Below, piece by piece: positions 1 to 64,000 of a DNA stretch of 64,000 bases; the first letter of the stretch is position 1; each line of letters opens with the position of its first letter. The translations under genes were made by a program, and so were the position numbers. Origin of the DNA: Hydractinia symbiolongicarpus (lineage: Eukaryota; Cnidaria; Hydrozoa; Anthoathecata; Hydractiniidae); NCBI RefSeq assembly GCF_029227915.1, contig NC_079879.1, positions 9,300,001-9,364,000 of the forward strand. The letters run 5' to 3'. A model generated the notes under the pieces. That model saw nothing but the letters and a program-made list of their open reading frames with translations. It made no database searches and was not told the origin of the DNA.

Positions 1-91
1 ATGAATTCACAGGACTGTTTTCTCTAGCGAACGGTGATATTTTAATCGATACAGAAATATACGTTCACTTTCCTATCACTGATTCTTGTAA

Positions 92-163
92 TGCCGTGAC
101 CAGGATTCGAACCTTGGTTATTGCGGCCACAACGCAATGTACTAACCACTATACGATCACGGC
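92..163 (-). tRNA. tRNA-His: tRNA-His (GUG), form A variant
   Basis: C50 to A breaks T-stem pair 50-64; all else fits the consensus. Confidence 0.85.
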
Positions 164-385
164 TCATATGAGATTGTTAGCCATATATGTCTTGTTCAAA
201 ACACTCTGCTGCAATGCGATGATTAAGAAGTAAATATCGTTATGTTTGAAGTCGATACACAACATAATTCGGTTATATAAAGAAAATAAACAAAATAAAT
301 GCATACGACTGTTTTCTCTAGCGAACGGAGGCAATTTAATTGATACAGAAGTACATGTTCATGATCCTATCACTGACTCTTGTAA

Positions 386-457
386 TGCCGTGACCAGAAT
401 TCGAACCTGGGTTATTGCGGCCACAACGCAATGTACTAACCACTATACCATCACGGC
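386..457 (-). tRNA. tRNA-His: tRNA-His (GUG), form A variant
   Basis: C61 to T (G53.U61 wobble) and C9 to G. The same pair of changes marks 1269, 3298 and 17827. Confidence 0.85.
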
Positions 458-680
458 TGATGTGAGATTGTTATCCATATATGTCTTGTAAAAACACTGT
501 GCTGCAATGCGTTGATTAAGAAATGTATTACGTTATGTTTGAAGTCGATACACACCATAATTTGGTGTAATAGAGAAAACAAGCAAGGTTAAAGCATCAG
601 GAGCTGTTCATCCAAGCGAACGGCGTCAATTTAATCGATACAGAAATATATGTTCACTTTCCTAACACTGATTCTTGTAA

Positions 681-752
681 TGCCGTGACCAGGATTCGAA
701 CCTGGGTTATTGCGGCCACAACGCAATGTACTAACCACTATACGATCACGGC
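681..752 (-). tRNA. tRNA-His: tRNA-His (GUG), form A, consensus copy
   Basis: Matches the consensus at all 72 bases. The cloverleaf is complete: 7-bp acceptor, TTGCG/CGCAA anticodon stem, four-base variable loop, CCAGG/CCTGG T stem. CCA is not encoded. G-1 is not encoded either (base -1 is not G), as expected where a guanylyltransferase adds it. Confidence 0.95.
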
Positions 753-974
753 CGATATAAGATTGTTAACCATATATGTCTTGTTCAAAACACTCTGCTG
801 CAATGCGATGATTAAGAAGTATATTTCGTTATGTTTGAAGTCGATACACAACATAATTCAGTGATATAAAGAAAATAAACAAAATGAATTCATAGGACTG
901 TTTTCTCTAGCGAACGGTGATATTTTAATCGATACAGAAATATACGTTCACTTTCCTATCACTGATTCTTGTAT

Positions 975-1046
975 TGCCGTGACCAGGATTTGAACCTTGG
1001 TTATTGCGGCCACAACGCAATGTACTAACCACTATACGATCACGAC
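975..1046 (-). tRNA. tRNA-His: tRNA-His (GUG), form A, degenerate
   Basis: G57 to A in the B box, C50 to A in the T stem and C2 to T (U2.G71). Probably weak. Confidence 0.75.
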
Positions 1047-1268
1047 TCATATGAGATTGTTAACCATATATGTCTTGTTCAAAACCCTCTGCTGCAATGC
1101 GATGATTAAGAAGTAAATTTCGTTATGTTTGAAGTCGATACACAACATAATTCGGTTATATAAAGAAAATAAACAAAATAAATGCATAGGACTGTTTTTT
1201 CTAGCGAACGGATGCAATTTAATTGATACAGAAGTACATGTTCACTATCCTATCACTGACTCTTGTAA

Positions 1269-1340
1269 TGCCGTGACCAGAATTCGAACCTGGGTTATTG
1301 CGGCCACAACGCAATGTACTAACCACTATACCATCACGGC
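1269..1340 (-). tRNA. tRNA-His: tRNA-His (GUG), form A variant
   Basis: C61 to T and C9 to G, as at 386. First unit of the 2029-bp duplication. Confidence 0.85.
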
Positions 1341-1563
1341 TGATGTGAGATTGTTATCCATATATGTCTTGTAAAAACACTGTGCTGCAATGCGTTGATT
1401 AAGAAATGTATTACGTTATGTTTGAAGTCGATACACACCATAATTTGGTGTAATAGAGAAAACAAGCGAAACTAAAGCATAAGGAGCTGTTCATCCAAGC
1501 GAACGGGGTCAATTTAATCGATACAGAAATATATGTTCACTTTCCTAACACTGATTCTTGTAA

Positions 1564-1635
1564 TGCCGCGACCAGGATTCGAACCTGGGTTATTGCGGCC
1601 ACAACGCAATTTACTAACCACCATACGATCACGGC
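1564..1635 (-). tRNA. tRNA-His: tRNA-His (GUG), form A variant
   Basis: A68 to G (U5.G68), C25 to A and A14 to G; the last changes a conserved A-box base. Confidence 0.8.
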
Positions 1636-1857
1636 CGATATAAGATTGTTAACCATATATGTCTTGTTCAAAACACTCTGCTGCAATGCGATGATTAAGA
1701 AGTATATTTCGTTATGTTTGAAGTCGACACACAACATAATTCAGTGATATAAAGAAAATAAACAAAATGAATTCGTAGGACTGTTTTCTCTAGCGAACAG
1801 AGACATTTTAATCCATACAGAAATATATGTTCACTTTTCTATCACTGATTCTTGTAA

Positions 1858-1929
1858 TGCCGTGACCAGGATTCGAACCTGGGTTATTGCGGCCACAACG
1901 CAATGTACTAACCACTATACAATCACGGG
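1858..1929 (-). tRNA. tRNA-His: tRNA-His (GUG), form A, 1-72 mismatch
   Basis: G1 is C, so pair 1-72 is C.C; also C9 to T. Confidence 0.8.
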
Positions 1930-2155
1930 TGATATAAGATTGTTAACCATATATGTCTTGTTCAAAACACTCTGCAGCAATGCGATGATTAAGAAGTATA
2001 TTTCGTTATGTTTGAAGTCGATACACAACATAATTCGGTTATTTAAAAAGAATAAACAAAATGAATGCATAAGACTGTTTTCTCTATCGAATCGCACGGA
2101 GACAATTTAATCGATACAGAAGTACACGTTAACTTCCTATCACAGATTCTTTTAA

Positions 2156-2227
2156 TGAAATGACCAGGATTCGAACCTGGGTTATTGCGGCCACAACGCA
2201 ATGAACTAACCACTACACGATCACGGA
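2156..2227 (-). tRNA. tRNA-His-like (GUG), form B
   Basis: T69-T71 in the acceptor 3' strand, G1 to T, A12 to G and A24 to T in the D arm. Acceptor pairing is poor; probably a pseudogene. Confidence 0.65.
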
Positions 2228-2449
2228 TTATGTGAGATTGTTAACTATACATGCCTTGTTAAAAACACTCTGCTGCAAGGCGATGATTAAGAAGTATATT
2301 ACGTTATCTTTGAAGCCGATACACAACATAATTCGGTGATATAAAGAAAATAACCAAAATGAATTCATAGGACTGTTTTCTCTAGCGAACAGAGACATTT
2401 TAATCGATACGGAAATACATGTTCACATTCTTATCACAGATTCTGGCAT

Positions 2450-2484
2450 TGCCGTTACCAGGATTCGAACCTGGCTTATACGGC
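2450..2484 (-). pseudogene. 35-bp mini-tRNA: acceptor plus T arm only
   Basis: The D arm, anticodon arm and variable loop are deleted. What is left is GCCGT paired with ACGGC, discriminator A, and a complete CCAGG/CCTGG T arm with intact B box. It has the shape of an acceptor-T minihelix. No A box. Confidence 0.8.
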
Positions 2485-2710
2485 TAATGTGAGATTGTTA
2501 ACTAAATATGTCTTGTTCAAAACACTCTGCTTCAATGCGATGATTAAGAAGTATATTTCGTTATGTTTGAAGTCGATACACAACATAATTCGGTTATTTA
2601 AAAAGAATAAACAAAATGAATGCATAAGACTGTTTTCTCTATCGAATCGCACGGAGACAATTTAATCGATACAGAAGTACACGTTAACTTCCTATCACAG
2701 ATTCTTCTAA

Positions 2711-2782
2711 CGAAATGACCAGGACTCGAACCTGGGTTATTGCGGCCACAACGCAATGTACTAACCACTATACGATCACGGC
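2711..2782 (-). tRNA. tRNA-His-like (GUG), form B
   Basis: T69-T71; discriminator is G73; A59 to G keeps the B box. Confidence 0.7.
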
Positions 2783-3003
2783 TGATAAAAGATTGTTAAC
2801 CATATATGTCTTGTTCAAAACACTCTGCTGCAATGCGATGATTAAGAAGTATATCTCGTTATGTTTGAAGTCGATACACAACATAATTCAGTTACTTAAA
2901 AAGAAAAAACAAAATGAATGCATAGGAATGTTTTCTCTATCGAACGAAGTCAATTTAATCGATACAGAAGTACACGTTAACTTCCTATCACAGATTCTTC
3001 CAA

Positions 3004-3075
3004 TGAAATGACCAGGATTCGAACCTGGGTTATTGCGGCCACAACGCAATGTACTAACCACTATACGATCACGAC
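3004..3075 (-). tRNA. tRNA-His-like (GUG), form B, crossover chimera
   Basis: Form B 3' strand joined to a 5' half with C2 to T, as in the copy at 975. This tRNA holds the left breakpoint of the second 2029-bp copy. Confidence 0.7.
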
Positions 3076-3297
3076 TCATATGAGATTGTTAACCATATAT
3101 GTCTTGTTCAAAACCCTCTGCTGCAATGCGATGATTAAGAAGTAAATTTCGTTATGTTTGAAGTCGATACACAACATAATTCGGTTATATAAAGAAAATA
3201 AACAAAATAAATGCATAGGACTGTTTTTTCTAGCGAACGGATGCAATTTAATTGATACAGAAGTACATGTTCACTATCCTATCACTGACTCTTGTAA

Positions 3298-3369
3298 TGC
3301 CGTGACCAGAATTCGAACCTGGGTTATTGCGGCCACAACGCAATGTACTAACCACTATACCATCACGGC
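3298..3369 (-). tRNA. tRNA-His: tRNA-His (GUG), form A variant
   Basis: Duplicate of 1269. Confidence 0.85.
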
Positions 3370-3592
3370 TGATGTGAGATTGTTATCCATATATGTCTTG
3401 TAAAAACACTGTGCTGCAATGCGTTGATTAAGAAATGTATTACGTTATGTTTGAAGTCGATACACACCATAATTTGGTGTAATAGAGAAAACAAGCGAAA
3501 CTAAAGCATAAGGAGCTGTTCATCCAAGCGAACGGGGTCAATTTAATCGATACAGAAATATATGTTCACTTTCCTAACACTGATTCTTGTAA

Positions 3593-3664
3593 TGCCGCGA
3601 CCAGGATTCGAACCTGGGTTATTGCGGCCACAACGCAATTTACTAACCACCATACGATCACGGC
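3593..3664 (-). tRNA. tRNA-His: tRNA-His (GUG), form A variant
   Basis: Duplicate of 1564. Confidence 0.8.
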
Positions 3665-3886
3665 CGATATAAGATTGTTAACCATATATGTCTTGTTCAA
3701 AACACTCTGCTGCAATGCGATGATTAAGAAGTATATTTCGTTATGTTTGAAGTCGACACACAACATAATTCAGTGATATAAAGAAAATAAACAAAATGAA
3801 TTCGTAGGACTGTTTTCTCTAGCGAACAGAGACATTTTAATCCATACAGAAATATATGTTCACTTTTCTATCACTGATTCTTGTAA

Positions 3887-3958
3887 TGCCGTGACCAGGA
3901 TTCGAACCTGGGTTATTGCGGCCACAACGCAATGTACTAACCACTATACAATCACGGG
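3887..3958 (-). tRNA. tRNA-His: tRNA-His (GUG), form A, 1-72 mismatch
   Basis: Duplicate of 1858. Confidence 0.8.
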
Positions 3959-4184
3959 TGATATAAGATTGTTAACCATATATGTCTTGTTCAAAACACT
4001 CTGCAGCAATGCGATGATTAAGAAGTATATTTCGTTATGTTTGAAGTCGATACACAACATAATTCGGTTATTTAAAAAGAATAAACAAAATGAATGCATA
4101 AGACTGTTTTCTCTATCGAATCGCACGGAGACAATTTAATCGATACAGAAGTACACGTTAACTTCCTATCACAGATTCTTTTAA

Positions 4185-4256
4185 TGAAATGACCAGGATT
4201 CGAACCTGGGTTATTGCAGCCACAACGCAATGAACTAACCACTACACGATCACGGA
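4185..4256 (-). tRNA. tRNA-His-like (GUG), form B
   Basis: Duplicate of 2156 with C39 to T added (G31.U39), the only difference seen in the 2029-bp copy. Confidence 0.65.
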
Positions 4257-4478
4257 TTATGTGAGATTGTTAACTATACATGCCTTGTTAAAAACACTCT
4301 GCTGCAAGGCGATGATTAAGAAGTATATTACGTTATCTTTGAAGCCGATACACAACATAATTCGGTGATATAAAGAAAATAACCAAAATGAATTCATAGG
4401 ACTGTTTTCTCTAGCGAACAGAGACATTTTAATCGATACGGAAATACATGTTCACATTCTTATCACAGATTCTGGCAT

Positions 4479-4513
4479 TGCCGTTACCAGGATTCGAACC
4501 TGGCTTATACGGC
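4479..4513 (-). pseudogene. 35-bp mini-tRNA
   Basis: Duplicate of the minihelix at 2450. Confidence 0.8.
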
Positions 4514-4739
4514 TAATGTGAGATTGTTAACTAAATATGTCTTGTTCAAAACACTCTGCTTCAATGCGATGATTAAGAAGTATATTTCGTTATGTTTGAA
4601 GTCGATACACAACATAATTCGGTTATTTAAAAAGAATAAACAAAATGAATGCATAAGACTGTTTTCTCTATCGAATCGCACGGAGACAATTTAATCGATA
4701 CAGAAGTACACGTTAACTTCCTATCACAGATTCTTCTAA

Positions 4740-4811
4740 CGAAATGACCAGGACTCGAACCTGGGTTATTGCGGCCACAACGCAATGTACTAACCACTAT
4801 ACGATCACGGC
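4740..4811 (-). tRNA. tRNA-His-like (GUG), form B
   Basis: Duplicate of 2711 (G73). Confidence 0.7.
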
Positions 4812-5032
4812 TGATAAAAGATTGTTAACCATATATGTCTTGTTCAAAACACTCTGCTGCAATGCGATGATTAAGAAGTATATCTCGTTATGTTTGAAGT
4901 CGATACACAACATAATTCAGTTACTTAAAAAGAAAAAACAAAATGAATGCATAGGAATGTTTTCTCTATCGAACGAAGTCAATTTAATCGATACAGAAGT
5001 ACACGTTAACTTCCTATCACAGATTCTTCCAA

Positions 5033-5104
5033 TGAAATGACCAGGATTCGAACCTGGGTTATTGCGGCCACAACGCAATGTACTAACCACTATACGATCA
5101 CGGC
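5033..5104 (-). tRNA. tRNA-His-like (GUG), form B
   Basis: T69-T71 are the only changes. Right end of the duplication falls in this tRNA. Confidence 0.7.
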
Positions 5105-5328
5105 TGATGTGAGATTGTTATCTATATATGTCTTGTTCAAAACACTGTGCTGCAATGCGTTGATTAAGAAATGTATTACGTTATGTTTGAAGTCGATACA
5201 CAACATAATTCCGTGTAATAGAGAAAACAAGCAAAGTTAAAGCATCAGGAGCTGTTCATCCAAGCGAACGGGGTCAATTTAATCGATACAGAAATATATG
5301 TTCACTTTCCTATCACTGATTCTTGTAC

Positions 5329-5400
5329 TGCCGTGACCAGGATTCGAACCTGGGTTATTGCGGCCACAACGTAATGTACTAACCACTATACGATCACGGC
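5329..5400 (-). tRNA. tRNA-His: tRNA-His (GUG), form A variant
   Basis: G29 to A gives A29.C41 in the anticodon stem. Confidence 0.85.
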
Positions 5401-5621
5401 TGATATAAGATTGTTAACCATATATGTCTTGTTCAAAACACTCTGCTGCAATGCGATGATTAAGAAGTATATTTCGTTATATTTGAAGTCGATACACAAC
5501 ATAATTCGGTTATTTATAAAAAATAAACAAAATGAATGCATAAGACTGTTTTCTCTATCGAACGGAGACAATTTAATCGATACAGAAGTACACGTTAACT
5601 TCCTATCACAGATTCTTCTAA

Positions 5622-5693
5622 TGAAATGACCAGGATTGGAACCTGGGTTATTGCGGCCACAACGCAATGTACTAACGACTATACGATCACGGT
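5622..5693 (-). tRNA. tRNA-His-like (GUG), form B with A1
   Basis: Also G57 to C (B box) and G18 to C (invariant D-loop G). Likely pseudogene. Confidence 0.55.
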
Positions 5694-5916
5694 GATATGA
5701 GATTGTTATCTGTATATGTCTTGTTCAAAACACTGTGCTGCAATGGGTTGATTAAGAAATGTATTACGTTATGTTTGAAGTCGATAAACAACATAATTCG
5801 TTGTAATAGAGAAAACAAGCAAAATTAAAGCATCAGGAGCTGTTCATCCAAGCGAACGGGGTCAATTTAATCGATACAGAAATATATGTTCACTTTCCTA
5901 TCTCTGATTCTTGTAA

Positions 5917-5988
5917 TGCCGTGACCAGGATTCGAACATGGGTTATTGCGGCCACAACGCAATGTACTAACCACCATACGATCACGGC
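5917..5988 (-). tRNA. tRNA-His: tRNA-His (GUG), form A variant
   Basis: G52 to T (T-stem and B-box) and A14 to G. Confidence 0.78.
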
Positions 5989-6210
5989 CGATATAAGATT
6001 GTTAACCATATATGTCTTGTTCAAAACACTCTGCTGCAATGCGATGATTAAGAAGTATATTTCGTTATATTTGAAGTCGACACACAACATAATTCAGTGA
6101 TATAAAGAAAATAAACAAAATGAATTCATAGGACTGTTTTCTCTAGCGAACAGAGACATTTTAATCCATACAGAAATATATGTTCACTTTTCTATCACTG
6201 ATTCTTGTAA

Positions 6211-6282
6211 TGCCGTGACCAGGATTCGAACCTGGGTTATTGCGGCCACAACGCAATGTACTAACCACTATACGATCACGGG
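6211..6282 (-). tRNA. tRNA-His: tRNA-His (GUG), form A, 1-72 mismatch
   Basis: G1 to C, as at 1858. Confidence 0.8.
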
Positions 6283-6508
6283 TGATATAAGATTGTTAAC
6301 CATATATGTCTTGTTCAAAACACTCTGCAGCAATGCGATGATTAAGAAGTATATTTCGTTATGTTTGAAGTCGATACACAACATAATTCGGTTATTTAAA
6401 AAGAATAAACAAAATGAATGCATAAGACTGTTTTCTCTATCGAACTGCACGGAGACAATTTAATCGATACAGAAGTACACGTTAACTTCCTATCACAGAT
6501 TCTTTTAA

Positions 6509-6580
6509 TGAAATGACCAGGATTCTAACCTGGGTTATTGCGGCCACAACGCAATGAACTAACCACTACACGATCACGGA
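6509..6580 (-). tRNA. tRNA-His-like (GUG), form B, degenerate
   Basis: C56 to A in the B box, A24 to T and G1 to T in addition to T69-T71. Confidence 0.55.
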
Positions 6581-6802
6581 TTATGTGAGATTGTTAACTA
6601 TACATGCCTTGTTCAAAACACTCTGCTGCAAGGCGATGATTGAGAAGTATATTACGTTATCTTTGAAGCCGATACACAACATAATTCGGTGATATAAAGA
6701 AAATAAACAAAATGAATTCATAGGACTGTTTTCTCTAGCGAACAGAGACATTTTAATCGATACGGAAATACATGTTCACATTCTTATCACAGATTCTGGC
6801 AT

Positions 6803-6837
6803 TGCCGTTACCAGGATTCGAACCTGGCTTATACGGC
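6803..6837 (-). pseudogene. 35-bp mini-tRNA
   Basis: Same deletion product as at 2450, outside the 2029-bp duplication. Confidence 0.8.
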
Positions 6838-7058
6838 TAATGTGAGATTGTTAACTATATATGTCTTGTTCAAAACACTCTGCTTCAATGCGTTGATTAA
6901 GAAATTTATTACGTTATGTTTGAAGTCGATACACAACATAATTCGTTTATTTAAAAAGAATAAACAAAATGAATGCATAGGACTGTTTTCTCTATGGAAC
7001 GGAGACAATTTAATCGATACAGAAGGACACGTTAACTTCCTATCACAGATTCTTCCAA

Positions 7059-7130
7059 TGAAATGACCAGGTTTCGAACCTGGGTTATTGCGGCCGCAAC
7101 GCAATGTACTAACCACTATACGATCACGGC
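7059..7130 (-). tRNA. tRNA-His-like, form B, anticodon GCG
   Basis: T35 to C turns the anticodon into GCG (reads Arg CGC). T60 to A. The acceptor stem is the broken form B. Confidence 0.65.
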
Positions 7131-7354
7131 TGATGTGAGATTGTTATCTATATATGTCTTGTTCAAAACACTGTGCTGCAATGCGTTGATTAAGAAATGT
7201 ATTACGTTATGCTTGAAGTCGATACACAACATAATTCGGTGTAATAGAGAAAAGAAGCAAAATTAAAGCATCAGGAGCTGTTTATCCAAGCGAAGGGGGT
7301 CAATTTAATCGCGACAGAAATATATGTTCACTTTCCTATTACTGATTCTTGTAA

Positions 7355-7426
7355 TGCGGTGCTCAGGATTCGAACCTGGGTTATGGCGGCCACAACGCAA
7401 TGTACTAACCACTATACGATCACGGC
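7355..7426 (-). tRNA. tRNA-His: tRNA-His (GUG), form A, degenerate
   Basis: G70 to C, T66 to G, G65 to A and A42 to C; several stem pairs lost. Confidence 0.7.
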
Positions 7427-7644
7427 TTATGTGAGATTGACTATACATGCCTTGTTCAAAACACTCTGCTGCAAGGCGATGATTAAGAAGTATATTACGT
7501 TATGTTTGAAGCCGATACACAACATAATTCGGTTATTTAAAAAGAATAAACAAAATAAATGCATAGGACTTTTTTCTCTATGGAACGGAGACAATTTAAT
7601 CGATACAGAAGTAAACGTTAACTTCCTATCACAGATTCTTCTAA

Positions 7645-7716
7645 CAAAATGACCAGGACTCGAACCTGGGTTATTGCGGCCACAACGCAATGTACTAACC
7701 ACTATACGATCACGGC
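7645..7716 (-). tRNA. tRNA-His-like (GUG), form B
   Basis: G73, and C72 to T in addition to T69-T71. Confidence 0.65.
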
Positions 7717-7937
7717 TGATAAAAGATTGTTAACCATATATGTCTTGTTCAAAACACTCTGCTGCAATGCGATGATTAAGAAGTATATTTCGTTATGTTT
7801 GAAGTGGATACACAACATAATTCAGTTACTTAAAAAGAAAAAACAAAATGAATGCATAGGAATGTTTTCTCTATCGAACGAAGTCAATTCAATCGATACA
7901 GAAGTACACGTTAACTTCCTATCACAGATTCTTCCAA

Positions 7938-8009
7938 TGAAATGACCAGGATTCGAACCTGGGTTATTGCGGCCACAACGCAATGTACTAACCACTATAC
8001 GATCACGGC
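7938..8009 (-). tRNA. tRNA-His-like (GUG), form B
   Basis: Only the form B changes. Confidence 0.7.
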
Positions 8010-8233
8010 TGATGTGAGATTGTTATCTATATATGTCTTGTTCAAAACACTGTGCTGCAATGCGTTGATTAAGAAATGTATTACGTTATGTTTGAAGTCG
8101 ATACACAAAATTATTCGGTGTAATAGAGAAAACAAGCAAAATTAAAGCATCAGGAGCTGTTCATCCAAGCGAACGGGGTCAATTTAATCGATACAGAAAT
8201 ATATGTTCACTTTCCTATCACTGATTCTTGTAA

Positions 8234-8305
8234 TGCCGTGACCAGGATTCGAACCTGGGTTATTGCGGCCACAACGTAATGTACTAACCACTATACGATC
8301 ACGGC
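8234..8305 (-). tRNA. tRNA-His: tRNA-His (GUG), form A variant
   Basis: G29 to A, as at 5329. Confidence 0.85.
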
Positions 8306-8526
8306 TGATATAAGATTGTTAACCATATATGTCTTGTTCAAAACACTCTGCTGCAATGCGATGATTAAGAAGTATATTTCGTTATATTTGAAGTCGATAC
8401 ACTACATAATTCGGTTATTTATAAAAAATAAACAAAATGAATGCATAAGACTGTTTTCTCTATCGAACGGAGACAATTTAATCGATACAGAAGTACACGT
8501 TAACTTCCTATCACAGATTCTTCTAA

Positions 8527-8598
8527 TGAAATGACCAGGATTGGAACCTGGGTTATTGCGGCCACAACGCAATGTACTAACGACTATACGATCACGGT
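8527..8598 (-). tRNA. tRNA-His-like (GUG), form B with A1
   Basis: Same G57 to C and G18 to C as at 5622. Confidence 0.55.
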
Positions 8599-8821
8599 GA
8601 TATGAGATTGTTATCTGTATATGTCTTGTTCAAAACACTGTGCTGCAATGGGTTGATTAAGAAATGTATTACGTTATGTTTGAAGTCGATAAACAACATA
8701 ATTCGGTGTAATAGAGAAAACAAGCAAAATTAAAGCATCAGGAGCTGTTCATCCAAGCGAACGGGGTCAATTTAATCGATACAGAAATATATGTTCACTT
8801 TCCTATCTCTGATTCTTGTAA

Positions 8822-8893
8822 TGCCGTGACCAGGATTCGAACATGGGTTATTGCGGCCACAACGCAATGTACTAACCCCTATACGATCACGGC
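8822..8893 (-). tRNA. tRNA-His: tRNA-His (GUG), form A variant
   Basis: G52 to T and one D-loop change. Confidence 0.78.
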
Positions 8894-9110
8894 TTATGTG
8901 AGATTGACTATACATGCCTTGTTCAAAACACTCTGCTGCAAGGCAATGATTAAGAAGTATATTACGTTATGTTTGAAGCCGATACACAACATAATTCGGT
9001 GATATAAAGAAAATAACAAAATGAATTCATAGGACTGTTTTCTCTAGCAAACGGTGATATTTTAATCGATACAGAAGTACACGTTAACTTCCTATCACAG
9101 ATTCTGCTAA

Positions 9111-9182
9111 TGAAATGACCAGGATGCGAACCTGGGTTATTGCGGCCACAACGCAATGTACTAACCACTATACGATCACGGC
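9111..9182 (-). tRNA. tRNA-His-like (GUG), form B
   Basis: A58 to C removes the T54-A58 pair and weakens the B box. Confidence 0.6.
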
Positions 9183-9406
9183 TGATGTGAGATTGTTATC
9201 TATATATGTCTTGTTCAAAACACTGTGCTGCAATGCGTTGATTAAGAAATGTATTACGTTATGTTTGAAGTCGATACACAAAATTATTCGGTGTAATAGA
9301 GAAAACAAGCAAAATTAAAGCATCAGGAGCTGTTCATCAAAGCGAACGGGGTCAATTTAATCAATACGGAAATACATGTTCACTTTCCTATCACTGATTC
9401 TTGTAA

Positions 9407-9478
9407 TGCCGTGACCAGGATTCAAACCTGGGCTATTGCGGCCACAACGGAATGTACTAACCACTATACGATCACGGT
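9407..9478 (-). tRNA. tRNA-His: tRNA-His (GUG), form A with A1
   Basis: C56 to T in the B box, G29 to C in the anticodon stem. Confidence 0.7.
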
Positions 9479-9695
9479 TTATGTGGGATTGACTATACAT
9501 GCCTTGTTCAAAACACTCTGCTGCAAGGCGATGATTAAGAGGTATATCATGTTATGTTTGAAGCTGATACATAACATAATTCGGTGATATAAAGAGAATA
9601 ACAAAATGAATTCATAGGACTGTTTTCTCTAGCGAACGGAGATATTTTATTCGTACAGAAATATATGTTCACTTTCCTATCACTGATTCTTGTAA

Positions 9696-9767
9696 TGCCG
9701 TGACCAGGATTCGAACCTGGGTTATTGCGGCCACAACGCAATGTACTAACCACTATACGATCACGGC
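9696..9767 (-). tRNA. tRNA-His: tRNA-His (GUG), form A, consensus copy
   Basis: Matches the consensus at every base. Confidence 0.95.
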
Positions 9768-9988
9768 CGATATAAGATTGTTAACCGTATAGGTCTTGTT
9801 CAAAACACTCTGCTGCAATGCGATGATTAAGAAGTATATTTCGTTATGTTTGAAGTCGATAAAAAACATAATTCGGTTATTTAAAAAGGATAAACAAAAT
9901 GAATGCATAGGCCTGTTTTCTCTATCGAACGGAGACAATTTAATCGATACAGAAGTACACGTTAACTTCCTATCACAGATTCTGCTAA

Positions 9989-10060
9989 TGAAATGACCAG
10001 GATGCGAACCTGGATTATTGCGGCCACAACGATATGTACTAACCACTATACGATCACGGC
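9989..10060 (-). tRNA. tRNA-His-like (GUG), form B, degenerate
   Basis: A58 to C, plus two changes at 28-29 in the anticodon stem and one at 48. Confidence 0.55.
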
Positions 10061-10284
10061 TGATGTGAGATTGTTATCTATATATGTCTTGCTCAAAACA
10101 CTGTGCTGCAATGCGTTGATTAAGAAATGTATTACGTTATGTTTGAAGTCGATACACAAAATTATTCGGTATAATAGAGAAAACAAGCAAAATTAAAGCA
10201 TCAGGAGCTGTTCATCAAAGCGAACGGGGTCAATTTAATCAATACGGAAATACATGTTCACTTTCCTATCACTGATTCTTGTAA

Positions 10285-10301
10285 TGCCGTGACCAGGATT
10301 C
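10285..10301 (-). pseudogene. 17-bp tRNA 3'-end fragment at a recombination junction
   Basis: The last 17 bases of a form A tRNA run straight into the 3' flank of the next form B copy. Both partners share gattc at the joint, so a deletion through short homology, or an illegitimate crossover, removed about one monomer. Confidence 0.75.
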
Positions 10302-10307
10302 TGCTAA

Positions 10308-10379
10308 TGAAATGACCAGGATGCGAACCTGGGTTATTGCGGCCACAACGCAATGTACTAACCACTATACGATCACGGC
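10308..10379 (-). tRNA. tRNA-His-like (GUG), form B
   Basis: A58 to C; only 6 bp separate it from the fragment at 10285. Confidence 0.6.
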
Positions 10380-10603
10380 TGATGTGAGATTGTTATCTAT
10401 ATATGTCTTGTTCAAAACACTGTGCTGCAATGCGTTGATTAAGAAATGTATTACGTTATGTTTGAAGTCGATACACAAAATTATTCGGTGTAATGGAGAA
10501 AACAAGCAAAATTAAAGCATCAGGAGCTGTTCATCAAAGCGAACGGGGTCAATTTAATCAATACGGAAATACATGTTCACTTTCCTATCACTGATTCTTG
10601 TAA

Positions 10604-10675
10604 TGCCGTGACCAGGATTCAAACCTGGGCTATTGCGGCCACAACGGAATGTACTAACCACTATACGATCACGGT
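10604..10675 (-). tRNA. tRNA-His: tRNA-His (GUG), form A with A1
   Basis: Same C56 to T and G29 to C as at 9407. Confidence 0.7.
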
Positions 10676-10892
10676 TTATGTGGGATTGACTATACATGCC
10701 TTGTTCAAAACACTCTGCTGCAAGGCGATGATTAAGAGGTATATCATGTTATGTTTGAAGCTGATACATAACATAATTCGGTGATATAAAGAGAATAACA
10801 AAATGAATTTATAGGACTGTTTTCTCTAGCGAACGGAGATATTTTATTCGTACAGAAATATATGTTCACTTTCCTATCACTGATTCTTGTAA

Positions 10893-10964
10893 TGCCGTGA
10901 CCAGGATTCGAACCTGGGTTATTGCGGCCACAACGCGATGTACTAACCACTATACGATCACGGC
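10893..10964 (-). tRNA. tRNA-His: tRNA-His (GUG), form A variant
   Basis: T28 to C is the only change (C28.A42). Confidence 0.87.
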
Positions 10965-11185
10965 CGATATAAGATTGTTAACCGTATAGGTCTTGTTCAA
11001 AACACTCTGCTGCAATGCAATGATTAAGAAGTATATTTCGTTATGTTTGAAGTCGATAAACAACATAATTCGGTTATTTAAAAAGGATAAACAAAATGAA
11101 TGCATAGGCCTGTTTTCTCTATCGAACGGAGACAATTTAATCGATACAGAAGTACACGTTAACTTCCTATCACAGATTCTTCTAA

Positions 11186-11257
11186 TGAAATGACCAGGAC
11201 TCGAACCTGGGTTATTGCGGCCACAACGCAATGTACTAACCACTATGCGATCACGGC
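11186..11257 (-). tRNA. tRNA-His-like (GUG), form B
   Basis: A59 to G and T11 to C. Confidence 0.68.
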
Positions 11258-11475
11258 TTATGTGAGATTGACTATACATGCCTTGTTCAAAACACTCTGC
11301 TGCAAGGCGATGATTAAGAAGTATATTACGTTATGTTTGAAGCCGATACACAACATGATTCGGTTATTTAAAAAGAATAAACAAAATGAAGGCATAGGAC
11401 TGTTTTCTCTATGGAATGGAGACAATTTAATCGATCCAGAAGTACACGTTAACATCCTATCACAGATTCTTCTAA

Positions 11476-11547
11476 TGAAATGACCAGGACTCGAACCTGG
11501 GTTATTGCGGCCACAGCGCAATGTACTAACCACTATACGATCACGGC
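11476..11547 (-). tRNA. tRNA-His-like (GUG), form B
   Basis: T32 to C in the anticodon loop; A59 to G. Confidence 0.68.
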
Positions 11548-11723
11548 TGATATAAGACTGTTAACCATATATGTCTTGTTCAAAACACTCTGCTTCAAGG
11601 CGATGATTAAGAAGTGTATTTCGTTATGTTTGAAGTCGATACACAACATAATTCGGTTATTTAAAAAGAAAAAACAAAATGAATGCATAGGACTGTTTTC
11701 TCAATCGAACGAAGTCATTCCAA

Positions 11724-11795
11724 TGAAATGACCAGGATTCGAACCTGGGTTATTGCGGCCACAACGCAATGTACTAACCACTATACGATCACGGC
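11724..11795 (-). tRNA. tRNA-His-like (GUG), form B
   Basis: Only the form B changes. Its 3' flank has lost about 45 bp of spacer, giving a 248-bp step from the previous copy. Confidence 0.7.
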
Positions 11796-12021
11796 TGATG
11801 TGAGATTGTTATCTATATATGTCTTGTTCAAAACACTGTGCTGCAATGCGTTGATTAAGAAATGTATTACGTTATGTTTGAAGTCTATACACAAAAAATA
11901 ATTCGGTGTAATAGAGAAAACAAGCAAAATTAAAGCATCAGGTGCTGTTCATCCAAGCGAACAGGGTCAATTTAATCGATACAGAAATATATGTTCACTT
12001 TCCTATCACTGATTCTTGTAA

Positions 12022-12093
12022 TGCCGTGACCAGGATTCGAACCTGGGTTATTGCGGCCACAACGCAATGTACTAACCACTATACGATCACGGT
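12022..12093 (-). tRNA. tRNA-His: tRNA-His (GUG), form A with A1
   Basis: A1 is the only change; pair 1-72 becomes A.C. Confidence 0.82.
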
Positions 12094-12316
12094 GATGTGA
12101 GATTGTTATCTGTATATTTCTTGTTCAAAGCACTGAGCTGCAATGCGTTTATTAAGAAATGTATTACGTTATGTTTGAAGTCGATGCACAACATAATTCG
12201 GTGTAATAGAGAAAACAAGCAAAATTAAAGCATCAGGTGCTGTTCATCCAAGCGAACGGGGTCAATTTAATCGATACAGAAATATATGTTCACTTTCCTA
12301 TCACTGATTCTTGTAA

Positions 12317-12388
12317 TGCCGTGACCAGGATTCGAACCTGGGTTATTGCGGCCACAACGCAATGTACTAACCACTATACGATCACGGC
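12317..12388 (-). tRNA. tRNA-His: tRNA-His (GUG), form A, consensus copy
   Basis: Matches the consensus at every base. Confidence 0.95.
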
Positions 12389-12609
12389 TGATATAAGATT
12401 GTTAACCATATATTTTTTGTTCAAAACACTCTGCTGCAATGCGATGATTAAGAAGTATATTTCGTTATGTTTGAAGTCGATACACAACATAATTCGGTTA
12501 TTTAAAAAGAATAAACAAAATGAATGCATAGGACTGTTTTCTTTATGGAACGGAGACAATTTAATCGATACGGAAGTACACGTTAACTTCCTATCACAGA
12601 TTCTTCTAA

Positions 12610-12681
12610 TGAAATGACCAGAACTCGAACCTGGGTTATTGCGGCCACAGCGCAATGTACTAACCACTATACGATCACGGC
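12610..12681 (-). tRNA. tRNA-His-like (GUG), form B
   Basis: C61 to T and T32 to C. Confidence 0.65.
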
Positions 12682-12905
12682 TGATGTGAGATTGTTATCT
12701 ATATATGTCTTGTTCAAAACACTGTGCTGCAATGCGTTGATTAAGAAATGTATTACGTTATGTTTGAAGTCGATACACAAAATTATTCGGTGTAATAGAG
12801 AAAACAAGCAAAATTAAAGCATCAGGAGCTGTTCATCAAAGCGAACGGGGTCAATTTAATCAATACGGAAATACATGTTCACTTTCCTATCACTGATTCT
12901 TGTAA

Positions 12906-12977
12906 TGCCGTGACCAAGACTCGAACCTGGGTTATTGCGGCCACAACGCAATGTACTAACCACTTTACGATCACGGT
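12906..12977 (-). tRNA. tRNA-His: tRNA-His (GUG), form A with A1
   Basis: C62 to T and A59 to G; D-stem change near position 12. Confidence 0.72.
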
Positions 12978-13199
12978 TGGTATAAGATTGTTAACCATAT
13001 ATGTCTTGTTCAAAACACTCTGCTGCAATGCGATGATTAAGAAGTATATTTCGTTATGTTTGAAGCCTATACACAACATAATTCGGTGATATAAAGAAAA
13101 TAAACAAAATGAATTCATAGGACTGTTTTTTCTTGCGAACAGAGACATTTTAATCGATACAGAAATATATGTTCACTTTCCTATCACTGATTCTTGTAA

Positions 13200-13271
13200 T
13201 GCCGTGACCAGGATTCTAACCTGGGTTATTGCGGCCACAACGCAATGCACTAACCACTATACGATCACGAC
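13200..13271 (-). tRNA. tRNA-His: tRNA-His (GUG), form A, degenerate
   Basis: C56 to A in the B box, A24 to G, C2 to T. Confidence 0.72.
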
Positions 13272-13492
13272 TGATATAAGATTGTTAACCATATATGTCT
13301 TGTTCAAAACACTCTGCTGCAATGCGATGATTAAGAAGTATATTTCGTTATGTTTGAAGTCGATACACAACATAATTCGGTTATTTAAAAAAAATAAAGG
13401 AAATGAGTGCATAGGACTGTTTTCTCTATGGAACGGAGACAATTTAATCGATACAGAAGTACACGTTAACTTCCTATCACAGATTCTTCTAA

Positions 13493-13564
13493 TGAAATGA
13501 CCAGGACTCGAACCTGGGTTATTGCGGCCACAACGCAATGTACTAACCACTATACGATCACGGC
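13493..13564 (-). tRNA. tRNA-His-like (GUG), form B
   Basis: A59 to G beside the form B changes. Confidence 0.7.
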
Positions 13565-13785
13565 TGATATAAGATTGTTAACCATATATGTTTTGTTCAA
13601 AACACTCTGCTGCAATGCGATGATTAAGAAGTATATTTCGTTATGTTTGAAGTCGATACACAATATAATTCGGTTATTTAAAAAGAATACAGGAAATGAA
13701 TGCATAGGACTGTTTTCTCTATGGAACGGAGACAATTTAATCGATACACAAGTACCCGTTAACTTCCTATCACAGATTCTTCCAA

Positions 13786-13838
13786 TGAGATGACCAGGAT
13801 TCAAACCTGGGTTATTGCATCCATAACGCAATGTACTA
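13786..13838 (-). pseudogene. Truncated tRNA-His, 5' third missing, anticodon ATG
   Basis: Form B-type 3' end (70 is C), C56 to T, C39 to T, C38 to A, and G34 to A giving ATG. The tRNA stops within the D arm and runs into spacer (actgttttctctatcg), with microhomology act at the joint. A box is lost. Confidence 0.75.
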
Positions 13839-13914
13839 CTGTTTTCTCTATCGAACGAAGTCAATTAAATCGATACAGAAGTACACGTTAACTTCCTATC
13901 ACAGATTCTTCCAA

Positions 13915-13986
13915 TGAAATGACCAGGATTCGAACCTGGGTTATTGCGGCCACAACGCAATGTACTAACCACTATACGATCACGGC
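13915..13986 (-). tRNA. tRNA-His-like (GUG), form B
   Basis: Only the form B changes; lies 129 bp from the truncated copy. Confidence 0.7.
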
Positions 13987-14210
13987 TGATGTGGGATTGT
14001 TATCTATATATGTCTTGTTCAATACACTGTGCTGCAATGCGTTGATTAAGAAGTGTATTACGTTATGTTTAAAGTCGATACACAACATAATTCGGTGTAA
14101 TAGAGAAAACAGGCAAAATTAAAGCATCAGGAGCTGTTCATCCAAGCGAATGGGGTCAATTTAATCGATACAGAAATATATGTTCTCTTTCCTATTACTG
14201 ATTCCTGTAA

Positions 14211-14282
14211 TGCCGTGCCCAGGATTCGAACCTGGCTTATGGCGGCCACAACGCAATGTACTAACCACTATGCGATCACGGC
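14211..14282 (-). tRNA. tRNA-His: tRNA-His (GUG), form A, degenerate
   Basis: T66 to G, C48 to G, A42 to C, T11 to C. Confidence 0.7.
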
Positions 14283-14500
14283 TTATGTGAGATTGACTAT
14301 ACATGCCTTGTTCAAAACACTCTGCTGCAAGGCGATGATTAAGAAGTATATTACGTTATGTTTGAAGCCGATACACAACATGATTCGGTTATTTAAAAAG
14401 AATAAACAAAATGAATGCATAGGACTGTTTTCTCTATGGAACGGAGACAATTTAATCGATACAGAAGTACACGTTAACTTTCTATCACAGATTCTTCTAA

Positions 14501-14572
14501 TGAAATGACCAGGACTCGAACCTGGGTTATTGCGGCCACAACGCAATGTACTAACCACTATACGATCACGGC
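14501..14572 (-). tRNA. tRNA-His-like (GUG), form B
   Basis: A59 to G beside the form B changes. Confidence 0.7.
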
Positions 14573-14793
14573 TGATATAAGATTGGTAACCATATATGTC
14601 TTGTTCAAAACACTCTGCTGAAAGGCGATGATTAAGAAGTATATTTCGTTATGTTTGAAGTCAATACACAACATAATTCGGTTATTTAAAAAGAAAAAAC
14701 AAAATAAATGCATAGGACTGTTTTCTCAATCGAACAAAGTCAATTTAATCGATACAGAAGTACACGTTAACTTCCTATCACAGATTCTTCCAA

Positions 14794-14865
14794 TGAAATG
14801 ACCAGGATTCGAACCTGGGTTATTGCGGCCACAACGCAATGTACTAACCACTATACGATCACGGC
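14794..14865 (-). tRNA. tRNA-His-like (GUG), form B
   Basis: Only the form B changes. Confidence 0.7.
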
Positions 14866-15088
14866 TGATGTGAGATTGTTATCTATATATGTCTTGTTCA
14901 AAACACTGTGCTGCAATGCGTTGATTAAGAAATGTATTACGTTATGTTTGAAGTCGATACACAAAAAATAATTCGGTGATATAAAGAAAATAACAAAAAG
15001 AATTCATAGGACTGTTTTCTCTAGCGAACGGAGATATTTTAATCGATACAGAAATATATGTTCACTTTCCTATCACTGATTATTGTAA

Positions 15089-15160
15089 TGCCGTGACCAG
15101 GATTCGAACCTGGGTTATTGCGGCCACAACGCAATGTACTAACCACTATACGATCACGGT
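15089..15160 (-). tRNA. tRNA-His: tRNA-His (GUG), form A with A1
   Basis: A1 is the only change. Confidence 0.82.
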
Positions 15161-15380
15161 GATGTGAGATTGTTATCTGTATATGTCTTGTTCAAAGCAC
15201 TGAGCTGCAATGCGTTGATTAAGAAATGTATTACGTTAAGTTTGAAGTCGATACACAACATAATTCGGTGTAATAGAGAAAGCAAGCAAAATGAATTCAT
15301 AGGACTGTTTTCTCTAGCGAACAGAGACATTTTAATCGATACGGAAATACATGTTCACATTCTTATCACAGTTCTGGCAT

Positions 15381-15415
15381 TGCCGTTACCAGGATTCGAA
15401 CCTGGCTTATACGGC
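15381..15415 (-). pseudogene. 35-bp mini-tRNA
   Basis: Fourth acceptor-T minihelix, same bases as at 2450, far from the other three. Confidence 0.8.
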
Positions 15416-15635
15416 TAATGTGAGATTGTTACGTACATGTCTTGTTCAAAACACTCTGCTTCAAAGCGTTGAGTAATAAATGTATTACGTTAAGTTTGAA
15501 GTCGATACACAACATAATTCGGTTATATAAAGAAAATAAAAAAATTAAATGCATAGAACAGTTTTCTCTAGCGAGCGGAGACAATTTAATCGATACAGAA
15601 GAACATGTTCACTATCCTATCACTGACTCTTGTAA

Positions 15636-15707
15636 TGCCGTGACCAGGATCCGAACCTGGGTTATTTCGGCCACAACACAATATACTAACCACTATACGA
15701 TCACGGC
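15636..15707 (-). tRNA. tRNA-His: tRNA-His (GUG), form A, degenerate
   Basis: A58 to G, C41 to A, and further changes in the anticodon stem and at 24-25. Confidence 0.68.
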
Positions 15708-15931
15708 TGATGTGAGATTGTTATCTATATATGTGTTGTTCAAAACACTGTGCTGCAATGCGTTGATTAAGAAATGTATTACGTTATGTTTGAAGTCGAT
15801 ACACAACATAATTCGGTGTAATAGAGAAAACAAGCAAAATTAAAGCATCAGGAGCTGTTCATCCAAGCAAATGGGGTCAATTTAGTCGATATAGAAATAT
15901 ATGTTCACTTTCCTATCACTGATTCTTGTAA

Positions 15932-16003
15932 TGCCGTGACCAGGATTCGAACCTGGGTTATTGCGGCCACAAGGCAATGTACTAACCACTATACGAGTAC
16001 GGC
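15932..16003 (-). tRNA. tRNA-His: tRNA-His (GUG), form A, degenerate
   Basis: G31 to C, A7 to C and G6 to A break anticodon and acceptor pairs. Confidence 0.68.
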
Positions 16004-16225
16004 TGATATAAAATTGTTACCTATACATGCCTTGTTCAAAACACTCTGCTACATTGCGATGATTAAGAAGTATACTACGTTATGTTGAATGTCGATACAC
16101 AACATAATTCGGTTATTTAAAACGAATAAACACAATGAATGCATAGGACTGTTTTCTCTATCGAACGGAGACAATTTAATCGATACAGAAATACATGTTC
16201 ACTTTCCTATCTCTGAATCTTGTAA

Positions 16226-16276
16226 TGCCGTGACCAGGATTGGAACCTGGGTTATTGCGGCCACAACGCAATGTAC
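16226..16276 (-). pseudogene. Truncated tRNA-His, 5' third missing
   Basis: Form A 3' end with G57 to C. It ends in the D arm at nearly the same joint as the copy at 13786 and leads into the same spacer, but its 3' half is of another form. Confidence 0.75.
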
Positions 16277-16354
16277 AACTGTTTTCTCTATCGAACGAAG
16301 TCAATTAAATCGATACAGAAGTACACGTTAACTTCCTATCACAGATTCTTCCAA

Positions 16355-16426
16355 TGAAATGACCAGGATTCGAACCTGGGTTATTGCGGCCACAACACAA
16401 TGTACTAACCACTATAAGATCACGGC
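16355..16426 (-). tRNA. tRNA-His-like (GUG), form B
   Basis: C30 to T and G10 to T added. Confidence 0.6.
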
Positions 16427-16650
16427 TGATGTGGGATTGTTATCTATATATGTCTTGTTCAATACACTGTGCTGCAATGCGTTGATTAAGAAATGTATTA
16501 CGTTATGTTTAAAGTCGATACACAACATAATTCGGTGTAATAGAGAAAACAAGCAAAATTAAAGCATCAGGAGCTGTTCATCCAAGCGAACGGGGTCAAT
16601 TTAATCGATACAGAAATATATGTTCACTTTCCTATTACTGATTCCTGTAA

Positions 16651-16722
16651 TGCCGTGACCAGGATTCGAACCTGGGTTATTGCGGCCACAACGCAATGTA
16701 CTAACCACTATACGATCACGGC
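16651..16722 (-). tRNA. tRNA-His: tRNA-His (GUG), form A, consensus copy
   Basis: Matches the consensus at every base. Confidence 0.95.
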
Positions 16723-16943
16723 TGATATAAGATTGTTAACCATATATTTTTTGTTCAAAACACTCTGCTGAAAGGCGATGATTAAGAAGTATATTTCGTT
16801 ATGTTTGAAGTCGATACACAACATAATTCGGTTATTGAAAAAGAAAAAACAAAATGAATGCATAGGACTGTTTTCTCAATCGAACGAAGTCAATTTAATC
16901 GATACAGAAGTACACGTTAACTTCCTATCACAGATTCTTCTAA

Positions 16944-17015
16944 TGAAATGACCAGAACTCGAACCTGGGTTATTGCGGCCACAGCGCAATGTACTAACCA
17001 CTATACGATCACGGC
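16944..17015 (-). tRNA. tRNA-His-like (GUG), form B
   Basis: C61 to T and T32 to C, as at 12610. Confidence 0.65.
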
Positions 17016-17236
17016 TGATATAAGATTGTTAACCATATATGTCTTGTTCAAAACACTTTGCTGCAATGCGATGATTAAGAAGTATATTTCGTTATGTTTG
17101 AAGTCGATACACAACATAATTCGGTTATTTAAAAAGAATAAACAAAATGAATGCATAGGACTGTTTTCTTTATGGAACGGAGACAATTTAATCGATACAG
17201 AAGTACACGTTAACTTCCTATCACAGTTTCTTCTAA

Positions 17237-17308
17237 TGAAATGACCAGGATTCGAACCTGGGTTATTGCAGCCACAACGCAATGTAGTAACCACTATACG
17301 ATCACGGC
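17237..17308 (-). tRNA. tRNA-His-like (GUG), form B
   Basis: C39 to T and G22 to C. Confidence 0.65.
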
Positions 17309-17532
17309 TGATGTGAGATTGTTATCTATATATGTCTTGTTCAAAACACTGTCCTGCAATGCGTTGATTAAGAAATGTATTGCGTTATGTTTGAAGTCGA
17401 TAAACAACATAATTCGGTGTAATAGAGAAAACAAGCAAAATTAAAGCATCAGGAGCTGTTCATCCAAGCGAACAGGGTCAATTTAATCGATACAGAAATA
17501 TATGTTCACTTTCCTATGACTGATTCTTGTAA

Positions 17533-17604
17533 TGCCGTGACCAGGATTCTAACCTGGGTTATTGCGGCCACAACGCAATGTACTAACCACTATACGATCA
17601 CGGC
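17533..17604 (-). tRNA. tRNA-His: tRNA-His (GUG), form A variant
   Basis: C56 to A in the B box. Confidence 0.78.
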
Positions 17605-17826
17605 TCATATGAGATTGTTAACCATATATGTCTTGTTCAAAACACTCTGCTGCAATGCGATGATTAAGAAGTAAATTTCGTTATGTTTGAAGTCGATACA
17701 CAACATAATTCAGTTATATAAAGAAAATAAACAAAATAAATGCATAGGACTGTTTTCTCTAGCGAACGGAGGCAATTTAATTGATACAGAAGTACATGTT
17801 CACTATCCTATCACTGACTCTTGTAA

Positions 17827-17898
17827 TGCCGTGACCAGAATTCGAACCTAGGTTATTGCGGCCACAACGCAATGTACTAACCACTATACCATCACGGC
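17827..17898 (-). tRNA. tRNA-His: tRNA-His (GUG), form A variant
   Basis: C61 to T and C9 to G, the marks of 386 and 1269, plus C50 to T. Confidence 0.8.
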
Positions 17899-18121
17899 TG
17901 ATGTGAGATTGTTATCCATATATGTCTTGTAAAAACACTGTGCTGCAATGCGTTGATTAAGAAATGTATTACGTTATGTTTGAAGTCGATACACACCATA
18001 ATTTGGTGTAATAGAGAAAACAAGCAAAATTAAAGCATCAGGAGCTGTTCATCCAAGCGAACGGGGTCAATTTAATCGATACAGAAATATATGTTCACTT
18101 TCCTATCACTGATTCTTGTAA

Positions 18122-18193
18122 TGCCGTGACCAGGATTCGAACCTGGGTTATTGCGGCCACAACGCAATGTACAAACCACTATACGATCACGGC
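18122..18193 (-). tRNA. tRNA-His: tRNA-His (GUG), form A variant
   Basis: A21 to T only. Confidence 0.87.
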
Positions 18194-18415
18194 CGATAAA
18201 AGATTGTTAACCATATTTGTCTTGTTTAAAACACTCTGCTGCAATGCGATGATTAAGAAGTATATTTCGTTATGTTTGAAGTCGATACACAACATAATTC
18301 GGTGATATAAAGAAAATAAACAAAATGAATTCATAGGACTGTTTTCTCTAGCGAACAGAGACATTTTAATCCATACAGAAATATATGTTCACTTTTCTAT
18401 CACTGATTCTTGAAA

Positions 18416-18487
18416 TGCCGTGACCAGGACTCGAACCTGGGTTATTGCGGCCACAACGCAATGTACTAACCACTATACGATCACCGG
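18416..18487 (-). tRNA. tRNA-His: tRNA-His (GUG), form A, 5' acceptor altered
   Basis: The 5' strand reads CCGGTGA, as if one base had been inserted and G1 lost. A59 to G. Confidence 0.7.
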
Positions 18488-18708
18488 TGATATAAGATTG
18501 TTAACCATATATGTCTTGTTCAAAACACTCTGCTGCAATGCGATGATTAAGAAGTATATTTCGTTATGTTTGAAGTCGATACACAACATAATTCGGTTAT
18601 TTAAAAAGAATAAACAAAATGAATGCATAGGACTGTTTTCTCTATGGAACGGAGACAATTTAATCGATACAGAAGTACACGTTAACTTCCTATCGCAGAT
18701 TCTTCTAA

Positions 18709-18780
18709 TGAAATGACCAGGATGCGAACCTGGGTTATTGCGGCCACAACGCAATGTACTAACCACTATATGATCACGGC
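18709..18780 (-). tRNA. tRNA-His-like (GUG), form B
   Basis: A58 to C and G10 to A. Confidence 0.6.
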
Positions 18781-19001
18781 TGATATAAGATTGTTAACCA
18801 TATATGTCTTGTTCAAAACACTCTGCTGCAATGCGATGATTAAGAAGTATATTTCGTTATGTTTGAAGTCGATACACAACATAATTCGGTTATTTAAAAA
18901 GAAAAAACAAAATGAATGCATAGGACTGTTTTCTCTATCGAACGAAGTCAATTTAATCGATACACAAGTACACGTTAACTTCCTATCACAGATTCTTCCA
19001 A

Positions 19002-19073
19002 TGAGAAGACCAGGATTCGAACCAGGGTTATTGCGGCCACAACTCAATGTACTAACCACTATACGATCACGGT
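19002..19073 (-). tRNA. tRNA-His-like (GUG), form C with A1
   Basis: 3' strand TCTTCTCA against ACCGTGA leaves few acceptor pairs; A51 to T gives T51.T63. B box intact. Confidence 0.55.
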
Positions 19074-19296
19074 GATGTGAGATTGTTATCTGTATATGTC
19101 TTGTTCAAAGCACTGAGCTGCAATGCGTTCATTAAGAAATGTATTACGTTATTTTTGAAGTCGATACACAACATAATTCGGTGTAATAGAGAAAACAAGC
19201 AAAATTAAAGCATCAGGAGCTGTTCATCCAAGCGAACGGGATCAATTTAATCGATACAGAAATTCATGTTCACTTTCCTATCACTGATTCTTGTAA

Positions 19297-19368
19297 TGCC
19301 GTGACCAGGATTCGAACCTCGGTTATTGCGGCCACAACGCAATGTACTAACCACTATACGATCACGGC
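19297..19368 (-). tRNA. tRNA-His: tRNA-His (GUG), form A variant
   Basis: C50 to G gives G50.G64 in the T stem. Confidence 0.82.
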
Positions 19369-19589
19369 TGATATAAGATTGTTAACCATATATGTCTTGT
19401 TCAAAACACTCTTCTGCAATGCGATGATTAAGAAGTATATTTCGTTATGTTTGAAGTCGATACACAACATAATTCGGTTATTTAAAAAGAATAAACAAAA
19501 TGAATGCATAGGACTGTTTTCTCTATGGAACGGAGACAATTTAATCGATACAGAAGTACACGTTAACTTCCTATCACAGATTCTTCTAG

Positions 19590-19661
19590 TGAAATGACCA
19601 GGACACGAACCTGGGTTATTGCAGCCACAACGCAATATACTAACCACTATATGATCACGGC
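19590..19661 (-). tRNA. tRNA-His-like (GUG), form B
   Basis: A58 to T, A59 to G, C39 to T, C25 to T, G10 to A. Confidence 0.58.
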
Positions 19662-19882
19662 TGATATAAGATTGTTAACCATATATGTCTTGTTCAAAAC
19701 ACTCTGCTGCAATGCGATGATTAAGAAGTATATTTCGTTATGTTTGAAGTCGATACACAACATAATTCGGTTATTTAAAAAGAAAAAACAAAATGAATGC
19801 ATAGGACTGTTTTCTCTATCGAACGAAGTCAATTTAATCGATACACAAGTACACGTTAACTTCCTATCACAGATTCTTCCAA

Positions 19883-19954
19883 TGAGAAGACCAGGATTCG
19901 AACCAGGGTTATTGCGGCCACAACTCAATGTACTAACCACTATACGATCACGGT
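19883..19954 (-). tRNA. tRNA-His-like (GUG), form C with A1
   Basis: Copy of 19002 in the 881-bp repeat. Confidence 0.55.
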
Positions 19955-20177
19955 GATGTGAGATTGTTATCTGTATATGTCTTGTTCAAAGCACTGAGCT
20001 GCAATGCGTTCATTAAGAAATGTATTACGTTATTTTTGAAGTCGATACACAACATAATTCGGTGTAATAGAGAAAACAAGCAAAATTAAAGCATCAGGAG
20101 CTGTTCATCCAAGCGAACGGGATCAATTTAATCGATACAGAAATTCATGTTCACTTTCCTATCACTGATTCTTGTAA

Positions 20178-20249
20178 TGCCGTGACCAGGATTCGAACCT
20201 CGGTTATTGCGGCCACAACGCAATGTACTAACCACTATACGATCACGGC
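20178..20249 (-). tRNA. tRNA-His: tRNA-His (GUG), form A variant
   Basis: Copy of 19297 (C50 to G). Confidence 0.82.
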
Positions 20250-20470
20250 TGATATAAGATTGTTAACCATATATGTCTTGTTCAAAACACTCTTCTGCAA
20301 TGCGATGATTAAGAAGTATATTTCGTTATGTTTGAAGTCGATACACAACATAATTCGGTTATTTAAAAAGAATAAACAAAATGAATGCATAGGACTGTTT
20401 TCTCTATGGAACGGAGACAATTTAATCGATACAGAAGTACACGTTAACTTCCTATCACAGATTCTTCTAG

Positions 20471-20542
20471 TGAAATGACCAGGACACGAACCTGGGTTAT
20501 TGCAGCCACAACGCAATATACTAACCACTATATGATCACGGC
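20471..20542 (-). tRNA. tRNA-His-like (GUG), form B
   Basis: Copy of 19590. Confidence 0.58.
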
Positions 20543-20763
20543 TGATATAAGATTGTTAACCATATATGTCTTGTTCAAAACACTCTGCTGCAATGCGATG
20601 ATTAAGAAGTATATTTCGTTATGTTTGAAGTCGATACACAACATAATTCCGTTATTTAAAAAGAAAAAAGAAAATGAATGCATAGGACTGTTTTCTCTAT
20701 CAAACGAAGTCAATTTAATCGATACACAAGTACACGTTAACTTCCTATCATAGATTCTTCCAA

Positions 20764-20835
20764 TGAGAAGACCAGGATTCGAACCAGGGTTATTGCAGCC
20801 ACAACGCAATGTACTAACCACTATACGATCACGGT
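20764..20835 (-). tRNA. tRNA-His-like (GUG), form C with A1
   Basis: As 19002, with C39 to T. Confidence 0.55.
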
Positions 20836-21058
20836 GATGTGAGATTGTTATCTGTATATGTCTTGTTCAAAGCACTGAGCTGCAATGCGTTCATTAAGAA
20901 ATGTATTACGTTATTTTTGAAGTCGATACACAACATAATTCGGTGTAATAGAGAAAACAAGCAAAATTAAAGCGTCAGGAGCTGTTCATCCAAGCGAACG
21001 GGGTCAATTTAATCGATACAGAATTTCATGTTCACTTTCCTATCACTGATTCTTGTAA

Positions 21059-21130
21059 TGCCGTGACCAGGATTCGAACCTCGGTTATTGCGGCCACAAC
21101 GCAATGTACTAACCACTATACGATCACGGC
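21059..21130 (-). tRNA. tRNA-His: tRNA-His (GUG), form A variant
   Basis: C50 to G. Confidence 0.82.
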
Positions 21131-21351
21131 TGATATAAGATTGTTAACCATATATGTCTTGTTCAAAACACTCTGCTGCAATGCGATGATTAAGAAGTAT
21201 ATTTCGTTATGTTTGAAGTCGATACACAACATAATTCGGTTATTCAAAAACAATAAACAAAATGAATGCATAGGACTGTTTTCTCTATGGAACGGAGACA
21301 ATTTAAACGATACAGAAGTACACGTTAACTTCCTATCACAGATTCTTCTAA

Positions 21352-21423
21352 TGAAATGACCAGGACTCGAACCTGGGTTATTGCGCCCACAACGCAATGT
21401 ACTAACCACTATATGATTACGGC
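21352..21423 (-). tRNA. tRNA-His-like (GUG), form B
   Basis: C38 to G in the anticodon loop, G10 to A, G6 to A. Confidence 0.6.
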
Positions 21424-21644
21424 TGATATAAGATTGTTAACCATATATGTCTTGTTCAAAACACTCTTCTGCAATGCGATGATTAAGAAGTATATTTCGT
21501 TATGTTTGAAGTCGATACACAACATAATTCGGTTATTTAAAAAGAATAAACAAAATGAATGCATAGGACTGTTTTCTCTATGGAACGGAGACAATTTAAT
21601 CGATACAGAAGTACACGTTAACTTCCTATCACAGATTCTTCTAA

Positions 21645-21716
21645 TGAAATGACCAGGACTCGAACCTGGGTTATTGCAGCCACAACGCAATGTACTAACC
21701 ACTATATGATCACGGC
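21645..21716 (-). tRNA. tRNA-His-like (GUG), form B
   Basis: C39 to T and G10 to A. Confidence 0.65.
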
Positions 21717-21937
21717 TGATATAAGATTGTTAACCATATATGTCTTGTTCAAAACACTCTGCTGCAATGCGATGATTAAGAAGTATATTTCGTTATGTTT
21801 GAAGTCGATACACAACATAATTCGGTTATTTAAAAAGAAAAAACAAAATGAATGCATAGGACTGTTTTCTCTATCGAACGAAGTCAATTTAATCGATACA
21901 CAAGTACACGTTAACTTCCTATCACAGATTCTTCCAA

Positions 21938-22009
21938 TGAGATGACCAGGATTCAAACCTGGGTTATTGCGGCCACAACGCAATGTACTAACCACTATAC
22001 GATCACGGT
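21938..22009 (-). tRNA. tRNA-His-like (GUG), form B (C70) with A1
   Basis: 3' strand TCATCTCA, a step between B and C; C56 to T in the B box. Confidence 0.55.
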
Positions 22010-22232
22010 GATGTGAGAGTGTTATCTGTATATGTCTTGTTCAAAGCACTGAGCTGCAATGCGTTGATTAAGAAATGTATTACGTTATGTTTGAAGTCAA
22101 TACACAACATAATTCGGTGTAATGGAGAAAACAAGCAAAAATAAAGCATCAGGAGCTGTTCATCCAAGCGGACGGGGTCAATTTAATCGATACAGAAATG
22201 TAAGTTCACTATCCTATCACTGACTCTTGTAA

Positions 22233-22304
22233 TGCCGTGACCAGGATTCGAAACTGGGTTATTGCGGCCACAACGCAATGTACTAACCACTATACGATCA
22301 CGGC
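22233..22304 (-). tRNA. tRNA-His: tRNA-His (GUG), form A variant
   Basis: G53 to T in B box and T stem. Confidence 0.78.
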
Positions 22305-22522
22305 TTATGTTAGATTGACTATACATGCCTTGCTCAAAACACTCTGCTGCAAGGCGATGATTAAGAAGTATATTACATTATGTTTGAAGCCGATACACAA
22401 CATAATTTGGTGATATAAAGAAAATAACAAAATTAATTCATAGGACTGTTTTCTCTAGCGAACGGAGATATTTTAATCGATACAGAAATATGTGTTCACT
22501 TTCCTATCACTGATTCTTGTAA

Positions 22523-22535
22523 TGCCGATCACGGC
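22523..22535 (-). pseudogene. 13-bp remnant of a deleted tRNA-His
   Basis: Only the outer acceptor ends remain (tgccg joined to atcacggc). The joint shares cg with both sides, so a microhomology deletion removed about 59 bp. The spacer around it is intact. Confidence 0.8.
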
Positions 22536-22758
22536 TGATGTGAGATTGTTATCTATATATGTCTTGTTCAAAACACTGTGCTGCAATGCGTTGATTAAGA
22601 AATGTATTACGTTATGTTTGAAGTCGATACACAACATAATTCGGTGTAATAGAAAAAACAAGCAAAATTAAAGCATCAGGAGCTGTTCATCCAAGCGAAC
22701 GAGGTCAATTTAATCAATACAGAAATATATGTCACTTTCCTATCACTGATTCTTGTAA

Positions 22759-22771
22759 TGCCGATCACGGC
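22759..22771 (-). pseudogene. 13-bp remnant of a deleted tRNA-His
   Basis: The identical deletion in the next monomer, so the event happened once and was then duplicated. Confidence 0.8.
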
Positions 22772-22984
22772 TGATGTGAGATTGTTATCTATATATGTCT
22801 TGTTCAAAACACTGTGCTGCAATGCGTTGATTAAGAAATGTATTACGTTATGTTTGAAGTCGATAAATAACATAATTCGGTGTAATAGGGAAATCAAGCA
22901 AAATTAAAGCATCAGGAGCTGTTCATCCAAGCGAACGGGGTCAATTTAATCAATACAGAAATATATGTTCACTTTCCTATTCCT

Positions 22985-23019
22985 ACAACGCAATGTACTA
23001 ACCACTATACGATCACGGC
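22985..23019 (-). pseudogene. tRNA-His 5' half only
   Basis: Acceptor 5' strand, D arm and anticodon-stem 5' side remain; the anticodon loop 3' side, T arm and B box are gone. Third damaged unit in a row. Confidence 0.8.
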
Positions 23020-23241
23020 TATGTGAGATTGTTATCCATATATGTCTTGTAAAAACACTGTGCTGCAATGCGTTGATTAAGAAATGTATTACGTTATGTT
23101 TGAAGTTGATACACAACATAATTTGGTGTAATAGAGAAAACAAGCAAAATTAAAGCATCAGAAGCTGGTCATCCAAGCGAACGGGGTCAATTTAATCGAT
23201 ACAGAAATATATGTTCACTTTCCTATCACTGATTCTTGTAA

Positions 23242-23313
23242 TGTCGTGACCAGGATTCGAACCTGGGTTATTGCGGCCACAACGCAATGTACTAACCACT
23301 ATACGATCACGTC
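23242..23313 (-). tRNA. tRNA-His: tRNA-His (GUG), form A variant
   Basis: C2 to A and G71 to A give A2.A71. Confidence 0.8.
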
Positions 23314-23534
23314 CGATATAAGATTGTTAACCAAATATGTCTTGTTCAAAACACTCTGCTGCAATGCGATGATTAAGAAGTATATTTCGTTATGTTTGAA
23401 GTCGATACACAACATAATTCGGTTATTTAAAAAGAATAAACAAAATGAATGCATAGGCCTGTTTTCTCTATCGAACGGAAACAATTTAATCGATACAGAA
23501 GTACACGTTAACTTCCTATCACAGATTCTGCTAA

Positions 23535-23606
23535 TGAAATGACCAGGATGCGAACCTGGGTTATTGCGGCCACAACGCAATGTACTAACCACTATACGAT
23601 CACGGC
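23535..23606 (-). tRNA. tRNA-His-like (GUG), form B
   Basis: A58 to C. Confidence 0.62.
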
Positions 23607-23827
23607 TGATATAAGATTTTTAACCATATATGTCTTGTTCAAAACACTCTGCTGCAATGCGATGATTAAGAAGTATATTTCGTTATGTTTGAAGTCGCTA
23701 CACAACATTATTCGGTGATATAAAGAGAATAACAAAATGAATTCATAGGACTGTTTTCTTTAGCGAACGGAGATATTTTAATCGATACAGAAATATCTGT
23801 TCACTTTCCTATCCCTGATTCTTGTAA

Positions 23828-23899
23828 TGCCGTGACCAGGATTCGAATCTGGGTTATTGCAGCCACAACGCAAGGTACTAACCACTATATGATCACGGC
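23828..23899 (-). tRNA. tRNA-His: tRNA-His (GUG), form A variant
   Basis: G53 to A, C39 to T, A26 to C, G10 to A. Confidence 0.72.
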
Positions 23900-24120
23900 T
23901 GATATAAGATTGTTAACCATATATGTCTTGTTCAAAACACTCTGCTGCAATGCGATGATTAAGAAGTATATTTCGTTATGTTTGAAGTCGATACACAACA
24001 TAATTCGGTTATTTAAAAAGAAAAAACAAAATGAATGCATAGGACTGTTTTCTCTATCGAACAAAGTCAATTTATTCGATACACAAGTACACGTTAACTT
24101 CCTATCACAGATTCTTCCAA

Positions 24121-24192
24121 TGAGAAGACCAGGATTCGAACCAGGGTTATTGCGGCCACAACGCAATGTACTAACCACTATACGATCACGGT
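24121..24192 (-). tRNA. tRNA-His-like (GUG), form C with A1
   Basis: Only the form C changes and A1. Confidence 0.55.
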
Positions 24193-24415
24193 GATATGAG
24201 ATTGTTATCTGTATATGTCTTGTTCAAAGCACTGAGCTGCAATGCGTTCATTAAGAAATGTATTACGTTATTTTTGAAGTCGATACACAACATAATTCGG
24301 TGTAATAGAGAAAACAAGCAAAATTAAAGCATCAGGAGCTGTTCATCCAAGCGAACGGGGTCAATTTAATCGATACAGAAATTGATGTTCACTTTCCTAT
24401 CACTGATTCTTGTAA

Positions 24416-24487
24416 TGCCGTGACCAGGATTCGAACCTCGGTTATTGCGGCCACAACGCAATGTACTAACCACTATACGATCACGGC
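24416..24487 (-). tRNA. tRNA-His: tRNA-His (GUG), form A variant
   Basis: C50 to G. Confidence 0.82.
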
Positions 24488-24708
24488 TGATATAAGATTG
24501 TTAACCATATATGTCTTGTTCAAAACACTCTGCTGCAATGCGATGATTAAGAAGTATATTTCGTTATGTTTGAAGTCGATACACAACATAATTCGGTTAT
24601 TCAAAAACAATAAACAAAATGAATGCATAGGACTGTTTTCTCTATGGAACGGAGACAATTTAAACGATACAGAAGTACACGTTAACTTCCTATCACAGAT
24701 TCTTCTAA

Positions 24709-24780
24709 TGAAATGACAAGGACTCGAACCTGGGTTATTGCGGCCACAACGCAATGTACTAACCACTATATGATCACGGC
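24709..24780 (-). tRNA. tRNA-His-like (GUG), form B
   Basis: G64 to T and G10 to A. Confidence 0.62.
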
Positions 24781-25000
24781 CGCTATAAGATTGTTACCAT
24801 ATATGTCTTGTTCAAAACACTCTTCTGCAATGCGATGATTAAGAAGTATATTTCGTTATGTTTGAAGTCGATACACAACATAATTCGGTTATTTAAAAAG
24901 AAAAAACAAAATGAATGCATAGGACTGTTTTCTCTATCGAACGAAGTCAATTTAATCGATACACAAGTACACGTTAACTTCCTATCACAGATTCTTCCAA

Positions 25001-25072
25001 TGAGATGACCAGGATTCGAACCTGGGTTATTGCGGCCACAACGCAATGTACTAACCACTATACGATCACGGC
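25001..25072 (-). tRNA. tRNA-His-like (GUG), form B (C70)
   Basis: 3' strand TCATCTCA; rest as consensus. Confidence 0.65.
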
Positions 25073-25293
25073 TTATATAAGATTGTTAACCATATATGTC
25101 TTGTTCAAAACACTCTGCTGCAATGCGATGATTAAGTAGTATATTTCGTTATGTTTGAAGTCGATACACAAAATAACTGGGTTATTTAAAAAGAAAAAAC
25201 AAAATGAATGCATAGGACTGTTTTCTCTATCGAACGAAGTCAATTAAATCGATACAGAAGTACACGTTAACTTCCTATCACAGATTCTTCCAA

Positions 25294-25365
25294 TGAAATG
25301 ACCAGGATTCGAACCTGGGTTATTGCGGCCACAACGCAATGTACTAACCACTATACGATCACGGC
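25294..25365 (-). tRNA. tRNA-His-like (GUG), form B
   Basis: Only the form B changes. Confidence 0.7.
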
Positions 25366-25586
25366 TGATGTGAGATTGTTAACCATATATGTCTTGTTCA
25401 AAACACTCTGCTGCAATGCGATGATTAAGAAGTATATTTCGTTATGTTTGAAGTCGCTACACAACATTATTCGGTGATATAAAGAGAATAACAAAATGAA
25501 TTCATAGGACTGTTTTCTCTAGCGAACGGAGATATTTTAATCGATACAGAAATATCTGTTCACTTTCCTATCCCTGATTCTTGTAA

Positions 25587-25658
25587 TGCCGTGACCAGGA
25601 TTCGAACCTGGGTTATTGCAGCCACAACGCAAGGTACTAACCACTATATGATCACGGC
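25587..25658 (-). tRNA. tRNA-His: tRNA-His (GUG), form A variant
   Basis: C39 to T (G.U), A26 to C, G10 to A. Confidence 0.78.
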
Positions 25659-25879
25659 TGATATAAGATTGTTAACCATATATGTCTTGTTCAAAACACT
25701 CTGCTGCAATGCGATGATTAAGAAGGATATTTCGTTATGTTTGAAGTCGATACACAACATAATTCGGTTATTTAAAAAGAAAAAACAAAATGAATGCATA
25801 GGACTGTTTTCTCTATCGAACGAAGTCAATTTAATCGATACACAAGTACACGTTAACTTCCTATCACAGATTCTTCCAA

Positions 25880-25951
25880 TGAGAAGACCAGGATTCGAAC
25901 CAGGGTTATTGCGGCCACAACGCAATGTACTAACCACTATACGATCACGGT
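25880..25951 (-). tRNA. tRNA-His-like (GUG), form C with A1
   Basis: First form C copy of the 586-bp dimer series. Confidence 0.55.
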
Positions 25952-26172
25952 GATGTGAGATTGTTAACCATATTTGTCTTGTTTAAAACACTCTGCTGCA
26001 ATGCGATGAATAAGAAGTATATTTCGTTATGTTTGAAGTCGATACACAACATAATTCGGTGATATAAAGAAAATAAACAAAATGAATTCATAGGACTGTT
26101 TTCTCTAGCGAACGGAGATATTTTAATCGATACAGAAATATCTGTTCACTTTCCTATCCCTGATTCTTGTAA

Positions 26173-26244
26173 TGCCGTGACCAGGATTCGAACCTGGGTT
26201 ATTGCAGCCACAACGCAAGGTACTAACCACTATATAATCACGGC
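26173..26244 (-). tRNA. tRNA-His: tRNA-His (GUG), form A variant
   Basis: As 25587, with C9 to T. Confidence 0.78.
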
Positions 26245-26465
26245 TGATATAAGATTGTTAACCATATATGTCTTGTTCAAAACACTCTGCTGCAATGCGA
26301 TGATTAAGAAGTATATTTCGTTATGTTTGAAGTCGATACACAACATAATTCGGTTATTTAAAAAGAAAAAACAAAATGAATGCAAAGGACTGTTTTCTCT
26401 ATCGAACGAAGTCAATTTAATCGATACACAAGTACACGTTAACTTCCTATCACAGATTCTTCCAA

Positions 26466-26537
26466 TGAGAAGACCAGGATTCGAACCAGGGTTATTGCGG
26501 CCACAACGCAATGTACTAACCACTATACGATCACGGT
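26466..26537 (-). tRNA. tRNA-His-like (GUG), form C with A1
   Basis: Copy of 25880. Confidence 0.55.
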
Positions 26538-26758
26538 GATGTGAGATTGTTAACCATATTTGTCTTGTTTAAAACACTCTGCTGCAATGCGATGAATAAG
26601 AAGTATATTTCGTTATGTTTGAAGTCGATACACAACATAATTCGGTGATATAAAGAAAATAAACAAAATGAATTCATAGGACTGTTTTCTCTAGCGAACG
26701 GAGATATTTTAATCGATACAGAAATATCTGTTCACTTTCCTATCCCTGATTCTTGTAA

Positions 26759-26830
26759 TGCCGTGACCAGGATTCGAACCTGGGTTATTGCAGCCACAAC
26801 GCAAGGTACTAACCACTATATGATCACGGC
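26759..26830 (-). tRNA. tRNA-His: tRNA-His (GUG), form A variant
   Basis: Copy of 25587. Confidence 0.78.
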
Positions 26831-27051
26831 TGATATAAGATTGTTAACCATATATGTCTTGTTCAAAACACTCTGCTGCAATGCGATGATTAAGAAGTAT
26901 ATTTCGTTATGTTTGAAGTCGATACACAACATAATTCGGTTATTTAAAAAGAAAAAACAAAATGAATGCATATGACTGTTTTCTCTATCGAACGAAGTCA
27001 ATTTAATCGATACACAAGTACACGTTAACTTCCTATCACAGATTCTTCCAA

Positions 27052-27123
27052 TGAGAAGACCAGGATTCGAACCAGGGTTATTGCGGCCACAACTCAATGT
27101 ACTAACCACTATACGATCACGGT
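27052..27123 (-). tRNA. tRNA-His-like (GUG), form C with A1
   Basis: As 25880 with one anticodon-stem change (aactcaatg, C30 region), shared with 19002. Confidence 0.55.
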
Positions 27124-27346
27124 GATGTGAGATTGTTATCTGTATATGTCTTGTTCAAAGCACTGAGCTGCAATGCGTTCATTAAGAAATGTATTACGTT
27201 ATTTTTGAAGTCGATACACAACATAATTCGGTGTAATAGAGAAAACAAGCAAAATTAAAGCATCAGGAGCTGTTCATCCAAGCGAACGGGATCAATTTAA
27301 TCGATACAGAAATTCATGTTCACTTTCCTATCACTGATTCTTGTAA

Positions 27347-27418
27347 TGCCGTGACCAGGATTCGAACCTCGGTTATTGCGGCCACAACGCAATGTACTAA
27401 CCACTATACGATCACGGC
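27347..27418 (-). tRNA. tRNA-His: tRNA-His (GUG), form A variant
   Basis: C50 to G. Confidence 0.82.
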
Positions 27419-27640
27419 TGATATAGGATTGTTAACCATATATGTCTTGTTTTAAAACACTCTGCTGCAATGCGATGATTAAGAAGTATATTTCGTTATG
27501 TTTGAAGTCGATACACAACATAATTCGGTTATTCAAAAACAATAAACAAAATGAATGCATAGGACTGTTTTCTCTATGGAATGGAGACAATTTAAACGAT
27601 ACAGAAGTACACGTTAACTTCCTATCACAGATTCTTCTAA

Positions 27641-27712
27641 TGAAATGACCAGGACTCGAACCTGGGTTATTGCGGCCACAACGCAATGTACTAACCACTA
27701 TATGATCACGGC
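27641..27712 (-). tRNA. tRNA-His-like (GUG), form B
   Basis: A59 to G and G10 to A. Confidence 0.66.
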
Positions 27713-27933
27713 TGATATAAGATTGTTAACCATATATGTCTTGTTCAAAACACTCTTATGCAATGCGATGATTAAGAAGTATATTTCTTTATGTTTGAAG
27801 TCGATACACAACATAATTCGGTTATTTAAAAAGAAAAAACAAAATGAATGCAAAGGACTGTTTTCTCTATCGAACGAAGTCAATTTAATCGATACACAAG
27901 TACACGTTAACTTCCTATCACAGATTCTTCCAA

Positions 27934-28005
27934 TGAAATGACCAGGATTCGAACCAGGGTTATTGCGGCCACAACGCAATGTACTAACCACTATACGATC
28001 ACGGT
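27934..28005 (-). tRNA. tRNA-His-like (GUG), form B with A1
   Basis: Has the A51 to T of form C with a form B acceptor strand: a B/C recombinant. Confidence 0.58.
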
Positions 28006-28226
28006 GATGTGAGATTGTTAACCATATTTGTCTTGTTTAAAACACTCTGCTGCAATGCGATGAATAAGAAGTATATTTCGTTATGTTTGAAGTCGATACA
28101 CAACATAATTCGGTGATATAAAGAAAATAAACAAAATGAATTCATAGGACTGTTTTCTCTAGCGAACGGAGATATTTTAATCGATACAGAAATATCTGTT
28201 CACTTTCCTATCCCTGATTCTTGTAA

Positions 28227-28298
28227 TGCCGTGACCAGGATTCGAACCTGGGTTATTGCAGCCACAACGCAAGGTACTAACCACTATATGATCACGGC
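28227..28298 (-). tRNA. tRNA-His: tRNA-His (GUG), form A variant
   Basis: As 25587. Confidence 0.78.
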
Positions 28299-28519
28299 TG
28301 ATATAAGATTGTTAACCATATATGTCTTGTTCAAAACACTCTGCTGCAATGCGATGATTAAGAAGTATATTTCGTTATGTTTGAAGTCGATACACAACAT
28401 AATTCGGTTATTTAAAAAGAAAAAACAAAATGAATGCATAGGACTGTTTTCTCTATCGAACGAAGTCAATTTAATCGATACACAAGTACACGTTAACTTC
28501 CTATCACAGATTCTTCCAA

Positions 28520-28591
28520 TGAGAAGACCAGGATTCGAACCAGGGTTATTGCGGCCACAACTCAATGTACTAACCACTATACGATCACGGT
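28520..28591 (-). tRNA. tRNA-His-like (GUG), form C with A1
   Basis: Same as 27052, 1468 bp away. Confidence 0.55.
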
Positions 28592-28814
28592 GATGTGAGA
28601 TTGTTATCTGTATATGTCTTGTTCAAAGCACTGAGCTGCAATGCGTTCATTAAGAAATGTATTACGTTATTTTTGAAGTCGATACACAATATAATTCGGT
28701 GTAATAGAGAAAACAAGCAAAATTAAAGCATCAGGAGCTGTTCATCCAAGCGAACGGGATCAATTTAATCGATACAGAAATTCATGTTCACTTTCCTATC
28801 ACTGATTCTTGTAA

Positions 28815-28886
28815 TGCCGTGACCAGGATTCGAACCTCGGTTATTGCGGCCACAACGCAATGTACTAACCACTATACGATCACGGC
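28815..28886 (-). tRNA. tRNA-His: tRNA-His (GUG), form A variant
   Basis: C50 to G. Confidence 0.82.
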
Positions 28887-29108
28887 TGATATAGGATTGT
28901 TAACCATATATGTCTTGTTTTAAAACACTCTGCTGCAATGCGATGATTAAGAAGTATATTTCGTTATGTTTGAAGTCGATACACAACATAATTCGGTTAT
29001 TCAAAAACAATAAACAAAATGAATGCATAGGACTGTTTTCTCTATGGAATGGAGACAATTTAAACGATACAGAAGTACACGTTAACTTCCTATCACAGAT
29101 TCTTCTAA

Positions 29109-29180
29109 TGAAATGACCAGGACTCGAACCTGGGTTATTGCGGCCACAACGCAATGTACTAACCACTATATGATCACGGC
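29109..29180 (-). tRNA. tRNA-His-like (GUG), form B
   Basis: A59 to G and G10 to A. Confidence 0.66.
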
Positions 29181-29401
29181 TGATATAAGATTGTTAACCA
29201 TATATGTCTTGTTCAAAACACTCTTCTGCAATGCAATGATTAAGAAGTATATTTCGTTATGTTTGAAGTCTATACACAACATAATTCGGTTATTTAAAAA
29301 GAAAAAACAAAATGAATGCATAGGACTGTTTTCTCTATCAAACGAAGTCAATTTAATCGATACACAAGTACACGTTAACTTCCTATCACAGATTCTTCCA
29401 A

Positions 29402-29473
29402 TGAGAAGACCAGGATTCGAACCAGGGTTATTGCGGCCACAACGCAATGTACTAACCACTATACGATCACGGT
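29402..29473 (-). tRNA. tRNA-His-like (GUG), form C with A1
   Basis: Only the form C changes and A1. Confidence 0.55.
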
Positions 29474-29696
29474 GATGTGAGATTGTTATCTGTATATGTC
29501 TTGTTCAAAGCACTGAGCTGCAATGCGTTCATTAAGAAATGTATTACGTTATTTTTGAAGTCGATACACAACATAATTCGGTGTAATAGAGAAAACAAGC
29601 AAAATTAAAGCGTCAGGAGCTGTTCATCCAAGCGAACGGGGTCAATTTAATCGATACAGAAATTCATGTTCACTTTCCTATCCCTGATTCTTGTAA

Positions 29697-29768
29697 TGCC
29701 GTGACCAGGATTCGAACCTGGGTTATTGCGGCCACAACGCAATGTACTAACCACTATACGATCACGGT
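29697..29768 (-). tRNA. tRNA-His: tRNA-His (GUG), form A with A1
   Basis: A1 is the only change. Confidence 0.82.
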
Positions 29769-29989
29769 GATGTGAGATTGTTATCTGTATATGTCTTGTT
29801 CAAAGCACTGAGCTGCAATGCGTTGATTAAGAAATGTATTACGTTATGTTTGAAGTCGATACACAACATAATTCGGTTATATAAAGAAAATAAACAAAAT
29901 AAATGCATAGGACTGTTTTCTCTAGCGAACGGAGATATTTTAATCGATACAGAAATATCTGTTCACTTTCCTATCCCTGATTCTTGTAA

Positions 29990-30061
29990 TGCCGTGACCA
30001 GGATTCGACCCTGGGTTATTGCAGCCACAACGCAAGGTACTAACCACTATATGATCACGGC
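29990..30061 (-). tRNA. tRNA-His: tRNA-His (GUG), form A variant
   Basis: T54 to G in the B box, C39 to T, A26 to C, G10 to A. Confidence 0.7.
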
Positions 30062-30282
30062 TGATATAAGATTGTTAACCATATATGTCTTGTTCAAAAC
30101 ACTCTGCTGCAATGCGATGATTAAGAAGTATATTTCGTTATGTTTGAAGTCGATACACAACATAATTCGGTTATTCAAAAACAATAAACAAAATGAATGC
30201 ATAGGACCGTGTTCTCTATGGAACGGAGACAATTTAATCGATACAGAAGTACACGTTAACTTCCTATCACAGATTCTTCTAA

Positions 30283-30354
30283 TGAAATGACCAGGACTCG
30301 AACCTGGGTTATTGCGGCCACAACGCAATGTACTAACCACTATATGATCACGGC
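30283..30354 (-). tRNA. tRNA-His-like (GUG), form B
   Basis: A59 to G and G10 to A. Confidence 0.66.
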
Positions 30355-30575
30355 TGATATAAGATTGTTAACCATATATGTCTTGTTCAAAACACTCTTC
30401 TGCAATGCGATGATTAAGAAGTATATTTCGTTATGTTTGAAGTCGATACACAACATAATTCGGTTATTTAAAAAGAAAAAACAAAATGAATGCATAGGAC
30501 TGTTTTCTCTATCGAACGAAGTCAATTTAATCGATACACAAGTACACGTTAACTTCCTATCACAGATTCTTCCAA

Positions 30576-30647
30576 TGAGATGACCAGGATTCGAACCTGG
30601 GTTATTGCGGCCACAACGCAATGTACTAACCACTATACGATCACGGT
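30576..30647 (-). tRNA. tRNA-His-like (GUG), form B (C70) with A1
   Basis: 3' strand TCATCTCA; B box intact. Confidence 0.6.
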
Positions 30648-30870
30648 GATGTGAGATTGTTATCTGTATATGTCTTGTTCAAAGCACTGAGCTGCAATGC
30701 GTTGATTAAGAAATGTATTACGTTATGTTTGAAGTCGATACACAATATAATTCGGTGTAATAGAGAAAACAAGCAAAATTAAAGCATCAGGAGCTGCTCA
30801 TCCAAGCGAACGGGGTCAATTTAATCGATACATAAATATATGTTCACTTTCCTATCACTGATTCTTGTAA

Positions 30871-30942
30871 TGCCGTGACCAGGATTCGAACCTGGGTTAT
30901 GGCGGCCACAACGCAATGTACTAACCACTATACGATCACGGC
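30871..30942 (-). tRNA. tRNA-His: tRNA-His (GUG), form A variant
   Basis: A42 to C only (U28.C42). Confidence 0.85.
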
Positions 30943-31160
30943 TTATGTTAGATTGACTATACATGCCTTGTTCAAAACACTCTGCTGCAAGGCGATGATT
31001 AAGAAGTATATTAAATTATGTTTAAAGCCGATACACAACATAATTCGGTGATATAAAGAAAACAAAAAAATTAATTTATAGGACTGTTTTCTCTAGCGAA
31101 CGGAGATATTTTAATCGCTACAAAAATATATGTTCACTTTCCTATCACTGATTCTTGTAT

Positions 31161-31232
31161 CGCCGTGACCAGGATTCGAACCTGGGTTATTGCGGCCACA
31201 ACGCAATGTACTAACCACTATACGATCACGGT
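31161..31232 (-). tRNA. tRNA-His: tRNA-His (GUG), form A with A1, G73
   Basis: Discriminator A73 to G and G1 to A: both ends important for histidine identity are changed. Confidence 0.75.
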
Positions 31233-31455
31233 GATGTGAGATTGTTATCTGTATATGTCTTGTTCAAACCACTGAGCTGCAATGCGTCAATTAAGAAATG
31301 TATTACGTTATGTTTGAAGTCGATACACAACATAATTCGGTGTAATAGAGAAAACAAGCAAAATTAAAGCATCAGGAGCTGTTCATCCAAGCGAACGGGG
31401 TCAATTTAATCGATACAGAAATATATGTTCACTTTCCTATCACTGATTCTTGTAA

Positions 31456-31527
31456 TGCCGTGACCAGGATTCGAACCTGGGTTATTGCGGCCACAACGCA
31501 ATGTACTAACCACTATACGATCACGGC
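31456..31527 (-). tRNA. tRNA-His: tRNA-His (GUG), form A, consensus copy
   Basis: Matches the consensus at every base. Confidence 0.95.
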
Positions 31528-31748
31528 TGATATAAGATTGTTAACCATATATGTGTTGTTCAAAACACTCTGCTGCAATGCGATGATTAAGAAGTAAATT
31601 TCGATATGTTTGAAGACGATACGAAACATAATTCGGTTATTTAAAAAGAATAAACAAAATGAATGCATAGGACTGTTTTCTCTATGGAACGGAGACAATT
31701 TAATCGATACAGAAGTACACGTTAACTTCCTATCACAGATTCTTCTAA

Positions 31749-31820
31749 TGAAATGGCCAGGACTCGAACCTGGGTTATTGCGGCCACAACGCAACATACT
31801 AACCACTATACGATCACGGC
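31749..31820 (-). tRNA. tRNA-His-like (GUG), form B
   Basis: T66 to C, A26 to G, C25 to T. Confidence 0.62.
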
Positions 31821-32042
31821 TCATATGGGATTGTTAACCATATATGTCTTGTTCAAAACACTCTGCTGCAATGCGATGATTAAGAAGTATATTTCGTTAT
31901 GTTTGAAGTCGATACACAACATAATTCGGTTATTTAAAAAGAATAAACAAAATGAATTCATAGGACTGTTTTGTCTAGCGAACAGAGACATTTTAATCGA
32001 TACAGAAATATATGTTCACTTTGCTATCACAGATTCTTCCAA

Positions 32043-32114
32043 TGAAATGACCAGGATTCGAACCTGGGTTATTGCGGCCACAACGCAATGTACTAACCAT
32101 TATACGATCACGGC
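32043..32114 (-). tRNA. tRNA-His-like (GUG), form B
   Basis: One D-loop change (plus-strand ccattat). Confidence 0.68.
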
Positions 32115-32335
32115 TGATATAAGATTGTTAACCATATATGTCTTGTTCAAAACACTCTGCTGCAATGCGATGATTAAGAAATGTATTACGTTATGTTTGA
32201 AGTCGATACACAACATAATTCGGTTATTTAAAAAGAAAAAACAAAATGAATGCATCGGACTGTTTTCTCTATCGAACGAAGTCAATTTAATCGATACAGA
32301 AGTACACGGTAACTTCCTATCAGACAATCTTCCAA

Positions 32336-32407
32336 TGAAATGACCAGGATTCGAACCTGGGTTATTGCGGCCACAACGCAATGTACTAACCATTATACGA
32401 TCACGGC
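32336..32407 (-). tRNA. tRNA-His-like (GUG), form B
   Basis: Same D-loop change as 32043. Left breakpoint of the eight-mer repeat lies here. Confidence 0.68.
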
Positions 32408-32631
32408 TGATGTGAGATTGTTATCTATATATGTCTTGTTCAAAACACTGTGCTGCAATGCGTTGATTAAGAAATGTATTACGTTATGTTTGAAGTCGAT
32501 ACACAACATAATTCGGTGTAATAGAGAAAACAAGCAAAATTAAAGCATCAGGAGCTGCTCATCCAAGCGAACGGGGTCAATTTAATCGATACAGAAATAT
32601 ATGTTCACTTTCCTATCACTGATTCTTGTAA

Positions 32632-32703
32632 TGCCGTGACCAGGATTCGAACCTGGGTTATGGCGGCCACAACGCAATGTACTAACCACTATACGATCAC
32701 GTC
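32632..32703 (-). tRNA. tRNA-His: tRNA-His (GUG), form A variant
   Basis: C2 to A and A42 to C. Unit 1 of eight-mer copy 1. Confidence 0.8.
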
Positions 32704-32924
32704 CGATATAAGATTGTTAACCAAATATGTCTTGTTCAAAACACTCTGCTGCAATGCGATGATTAAGAAGTATATTTCGTTATGTTTGAAGTCGATACAC
32801 AACATAATTCGGTTATTTAAAAAGAATAAACAAAATGAATGCATAGGCCTGTTTTCTCTATCGAACGGAGACAATTTAATCGATACAGAAGTACACGTTA
32901 ACTTCCTATCACAGATTCTGCTAA

Positions 32925-32996
32925 TGAAATGACCAGGATGCGAACCTGGGTTATTGCGGCCACAACGCAATGTACTAACCACTATACGATCACGGC
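32925..32996 (-). tRNA. tRNA-His-like (GUG), form B
   Basis: A58 to C. Unit 2. Confidence 0.62.
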
Positions 32997-33217
32997 TGAT
33001 ATAAGATTGTTAACCATATATGTCTTGTTCAAAACACTCTGCTGCAATGCGATGATTAAGAAGTATATTTCGTTATGTTTGAAGTCGATACACAACATAA
33101 TTCAGTTATTTAAAAAGAAAAAACAAAATGAATGCATAGGAGGGTTTTCTCTATCGAACGAAGTCAATTTAATCGATACAGAAGTACACGTTAACTTGCT
33201 ATCACAGATTCTTCTAA

Positions 33218-33289
33218 TGAAATGACCAGGATTCGAGCCTCGGTTATTGCGGCCGCAACGCAATGTACTAACCACTATACGATCACGGC
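33218..33289 (-). tRNA. tRNA-His-like, form B, anticodon GCG
   Basis: T35 to C makes GCG (Arg). Also T54 to C and C50 to G. The other three eight-mer copies have GTG here, so the change is recent. Confidence 0.6.
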
Positions 33290-33511
33290 TGTTGTGAGAT
33301 TGTTATCTATATATGTCTTGTTCAAAACACTGTGCTGCAGTGCGTTGATTATGAAATGTATTATGTTTTGTTTGAAGTCGATGCACAACATAATTCGGTT
33401 AGATAAAGAAAATAAACAAAATAAATGCATAGGACTGTTTTCTCTAGCGAACGGAGACAACTTAATTGATACAGAAGTACATGTTCACTATCCTATCACT
33501 GACTCTTGTAA

Positions 33512-33583
33512 TGCCGTGACCAGGATTCGAACCTGGGTTATTGCGGCCACAACGCAATGTACTAACCACTATACGATCACGGC
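33512..33583 (-). tRNA. tRNA-His: tRNA-His (GUG), form A, consensus copy
   Basis: Matches the consensus at every base. Unit 4. Confidence 0.95.
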
Positions 33584-33805
33584 TGATATAAGATTGTTAA
33601 CCATATATGTCTTGTTCAAAACACTCTGCTGCAATGCTATGATTAAGAAGTATATTTTGTTATGTTTGAAGTCGATACACAACATAATTCGGTTATTTAA
33701 AAAGAAAAAACAAAATGAATGCATAGGACTGTTTTCTCTATCGAACGAAGTCAATTTAATCGACACATAAATATATGTTCACTTTCCTATCACTGATTCT
33801 TGTAA

Positions 33806-33877
33806 TGCCGTGACCAGGATTCGAACCTGGGTTATGGCGGCCACAACGCAATGTACTAACCACTATACGATCACGGC
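33806..33877 (-). tRNA. tRNA-His: tRNA-His (GUG), form A variant
   Basis: A42 to C. Unit 5. Confidence 0.85.
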
Positions 33878-34095
33878 TTATGTTAGATTGACTATACATG
33901 CCTTGTTCAAAACACTCTGCTGCAAGGCGATGATTAAGAAGTATATTAAGTTATGTTTGAAGCCGATACACAACATAATTCGGTGATATAAAGAAAACAA
34001 CAAAATTAATTTATAGGACTGTTTTCTCTAGCGAACAGAGATATTTTAATCGATACAAAAATATATGTTCACTTTCCTATCACTGATTCTTGTAT

Positions 34096-34167
34096 CGCCG
34101 TGACCAGGATTCGAACCTGGGTTATTGCGGCCACAACGCAATGTACTAACCACTATACGATCACGGT
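34096..34167 (-). tRNA. tRNA-His: tRNA-His (GUG), form A with A1, G73
   Basis: Unit 6; its upstream spacer lacks about 7 bp (acgttagtcg). Confidence 0.75.
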
Positions 34168-34382
34168 GATGTGAGATTGTTATCTGTATATGTCTTGTTC
34201 AAACCACTGAGCTGCAATGCGTTGATTAAGAAATGTATTACGTTAGTCGATACACAACATAATCCGGTGTAATAGAGAAAACAAGCAAAATTAAAGCATC
34301 AGGAGCTGTTCATCCAGGCGAACGGGGTCAATTTAATCGATACAGAAATATATGTTCACTTTCCTATCACTGATTCTTGTAA

Positions 34383-34454
34383 TGCCGTGACCAGGATTCG
34401 AACCTGGGTTATTGCGGCCACAACGCAATGTACTAACCACTATACGATCACGGC
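34383..34454 (-). tRNA. tRNA-His: tRNA-His (GUG), form A, consensus copy
   Basis: Matches the consensus at every base. Unit 7. Confidence 0.95.
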
Positions 34455-34675
34455 TGATATAAGATTGTTAACCATATATGTGTTGTTCAAAACACTCTGC
34501 TGCAATGCGATGATTAAGAAGTATATTTCGATATGTTTGAAGACGATACGCAACATAATTCGGTTATTTAAAAAGAATAAACAAAATGAATGCATAGGAC
34601 TGTTTTCTCTATGGAACGGAGACAATTTAATCGATACAGAAGTACACGTTAACTTCCTATCACAGATTCTTCTAA

Positions 34676-34747
34676 CGAAATGGCCAGGATTCGAACCTGG
34701 GTTATTGCGGCCACAACGCAATGTACTAACCATTATACGATCACGGC
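34676..34747 (-). tRNA. tRNA-His-like (GUG), form B, G73
   Basis: T66 to C and G73. Unit 8. Confidence 0.64.
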
Positions 34748-34971
34748 TGATGTGAGATTGTTATCTATATATGTCTTGTTCAAAACACTGTGCTGCAATG
34801 CGTTGATTAAGAAATGTATTACGTTATGTTTGAAGTCGATACACAACATAATTCGGTGTAATAGAGAAAACAAGCAAAATTAAAGCATCAGGAGCTGCTC
34901 ATCCAAGCGAACGGGGTCAATTTAATCGATACAGAAATATATGTTCACTTTCCTATCACTGATTCTTGTAA

Positions 34972-35043
34972 TGCCGTGACCAGGATTCGAACCTGGGTTA
35001 TGGCGGCCACAACGCAATGTACTAACCACTATACGATCACGTC
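34972..35043 (-). tRNA. tRNA-His: tRNA-His (GUG), form A variant
   Basis: Copy of 32632; starts eight-mer copy 2. Confidence 0.8.
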
Positions 35044-35264
35044 CGATATAAGATTGTTAACCAAATATGTCTTGTTCAAAACACTCTGCTGCAATGCGAT
35101 GATTAAGAAGTATATTTCGTTATGTTTGAAGTCGATACACAACATAATTCGGTTATTTAAAAAGAATAAACAAAATGAATGCATAGGCCTGTTTTCTCTA
35201 TCGAACGGAGACAATTTAATCGATACAGAAGTACACGTTAACTTCCTATCACAGATTCTGCTAA

Positions 35265-35336
35265 TGAAATGACCAGGATGCGAACCTGGGTTATTGCGGC
35301 CACAACGCAATGTACTAACCACTATACGATCACGGC
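35265..35336 (-). tRNA. tRNA-His-like (GUG), form B
   Basis: Copy of 32925. Confidence 0.62.
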
Positions 35337-35557
35337 TGATATAAGATTGTTAACCATATATGTCTTGTTCAAAACACTCTGCTGCAATGCGATGATTAAG
35401 AAGTATATTTCGTTATGTTTGAAGTCGATACACAACATAATTCAGTTATTTAAAAAGAAAAAACAAAATGAATGCATAGGAGGGTTTTCTCTATCGAACG
35501 AAGTCAATTTAATCGATACAGAAGTACACGTTAACTTGCTATCACAGATTCTTCTAA

Positions 35558-35629
35558 TGAAATGACCAGGATTCGAGCCTCGGTTATTGCGGCCACAACG
35601 CAATGTACTAACCACTATACGATCACGGC
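35558..35629 (-). tRNA. tRNA-His-like (GUG), form B
   Basis: T54 to C and C50 to G, with the normal GTG anticodon. Confidence 0.62.
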
Positions 35630-35851
35630 TGTTGTGAGATTGTTATCTATATATGTCTTGTTCAAAACACTGTGCTGCAGTGCGTTGATTATGAAATGTA
35701 TTATGTTTTGTTTGAAGTCGATGCACAACATAATTCGGTTAGATAAAGAAAATAAACAAAATAAATGCATAGGACTGTTTTCTCTAGCGAACGGAGACAA
35801 CTTAATTGATACAGAAGTACATGTTCACTATCCTATCACTGACTCTTGTAA

Positions 35852-35923
35852 TGCCGTGACCAGGATTCGAACCTGGGTTATTGCGGCCACAACGCAATGT
35901 ACTAACCACTATACGATCACGGC
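35852..35923 (-). tRNA. tRNA-His: tRNA-His (GUG), form A, consensus copy
   Basis: Copy of 33512. Confidence 0.95.
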
Positions 35924-36145
35924 TGATATAAGATTGTTAACCATATATGTCTTGTTCAAAACACTCTGCTGCAATGCTATGATTAAGAAGTATATTTTGT
36001 TATGTTTGAAGTCGATACACAACATAATTCGGTTATTTAAAAAGAAAAAACAAAATGAATGCATAGGACTGTTTTCTCTATCGAACGAAGTCAATTTAAT
36101 CGACACATAAATATATGTTCACTTTCCTATCACTGATTCTTGTAA

Positions 36146-36217
36146 TGCCGTGACCAGGATTCGAACCTGGGTTATGGCGGCCACAACGCAATGTACTAAC
36201 CACTATACGATCACGGC
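36146..36217 (-). tRNA. tRNA-His: tRNA-His (GUG), form A variant
   Basis: Copy of 33806. Confidence 0.85.
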
Positions 36218-36435
36218 TTATGTTAGATTGACTATACATGCCTTGTTCAAAACACTCTGCTGCAAGGCGATGATTAAGAAGTATATTAAGTTATGTTTGA
36301 AGCCGATACACAACATAATTCGGTGATATAAAGAAAACAACAAAATTAATTTATAGGACTGTTTTCTCTAGCGAACAGAGATATTTTAATCGATACAAAA
36401 ATATATGTTCACTTTCCTATCACTGATTCTTGTAT

Positions 36436-36507
36436 CGCCGTGACCAGGATTCGAACCTGGGTTATTGCGGCCACAACGCAATGTACTAACCACTATACGA
36501 TCACGGT
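36436..36507 (-). tRNA. tRNA-His: tRNA-His (GUG), form A with A1, G73
   Basis: Copy of 34096; units 7 and 8 are missing after it. Confidence 0.75.
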
Positions 36508-36722
36508 GATGTGAGATTGTTATCTGTATATGTCTTGTTCAAACCACTGAGCTGCAATGCGTTGATTAAGAAATGTATTACGTTAGTCGATACACAACAT
36601 AATCCGGTGTAATAGAGAAAACAAGCAAAATTAAAGCATCAGGAGCTGTTCATCCAGGCGAACGGGGTCAATTTAATCGATACAGAAATATATGTTCACT
36701 TTCCTATCACTGATTCTTGTAA

Positions 36723-36794
36723 TGCCGTGACCAGGATTCGAACCTGGGTTATGGCGGCCACAACGCAATGTACTAACCACTATACGATCACGTC
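36723..36794 (-). tRNA. tRNA-His: tRNA-His (GUG), form A variant
   Basis: Copy of 32632; starts eight-mer copy 3. Confidence 0.8.
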
Positions 36795-37015
36795 CGATAT
36801 AAGATTGTTAACCAAATATGTCTTGTTCAAAACACTCTGCTGCAATGCGATGATTAAGAAGTATATTTCGTTATGTTTGAAGTCGATACACAACATAATT
36901 CGGTTATTTAAAAAGAATAAACAAAATGAATGCATAGGCCTGTTTTCTCTATCGAACGGAGACAATTTAATCGATACAGAAGTACACGTTAACTTCCTAT
37001 CACAGATTCTGCTAA

Positions 37016-37087
37016 TGAAATGACCAGGATGCGAACCTGGGTTATTGCGGCCACAACGCAATGTACTAACCACTATACGATCACGGC
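37016..37087 (-). tRNA. tRNA-His-like (GUG), form B
   Basis: Copy of 32925. Confidence 0.62.
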
Positions 37088-37308
37088 TGATATAAGATTG
37101 TTAACCATATATGTCTTGTTCAAAACACTCTGCTGCAATGCGATGATTAAGAAGTATATTTCGTTATGTTTGAAGTCGATACACAACATAATTCAGTTAT
37201 TTAAAAAGAAAAAACAAAATGAATGCATAGGAGGGTTTTCTCTATCGAACGAAGTCAATTTAATCGATACAGAAGTACACGTTAACTTGCTATCACAGAT
37301 TCTTCTAA

Positions 37309-37380
37309 TGAAATGACCAGGATTCGAGCCTCGGTTATTGCGGCCACAACGCAATGTACTAACCACTATACGATCACGGC
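37309..37380 (-). tRNA. tRNA-His-like (GUG), form B
   Basis: Copy of 35558. Confidence 0.62.
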
Positions 37381-37602
37381 TGTTGTGAGATTGTTATCTA
37401 TATATGTCTTGTTCAAAACACTGTGCTGCAGTGCGTTGATTATGAAATGTATTATGTTTTGTTTGAAGTCGATGCACAACATAATTCGGTTAGATAAAGA
37501 AAATAAACAAAATAAATGCATAGGACTGTTTTCTCTAGCGAACGGAGACAACTTAATTGATACAGAAGTACATGTTCACTATCCTATCACTGACTCTTGT
37601 AA

Positions 37603-37674
37603 TGCCGTGACCAGGATTCGAACCTGGGTTATTGCGGCCACAACGCAATGTACTAACCACTATACGATCACGGC
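37603..37674 (-). tRNA. tRNA-His: tRNA-His (GUG), form A, consensus copy
   Basis: Copy of 33512. Confidence 0.95.
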
Positions 37675-37896
37675 TGATATAAGATTGTTAACCATATATG
37701 TCTTGTTCAAAACACTCTGCTGCAATGCTATGATTAAGAAGTATATTTTGTTATGTTTGAAGTCGATACACAACATAATTCGGTTATTTAAAAAGAAAAA
37801 ACAAAATGAATGCATAGGACTGTTTTCTCTATCGAACGAAGTCAATTTAATCGACACATAAATATATGTTCACTTTCCTATCACTGATTCTTGTAA

Positions 37897-37968
37897 TGCC
37901 GTGACCAGGATTCGAACCTGGGTTATGGCGGCCACAACGCAATGTACTAACCACTATACGATCACGGC
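37897..37968 (-). tRNA. tRNA-His: tRNA-His (GUG), form A variant
   Basis: Copy of 33806. Confidence 0.85.
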
Positions 37969-38186
37969 TTATGTTAGATTGACTATACATGCCTTGTTCA
38001 AAACACTCTGCTGCAAGGCGATGATTAAGAAGTATATTAAGTTATGTTTGAAGCCGATACACAACATAATTCGGTGATATAAAGAAAACAACAAAATTAA
38101 TTTATAGGACTGTTTTCTCTAGCGAACAGAGATATTTTAATCGATACAAAAATATATGTTCACTTTCCTATCACTGATTCTTGTAT

Positions 38187-38258
38187 CGCCGTGACCAGGA
38201 TTCGAACCTGGGTTATTGCGGCCACAACGCAATGTACTAACCACTATACGATCACGGT
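38187..38258 (-). tRNA. tRNA-His: tRNA-His (GUG), form A with A1, G73
   Basis: Copy of 34096. Confidence 0.75.
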
Positions 38259-38473
38259 GATGTGAGATTGTTATCTGTATATGTCTTGTTCAAACCACTG
38301 AGCTGCAATGCGTTGATTAAGAAATGTATTACGTTAGTCGATACACAACATAATCCGGTGTAATAGAGAAAACAAGCAAAATTAAAGCATCAGGAGCTGT
38401 TCATCCAGGCGAACGGGGTCAATTTAATCGATACAGAAATATATGTTCACTTTCCTATCACTGATTCTTGTAA

Positions 38474-38545
38474 TGCCGTGACCAGGATTCGAACCTGGGT
38501 TATTGCGGCCACAACGCAATGTACTAACCACTATACGATCACGGC
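38474..38545 (-). tRNA. tRNA-His: tRNA-His (GUG), form A, consensus copy
   Basis: Copy of 34383. Confidence 0.95.
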
Positions 38546-38766
38546 TGATATAAGATTGTTAACCATATATGTGTTGTTCAAAACACTCTGCTGCAATGCG
38601 ATGATTAAGAAGTATATTTCGATATGTTTGAAGACGATACGCAACATAATTCGGTTATTTAAAAAGAATAAACAAAATGAATGCATAGGACTGTTTTCTC
38701 TATGGAACGGAGACAATTTAATCGATACAGAAGTACACGTTAACTTCCTATCACAGATTCTTCTAA

Positions 38767-38838
38767 CGAAATGGCCAGGATTCGAACCTGGGTTATTGCG
38801 GCCACAACGCAATGTACTAACCATTATACGATCACGGC
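38767..38838 (-). tRNA. tRNA-His-like (GUG), form B, G73
   Basis: Copy of 34676. Confidence 0.64.
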
Positions 38839-39062
38839 TGATGTGAGATTGTTATCTATATATGTCTTGTTCAAAACACTGTGCTGCAATGCGTTGATTA
38901 AGAAATGTATTACGTTATGTTTGAAGTCGATACACAACATAATTCGGTGTAATAGAGAAAACAAGCAAAATTAAAGCATCAGGAGCTGCTCATCCAAGCG
39001 AACGGGGTCAATTTAATCGATACAGAAATATATGTTCACTTTCCTATCACTGATTCTTGTAA

Positions 39063-39134
39063 TGCCGTGACCAGGATTCGAACCTGGGTTATGGCGGCCA
39101 CAACGCAATGTACTAACCACTATACGATCACGTC
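39063..39134 (-). tRNA. tRNA-His: tRNA-His (GUG), form A variant
   Basis: Copy of 32632; starts eight-mer copy 4. Confidence 0.8.
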
Positions 39135-39355
39135 CGATATAAGATTGTTAACCAAATATGTCTTGTTCAAAACACTCTGCTGCAATGCGATGATTAAGAA
39201 GTATATTTCGTTATGTTTGAAGTCGATACACAACATAATTCGGTTATTTAAAAAGAATAAACAAAATGAATGCATAGGCCTGTTTTCTCTATCGAACGGA
39301 GACAATTTAATCGATACAGAAGTACACGTTAACTTCCTATCACAGATTCTGCTAA

Positions 39356-39427
39356 TGAAATGACCAGGATGCGAACCTGGGTTATTGCGGCCACAACGCA
39401 ATGTACTAACCACTATACGATCACGGC
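39356..39427 (-). tRNA. tRNA-His-like (GUG), form B
   Basis: Copy of 32925. Confidence 0.62.
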
Positions 39428-39648
39428 TGATATAAGATTGTTAACCATATATGTCTTGTTCAAAACACTCTGCTGCAATGCGATGATTAAGAAGTATATT
39501 TCGTTATGTTTGAAGTCGATACACAACATAATTCAGTTATTTAAAAAGAAAAAACAAAATGAATGCATAGGAGGGTTTTCTCTATCGAACGAAGTCAATT
39601 TAATCGATACAGAAGTACACGTTAACTTGCTATCACAGATTCTTCTAA

Positions 39649-39720
39649 TGAAATGACCAGGATTCGAGCCTCGGTTATTGCGGCCACAACGCAATGTACT
39701 AACCACTATACGATCACGGC
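39649..39720 (-). tRNA. tRNA-His-like (GUG), form B
   Basis: Copy of 35558. Confidence 0.62.
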
Positions 39721-39942
39721 TGTTGTGAGATTGTTATCTATATATGTCTTGTTCAAAACACTGTGCTGCAGTGCGTTGATTATGAAATGTATTATGTTTT
39801 GTTTGAAGTCGATGCACAACATAATTCGGTTAGATAAAGAAAATAAACAAAATAAATGCATAGGACTGTTTTCTCTAGCGAACGGAGACAACTTAATTGA
39901 CACAGAAGTACATGTTCACTATCCTATCACTGACTCTTGTAA

Positions 39943-40014
39943 TGCCGTGACCAGGATTCGAACCTGGGTTATTGCGGCCACAACGCAATGTACTAACCAC
40001 TATACGATCACGGC
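39943..40014 (-). tRNA. tRNA-His: tRNA-His (GUG), form A, consensus copy
   Basis: Copy of 33512. Confidence 0.95.
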
Positions 40015-40236
40015 TGATATAAGATTGTTAACCATATATGTCTTGTTCAAAACACTCTGCTGCAATGCTATGATTAAGAAGTATATTTTGTTATGTTTGA
40101 AGTCGATACACAACATAATTCGGTTATTTAAAAAGAAAAAACAAAATGAATGCATAGGACTGTTTTCTCTATCGAACGAAGTCAATTTAATCGACACATA
40201 AATATATGTTCACTTTCCTATCACTGATTCTTGTAA

Positions 40237-40308
40237 TGCCGTGACCAGGATTCGAACCTGGGTTATGGCGGCCACAACGCAATGTACTAACCACTATACG
40301 ATCACGGC
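40237..40308 (-). tRNA. tRNA-His: tRNA-His (GUG), form A variant
   Basis: Copy of 33806. Confidence 0.85.
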
Positions 40309-40526
40309 TTATGTTAGATTGACTATACATGCCTTGTTCAAAACACTCTGCTGCAAGGCGATGATTAAGAAGTATATTAAGTTATGTTTGAAGCCGATAC
40401 ACAACATAATTCGGTGATATAAAGAAAACAACAAAATTAATTTATAGGACTGTTTTCTCTAGCGAACAGAGATATTTTAATCGATACAAAAATATATGTT
40501 CACTTTCCTATCACTGATTCTTGTAT

Positions 40527-40598
40527 CGCCGTGACCAGGATTCGAACCTGGGTTATTGCGGCCACAACGCAATGTACTAACCACTATACGATCACGGT
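40527..40598 (-). tRNA. tRNA-His: tRNA-His (GUG), form A with A1, G73
   Basis: Copy of 34096. Confidence 0.75.
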
Positions 40599-40813
40599 GA
40601 TGTGAGATTGTTATCTGTATATGTCTTGTTCAAACCACTGAGCTGCAATGCGTTGATTAAGAAATGTATTACGTTAGTCGATACACAACATAATCCGGTG
40701 TAATAGAGAAAACAAGCAAAATTAAAGCATCAGGAGCTGTTCATCCAGGCGAACGGGGTCAATTTAATCGATACAGAAATATATGTTCACTTTCCTATCA
40801 CTGATTCTTGTAA

Positions 40814-40885
40814 TGCCGTGACCAGGATTCGAACCTGGGTTATTGCGGCCACAACGCAATGTACTAACCACTATACGATCACGGC
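40814..40885 (-). tRNA. tRNA-His: tRNA-His (GUG), form A, consensus copy
   Basis: Copy of 34383. Confidence 0.95.
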
Positions 40886-41106
40886 TGATATAAGATTGTT
40901 AACCATATATGTGTTGTTCAAAACACTCTGCTGCAATGCGATGATTAAGAAGTATATTTCGATATGTTTGAAGACGATACGCAACATAATTCGGTTATTT
41001 AAAAAGAATAAACAAAATGAATGCATAGGACTGTTTTCTCTATGGAACGGAGACAATTTAATCGATACAGAAGTACACGTTAACTTCCTATCACAGATTC
41101 TTCTAA

Positions 41107-41178
41107 CGAAATGGCCAGGACTCGAACCTGGGTTATTGCGGCCACAACGCAATGTACTAACCACTATACGATCACGGT
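41107..41178 (-). tRNA. tRNA-His-like (GUG), form B with A1, G73
   Basis: 3' end as unit 8, then A59 to G and A1 from another monomer: the right breakpoint of the eight-mer repeat. Confidence 0.6.
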
Positions 41179-41401
41179 GATGTGAGATTGTTATCTGTAT
41201 ATGTCTTGTACAAACCACTGAGCTGCAATGCGTTGATTAAGAAATGTATTACGTTATGTTTGAAGTCCTTACACAACATAATTCGGTATAATAGAGAAAA
41301 CAAGCAAAATTAAAGCATCAGGAGCTGTTCATCCAAGCGAACGGGGTCAATTTAATCGATACAGAAATATATGTTCACTTTCCTATCACTGATTCTTGTA
41401 A

Positions 41402-41473
41402 TGCCGTGACCAGGATTCGAACCTGGGTTATTGCGGGCACAAGGCAATGTACTAACCACTATACGATCACGGC
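41402..41473 (-). tRNA. tRNA-His: tRNA-His (GUG), form A variant
   Basis: G37 to C next to the anticodon and G31 to C (C31.C39). Confidence 0.72.
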
Positions 41474-41694
41474 TGATATAAAATTGTTAACCATATATGT
41501 GTTGTTCAAAACACTCTGCTGCAATGCGATGATTAAGAAGTATATTTCGATATGTTTGAAGTCGATACGCAACATAATTCGGTTATTTAAAAAGAATAAA
41601 CAAAATGAATGCATAGGACTGTTTTCTCTATGGAACGGAGACAATTTAATCGATACAGAAGTACACGTTAACTTCCTGTCACAGATTCTTCTAA

Positions 41695-41766
41695 TGAAAT
41701 GACCAGGACTCGAACCTGGGTTATTGCGGCCACAACGCAACATACTAACCACTATACGATCACGGC
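41695..41766 (-). tRNA. tRNA-His-like (GUG), form B
   Basis: A26 to G, C25 to T. Confidence 0.65.
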
Positions 41767-41987
41767 TGATATAAGATTGTTAACCATATATGTGTTGTTC
41801 AAAACACTCTGCTGCAATGCGATGATTAAGAAGTATATTTCGATATGTTTGAAGACGATACGCAACATAATTCGGTTATTTAAAAAGAATAAACAAAATG
41901 AATGCATAGGACTGTTTTCTCTATGGAACGGAGACAATTTAATCGATACAGAAGTACACGTTAACTTCCTATCACAGATTCTTCTAA

Positions 41988-42059
41988 TGAAATGGCCAGG
42001 ACTCGAACCTGGGTTATTGCGGCCACAACGCAACATACTCACCACTATACGATCACGGC
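41988..42059 (-). tRNA. tRNA-His-like (GUG), form B
   Basis: T66 to C, A26 to G, C25 to T, and one D-arm change. Confidence 0.6.
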
Positions 42060-42281
42060 TCATATGAGATTGTTAACCATATATGTCTTGTTCAAAACAC
42101 TCTGCTGCAATGCGATGATTAAGAAGTATATTTCGTTATGTTTGAAGTCGATACACAACATAATTCGGTTATTTAAAAAGAATAAACAAAATGAATTCAT
42201 AGGACTGTTTTGTCTAGCGAACAGAGACATTTTAATCGATACAGAAATATATGTTCACTTTGCTATCACAGATTCTTCCAA

Positions 42282-42353
42282 TGAAATGACCAGGATTCGA
42301 ACCTGGGTTTTTGCGGCCACAACGCAATGTACTAACCATTATACGATCACGGC
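42282..42353 (-). tRNA. tRNA-His-like (GUG), form B
   Basis: Variable-loop change (gggttttt). Confidence 0.66.
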
Positions 42354-42575
42354 TGATATAAGATTGTTAACCATATATGTCTTGTTCAAAACACTCTGCT
42401 GCAATGCGATGATTAAGAAATGTATTACGTTATGTTTGATGTCGATACACAACATAATTCGGTTATTTAAAAAGAATAAACAAAATGAATTCACAGGACT
42501 GTTTTGTCTAGCGAACAGAGACATTTTAATCGATACAGAAATATATGTTCACTTTGCTATCACAGATTCTTCCAA

Positions 42576-42647
42576 TGAATAGACCAGGATTCGAACCTGG
42601 GTTATTGCAGCCACAACGCAATGTACTAACCACTATACGATCACAGC
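42576..42647 (-). tRNA. tRNA-His-like (GUG), form B variant
   Basis: 3' strand TCTATTCA; C39 to T and C3 to T. Acceptor stem essentially gone. Confidence 0.55.
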
Positions 42648-42869
42648 TGATATAAAATTGTTAACCATATATGTGTTGTTCAAAACACTCTGCTGCAATG
42701 CGATGATTAAGAAGTATATTTCGATATGTTTGAAGTCGATACGCAACATAATTCGGTTATTTAAAAAGAATAAACAAAATGAATTCATAGGACTGTTTTG
42801 TCTAGCGAACAGAGACATTTTAATCGATACAGAAATATATGTTCACTTTACTATCACTGACACTTGTAA

Positions 42870-42941
42870 TGCCTTGACCAGGATTCGAACCTGGGTTATT
42901 GCGGCCACAACGCAATGTACTAACCACTATACGATCACGGC
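42870..42941 (-). tRNA. tRNA-His: tRNA-His (GUG), form A variant
   Basis: C69 to A only (G4.A69). Confidence 0.83.
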
Positions 42942-43163
42942 TGATATAAAATTGTTAACCATATATGTGTTGTTCGAAACACTCTGCTGCAATGCGATGA
43001 TTAAGAAGTATATTTCGTTATGTTTGAAGTCGATACACAACATAATTCGGTTATTTAAAAAGAATAAACAAAATGAATTCATAGGACTGTTTTGTCTAGC
43101 GAACAGAGACATTTTAATCGATACAGAAATATATGTTCACTTTGCTATCACAGATTCTTCCAA

Positions 43164-43235
43164 TGAAATGACCAGGATTCGAACCTGGGTTATTGCGGCC
43201 ACAACGCAATGTACTAACCATTATACGATCACGGC
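43164..43235 (-). tRNA. tRNA-His-like (GUG), form B
   Basis: One D-loop change (ccattat). Confidence 0.68.
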
Positions 43236-43457
43236 TGATATAAGATTGTTAACCATATATGTCTTGTTCAAAACACTCTGCTGCAATGCGATGATTAAGA
43301 AATGTATTACGTTATGTTTGATGTCGATACACAACATAATTCGGTTATTTAAAAAGAATAAACAAAATGAATTCACAGGACTGTTTTGTCTTGCGAACAG
43401 AGACATTTTAATCGATACAGAAATATATGTTCACTTTGCTATCACAGATTCTTCCAA

Positions 43458-43529
43458 TGAATAGACCAGGATTCGAACCTGGGTTATTGCGGCCACAACG
43501 CAATGTACTAACCACTATACGATCACGGC
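43458..43529 (-). tRNA. tRNA-His-like (GUG), form B variant
   Basis: 3' strand TCTATTCA; body otherwise consensus. Confidence 0.58.
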
Positions 43530-43751
43530 TGATATAAAATTGTTAACCATATATGTGTTGTTCAAAACACTCTGCTGCAATGCGATGATTAAGAAGTATA
43601 TTTCGATATGTTTGAAGTCGATACGCAACATAATTCGGTTATTTAAAAAGAATAAACAAAATGAATTCATAGGACTGTTTTGTCTAGCGAACAGAGACAT
43701 TTTAATCGATACAGAAATATATGTTCACTTTGCTATCACTGACACTTGTAA

Positions 43752-43823
43752 TGCCTTGACCAGGATTCGAACCTGGGTTATTGCGGCCACAACGCAATGT
43801 ACTAACCACTATACGATCACGGC
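43752..43823 (-). tRNA. tRNA-His: tRNA-His (GUG), form A variant
   Basis: C69 to A only. Confidence 0.83.
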
Positions 43824-44044
43824 TGATATAAAATTGTTAACCATATATGTGTTGTTCGAAACACTCTGCTGCAATGCGATGATTAAGAAGTATATTTTGA
43901 TATGTTTGAAGTCGATACGCAACATAATTCGGTTATTTAAAAAGAATAAAAAAAATGAATGCATAGGACTGTTTTCTCTATGGAACGGAGACAATTTAAT
44001 CGATACAGAAGTACACGTTAACTTCCTGTCACAGATTCTTCTAA

Positions 44045-44116
44045 TGAAATGACCAGGATTCGAACCTGGGTTATTGCGGCCACAACGCAATGTACTAACC
44101 ACTATACGATCACGGC
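44045..44116 (-). tRNA. tRNA-His-like (GUG), form B
   Basis: Only the form B changes. Confidence 0.7.
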
Positions 44117-44337
44117 TGATATAAAATTGTTAACCATATATGTGTTGTTCAAAACACTCTGCTGCAATGCGATGATTAAGAAGTATATTTCGATATGTTT
44201 GAAGTCGATACGCAACATAATTCGGTTATTTAAAAAGAATAAACAAAATGAATGCATAGGACTGTTTTCTCTATGGAACGGAGACAATTTAATCGATACA
44301 GAAGTACACGTTAACTTCCTGTCACAGATTCTTCTAA

Positions 44338-44409
44338 TGAAATGACCAGGACTCGAACCTGGTTTATTGCGGCCACAACGCAACATACTAACCACTATAC
44401 GATCACGGC
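44338..44409 (-). tRNA. tRNA-His-like (GUG), form B
   Basis: A59 to G, C48 to A, A26 to G, C25 to T. Confidence 0.62.
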
Positions 44410-44633
44410 TGATGTGAGATTGTTATCTATATATGTCTTGTTCAAAACGCTGTGCTGCAATGCGTTGATTAAGAAATGTATTACGTTATGTTTGAAGTCG
44501 ATACACAACATAATTCGGTGTAATAGAGAAAACAAGCAAAATTAAAGCATCAGGAGCTGCTCATCCAAGCGAACGGGGTCAATTTAATCGATACAGAAAT
44601 ATATGTTCACTTTCCTATCACTGATTCTTGTAA

Positions 44634-44705
44634 TGCCGTGACCAGGATTCGAACCTGGGTTATGGCGGCCACAACGCAATGTACTAACCACTATACGATC
44701 ACGGT
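44634..44705 (-). tRNA. tRNA-His: tRNA-His (GUG), form A with A1
   Basis: A42 to C added. Confidence 0.77.
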
Positions 44706-44923
44706 TTATGTTAGATTGACTATACATGCCTTGTTCAAAACACTCTGCTGCAAGGCGATGATTAAGAAGTATATTGCGTTATGTTTGAAGCCGATACACA
44801 ACATAATTTGGTGATATAAAGAAAATAACAAAATTAATTCATAGGACTCTTTTCTCTAGCGAACGGAGATATTTTAATCGATACAGAAATATATGTTCAC
44901 TTTCCTATCACTGATTCTTGTAA

Positions 44924-44995
44924 TGCCGTGACCAGGATTCGAACCTGGGTTATTGCAGCCACAACGCAAGGTACTAACCACTATACGATCACGGC
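44924..44995 (-). tRNA. tRNA-His: tRNA-His (GUG), form A variant
   Basis: C39 to T and A26 to C. Confidence 0.83.
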
Positions 44996-45217
44996 TCATA
45001 TGAGATTGTTAACCATATATGTCTTGTTCAAAACACTCTGCTGCAATGCGATGATTAAGAAGTAAATTTCGTTATGTTTGAAGTCGATACACAACATAAT
45101 TCGGTTATATAAAGAAAATAAACAAAATAAATGCATATGACTGTTTTCTCTAGCGAACGGAGACAATTTAATTGATACAGAAGTACGTGTTCACTATCCT
45201 ATCACTGACTCTTGTAA

Positions 45218-45289
45218 TGCCGTGACCAGGATTCGAACCTGGGTTATTGCGGCCAAAACGCAATGTACTAACCACTATACGATCACGGC
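45218..45289 (-). tRNA. tRNA-His body with anticodon TTG, form A
   Basis: G34 to T is the only change; the anticodon becomes UUG (Gln CAA) with a sound acceptor stem. The same base creates T32-T35, a TTTT that could stop Pol III inside the gene. Confidence 0.75.
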
Positions 45290-45511
45290 TATGTGAGATT
45301 GTTATCCATATATGTCTTGTAAAAACACTGTGCTGCAATGCGTTGATTAAGAAATGTATTACGTTATGTTTGAAGTCGATACACAACATAATTTGGTGTA
45401 ATAGAGAAAGCAAGCAAAATTAAAGCATCAGAAGCTGTTCATCCAAGCGAACGGGGTCAATTTAATCGATACAGAAATATATGTTCACTTTCCTATCACT
45501 GATTCTTGTAA

Positions 45512-45583
45512 TGCCGTGACCAGGATTCGAACCTGGCTTATTGCGGCCACAACGCAATGTACTAACCACTATACGATCACGTC
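45512..45583 (-). tRNA. tRNA-His: tRNA-His (GUG), form A variant
   Basis: C48 to G and C2 to A. Confidence 0.8.
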
Positions 45584-45804
45584 CGATATCAGAATGTTAA
45601 CCAAATATGTCTTGTTCAAAACACTCTGCTGCAATGCGATGATTAAGAAGTATATTTCGTTATGTTTGAAGTCGATACACAACATAATTCGGTTATTTAA
45701 AAAGAATAAACAAAATGAATGCATAGGCCTGTTTTCTCTATCGAACGAAGACAATTTAATCGATACAGAAGTACACGTTAACTTCCTATCACAGATTCTG
45801 CTAA

Positions 45805-45876
45805 TGAAATGACCAGGATGCGAACCTGGGTTATTGCGGCCACAACGCAATGTACTAACCACTATACGATCACGGC
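45805..45876 (-). tRNA. tRNA-His-like (GUG), form B
   Basis: A58 to C. Confidence 0.62.
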
Positions 45877-46097
45877 TGATATAAGATTGTTAACCATATA
45901 TGTGTTGTTCAAAACACTCTGCTGCAATGCGATGATTAAGAAGTATATTTTGTTATGTTTGAAGTCGCTACACAACATTATTCGGTGATATAAAGAGAAT
46001 AACAAAATGAATTCATAGGACTGTTTTCTCTAGCGAACGGAGATATTTTAATCGATACAGAAATATCTGTTCACTTTCCTATCCCTGATTCTTGTAA

Positions 46098-46169
46098 TGC
46101 CGTGACCAGGATTCGAACCTGGGTTATTGCAGCCACAACGCAAGGTACTAACCACTATACGATCACGGC
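46098..46169 (-). tRNA. tRNA-His: tRNA-His (GUG), form A variant
   Basis: C39 to T and A26 to C. Confidence 0.83.
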
Positions 46170-46391
46170 TCATATGAGATTGTTAACCATATATGTCTTG
46201 TTCAAAACACTCTGCTGCAATGCGATGATTAAGAAGTAAATTTCGTTATGTTTGAAGTCAATACACAACATAATTCGGTTATATAAAGAAAAAAAGCAAA
46301 ATAAATGCATAGGACTGTTTTCTCTAGCGAAGGGAGACAATTTAATTGATACAGAAGTACATGTTCACTATCCTATCTCTGATTCTTGTAA

Positions 46392-46463
46392 TGCCGTGAC
46401 CAGGATTCGAACCTGGGTTATTGCAGCCACAACGCAATGTACTAACCATTATACGATCACGGC
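46392..46463 (-). tRNA. tRNA-His: tRNA-His (GUG), form A variant
   Basis: C39 to T and one D-loop change. Confidence 0.84.
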
Positions 46464-46684
46464 TGATATAAGATTGTTAACCATATATGTGTTGTTTAAA
46501 ACACTCTGCTGCAATGCGATGATTAAGAAGTATATTTCGATATGTTTGAAGTCGATACGCAACATAATTCGGTTATTTAAAAAGAATAAACAAAATGAAT
46601 GCATAGGACTGTTTTCTCTATGGAACGGAGACAATTTAATCGATACAGAAGTACACGTTAACTTCCTATCACAGATTCTTCTAA

Positions 46685-46756
46685 TGAAATGACCAGGACT
46701 CGAACCTGGGTTATTGCGGCCACAACGCAATGTACTAACCACTATACGATCACGGT
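46685..46756 (-). tRNA. tRNA-His-like (GUG), form B with A1
   Basis: A59 to G. Confidence 0.62.
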
Positions 46757-46979
46757 GATGTGAGATTGTTATCTGTATATGTTTTGTTCAAACCACTGAG
46801 CTGCAATGCGTTGATTAAGAAATGTATTACGTTGTGTTTGAAGTCGATACACAACATAATTCGGTGTAATAGAGAAAACAAGCAAAATTAAAGCATCAGG
46901 AGCTGTTCATCCAAGCGAACGGGGTCAATTTAATCGATACAGAAATATATGTTCACTTTCCTATCACTGATTCTTGTAA

Positions 46980-47051
46980 TGCCGTGACCAGGATTCGAAC
47001 CTGGGTTATTGCGGCCACAACGCAATGTACTAACCACTATACGATCACGGC
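46980..47051 (-). tRNA. tRNA-His: tRNA-His (GUG), form A, consensus copy
   Basis: Matches the consensus at every base. Confidence 0.95.
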
Positions 47052-47272
47052 TGATATAAGATTGTTAACCATATATGTGTTGTTCAAAACACTCTGCTGC
47101 AATGCGATGATTAAGAAGTATATTTCGATATGTTTGAAGTCGATACGCAACATAATTCGGTTATTTAAAAAGAATAAACAAAATGAATGCATAGGACTGT
47201 TTTCTCTATGGAACGGAGACAATTTAATCGATACAGAAGTACACGTTAACTTCCTATCACAGATTCTTCTAA

Positions 47273-47344
47273 TGAAATGACCAGGACTCGAACCTGGGTT
47301 ATTGCGGCCACAACGCAACATAGTAACCACTATACGATCACGGC
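47273..47344 (-). tRNA. tRNA-His-like (GUG), form B
   Basis: A59 to G, A26 to G, C25 to T, G22 to C. Confidence 0.62.
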
Positions 47345-47566
47345 TCATGTGAGATTGTTAACCATATATGTCTTGTTCAAAACACTCTGCTGCAATGCGA
47401 TGATTAAGAAGATTATTTCGTTATGTTTGAAGTCGATACACAACATAATTCGGTTATTTAAAAAGAATAAACAAAATGAATTCATAGGACTGTTTTGTCT
47501 AGCGAACAGAGACATTTTAATCGATACAGAAATATATGTTCACTTTGCTATCACTGACTCTTGTAA

Positions 47567-47638
47567 TGCCGTGACCAGGATTCGAACCTGGGTTATTGCG
47601 GCCACAACGCAATGTACTAACCACTATACGATCACGGC
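47567..47638 (-). tRNA. tRNA-His: tRNA-His (GUG), form A, consensus copy
   Basis: Matches the consensus at every base. Confidence 0.95.
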
Positions 47639-47859
47639 TGATATAAGATTGTTAACCATATATGTCTTGTTCAAAACACTCTGCTGCAATGCGATGATTA
47701 AGAAGTATATTTCGTTATGTTTGAAGTCGATACACAACATAATTCGGTTATTTAAAAAGAAAAAACAAAATGAATGCATCGGACTGTTTTCTCTATCGAA
47801 CGAAGTCAATTTAATCGATAGAGAAGTACACGTTAACTTCCTATCACAGATTCTTCCAA

Positions 47860-47931
47860 TGAAATGACCAGGATTCGAACCTGGGTTATTGCGGCCACAA
47901 CGCAATGTACTAACCATTATACGATCACGGC
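47860..47931 (-). tRNA. tRNA-His-like (GUG), form B
   Basis: One D-loop change (ccattat). Confidence 0.68.
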
Positions 47932-48152
47932 TGATGTGAGATTGTTATCTATATATGTCTTGTTCAAAACACTGTGCTGCAATGCGTTGATTAAGAAATG
48001 TATTACGTTATGTTTGAAGTCGATACACAACATAATTCGGTTATTTAAAAAGAAAAAACAAAATGAATGCATCGGACTGTTTTCTCTATCGAACGAAGTC
48101 AATTTAATCGATACAGAAGTACACGTTAACTTCCTATCACAGATTCTTCTAA

Positions 48153-48224
48153 TGAAATGACCAGGACTCGAACCTGGGTTATTGCGGCCACAACGCAATG
48201 TACTAACCACTATACGATCACGGC
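48153..48224 (-). tRNA. tRNA-His-like (GUG), form B
   Basis: A59 to G. Confidence 0.7.
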
Positions 48225-48445
48225 TGATATAAGATTGTTTACCATATATGTCTTGTCCAAAATACTCTGCTGCAATGCGATGATTAAGAATTATATTTCG
48301 TTATGTTTGAAGTCGATACGCAACATAATTCCATTATTTAAAAAGAATAAACAAAATGAATGCATAGGACTGTTTTCTCTATGGAACGGAGACAATTTAA
48401 TCGATACAGAAGTACACGTTAACTTCCTATCACAGATTCTTCTAA

Positions 48446-48517
48446 TGAAATGACCAGGACTCGAACCTGGGTTATTGCGGCCACAACGCAATGTACTAAC
48501 CACTATACGATCACGGT
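48446..48517 (-). tRNA. tRNA-His-like (GUG), form B with A1
   Basis: A59 to G. First B member of the 588-bp dimer series. Confidence 0.62.
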
Positions 48518-48644
48518 GATGTGAGATTGTTATCTGTATATGTCTTGTTCAAAGCACTGAGCTGCAATGCGTTGATTAAGAAATGTATTACGTTATGTTT
48601 AAAGTCGATACACAACATAATTCGGTGTAATAGAGAAAACAAGC

Positions 48645-48648
48645 AAAA
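48645..48648 (-). terminator. First T4 run downstream of a form A tRNA (representative)
   Basis: On the minus strand TTTT first appears 92 nt after A73 of the tRNA at 48741-48812, followed by another T4 at 48636-48639. No T4 is nearer. In this spacer family the same position is conserved, so any Pol III transcript would carry a trailer of about 90 nt. Confidence 0.4.
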
Positions 48649-48740
48649 TTAAAGCATCAGGAGCTGTTCATCCAAGTGAACGGGGTCAATTTAATCGATA
48701 CAGAAATATATGTTCACTTTCCTATCACTGATTCTTGTAA

Positions 48741-48812
48741 TGCCGTGACCAGGATTCGAACCTGGGTTATTGCGGCCACAACGCAATGTACTAACCACTA
48801 TACGATCACGGC
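48741..48812 (-). tRNA. tRNA-His: tRNA-His (GUG), form A, consensus copy
   Basis: Matches the consensus at every base; its TATA-like and T-run elements are listed separately. Confidence 0.95.
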
Positions 48813-48831
48813 TGATATAAGATTGTTTACC

Positions 48832-48837
48832 ATATAT
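48832..48837 (-). promoter_or_regulatory. TATA-like element upstream of tRNA (representative)
   Basis: ATATAT lies at -25 to -20 relative to G1 of the tRNA at 48741-48812. The same word, or TATACA/TATATG variants, is at this place in nearly all monomers (plus-strand ccatatatgtcttg and relatives). Upstream TATA-like elements help Pol III at many tRNA genes. Use here is inferred. Confidence 0.4.
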
Positions 48838-49033
48838 GTCTTGTTCAAAACACTCTGCAGCAATGCGATGATTAAGAAGTATATTTCGTTATGTTTGAAG
48901 TCGATACGCAACATAATTCGGTTATTTAAAAAGAATAAACAAATTGAATTCATAGGACTATTTTCTCTATGGAACGGAGACAATTTAATCGATACAGAAG
49001 TACACGTTAACTTCCTATCACAGATTCTTCTAA

Positions 49034-49105
49034 TGAAATGACCAGGACTCGAACCTGGGTTATTGCGGCCACAACGCAATGTACTAACCACTATACGATC
49101 ACGGT
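49034..49105 (-). tRNA. tRNA-His-like (GUG), form B with A1
   Basis: A59 to G. Downstream T4 is lost (aaattg), leaving T5 about 101 nt away. Confidence 0.62.
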
Positions 49106-49328
49106 GATGTGAGATTGTTATCTGTATATGTCTTGTTCAAAGCACTGAGCTGCAATGCGTTGATTAAGAAATGTATTACGTTATGTTTAAAGTCGATACA
49201 CAACATAATTCGGTGTAATAGAGAAAACAAGCAAAATTAAAGCATCAGGAGCTGTTCATCCAAGTGAACGGGGTCAATTTATTCGATACAGAAATATATG
49301 TTCACTTTCCTATCACTGATTCTTGTAA

Positions 49329-49400
49329 TGCCGTGACCAGGATTCGAACCTGGGTTATTGCGGCGACAACGCAATGTACTAACCACTATACGATCACGGC
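49329..49400 (-). tRNA. tRNA-His body with anticodon GTC, form A
   Basis: G36 to C is the only change from consensus. The anticodon GUC would read Asp codons; acceptor stem, A73 and both boxes are intact. Confidence 0.78.
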
Positions 49401-49621
49401 TGATATAAGATTGTTCACCATATATGTCTTGTTCAAAACACTCTGCTGCAATGCGATGATTAAGAAGTATATTTCGTTATGTTTGAAGTCGATACGCAAC
49501 ATAATTCGGTTATTTAAAAAGAATAAACAAAATGAATGCATAGGAATGTTTTCTCTATGGAACGGAGACAATTTAATCGATACAGAAGTACACGTTAACT
49601 TCCTATCACAGATTCTTCTAA

Positions 49622-49695
49622 TGAAATGACCAGGACTCGAACCTGGGTTATTGCGGCCACAACACGCAATGTACTAACCACTATACGATCACGGT
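49622..49695 (-). tRNA. tRNA-His-like (GUG), form B with A1, 74 nt
   Basis: A 2-nt insertion (plus-strand aacacgc for aacgc) sits at the 5' edge of the anticodon loop, widening it. Confidence 0.55.
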
Positions 49696-49918
49696 GAAGT
49701 GAGATTGTTATCTGTATATGTCTTGTTCAAACCACTGAGCTGCAATGCGTTGATTAAGAAATGTATTACGTTATGTTTAAAGTCAATACACAACATAATT
49801 CGGTGTAATAGAGAAAACAAGCAAAATTAAAGCATCAGGAGCTGTTCATCCAAGTGAACGGGGTCAATTTAATCGATACAGAAATATATGTTCACTTTCC
49901 TATCACTGATTCTTGTAA

Positions 49919-49990
49919 TGCCGTGACCAGGATTCGAACCTGGGTTATTGCGGCCACAACGCAATGTACTAACCACTATACGATCACGGC
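49919..49990 (-). tRNA. tRNA-His: tRNA-His (GUG), form A, consensus copy
   Basis: Matches the consensus at every base. Confidence 0.95.
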
Positions 49991-50211
49991 TGATATAAGA
50001 TTGTTTACCATATATGTCTTGTTCAAAACACTCTGCTGCAATGCGATGATTAAGAAGTATATTTCGTTATGTTTGAAGTCGATACGCAACATAATTCCGT
50101 TATTTAAAAAGAATAAACAAAATGAAAGCATAGGACTGTTTTCTCTATGGAACGGAGACAATTTAATCGATACAGAAGTACACGTTAACTTCCTATCACA
50201 GATTCTTCTAA

Positions 50212-50283
50212 TGAAATGACCAGGACTCGAACCTGGGTTATTGCGGCCACAACGCAATGTACTAACCACTATACCATCACGGT
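50212..50283 (-). tRNA. tRNA-His-like (GUG), form B with A1
   Basis: C9 to G, A59 to G. Confidence 0.6.
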
Positions 50284-50506
50284 GATGTGAGATTGTTATC
50301 TGTATATGTCTAGTTCAAAGCACTGAGCTGCAATGCGTTGATTAAGAAATGTATTACGTTATGTTTAAAGTCGATACACAACATAATTCGGTGTAAAAAA
50401 GAAAACAAGCAAAATTAAAGCATCATGAGCTGTTCATCCAAGTGAACGGGGTCAATTTAATCGATACAGAAATATATGTTCACTTTCCTATCACTGATTC
50501 TTGTAA

Positions 50507-50578
50507 TGCCGTGACCAGGATTCGAACCTGGGTTATTGCGGCCACAACGCAATGTACTAACCACTATACGATCACGGC
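50507..50578 (-). tRNA. tRNA-His: tRNA-His (GUG), form A, consensus copy
   Basis: Matches the consensus at every base. Confidence 0.95.
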
Positions 50579-50799
50579 TGATATAAGATTGTTTACCATA
50601 TATGTCTTGTTCAAAACACTCTGCTGCAATGCGATGATTAAGAAGTATATTTCGTTATGTTTGAAGTCGATACGCAACATAATTCCGTTATTTAAAAAGA
50701 ATAAACAAAATGAAAGCATAGGACTGTTTTCTCTATGGAACGGAGACAATTTAATCGATACAGAAGTACACGTTAACTTCCTATCACAGATTCTTCTAA

Positions 50800-50871
50800 T
50801 GAAATGACCAGGACTCGAACCTGGGTTATTGCGGCCACAACGCAATGTACTAACCACTATACGATCACGGT
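50800..50871 (-). tRNA. tRNA-His-like (GUG), form B with A1
   Basis: A59 to G. Confidence 0.62.
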
Positions 50872-51094
50872 GATGTGAGATTGTTATCTGTATATGTCTA
50901 GTTCAAAGCACTGAGCTGCAATGCGTTGATTAAGAAATGTATTACGTTATGTTTAAAGTCGATACACAACATAATTCGGTGTAAAAGAGAAAACAAGCAA
51001 AATTAAACCATCATGAGCTGTTCATCCAAGTGAACGGGGTCAATTTAATCGATACAGAAATATATGTTCACTTTCCTATCACTGATTCTTGTAA

Positions 51095-51166
51095 TGCCGT
51101 GACCAGGATTCGAACCTTGGTTATTGCGGCCACAACGCAATGTACTAACCACTATACGATCACGGC
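51095..51166 (-). tRNA. tRNA-His: tRNA-His (GUG), form A variant
   Basis: C50 to A only. Confidence 0.85.
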
Positions 51167-51387
51167 TGATATAAGATTGTTTACCATATATGTCTTGTTC
51201 AAAACACTCTGCTGCAATGCGATGATTAAGAAGTATATTTCGTTATGTTTGAAGTCGATACGCAACATAATTCGGTTATTTAAAAAGAATAAACAAAATG
51301 AATACATAGGACTGTTTTCTCTATGGAACGGAGACAATTTAATCGATACAGAAGTACACGTTAACTTCCTATCACAGATTCTTCTAA

Positions 51388-51459
51388 TGAAATGACCAGG
51401 ACTCGAACCTGGGTTATTGCGGCCACAACGCAATGTACTAACCACTATACGATCACGGT
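51388..51459 (-). tRNA. tRNA-His-like (GUG), form B with A1
   Basis: A59 to G. Confidence 0.62.
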
Positions 51460-51682
51460 GATGTGAGATTGTTATCTGTATATGTCTTGTTCAAACCACT
51501 GAGCTGCAATGCGTTGATTAAGAAATGTATTACGTTATGTTTGAAGTCGATACACAACATAATTCGGTGTAATAGAGAAAACAAGCAAAATTAAAGCATC
51601 AGGAGCTGTTCATCCAAGCGAACGGGGTCAATTTAATCGATACAGAAATATATGTTCACTTTCCTATCACTGATTCTTGTAA

Positions 51683-51754
51683 TGCCGTGACCAGGATTCG
51701 ACCCTGGGTTATTGCGGCCACAACGCAATGTACTAACCACTATACGATCACGGC
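51683..51754 (-). tRNA. tRNA-His: tRNA-His (GUG), form A variant
   Basis: T54 to G in the B box. Confidence 0.78.
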
Positions 51755-51975
51755 TGATATAAGATTGTTAACCATATATGTGTTGTTCAAAACACTCTGC
51801 TGCAATGCGATGATTAAGAAGTATATTTCGATATGTTTGAAGTCGATACACAACATAATTCGGTTATTTAAAAAAAATAAACAAAATGAATGCATAGGAC
51901 TGTTTTCTCTGTGGAACGGAGACAATTTAATCGATACAGAAGTACACGTTAACTTCCTATCACAGATTCTTCTAA

Positions 51976-52047
51976 TGAAATGACCAGGACTCGCACCTGG
52001 GTTATTGCGGCCACAACGCAACATACTAACCACTATACGATCACGGC
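51976..52047 (-). tRNA. tRNA-His-like (GUG), form B
   Basis: T55 to G in the B box, A26 to G, C25 to T. Confidence 0.58.
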
Positions 52048-52269
52048 TCATATGAGATTGTTAACCATATATGTCTTGTTCAAAACACTCTGCTGCAATG
52101 CGATGATTAAGAAGTATATTTCGTTATGTTTGAAGTCGATACACAACATAATTCGGTTATTTAAAAAGAATAAACAAAATGAATTCATAGGATTGTTTTG
52201 TCTAGCGAACAGAGACATTTTAATCGATACAGAAATATATGTTCACTTTGCTATCACTGACTCTTGTAA

Positions 52270-52341
52270 TGCCGTGACCAGGATTCGAACCTGGGTTATT
52301 GCGGCCACAACGCAATGTACTAACCACTATACGATCACGGC
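52270..52341 (-). tRNA. tRNA-His: tRNA-His (GUG), form A, consensus copy
   Basis: Matches the consensus at every base. Confidence 0.95.
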
Positions 52342-52562
52342 TGATATAAGATTGTTTACCATATATGTCTTGTTCAAAACACTCTGCTGCAATGCGATGA
52401 TTAAGAAGTATATTTCGTTATGTTTGAAGTCGATACGCAACATAATTCCGTTATTTAAAAAGAATAAACAAAATGAATGCATAGGACTGTTTTCTCTATG
52501 GAACGGAGACAATTTAATCGATACAGAAGTACACGTTAACTTCCTATCACAGATCCTTCTAA

Positions 52563-52634
52563 TGAAATGACCAGGACTCGAACCTGGGTTATTGCGGCCA
52601 CAACGCAATGTACTAACCACTATACGATCACGGT
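52563..52634 (-). tRNA. tRNA-His-like (GUG), form B with A1
   Basis: A59 to G. Confidence 0.62.
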
Positions 52635-52857
52635 GATGTGAGATTGTTATCTGTATATGTCTAGTTCAAAGCACTGAGCTGCAATGCGTTGATTAAGAAA
52701 TGTATTACGTTATGTTTAAAGTCGATACACAACATAATTCGGTGTAATAGAGAAAACAAGCAAAATTAAAGCATCATGAGCTGTTCATCCAAGTGAACGG
52801 GGTCAATTTAATCGATACAGAAATATATGTTCACTTTCCTATCACTGATTCTTGTAA

Positions 52858-52929
52858 TGCCGTGACCAGGATTCGAACCTGGGTTATTGCGGCCACAACG
52901 CAATGTACTAACCACTATACGATCACGGC
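52858..52929 (-). tRNA. tRNA-His: tRNA-His (GUG), form A, consensus copy
   Basis: Matches the consensus at every base. Confidence 0.95.
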
Positions 52930-53150
52930 TGATATAAGATTGTTTACCATGTATGTCTTGTTCAAAACACTCTCTTGCAATTCGATGATTAAGAAGTATA
53001 TTTCGTTATGTTTGAAGTCGATACGCAACATAATTCGGTTATTTAAAAAGAATAAACAAGATGAATGCATAGGACTATTTTCTCTCTGGAACGGAGACAA
53101 TTTAATCGATACAGAAGTACACGTTAACTTCCTACCACAGATTCTTCTAA

Positions 53151-53222
53151 TGAAATGACCAGGACTCGAACCTGGGTTATTGCGGCCACAACGCAATGTA
53201 ATAACCACTATACGATCACGGT
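53151..53222 (-). tRNA. tRNA-His-like (GUG), form B with A1
   Basis: A59 to G and one change at 22-23. Confidence 0.6.
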
Positions 53223-53445
53223 GATGTGACATTGTTATCTGTATATGTCTTGTTCAAAGCACTGAGCTGCAATGCGTTGATTAAGAAATGTATTACGTTA
53301 TGTTTAAAGTCGATACACAACATAATTCGGTGTAATAGAGAAAACAAGCAAAATTAAAGCATCAGGAGCTGTTCTTCCAAGTGAACGGGGTCAATTGAAT
53401 CGATACAGAAATATATTTTCACTTTCCTATCACTGATTCTTGTAA

Positions 53446-53517
53446 TGCCGTGACCAGGATTCGAACCTGGGTTATTGCGGCCACAACGCAATGTACTAAC
53501 CACTATACGATCACGGC
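53446..53517 (-). tRNA. tRNA-His: tRNA-His (GUG), form A, consensus copy
   Basis: Matches the consensus at every base. Confidence 0.95.
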
Positions 53518-53632
53518 TGATATAAGATTGTTTACCATATATGTCTTGTTCAAAACACTCTGCTGCAATGCGATGATTAAGAAGTATATTTCGTTATGTT
53601 TGAAGTCGATACGCAACATAATTCGGTTATTT

Positions 53633-53637
53633 AAAAA
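53633..53637 (-). terminator. T5 run downstream of a form B copy (representative)
   Basis: Downstream of the form B copy at 53739-53810 the minus strand has T4 at 53646-53649 (89 nt after position 73) and then T5 here. These are the first likely Pol III stops in this spacer family. Confidence 0.4.
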
Positions 53638-53738
53638 GAATAAACAAAATGAATGCATAGGACTGTTTTCTCTATGGAACGGAGACAATTTAATCGATAC
53701 AGAAGTACACGTTAACTTCCTATCACAGATTCTTCTAA

Positions 53739-53810
53739 TGAAATGACCAGGACTCGAACCTGGGTTATTGCGGCCACAACGCAATGTACTAACCACTATA
53801 CGATCACGGT
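53739..53810 (-). tRNA. tRNA-His-like (GUG), form B with A1
   Basis: A59 to G. Confidence 0.62.
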
Positions 53811-54033
53811 GATGTGAGATTGTTATCTGTATATGTCTTGTTCAAACCACTGAGCTGCAATGCGTTGATTAAGAAATGTATTACGTTATGTTTGAAGTCG
53901 ATACACAACAAAATTCGGTGTAATAGAGAAAACAAGCAAAATTAAAGCATCAGGAGCTGTTCATCCAAGCGAACGGGGTCAATTTATTCGATACAGAAAT
54001 ATATGTTCACTTTCCTATCACTGATTCTTGTAA

Positions 54034-54105
54034 TGCCGTGACCAGGATTCGAACCTGGCTTATTGCGGCCACAACGCAATGTACTAACCACTATACGATC
54101 ACGTC
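54034..54105 (-). tRNA. tRNA-His: tRNA-His (GUG), form A variant
   Basis: C48 to G and C2 to A, as at 45512. Confidence 0.8.
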
Positions 54106-54326
54106 CGATATAAGATTGTTAACCAAATATGTCTTGTTCAAAACACTCTGCTGCAATGCGATGATTAAGAAGTATATTTCGTTATGTTTGAAGTCGATAC
54201 ACAACATAATTCGGTTATTTAAAAAGAATAAACAAAATGAATGCATAGGCTTTTTTTCTCTATCGATCGGAGACAATTTAATCGATACAGAAGTACACGT
54301 TAACTTCCTATCACAGATTCTGCTAA

Positions 54327-54398
54327 TGAAATGACCAGGATGCGAACCTGGGTTATTGCGGCCAAAACGCAATGTACTAACCACTATACGATCACGGC
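54327..54398 (-). tRNA. tRNA-His-like, form B, anticodon TTG
   Basis: G34 to T gives UUG and an internal TTTT; A58 to C weakens the B box. Its long-range partner at 45805 has GTG. Confidence 0.58.
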
Positions 54399-54619
54399 TG
54401 ATATAAGATTGTTAACCATATATGTCTTGTTCAAAACACTCTGCTGCAATGCGATGATTAAGATGTATATTTTGTTATGTTTGAAGTCGCTACACAACAG
54501 TATTCGGTGATATAAAGAGAATATCAAAATGAATTCATTGGACTGTTTTCTCTAGCGAACGGAGATATTTTAATCGATACAGAAATATCTGTTCACTTTC
54601 CTATCCCTGATTCTTGTAA

Positions 54620-54691
54620 TGCCGTGACCAGGATTCGAACCTGGGTTATTGCAGCCACAACGCAAGGTACTAACCACTATAGGATCACGGC
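54620..54691 (-). tRNA. tRNA-His: tRNA-His (GUG), form A variant
   Basis: C39 to T, A26 to C, G10 to C. Confidence 0.78.
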
Positions 54692-54913
54692 TCATATGAG
54701 ATTGTTAACCATATATGTCTTGTTCAAAACACTCTGCTGCAATGCGATGATTAAGAAGTAAATTTCGTTATGTTTGAAGTCAATACGCAACATAATTCGG
54801 TTATATAAAGAAAATAAGCAAAATAAATGCATAGGACTGTTTTCTCTAGCGAAGGGAGACAATTTAATTGATACAGAAGTACATGTTCACTATCCTATCA
54901 CTGATTCTTGTAA

Positions 54914-54985
54914 TGCCGTGACCAGGATTCGAACCTGGGTTATTGCAGCCACAACGCAATGTACTAACCATTATACGATCACGGC
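54914..54985 (-). tRNA. tRNA-His: tRNA-His (GUG), form A variant
   Basis: C39 to T and one D-loop change, as at 46392. Confidence 0.84.
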
Positions 54986-55206
54986 TGATATAAGATTGTT
55001 AACCATATATGTGTTGTTTAAAACACTCTGCTGCAATGCGATGATTAAGAAGTATATTTCGATATGTTTGAAGTCGATACGCAACATAATTTGGTTATTT
55101 AAAAAGAATAAACAAAATGAATGCATAGGACTGTTTTCTCTATGGGAGGGAGACAATTTTATCGATACAGAAGTACACGTTAACTTCCTATCACAGATTC
55201 TTCTAA

Positions 55207-55278
55207 TGAAATGACCAGGACTCGAACCTGGGTTATTGCGGCCACAACGCAATGTACTAACCACTATACGATCACGGC
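55207..55278 (-). tRNA. tRNA-His-like (GUG), form B
   Basis: A59 to G; unlike its partner at 46685 it has G1. Confidence 0.68.
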
Positions 55279-55502
55279 TGATGTGAGATTGTTATCTATA
55301 TATGTCTTGTTCAAAACACTGTGCTGCAATGCGTTGATTAAGAAATGTATTACGTTATGTTTGAAGTCGATACACAACATAATTCGGTGTAATAGAGAAA
55401 ACAAGCAAAATTAAAGCATCAGGAGCTGCTCATCCAAGCGAACGGGGTCAATTTAATCGATACAGAAATATATGTTCACTTTCCTATCACTGATTCTTGT
55501 AA

Positions 55503-55574
55503 TGCCGTGACCAGGATTCGAACGTGGGTTATGGCAGCCACAACGCAATGTACTAACCACTATACGATCACGGC
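55503..55574 (-). tRNA. tRNA-His: tRNA-His (GUG), form A variant
   Basis: G52 to C, A42 to C, C39 to T. Confidence 0.75.
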
Positions 55575-55792
55575 TTATGTGAGATTGACTATACATGCCT
55601 TGTTCAAAACACTCTGCTGCAAGGCGATGATTAAGAAGTATATTACGTTATGTTTGAAGCCGATACACAACATAATTTGGTGATATAAAGAAAATAACAA
55701 AATTAATTCATAAGACTGTTTTCTCTAGCGAACGGAGATATTTTAATCGATACAGAAATATATGTTCACTTTCCTATCACTGATTCTTGTAA

Positions 55793-55864
55793 TGCCGTGA
55801 CCAGGATTCGAACCTGGGTTATTGCGGCCACAACGCAATGTACTAACCACTATACGATCACGGT
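55793..55864 (-). tRNA. tRNA-His: tRNA-His (GUG), form A with A1
   Basis: A1 is the only change. Confidence 0.82.
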
Positions 55865-56087
55865 GATGTGAGATTGTTATCTGTATATGTCTAGTTCAAA
55901 GCACTGAGCTGCAATGCGTTGATTAAGAAATGTATTACCTTATGTTTAAAGTCGATACACAACATAATTCGGTGTAATAGAGAAAACAAGCAAAATTAAA
56001 GCATCAGGAGCTGTTCATCCAAGTGAACGGGGTCAATTTATTCGATACAGGAATATATGTTCACTTTCCTATCACTGATTCTTGTAA

Positions 56088-56159
56088 TGCGGTGACCAGG
56101 ATTCGAACCTGGGTTATTGCGGCCACAACGCAATGTACTAACCACTATACGATCACGGC
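56088..56159 (-). tRNA. tRNA-His: tRNA-His (GUG), form A variant
   Basis: G70 to C only (C3.C70). Confidence 0.83.
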
Positions 56160-56380
56160 TGATATAAGATTGTTTACCATATATGTCTTGTCCAAAACAC
56201 TCTGCTGCAATGCGATGATTAAGAAGTATATTTCGTTATGTTTGAAGTCGATACGCAACATAATTCCGTTATTTAAAAAGAATAAACAAAATGAATGCAT
56301 AGGACTGTTTTCTCTATGGAACGGAGACAATTTAATCGATACAGAAGTACACGTTAACTTCCTATCACAGATTCTTCTAA

Positions 56381-56452
56381 TGAAATGACCAGGACTCGAA
56401 CCTGGGTTATTGCGGCCACAACGCAATGTACTAACCACTATACGATCACGGT
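56381..56452 (-). tRNA. tRNA-His-like (GUG), form B with A1
   Basis: A59 to G. Confidence 0.62.
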
Positions 56453-56675
56453 GATGTGAGATTGTTATCTGTATATGTCTTGTTCAAAGCACTGAGCTGC
56501 AATGCGTTGATTAAGAAATGTATTTCGTTATGTTTAAAGTCGATACACAACATAATTCGGTGTAATAGAGAAAACAAGCAAAATTAAAGCATCAGGAGCT
56601 GTTCATCCAAGTGAACGGGGTCAATTTAATCGATACAGAAATATATGTTCACTTTCCTATCACTGATTCTTGTAA

Positions 56676-56747
56676 TGCCGTGACCAGGATTCGAACCTGG
56701 GTTATTGCGGCCACAACGCAATGTACTAACCACTATACGATCACGGC
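56676..56747 (-). tRNA. tRNA-His: tRNA-His (GUG), form A, consensus copy
   Basis: Matches the consensus at every base. Confidence 0.95.
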
Positions 56748-56968
56748 TGATATAAGATTGTTTACCATATATGTCTTGTTCAAAACACTCTGCTGCAATA
56801 CGATGATTAAGAAGTATATTTCGTTATGTTTGAAGTCGATACGCAACATAATTCGGTTATTTAAAAAGAATAAACAAAATGAATGCATAGGACTGTTTTC
56901 TCTATGGAACGGAGACAATTTAATCGATACAGAAGTACACGTTAACTTCCTATCACAGATTCTTCTAA

Positions 56969-57040
56969 TGAAATGACCAGGACTCGAACCTGGGTTATTG
57001 CGGCCACAACGCAATGTACTAACCACTATACGATCACGGT
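56969..57040 (-). tRNA. tRNA-His-like (GUG), form B with A1
   Basis: A59 to G. Starts an 881-bp trimer repeated at 57850. Confidence 0.62.
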
Positions 57041-57260
57041 GATGTGAGATTGTTATCTGTATATGTCTTGTTCAAACCACTGAGCTGCAATGCGTTGATT
57101 AAGAAATGTATTACGTTATGTTTAAAGTCGATACACAACATAATTCGGTTATTTAAAAAGAATAAACAAAATGAATGCATAGGACTGTTTTCTCTATGGA
57201 ACGGAGACAATTTAATCGATACAGAAGTACACGTTAACTTCCTATCACAGATTCTTCTAA

Positions 57261-57332
57261 TGAAATGACCAGGACTCGCACCTGGGTTATTGCGGCCACA
57301 ACGCAACATACTAATCACTATACGATCACGGC
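57261..57332 (-). tRNA. tRNA-His-like (GUG), form B
   Basis: T55 to G in the B box; D-loop and 25-26 changes. Confidence 0.56.
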
Positions 57333-57556
57333 TCATATGAGATTGTTAACCATATATGTCTTGTTCAAAACACTCTGCTGCAATGCGATGATTAAGAAGT
57401 ATATTTCGTTATGTTTGAACACGATACACAACATAATTCGGTGTAATAGAGAAAACAAGCAAAATTAAAGCATCAGGAGCTGTTCATCCAAGTGAACGGG
57501 GTCAATTTAATCGATACAGAAATATATGTTCACTTTCCTATCACTGATTCTTGTAA

Positions 57557-57628
57557 TGCCGTGACCAGGATTCAAACCTGGGTTATTGCGGCCACAACGC
57601 AATGTACTAACCACTATACGATCACGGC
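57557..57628 (-). tRNA. tRNA-His: tRNA-His (GUG), form A variant
   Basis: C56 to T in the B box is the only change. Confidence 0.8.
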
Positions 57629-57849
57629 TGATATAAGATTGTTTACCATATATGTCTTGTTCAAAACACTCTGCTGCAATGCGATGATTAAGAAGTATAT
57701 TTCGTTATGTTTGAAGTCGATACGCAACATAATTCGGTTATTTAAAAAGAATAAACAAAATGAATGCATAGGACTGTTTTCTCTATGGAACGGAGACAAT
57801 TTAATCGATACAGAAGTACACGTTAACTTCCTATCACAGATTCTTCTAA

Positions 57850-57921
57850 TGAAATGACCAGGACTCGAACCTGGGTTATTGCGGCCACAACGCAATGTAC
57901 TAACCACTATACGATCACGGT
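57850..57921 (-). tRNA. tRNA-His-like (GUG), form B with A1
   Basis: Copy of 56969. Confidence 0.62.
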
Positions 57922-58141
57922 GATGTGAGATTGTTATCTGTATATGTCTTGTTCAAACCACTGAGCTGCAATGCGTTGATTAAGAAATGTATTACGTTAT
58001 GTTTAAAGTCGATACACAACATAATTCGGTTATTTAAAAAGAATAAACAAAATGAATGCATAGGACTGTTTTCTCTATGGAACGGAGACAATTTAATCGA
58101 TACAGAAGTACACGTTAACTTCCTATCACAGATTCTTCTAA

Positions 58142-58213
58142 AGAAATGACCAGGACTCGCACCTGGGTTATTGCGGCCACAACGCAACATACTAATCACT
58201 ATACGATCACGGC
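58142..58213 (-). tRNA. tRNA-His-like (GUG), form B, T73
   Basis: As 57261, with discriminator A73 to T. Confidence 0.54.
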
Positions 58214-58435
58214 TCATATGAGATTGTTAACCATATATGTCTTGTTCAAAACACTCTGCTGCAATGCGATGATTAAGAAGTATATTTCGTTATGTTTGAA
58301 GTCGATACACAACATAATTCGGTTATTTAAAAAGAATAAACAAAATGAATTAATAGGATTGTTTTGTCTAGCGAAAAGAGACATTTTAATCAATACAGAA
58401 ATATATGTTCACTTTGCTATCACTGACTCTTGTAA

Positions 58436-58507
58436 TGCCGTGACCAGGATTCGAACCTGGGTTATTGCGGCCACAACGCAATGTACTAACCACTATACGA
58501 TCACGGC
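58436..58507 (-). tRNA. tRNA-His: tRNA-His (GUG), form A, consensus copy
   Basis: Matches the consensus at every base. Confidence 0.95.
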
Positions 58508-58728
58508 TGATATAAGATTGTTTACCATATATGTCCTGTTCAAAACACTCTGCTGCAATGCGATGATTAAGAAGTATATTTCGTTATGTTTGAAGTCGAT
58601 ACGCAACATAATTCCGTTATTTAAAAAGAATAATCAAAATGAATGCATAGGACTGTTTTCTCTATGGAACGGAGACAATTTAATCGATACAGAAGTACAC
58701 GTAAACTTCCTATCACAGATTCTTCTAA

Positions 58729-58800
58729 TGAAATGACCAGGACTCGAACCTGGGTTATTGCGGCCACAACGCAATGTACTAACCACTATACGATCACGGT
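58729..58800 (-). tRNA. tRNA-His-like (GUG), form B with A1
   Basis: A59 to G. Confidence 0.62.
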
Positions 58801-59023
58801 GATGTGAGATTGTTATCTGTATATGTCTAGTTCAAAGCACTGAGCTGCAATGCGTTGATTAAGAAATGTATTACGTTATGTTTAAAGTCGATACACAACA
58901 TAATTCGGTGTAATAGAGAAAACAAGCAAAATTAAAGCATCATGAGCTGTTCATCCAAGTGAACGGGGTCAATTTAATCGATACAGAAATATATGTTCAC
59001 TTTCCTATCACTGATTCTTGTAA

Positions 59024-59095
59024 TGCCGTGACCAGGATTCGAACCTGGGTTATTGCGGCCACAAGGCAATGTACTAACCACTATACGATCACGGC
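59024..59095 (-). tRNA. tRNA-His: tRNA-His (GUG), form A variant
   Basis: G31 to C only (C31.C39). Confidence 0.83.
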
Positions 59096-59316
59096 TGATA
59101 TAAGATTGTTTACCATATATGTCTTGTTCAAAACACTCTGCTGCAATGCGATGATTAAGAAGTATATTTCGTTATGTTTGAAGTCGATACGCAACATAAT
59201 TCGGTTATTTAAAAAGAATAAACAAATTGAATGCATAGGACTATTTTCTCTCTGGAACGGAGACAATTTAATCGATACAGAAGTACACGTTAACTTCCTA
59301 TCACAGATTCTTCTAA

Positions 59317-59388
59317 TGAAATGACCAGGACTCGAACCTGGGTTATTGCGGCCACAACGCAATGTACTAACCACTATACGATCACGGT
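59317..59388 (-). tRNA. tRNA-His-like (GUG), form B with A1
   Basis: A59 to G. Confidence 0.62.
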
Positions 59389-59611
59389 GATGTGAGATTG
59401 TTATCTGTATATGTCTTGTTCAAAGCACTGAGCTGCAATGCGTTGATTAAGAAATGTATTACGTTATGTTTAAAGTCGATACACAACATAATTCGGTGTA
59501 TTAGAGAAAACAAGCAAAATTAAAGCATCAGGAGCTGTTCATCCAAGTGAACGGGGTCAATTTAATCGATACAGAAATATATTTTCACTTTCCTATCACT
59601 GATTCTTGTAA

Positions 59612-59683
59612 TGCCGTGACCAGGATTCGAACCTGGGTTATTGCGGCCACAACGCAATGTACTAACCACTATACGATCACGGC
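59612..59683 (-). tRNA. tRNA-His: tRNA-His (GUG), form A, consensus copy
   Basis: Matches the consensus at every base. Confidence 0.95.
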
Positions 59684-59904
59684 TGATATAAGATTGTTTA
59701 CCATATATGTCTTGTTCAAAACACTCTGCTGCAATGCGATGATTAAGAAGTATATTTCGTTATGTTTGTAGTCGATACGCAACATAATTCGGTTATTTAA
59801 AAAGAATAAACAAAATGAATGCATAGGACTGTTTTCTCTATGGAACGGAGACAATTTAATCGATACAGAAGTACACGTTAACTTCCTATCACAGATTCTT
59901 CTAA

Positions 59905-59976
59905 TGAAATGACCAGGACTCGAACCTGGGTTATTGCGGCCACAACGCAATGTACTAACCACTATACGATCACGGT
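59905..59976 (-). tRNA. tRNA-His-like (GUG), form B with A1
   Basis: A59 to G. Confidence 0.62.
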
Positions 59977-60199
59977 GATGTGAGATTGTTATCTGTATAT
60001 GTCTTGTTCAAACCACTGAGCTGCAATGCGTTGATTAAGCAATGTATTACGTTATGTTTGAAGTCGATACACAACAAAATTCGGTGTAATAGAGAAAACA
60101 AGCAAAATTAAAGCATCAGGAGCTGTTCATCCAAGCGAACGGGGTCAATTTAATCGATACAGAAATATATGTTCACTTTCCTAACACTGATTCTTGTAA

Positions 60200-60271
60200 T
60201 GCCGTGACCAGGATTCGAACCTGGGTTATTGCGGCCACAACGCAATGTACTAACCACTATACGCTCACGGC
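60200..60271 (-). tRNA. tRNA-His: tRNA-His (GUG), form A variant
   Basis: T8 to G; T8 is near-invariant and begins the A box. Confidence 0.8.
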
Positions 60272-60492
60272 TGATATAAGATTGGTAACCATATATGTGT
60301 TGTTCAAAACACTCTGCTACAATGCGATGATTAAGAAGTATATTTCGATATGTTTGAAGTCGATACACAACATAATTCGGTTATTTAAAAAGAATAAACA
60401 AAATGAATGCATAGGACTGTTTTCTCTATGGAACGGAGACAATTTAATCGATACAGAAGTACACGTTAACTTCCTATCACAGATTCTTCTAA

Positions 60493-60564
60493 TGAAATGA
60501 CCAGGACTCGCACCTGGGTTATTGCGGCCACAACGCAATGTACTAACCACTATACGATCACGGT
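60493..60564 (-). tRNA. tRNA-His-like (GUG), form B with A1
   Basis: T55 to G in the B box. Confidence 0.55.
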
Positions 60565-60786
60565 GATGTGAGATTGTTATCTGTATATGTCTAGTTCAAA
60601 GCACTGAGCTGCAATGCGTTGATTAAAAATGTATTACGTTATGTTTAAAGTCGATACACAACATAATTTGGTGTAATAGAGAAAACAAGCAAAATTAAAG
60701 CATCATGAGCTGTTCATCCAAGTGAACGGGGTCAATTTAATCAATACAGAAATATATGTTCACTTTCCTATCACTGATTCTTGTAA

Positions 60787-60858
60787 TGCCGTGACCAGGA
60801 TTCGAACCTGGGTTATTGCGGCCACAACGCAATGTACTAACCACTATACGATCACGGC
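60787..60858 (-). tRNA. tRNA-His: tRNA-His (GUG), form A, consensus copy
   Basis: Matches the consensus at every base. Confidence 0.95.
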
Positions 60859-61079
60859 TGATATAAGATTGTTTACCATATATGTGTTGTTCAAAACACT
60901 CTGCTGCAATGCGATGATTAAGAAGTATATTTCGTTATGTTTGAAGTCGATACGCAACATAATTCGGTTATTTAAAAAGAATAAACAAAATGAATGCATA
61001 GGACTGTTTTCTCTATGGAACGGAGACAATGTAATCGATACAGAAGTACACGTTAACTTCCTATCACAGATTCTTCTAA

Positions 61080-61151
61080 TGAAATGACCAGGACTCGAAC
61101 CTGGGTTATTGCGGCCACAACGCATTGTACTAACCACTATACGATCACGGT
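61080..61151 (-). tRNA. tRNA-His-like (GUG), form B with A1
   Basis: A59 to G; T27 to A. Confidence 0.6.
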
Positions 61152-61374
61152 GATGTGAGATTGTTATCTGTATATGTCTTGTTCAAACCACTGAGCTGCA
61201 ATGCGTTGATTAAGAAATGTATTACGTTATGTTTGAAGTCGATACACAACAAAATTCGGTGTAATAGAGAAAACAAGCAAAATTAAAGCATCAGGAGCTG
61301 TTCATCCAAGCGAACGGGGTCAATTTAATCGATACAGAAATATATGTTCACTTTCCTATCACTGATTCTTGTAA

Positions 61375-61446
61375 TGCCGTGACCAGGATTCGAACCTGGG
61401 TTATTGCGGCCACAACGCAATGTACAAACCACTATACGCTCACGGC
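61375..61446 (-). tRNA. tRNA-His: tRNA-His (GUG), form A variant
   Basis: T8 to G and A21 to T. Confidence 0.76.
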
Positions 61447-61667
61447 TGATATAAGACTGTTAACCATATATGTGTTGTTTAAAACACTCTGCTGCAATGC
61501 GATGATTAAGAAGTATATTTCGATATGTTTGAAGTCGATACACAACATAATTCGGTTATTTAAAAAGAATAAACAAAATGAATGCATAGGACTGTTTTCT
61601 CTATGGAACGGAGACAATTTAATCGATACAGAAGTACACGTTAACTTCCTATCACAGCTTCTTCTAA

Positions 61668-61739
61668 TGAAATGACCAGGACTCTAACCTGGGTTATTGC
61701 GGCCACAACGCAACATACTAACCACTATACGATCTCGGC
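61668..61739 (-). tRNA. tRNA-His-like (GUG), form B
   Basis: C56 to A, T5 to A, A26 to G, C25 to T. Confidence 0.55.
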
Positions 61740-61961
61740 TCATATGAGATTGTTAACCATATATGTCTTGTTCAAAACACTCTGCTGCAATGCGATGATT
61801 AAGAAGTATATTTCGTTATGTTTGAAGTCGATACACAACATAATTCGGTTATTTAAAAAGAATAAACAAAATGAATGCATAGGACTGTTTTGTCTAGCGA
61901 ACAGAGACATTTTAATCGATACAGAAATATATGTTCACTTTGCTATCACTGACTCTTGCAA

Positions 61962-62033
61962 TGCCGTGACCAGGATTCGAACCTGGGTTATTGCGGCCAC
62001 AACGCAATGTACTAACCACTATACGATCACGGC
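61962..62033 (-). tRNA. tRNA-His: tRNA-His (GUG), form A, consensus copy
   Basis: Matches the consensus at every base. Confidence 0.95.
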
Positions 62034-62254
62034 TGATATAAGATTGTTAACCATATATGTCTTGTTCAAAACACTCTGCTGCAATGCGATGATTAAGAAG
62101 TATATTTCGTTATGTTTGAAGTCGATACACAACATAATTCGGTTATTTAAAAAGAAAAAACAAAATGAAGGCATCGGACTGTTTTCTCTATCGAACGAAG
62201 TCAATTTAATCGATACAGAAGTACACGTTAACTTCCTATCACAGATTCTTCCAA

Positions 62255-62326
62255 TGAAATGACCAGGATTCGAACCTGGGTTATTGCGGCCACAACGCAA
62301 TGTACTAACCATTATACGATCACGGC
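62255..62326 (-). tRNA. tRNA-His-like (GUG), form B
   Basis: One D-loop change (ccattat). Confidence 0.68.
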
Positions 62327-62550
62327 TGATGTGAGATTGTTATCTATATATGTCTTGTTCAAAACACTGTGCTGCAATGCGTTGATTAAGAAATGTATTA
62401 CGTTATGTTTGAAGTCGATACACAACATAATTCGGTGTAATAGAGAAAACAAGCAAAATTAAAACATCAGGAGCTGCTCATCCAAGCAAACGGGGTCAAT
62501 TTAATCGATACAGAAATATATGTTCACTTTCCTATCACTGACTCTTGTAA

Positions 62551-62622
62551 TACCGTGACCAGGATTCGAACCTGGGTTATTGCGGCCACAACGCAATGTA
62601 CTAACCACTATACGATCACGGC
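62551..62622 (-). tRNA. tRNA-His: tRNA-His (GUG), form A variant
   Basis: C72 to T only (G1.U72). Confidence 0.85.
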
Positions 62623-62840
62623 TTATGTTAGATTGACTATACATGCCTTGTTCAAAACACCCTGCTGCAAGGCGATGATTAAGAAGTATATTACGTTATG
62701 TTTGAAGCCGATACACAACATAATTTGGCGATATAAAGAAAATAACAAAATTAATTCATAGGACTGTTTTCTCTAGCGAACGGAGATATTTTATTCGATA
62801 CAGAAATATATGTTCACTTTCCTATCACTGATTCTTGTAA

Positions 62841-62912
62841 TGCCGTGACCAGGATTCGAACCTGGGTTATTGCAGCCACAACGCAAGGTACTAACCACTA
62901 TACGATCACGGC
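62841..62912 (-). tRNA. tRNA-His: tRNA-His (GUG), form A variant
   Basis: C39 to T and A26 to C. Confidence 0.83.
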
Positions 62913-63133
62913 TCATATGAGATTGTTAACCATATATGTCTTGTTCAAAACACTCTGCTGCAATGCGATGATTAAGAAGAAAATTTCGTTATGTTTGAAG
63001 CCGATACACAACATAATTCGGTTATATAAAGAAAATAAACAAAATAAATGCATAGGACTGTTTTCTCTAGCGAACGGAGACAATTTAATTGATACAGAAG
63101 TACACGTTAACTTCCTATCACAGATTCTGCTAA

Positions 63134-63205
63134 TGAAATGACCAGGATGCGAACCTGGGTTATTGCGGCCACAACGCAATGTACTAACAACTATACGATC
63201 ACGGC
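63134..63205 (-). tRNA. tRNA-His-like (GUG), form B
   Basis: A58 to C and one D-loop change. Confidence 0.6.
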
Positions 63206-63426
63206 TGATATAAGATTGTTAACCATATATGTCTTGTTCAAAACACTCTGCTGCAATGCGATGATTAAGAAGTATATTTTGTTATGTTTGAAGTCGCTAC
63301 ACAACATTATTCGGTGATATAAAGAGAATAACAAAATGAATTCATAGGACTGTTTTCTCTAGCGAACGGAGATATTTTAATCGATACAGAAATATCTGTT
63401 CACTTTCTTATCCCTGATTCTTGTAA

Positions 63427-63498
63427 TGCCGTGACCAGGATTCGAACCTGGGTTATTGCAGCCACAACGCAAGGTACTAACCACTATACGATCACGGC
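63427..63498 (-). tRNA. tRNA-His: tRNA-His (GUG), form A variant
   Basis: C39 to T and A26 to C. Confidence 0.83.
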
Positions 63499-63720
63499 TC
63501 ATATGAGATTGTTAACCATATATGTCTTGTTCAAAACACTCTGCTGCAATGCGATGATTAAGAAGTAAATTTCGTTATGTTTGAAGTCAATACACAACAT
63601 AATTCGGTTATATAAAGAAAATAAACAAAATAAATGCATAGGACTGTTTTCTCTAGCGAACGGAGACAATTTAATTGATACAGAAGTACATGTTCACTAT
63701 CCTATCACTGATTCTTGTAA

Positions 63721-63792
63721 TGCCGTGACCAGGATTCGAACCTGGGTTATTGCGGCCACAACGCAATGTACTAACCACTATACGATCACGGC
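63721..63792 (-). tRNA. tRNA-His: tRNA-His (GUG), form A, consensus copy
   Basis: Matches the consensus at every base; last tRNA in the window. Confidence 0.95.
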
Positions 63793-64000
63793 TGATATAA
63801 GGTTGTTAACCATATATGTCTTGTTCAAAACACTCTGCCGCAATGCGTTGATTAAGAAGTATATTTCGTTATGTTTTAAGTCGATACACAACATAATTCG
63901 GTGTAATAGAGAAAACAAGCAAAATTAAAGCATCAGGAGCTGCTCATCCAAGTGAACGGGGTCAATTTAATCGATACAGAAATATATGTTCACTTTCCTA

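Follow-up and report, generated by a model that had tools for sequence, protein, structure and literature searches.

Why is one tRNA gene repeated in succession on a single strand, and are its copies still genes? This question is raised by the window, a stretch of 64,000 nucleotides from Hydractinia symbiolongicarpus (1..64000, minus strand) that consists of head-to-tail units of about 294 bp, each with one tRNA-His(GTG) or a derivative of it. The preferred answer, given a probability of roughly 55%, is a tRNA gene array that evolves as satellite DNA and whose intact copies are still weakly selected.

Structure and extent of the array

ARAGORN predicted 195 tRNAs in the window, all on the minus strand, comprising 190 His(GTG) and five with other anticodons. 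With the Rfam tRNA model, 211 matches reached the gathering score, and all 150 matches listed were on the minus strand. Autocorrelation peaked, in order, at 293 bp, 588 and 294. A unit profile returned 226 rows on a single strand, including 206 near-complete units, and left 228 of the 64,000 bases uncovered. The tandem repeat of tRNA-His on one strand described in a first-pass annotation was thereby borne out. Its figure of 211 full-length copies equalled the Rfam count, but "full-length" was overstated. Among the 206 near-complete units, the acceptor 3' arm was canonical in 100, had one common broken version in 83 and was neither in 23. The monomers had also been called uninterrupted. Nearly the whole window was covered, but a run of shortened units (about 236 bp; 22295..23243) and 129-bp duplications within units (13709..13967 and 16148-16405) were present on the minus strand, together with a local duplication of 319 bp at 9978-10620.

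The window is the inner part of an array of about 305 kb at C5:9.2275-9.533 Mb in a genome of 481 Mb. Its left limit lies at about C5:9,227,502 and its right limit between 9,532,691 and 9,533,500; an array open at both ends was thus correct for the window but not for the locus. About 1,000 units were estimated from the assembled length, each comprising one tRNA-His gene and about 220 bp of spacer. Two samples at the left edge held other sequence. The outermost units and part-units sampled were more diverged, with about 115-250 bits against about 270-335 for inner full units. In the neighbourhood of the array on C5, a single weak part-unit occurred at 9.008 Mb and inverted diverged units at 9.209 Mb. 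A GPCR-like frame was seen near the array, and a search for its relatives returned one unnamed protein.

Higher-order repeats were frequent on the minus strand. Segments at 925..5257 repeated with an offset of 2,029 bp (about 97% identical), and those at 18334..21647 with an offset of 881 bp or three monomers (about 97.5%). The region 31985..41208 showed offsets of 2,340 and 4,091 bp with 97-99% identity, including the longest exact repeat of the window, 2,554 bp at 33256 and 37347. From about 42000 to 64000, dimers pairing an intact-family unit with a broken-family one were common. Exactly repeated segments would suit a multiplication of a few units during assembly, the case named beforehand as refuting the array. 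However, no exact repeat exceeded 2,554 bp, units 1 to 24 places apart in the window differed by 10-13% on average, 199 distinct tRNA sequences were present among 364 sampled units, and a 35-Mb contig encloses the array with non-array sequence to its left and right, which makes such an artefact hardly credible.

Four main spacer families (B, C, D and t) alternate non-randomly and are interleaved in short higher-order repeats. Neighbours belonged to the same family in 48 of 341 cases, compared with 103±8 in shuffles, and changes between t and the other families numbered 209 against 161±9. The consensus of three families held the canonical tRNA; in that of family t, three altered acceptor bases disrupt the acceptor stem. 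The locus combines the same tRNA gene in one orientation in successive units, as in a tandem tRNA array, with the long tandem extent, divergent units, multi-unit repeats and more diverged edges of satellite DNA with higher-order repeats. It appears to show a gene family turning into satellite DNA.

Variation in intact and broken copies

Unit statistics were calculated from samples spanning 114 of the approximately 305 kb. Units with fewer than 270 aligned positions (206-unit window set) or fewer than 265 (larger sample) were dropped, as were alignment columns with more than 30% gaps. Identical units entered the trees once, leaving 176 for the window and 329 for the 114-kb sample. Among the 364 units of this sample, 202 had the canonical acceptor, 129 were broken and 33 were of neither class; these 33 were omitted from tests of intact against broken copies. 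The copy at 681..752 (minus) is an example of an intact tRNA, identical to the consensus with 65.7 bits, and that at 2156..2224 (minus) is a broken one, with TCATTTC in place of TCACGGC in the acceptor 3' arm. The commonest exact tRNA sequence accounted for 26 of the 195 ARAGORN predictions. The features of a canonical tRNA-His (cloverleaf, GTG, A73 and internal promoter) were found in the consensus and in some copies, not in the broken class. All stems paired, with GTG and no gap, in 80 of the 202 canonical-acceptor units, 3 of the 33 others and none of the 129 broken units. A satellite made of tRNA-His genes, as the locus had been termed, fits its anatomy but not its many units of one broken class. 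The array further shows to what extent possibly unexpressed copies can swell tRNA counts taken from annotation.

The array holds its own internal control: intact copies of the gene stand next to broken ones in one locus, which allows a direct measurement of selection on a redundant tRNA gene. In intact copies, 75 rare and 4 common variants fell in the tRNA and 210 and 70 in the spacer (odds ratio 0.16, p = 3.1e-5). The corresponding numbers in broken copies were 45 and 8 against 153 and 39 (odds ratio 0.70, p = 0.44). The two odds ratios differed with p = 0.030; the p values of this and several related tests are uncorrected for the number of tests. The tRNA window of intact copies, at 0.060, lay below every one of the 160 spacer windows, which overlap one another (minimum 0.194), and that of broken copies within the spacer-window range. 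In single families, the contrast was clear in C (0.216, against 0.404 for the lowest spacer window) and weak in B (0.175 against 0.169). The tRNA-to-spacer ratio on terminal tree branches was 0.89 in intact and 1.41 in broken copies (p = 0.005). Internal branches showed no such difference (0.58 vs 0.64, p = 0.79), nor did singletons, which leaned the opposite way (1.24 intact vs 0.92 broken, p = 0.55).

These data bear on a second reading, possible but held with less confidence, of a tRNA-His gene caught in a tandem amplification and now functionless, its conservation stemming from recent spread and gene conversion. The 129 broken units of the sample, the equal frequency of rare variants in tRNA and spacer of intact copies, and the similarity of intact and broken copies in singletons and internal branches are all in line with a passive satellite. 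It accounts poorly for the depletion of common tRNA variants in intact but not in broken copies, and for an exactly canonical consensus tRNA common to three spacer families. Positions 1-64 of the tRNA were identical across the four family consensuses (0/64 differ), which differed by 7-16% in the spacer. Chance values for 0/64 are not independent, since 19 of 23 differences between families B and C lay within one spacer part. Part of the conservation is attributed to shared ancestry or gene conversion, because the broken family keeps this body consensus and its body outside the boxes varies less than its spacer.

The internal promoter could also be what is kept, with A and B boxes retained for TFIIIC binding (insulator, boundary or replication pausing) and not for a tRNA. 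The A box was exact in 155 of the 202 intact copies. An exact B box was present in 173 of these and in 85 of the 129 broken copies, which together with the absence of near terminators would suit such an element. However, the non-consensus fraction in intact copies was 0.018 in the boxes, 0.025 in the rest of the body and 0.088 in the spacer, the body being about as conserved as the boxes. In broken copies, the boxes varied as much as the spacer (0.0495 vs 0.043) and the body outside them less (0.020). A chromatin element is thus very improbable.

Terminators and dispersed tRNA-His genes

Five dispersed tRNA-His genes were found outside the array, each identical to the array consensus (72/72) and followed by TTTT at 2-8 nt. 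No array copy whose 3' half is intact had TTTT within 25 nt; the seven matches genome-wide belonged to five loci, none on C5. The array totals of 428 intact 3' halves and 581 exact cores were inferred beyond the places listed. The nearest TTTT to any of the 206 window units was 34 nt away, and the first lay at 89-92 nt in 184 of them. Near T-run terminators are thus a property of the five genes and not of the array, and with five ordinary genes present the array is not the sole tRNA-His supply of the genome. Both observations, the missing near terminators and the presence of ordinary genes, are just as compatible with a silent, passive satellite.

On the preferred reading, a tRNA-His gene would have been parted from its terminator and then amplified by unequal exchange, giving an array that now evolves in the manner of satellite DNA. 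Judging from sequence, the intact families may be used, now or until recently, as RNA polymerase III genes, with transcripts that would extend about 90 nt beyond the tRNA to the first T-run. Weak selection against bad copies would let new variants arise freely but seldom reach high frequency, and the broken family would spread as a passenger beside the intact ones. Everyday tRNA-His would probably come mainly from the five dispersed genes, with the array at most a reserve or stage-specific source.

A specialised supply of extra tRNA-His for one tissue or stage, such as for a histidine-rich product, would be analogous to the Arabidopsis SYY cluster for a Ser/Tyr-rich protein. Hundreds of copies with intact parts could serve it, and a known tandem tDNA cluster is described as silent in most tissues and active in root cap cells (PMC12308677). 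The broken class, however, makes up much of the array. Further giant tRNA arrays occur in the same genome, of tRNA-Glu on C11 and of a seven-gene unit on C3, and the Glu array suggests a general tendency over histidine demand, leaving a histidine-specific supply improbable. A broader proposal is speculative and rather unlikely. It would divide the tRNA genes of this genome into a few dispersed ones that have near terminators and giant arrays of a single isoacceptor, His on C5 and Glu on C11, whose copies would have lost them and would yield precursors with long 3' trailers (about 90 nt for His). Such arrays would supply tRNA, or RNA derived from it, separately and under regulation, with intact copies under selection and broken copies as regular partners. 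Should the difference in terminators between array copies and dispersed genes turn out to be general, it would suggest that array tRNA genes form a class of their own whose transcripts are unusual.

The trailers of three family consensuses folded no more unusually than mononucleotide shuffles (z 1.26, -0.54 and -0.70), which lends no support to a second RNA within the unit. Mutation was no faster at CpG sites than at the remaining C and G positions (CpG o/e 1.23), giving no sign of germline methylation. A tRNA-derived SINE was rejected for the exact patterns used, which diverged dispersed copies would escape: exact cores belonged to the array (listed or inferred) and to the five genes, which have different flanks. 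In viral contigs, no exact match was found to a word taken from the spacer or to one from the tRNA, and the spacer word had none in prokaryote genomes. No let-7 match was returned from the genome itself, a result that does not establish its absence.

Comparison with other tRNA arrays

Single-isoacceptor arrays are already known; this one is larger, has higher-order repeats and lacks near terminators. The array had been called unusual, but long arrays of one isoacceptor are published for other organisms, and it is not the only giant tRNA array in this genome. A close likeness is found in Nippostrongylus brasiliensis, an animal genome for which PMC5765664 describes long single-isoacceptor arrays: a tRNA-Trp unit of about 200 bp recurs close to 150 times, and tRNA-Ser, with spacers of 80 bp, 90 times. 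The Hydractinia array differs from those described there in its isoacceptor, tRNA-His, its approximately 1,000 units in about 305 kb, its four families in higher-order repeats, one of them broken, and its terminator contrast. No tRNA-His array in an animal was named in the open-licence literature searched.

According to PMC2652664, the protist Entamoeba has tandem arrays of tRNA units as well as dispersed tRNA genes; one such unit, [H-GTG] of E. equi, holds a single gene. Its account of an E. histolytica isolate has most copies of a unit uniform and gives no clear evidence of nonfunctional copies, in contrast to the 10-13% divergence and interleaved broken family found here. The Arabidopsis SYY tRNA-Ser/Tyr cluster likewise has tandem tRNA genes alongside others elsewhere in the genome but, as presented in PMC12308677, differs in being from a plant, in its mixed isoacceptors and in its known expression. 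With 27 Tyr-Tyr-Ser repeats (cited in PMC11700998), it is far smaller than the present array. The maize tRNA-Ile cluster is, like the array here, a single-isoacceptor tandem repeat, and its 28 copies are reported as the longest in the survey of PMC11700998. Human 1q23.3 is similar as a tandem repeat containing tRNA genes with unstable copy number, but its unit is given as 7.3 kb, with 9-43 copies per allele (PMC4041453).

Array anatomy and extent

The whole window is a single array. A profile derived from the unit spanned all but 228 of its 64,000 bases, and 206 near-complete units were found. The top autocorrelation period was 293 bp, with 588 bp in second rank, and Tandem Repeats Finder covered nearly the entire window, mainly with 293-298-bp units at 84-88% matches, in agreement with the monomers of about 294 bp described in the first-pass annotation. 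Its estimate of about 211 tRNA copies was reproduced by 211 Rfam tRNA matches that reached the gathering score (150 of the 211 listed), and its assignment of all copies to one strand by ARAGORN, whose 195 predicted tRNAs, 190 of them His(GTG), all lay on the minus strand. The description of these copies as full-length goes too far: 100 of the 206 near-complete units kept the canonical acceptor 3' arm (intact copies). A shared CATTTC change was present in 83 (broken copies) and neither form in 23.

Contig C5, on which the window occupies positions 9,300,001-9,364,000, accounts for 35.0 Mb of the 480.9 Mb assembly of 76 contigs. By sampling, the array extended from about C5:9,227,502 to 9,532,691, and the sample starting at C5:9,533,501 was without array units. 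The span of 305 kb corresponds to about 1,040 unit lengths, but the true unit number is lower because two left-edge samples, at C5:9,233,001 and 9,245,001, hold other sequence. Outermost units and part-units had profile scores of 115-250 bits, compared with about 270-335 for inner full units. The anatomy of the array is as secure as the assembly. Diverged, inverted units were present at C5:9,209,129-9,209,713 (positions 9129-9713 of sampled stretch L013), some 18 kb before the left edge of the array, and a lone weak part-unit at C5:9.008 Mb (8345-8484 of L017). About 20 kb to the right of the array, a reading frame had one relative in the protein search, bearing PF00001, the rhodopsin-like GPCR family; on this basis the genome probably belongs to an animal.

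Unit families and probable weak selection on the tRNA

In the 114-kb sample, 364 units comprised 202 canonical, 129 broken and 33 with neither acceptor form. Spacer clustering assigned them to families t (145 units), B (105), C (82) and D (27), with five stray units. Broken copies made up 121 of the 145 members of family t. The family consensuses were identical at tRNA positions 1-64, and that of family t carried three changed acceptor-arm bases, at a computed cost of 10 kcal/mol in the cloverleaf. Families alternated, with 48 same-family neighbours among 341 observed versus 103±8 expected. Longer repeats at offsets of 881, 2,029, 2,340 and 4,091 bp showed 97-99% identity, and the longest exact repeat was 2,554 bp. 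Each of the four family consensuses had ATATAT ahead of the tRNA, some 25 to 20 bases upstream.

We read the locus, with a probability of roughly 0.55, as a tRNA gene array that evolves as a satellite and whose intact families are weakly selected. Continuing weak selection on intact copies is supported but not proven, with the internal control of broken copies in support. All p values below are nominal, each for a single test among several. Rare (<2%) to common (>=5%) variants of intact copies numbered 75/4 in the tRNA versus 210/70 in the spacer (odds ratio 0.16, p=3.1e-5). Broken copies showed 45/8 versus 153/39 (odds ratio 0.70, p=0.44), and the two odds ratios differed (p=0.030). The tRNA window of intact copies fell below all 160 mutually overlapping spacer windows, which that of broken copies did not. 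Terminal-branch tRNA/spacer rates, taken from a tree with 329 distinct units, were 0.89 for intact and 1.41 for broken copies (p=0.005); a window-only tree of 176 distinct units gave the same direction (p=0.12). Among unit pairs of the window, the tRNA/spacer divergence ratio exceeded 1 where spacer divergence was low and fell to 0.2 where it was high. Boxes and body were both conserved in intact copies, while box variation in broken copies approximated that of the spacer, which favours constraint on the tRNA itself over TFIIIC binding.

Several results count against selection, however. Intact and broken copies did not differ on the internal branches of the 329-unit tree (p=0.79) or in singletons, which leaned the opposite way (1.24 intact, 0.92 broken, p=0.55). 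Inside single families, the contrast between tRNA and spacer windows was weak in B and unmeasurable in D. The body of broken copies outside the boxes also varied less than the spacer (0.020 vs 0.043), and part of the conservation pattern could be a product of gene conversion. A purely passive satellite is a serious, though less favoured, alternative to weakly selected intact families.

Dispersed genes and terminators

Exact matching of a 26-base tRNA-His core with wildcards gave 586 matches genome-wide (3 forward, 583 reverse); among the matches listed, one was on C4 and the remainder in the C5 array. The 114 kb of sampled array held 248, a density that would predict 663 for the array, so nearly all core matches probably belong to it, and subtracting five dispersed genes would leave 581. 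A pattern for the 3' half (T arm and acceptor) matched 434 times, which suggests 428 intact 3' halves in the array after subtraction of the dispersed genes and an inverted orphan. With TTTT added within 25 nt, all seven genome-wide matches were listed; they represented five loci on C4, C6, C12 and C14 (two), and none was on C5. These five dispersed genes were identical to the array consensus at 72/72 positions, had flanks different from the array, and in each TTTT began 2-8 nt past the tRNA. In the window, TTTT within 25 nt followed none of the 81 copies holding the 3'-half pattern. In 184 of the 206 units, the distance from the tRNA to the first TTTT was 89-92 nt; the shortest distance, in five units, was 34 nt. 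The intact array copies may be transcribed.

A second single-isoacceptor array, of tRNA-Glu(CTC), was found from C11:19,234,069 to at least 19,394,443 (L064), with a unit of 531 bp in the 3.5 kb read. Exact tRNA-Glu cores numbered 151 and, among the matches listed, one was on C6. All seven C11 copies read were without a near terminator, the first TTTT following 74-181 nt behind the B box, and a tRNA-Glu gene of slightly different sequence on C14 had a T-run immediately after it. Together with tRNA-His, this gives the terminator contrast in two tRNAs, for Glu from seven arrayed copies and one dispersed copy only. It is improbable that such arrays form a separate, terminator-less class of tRNA genes that yield products of their own.

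Precedents and other tandem repeats

A tRNA gene repeat is known from Xenopus. Single-isoacceptor tRNA arrays are already in print: one article reports tRNA-Trp and tRNA-Ser arrays in Nippostrongylus (PMC5765664), and another an [H-GTG] array unit in Entamoeba (PMC2652664). In the open-licence literature searched, no precedent was found for the array size, for a higher-order structure that includes a broken partner family or for the terminator contrast.

A giant array on C3 (e.g. L024, L025, L026 and L027) consisted of units of about 1.3 kb with up to seven tRNA genes on both strands: Asp, Lys, Ala, Leu with intron, Tyr with intron, Met and Ala. Exact tRNA-Asp cores numbered 453 genome-wide. 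Median distances to TTTT were 0-18 nt for these genes, with Lys (184) as the exception. TTAGGG was not found in the first 10 kb of C5 (L023) and C3 (L028), which in both contigs were occupied by a 203-bp satellite. Shortly before the seven-gene array of C3, positions 1-4666 of L025 held a 373-bp tandem repeat.
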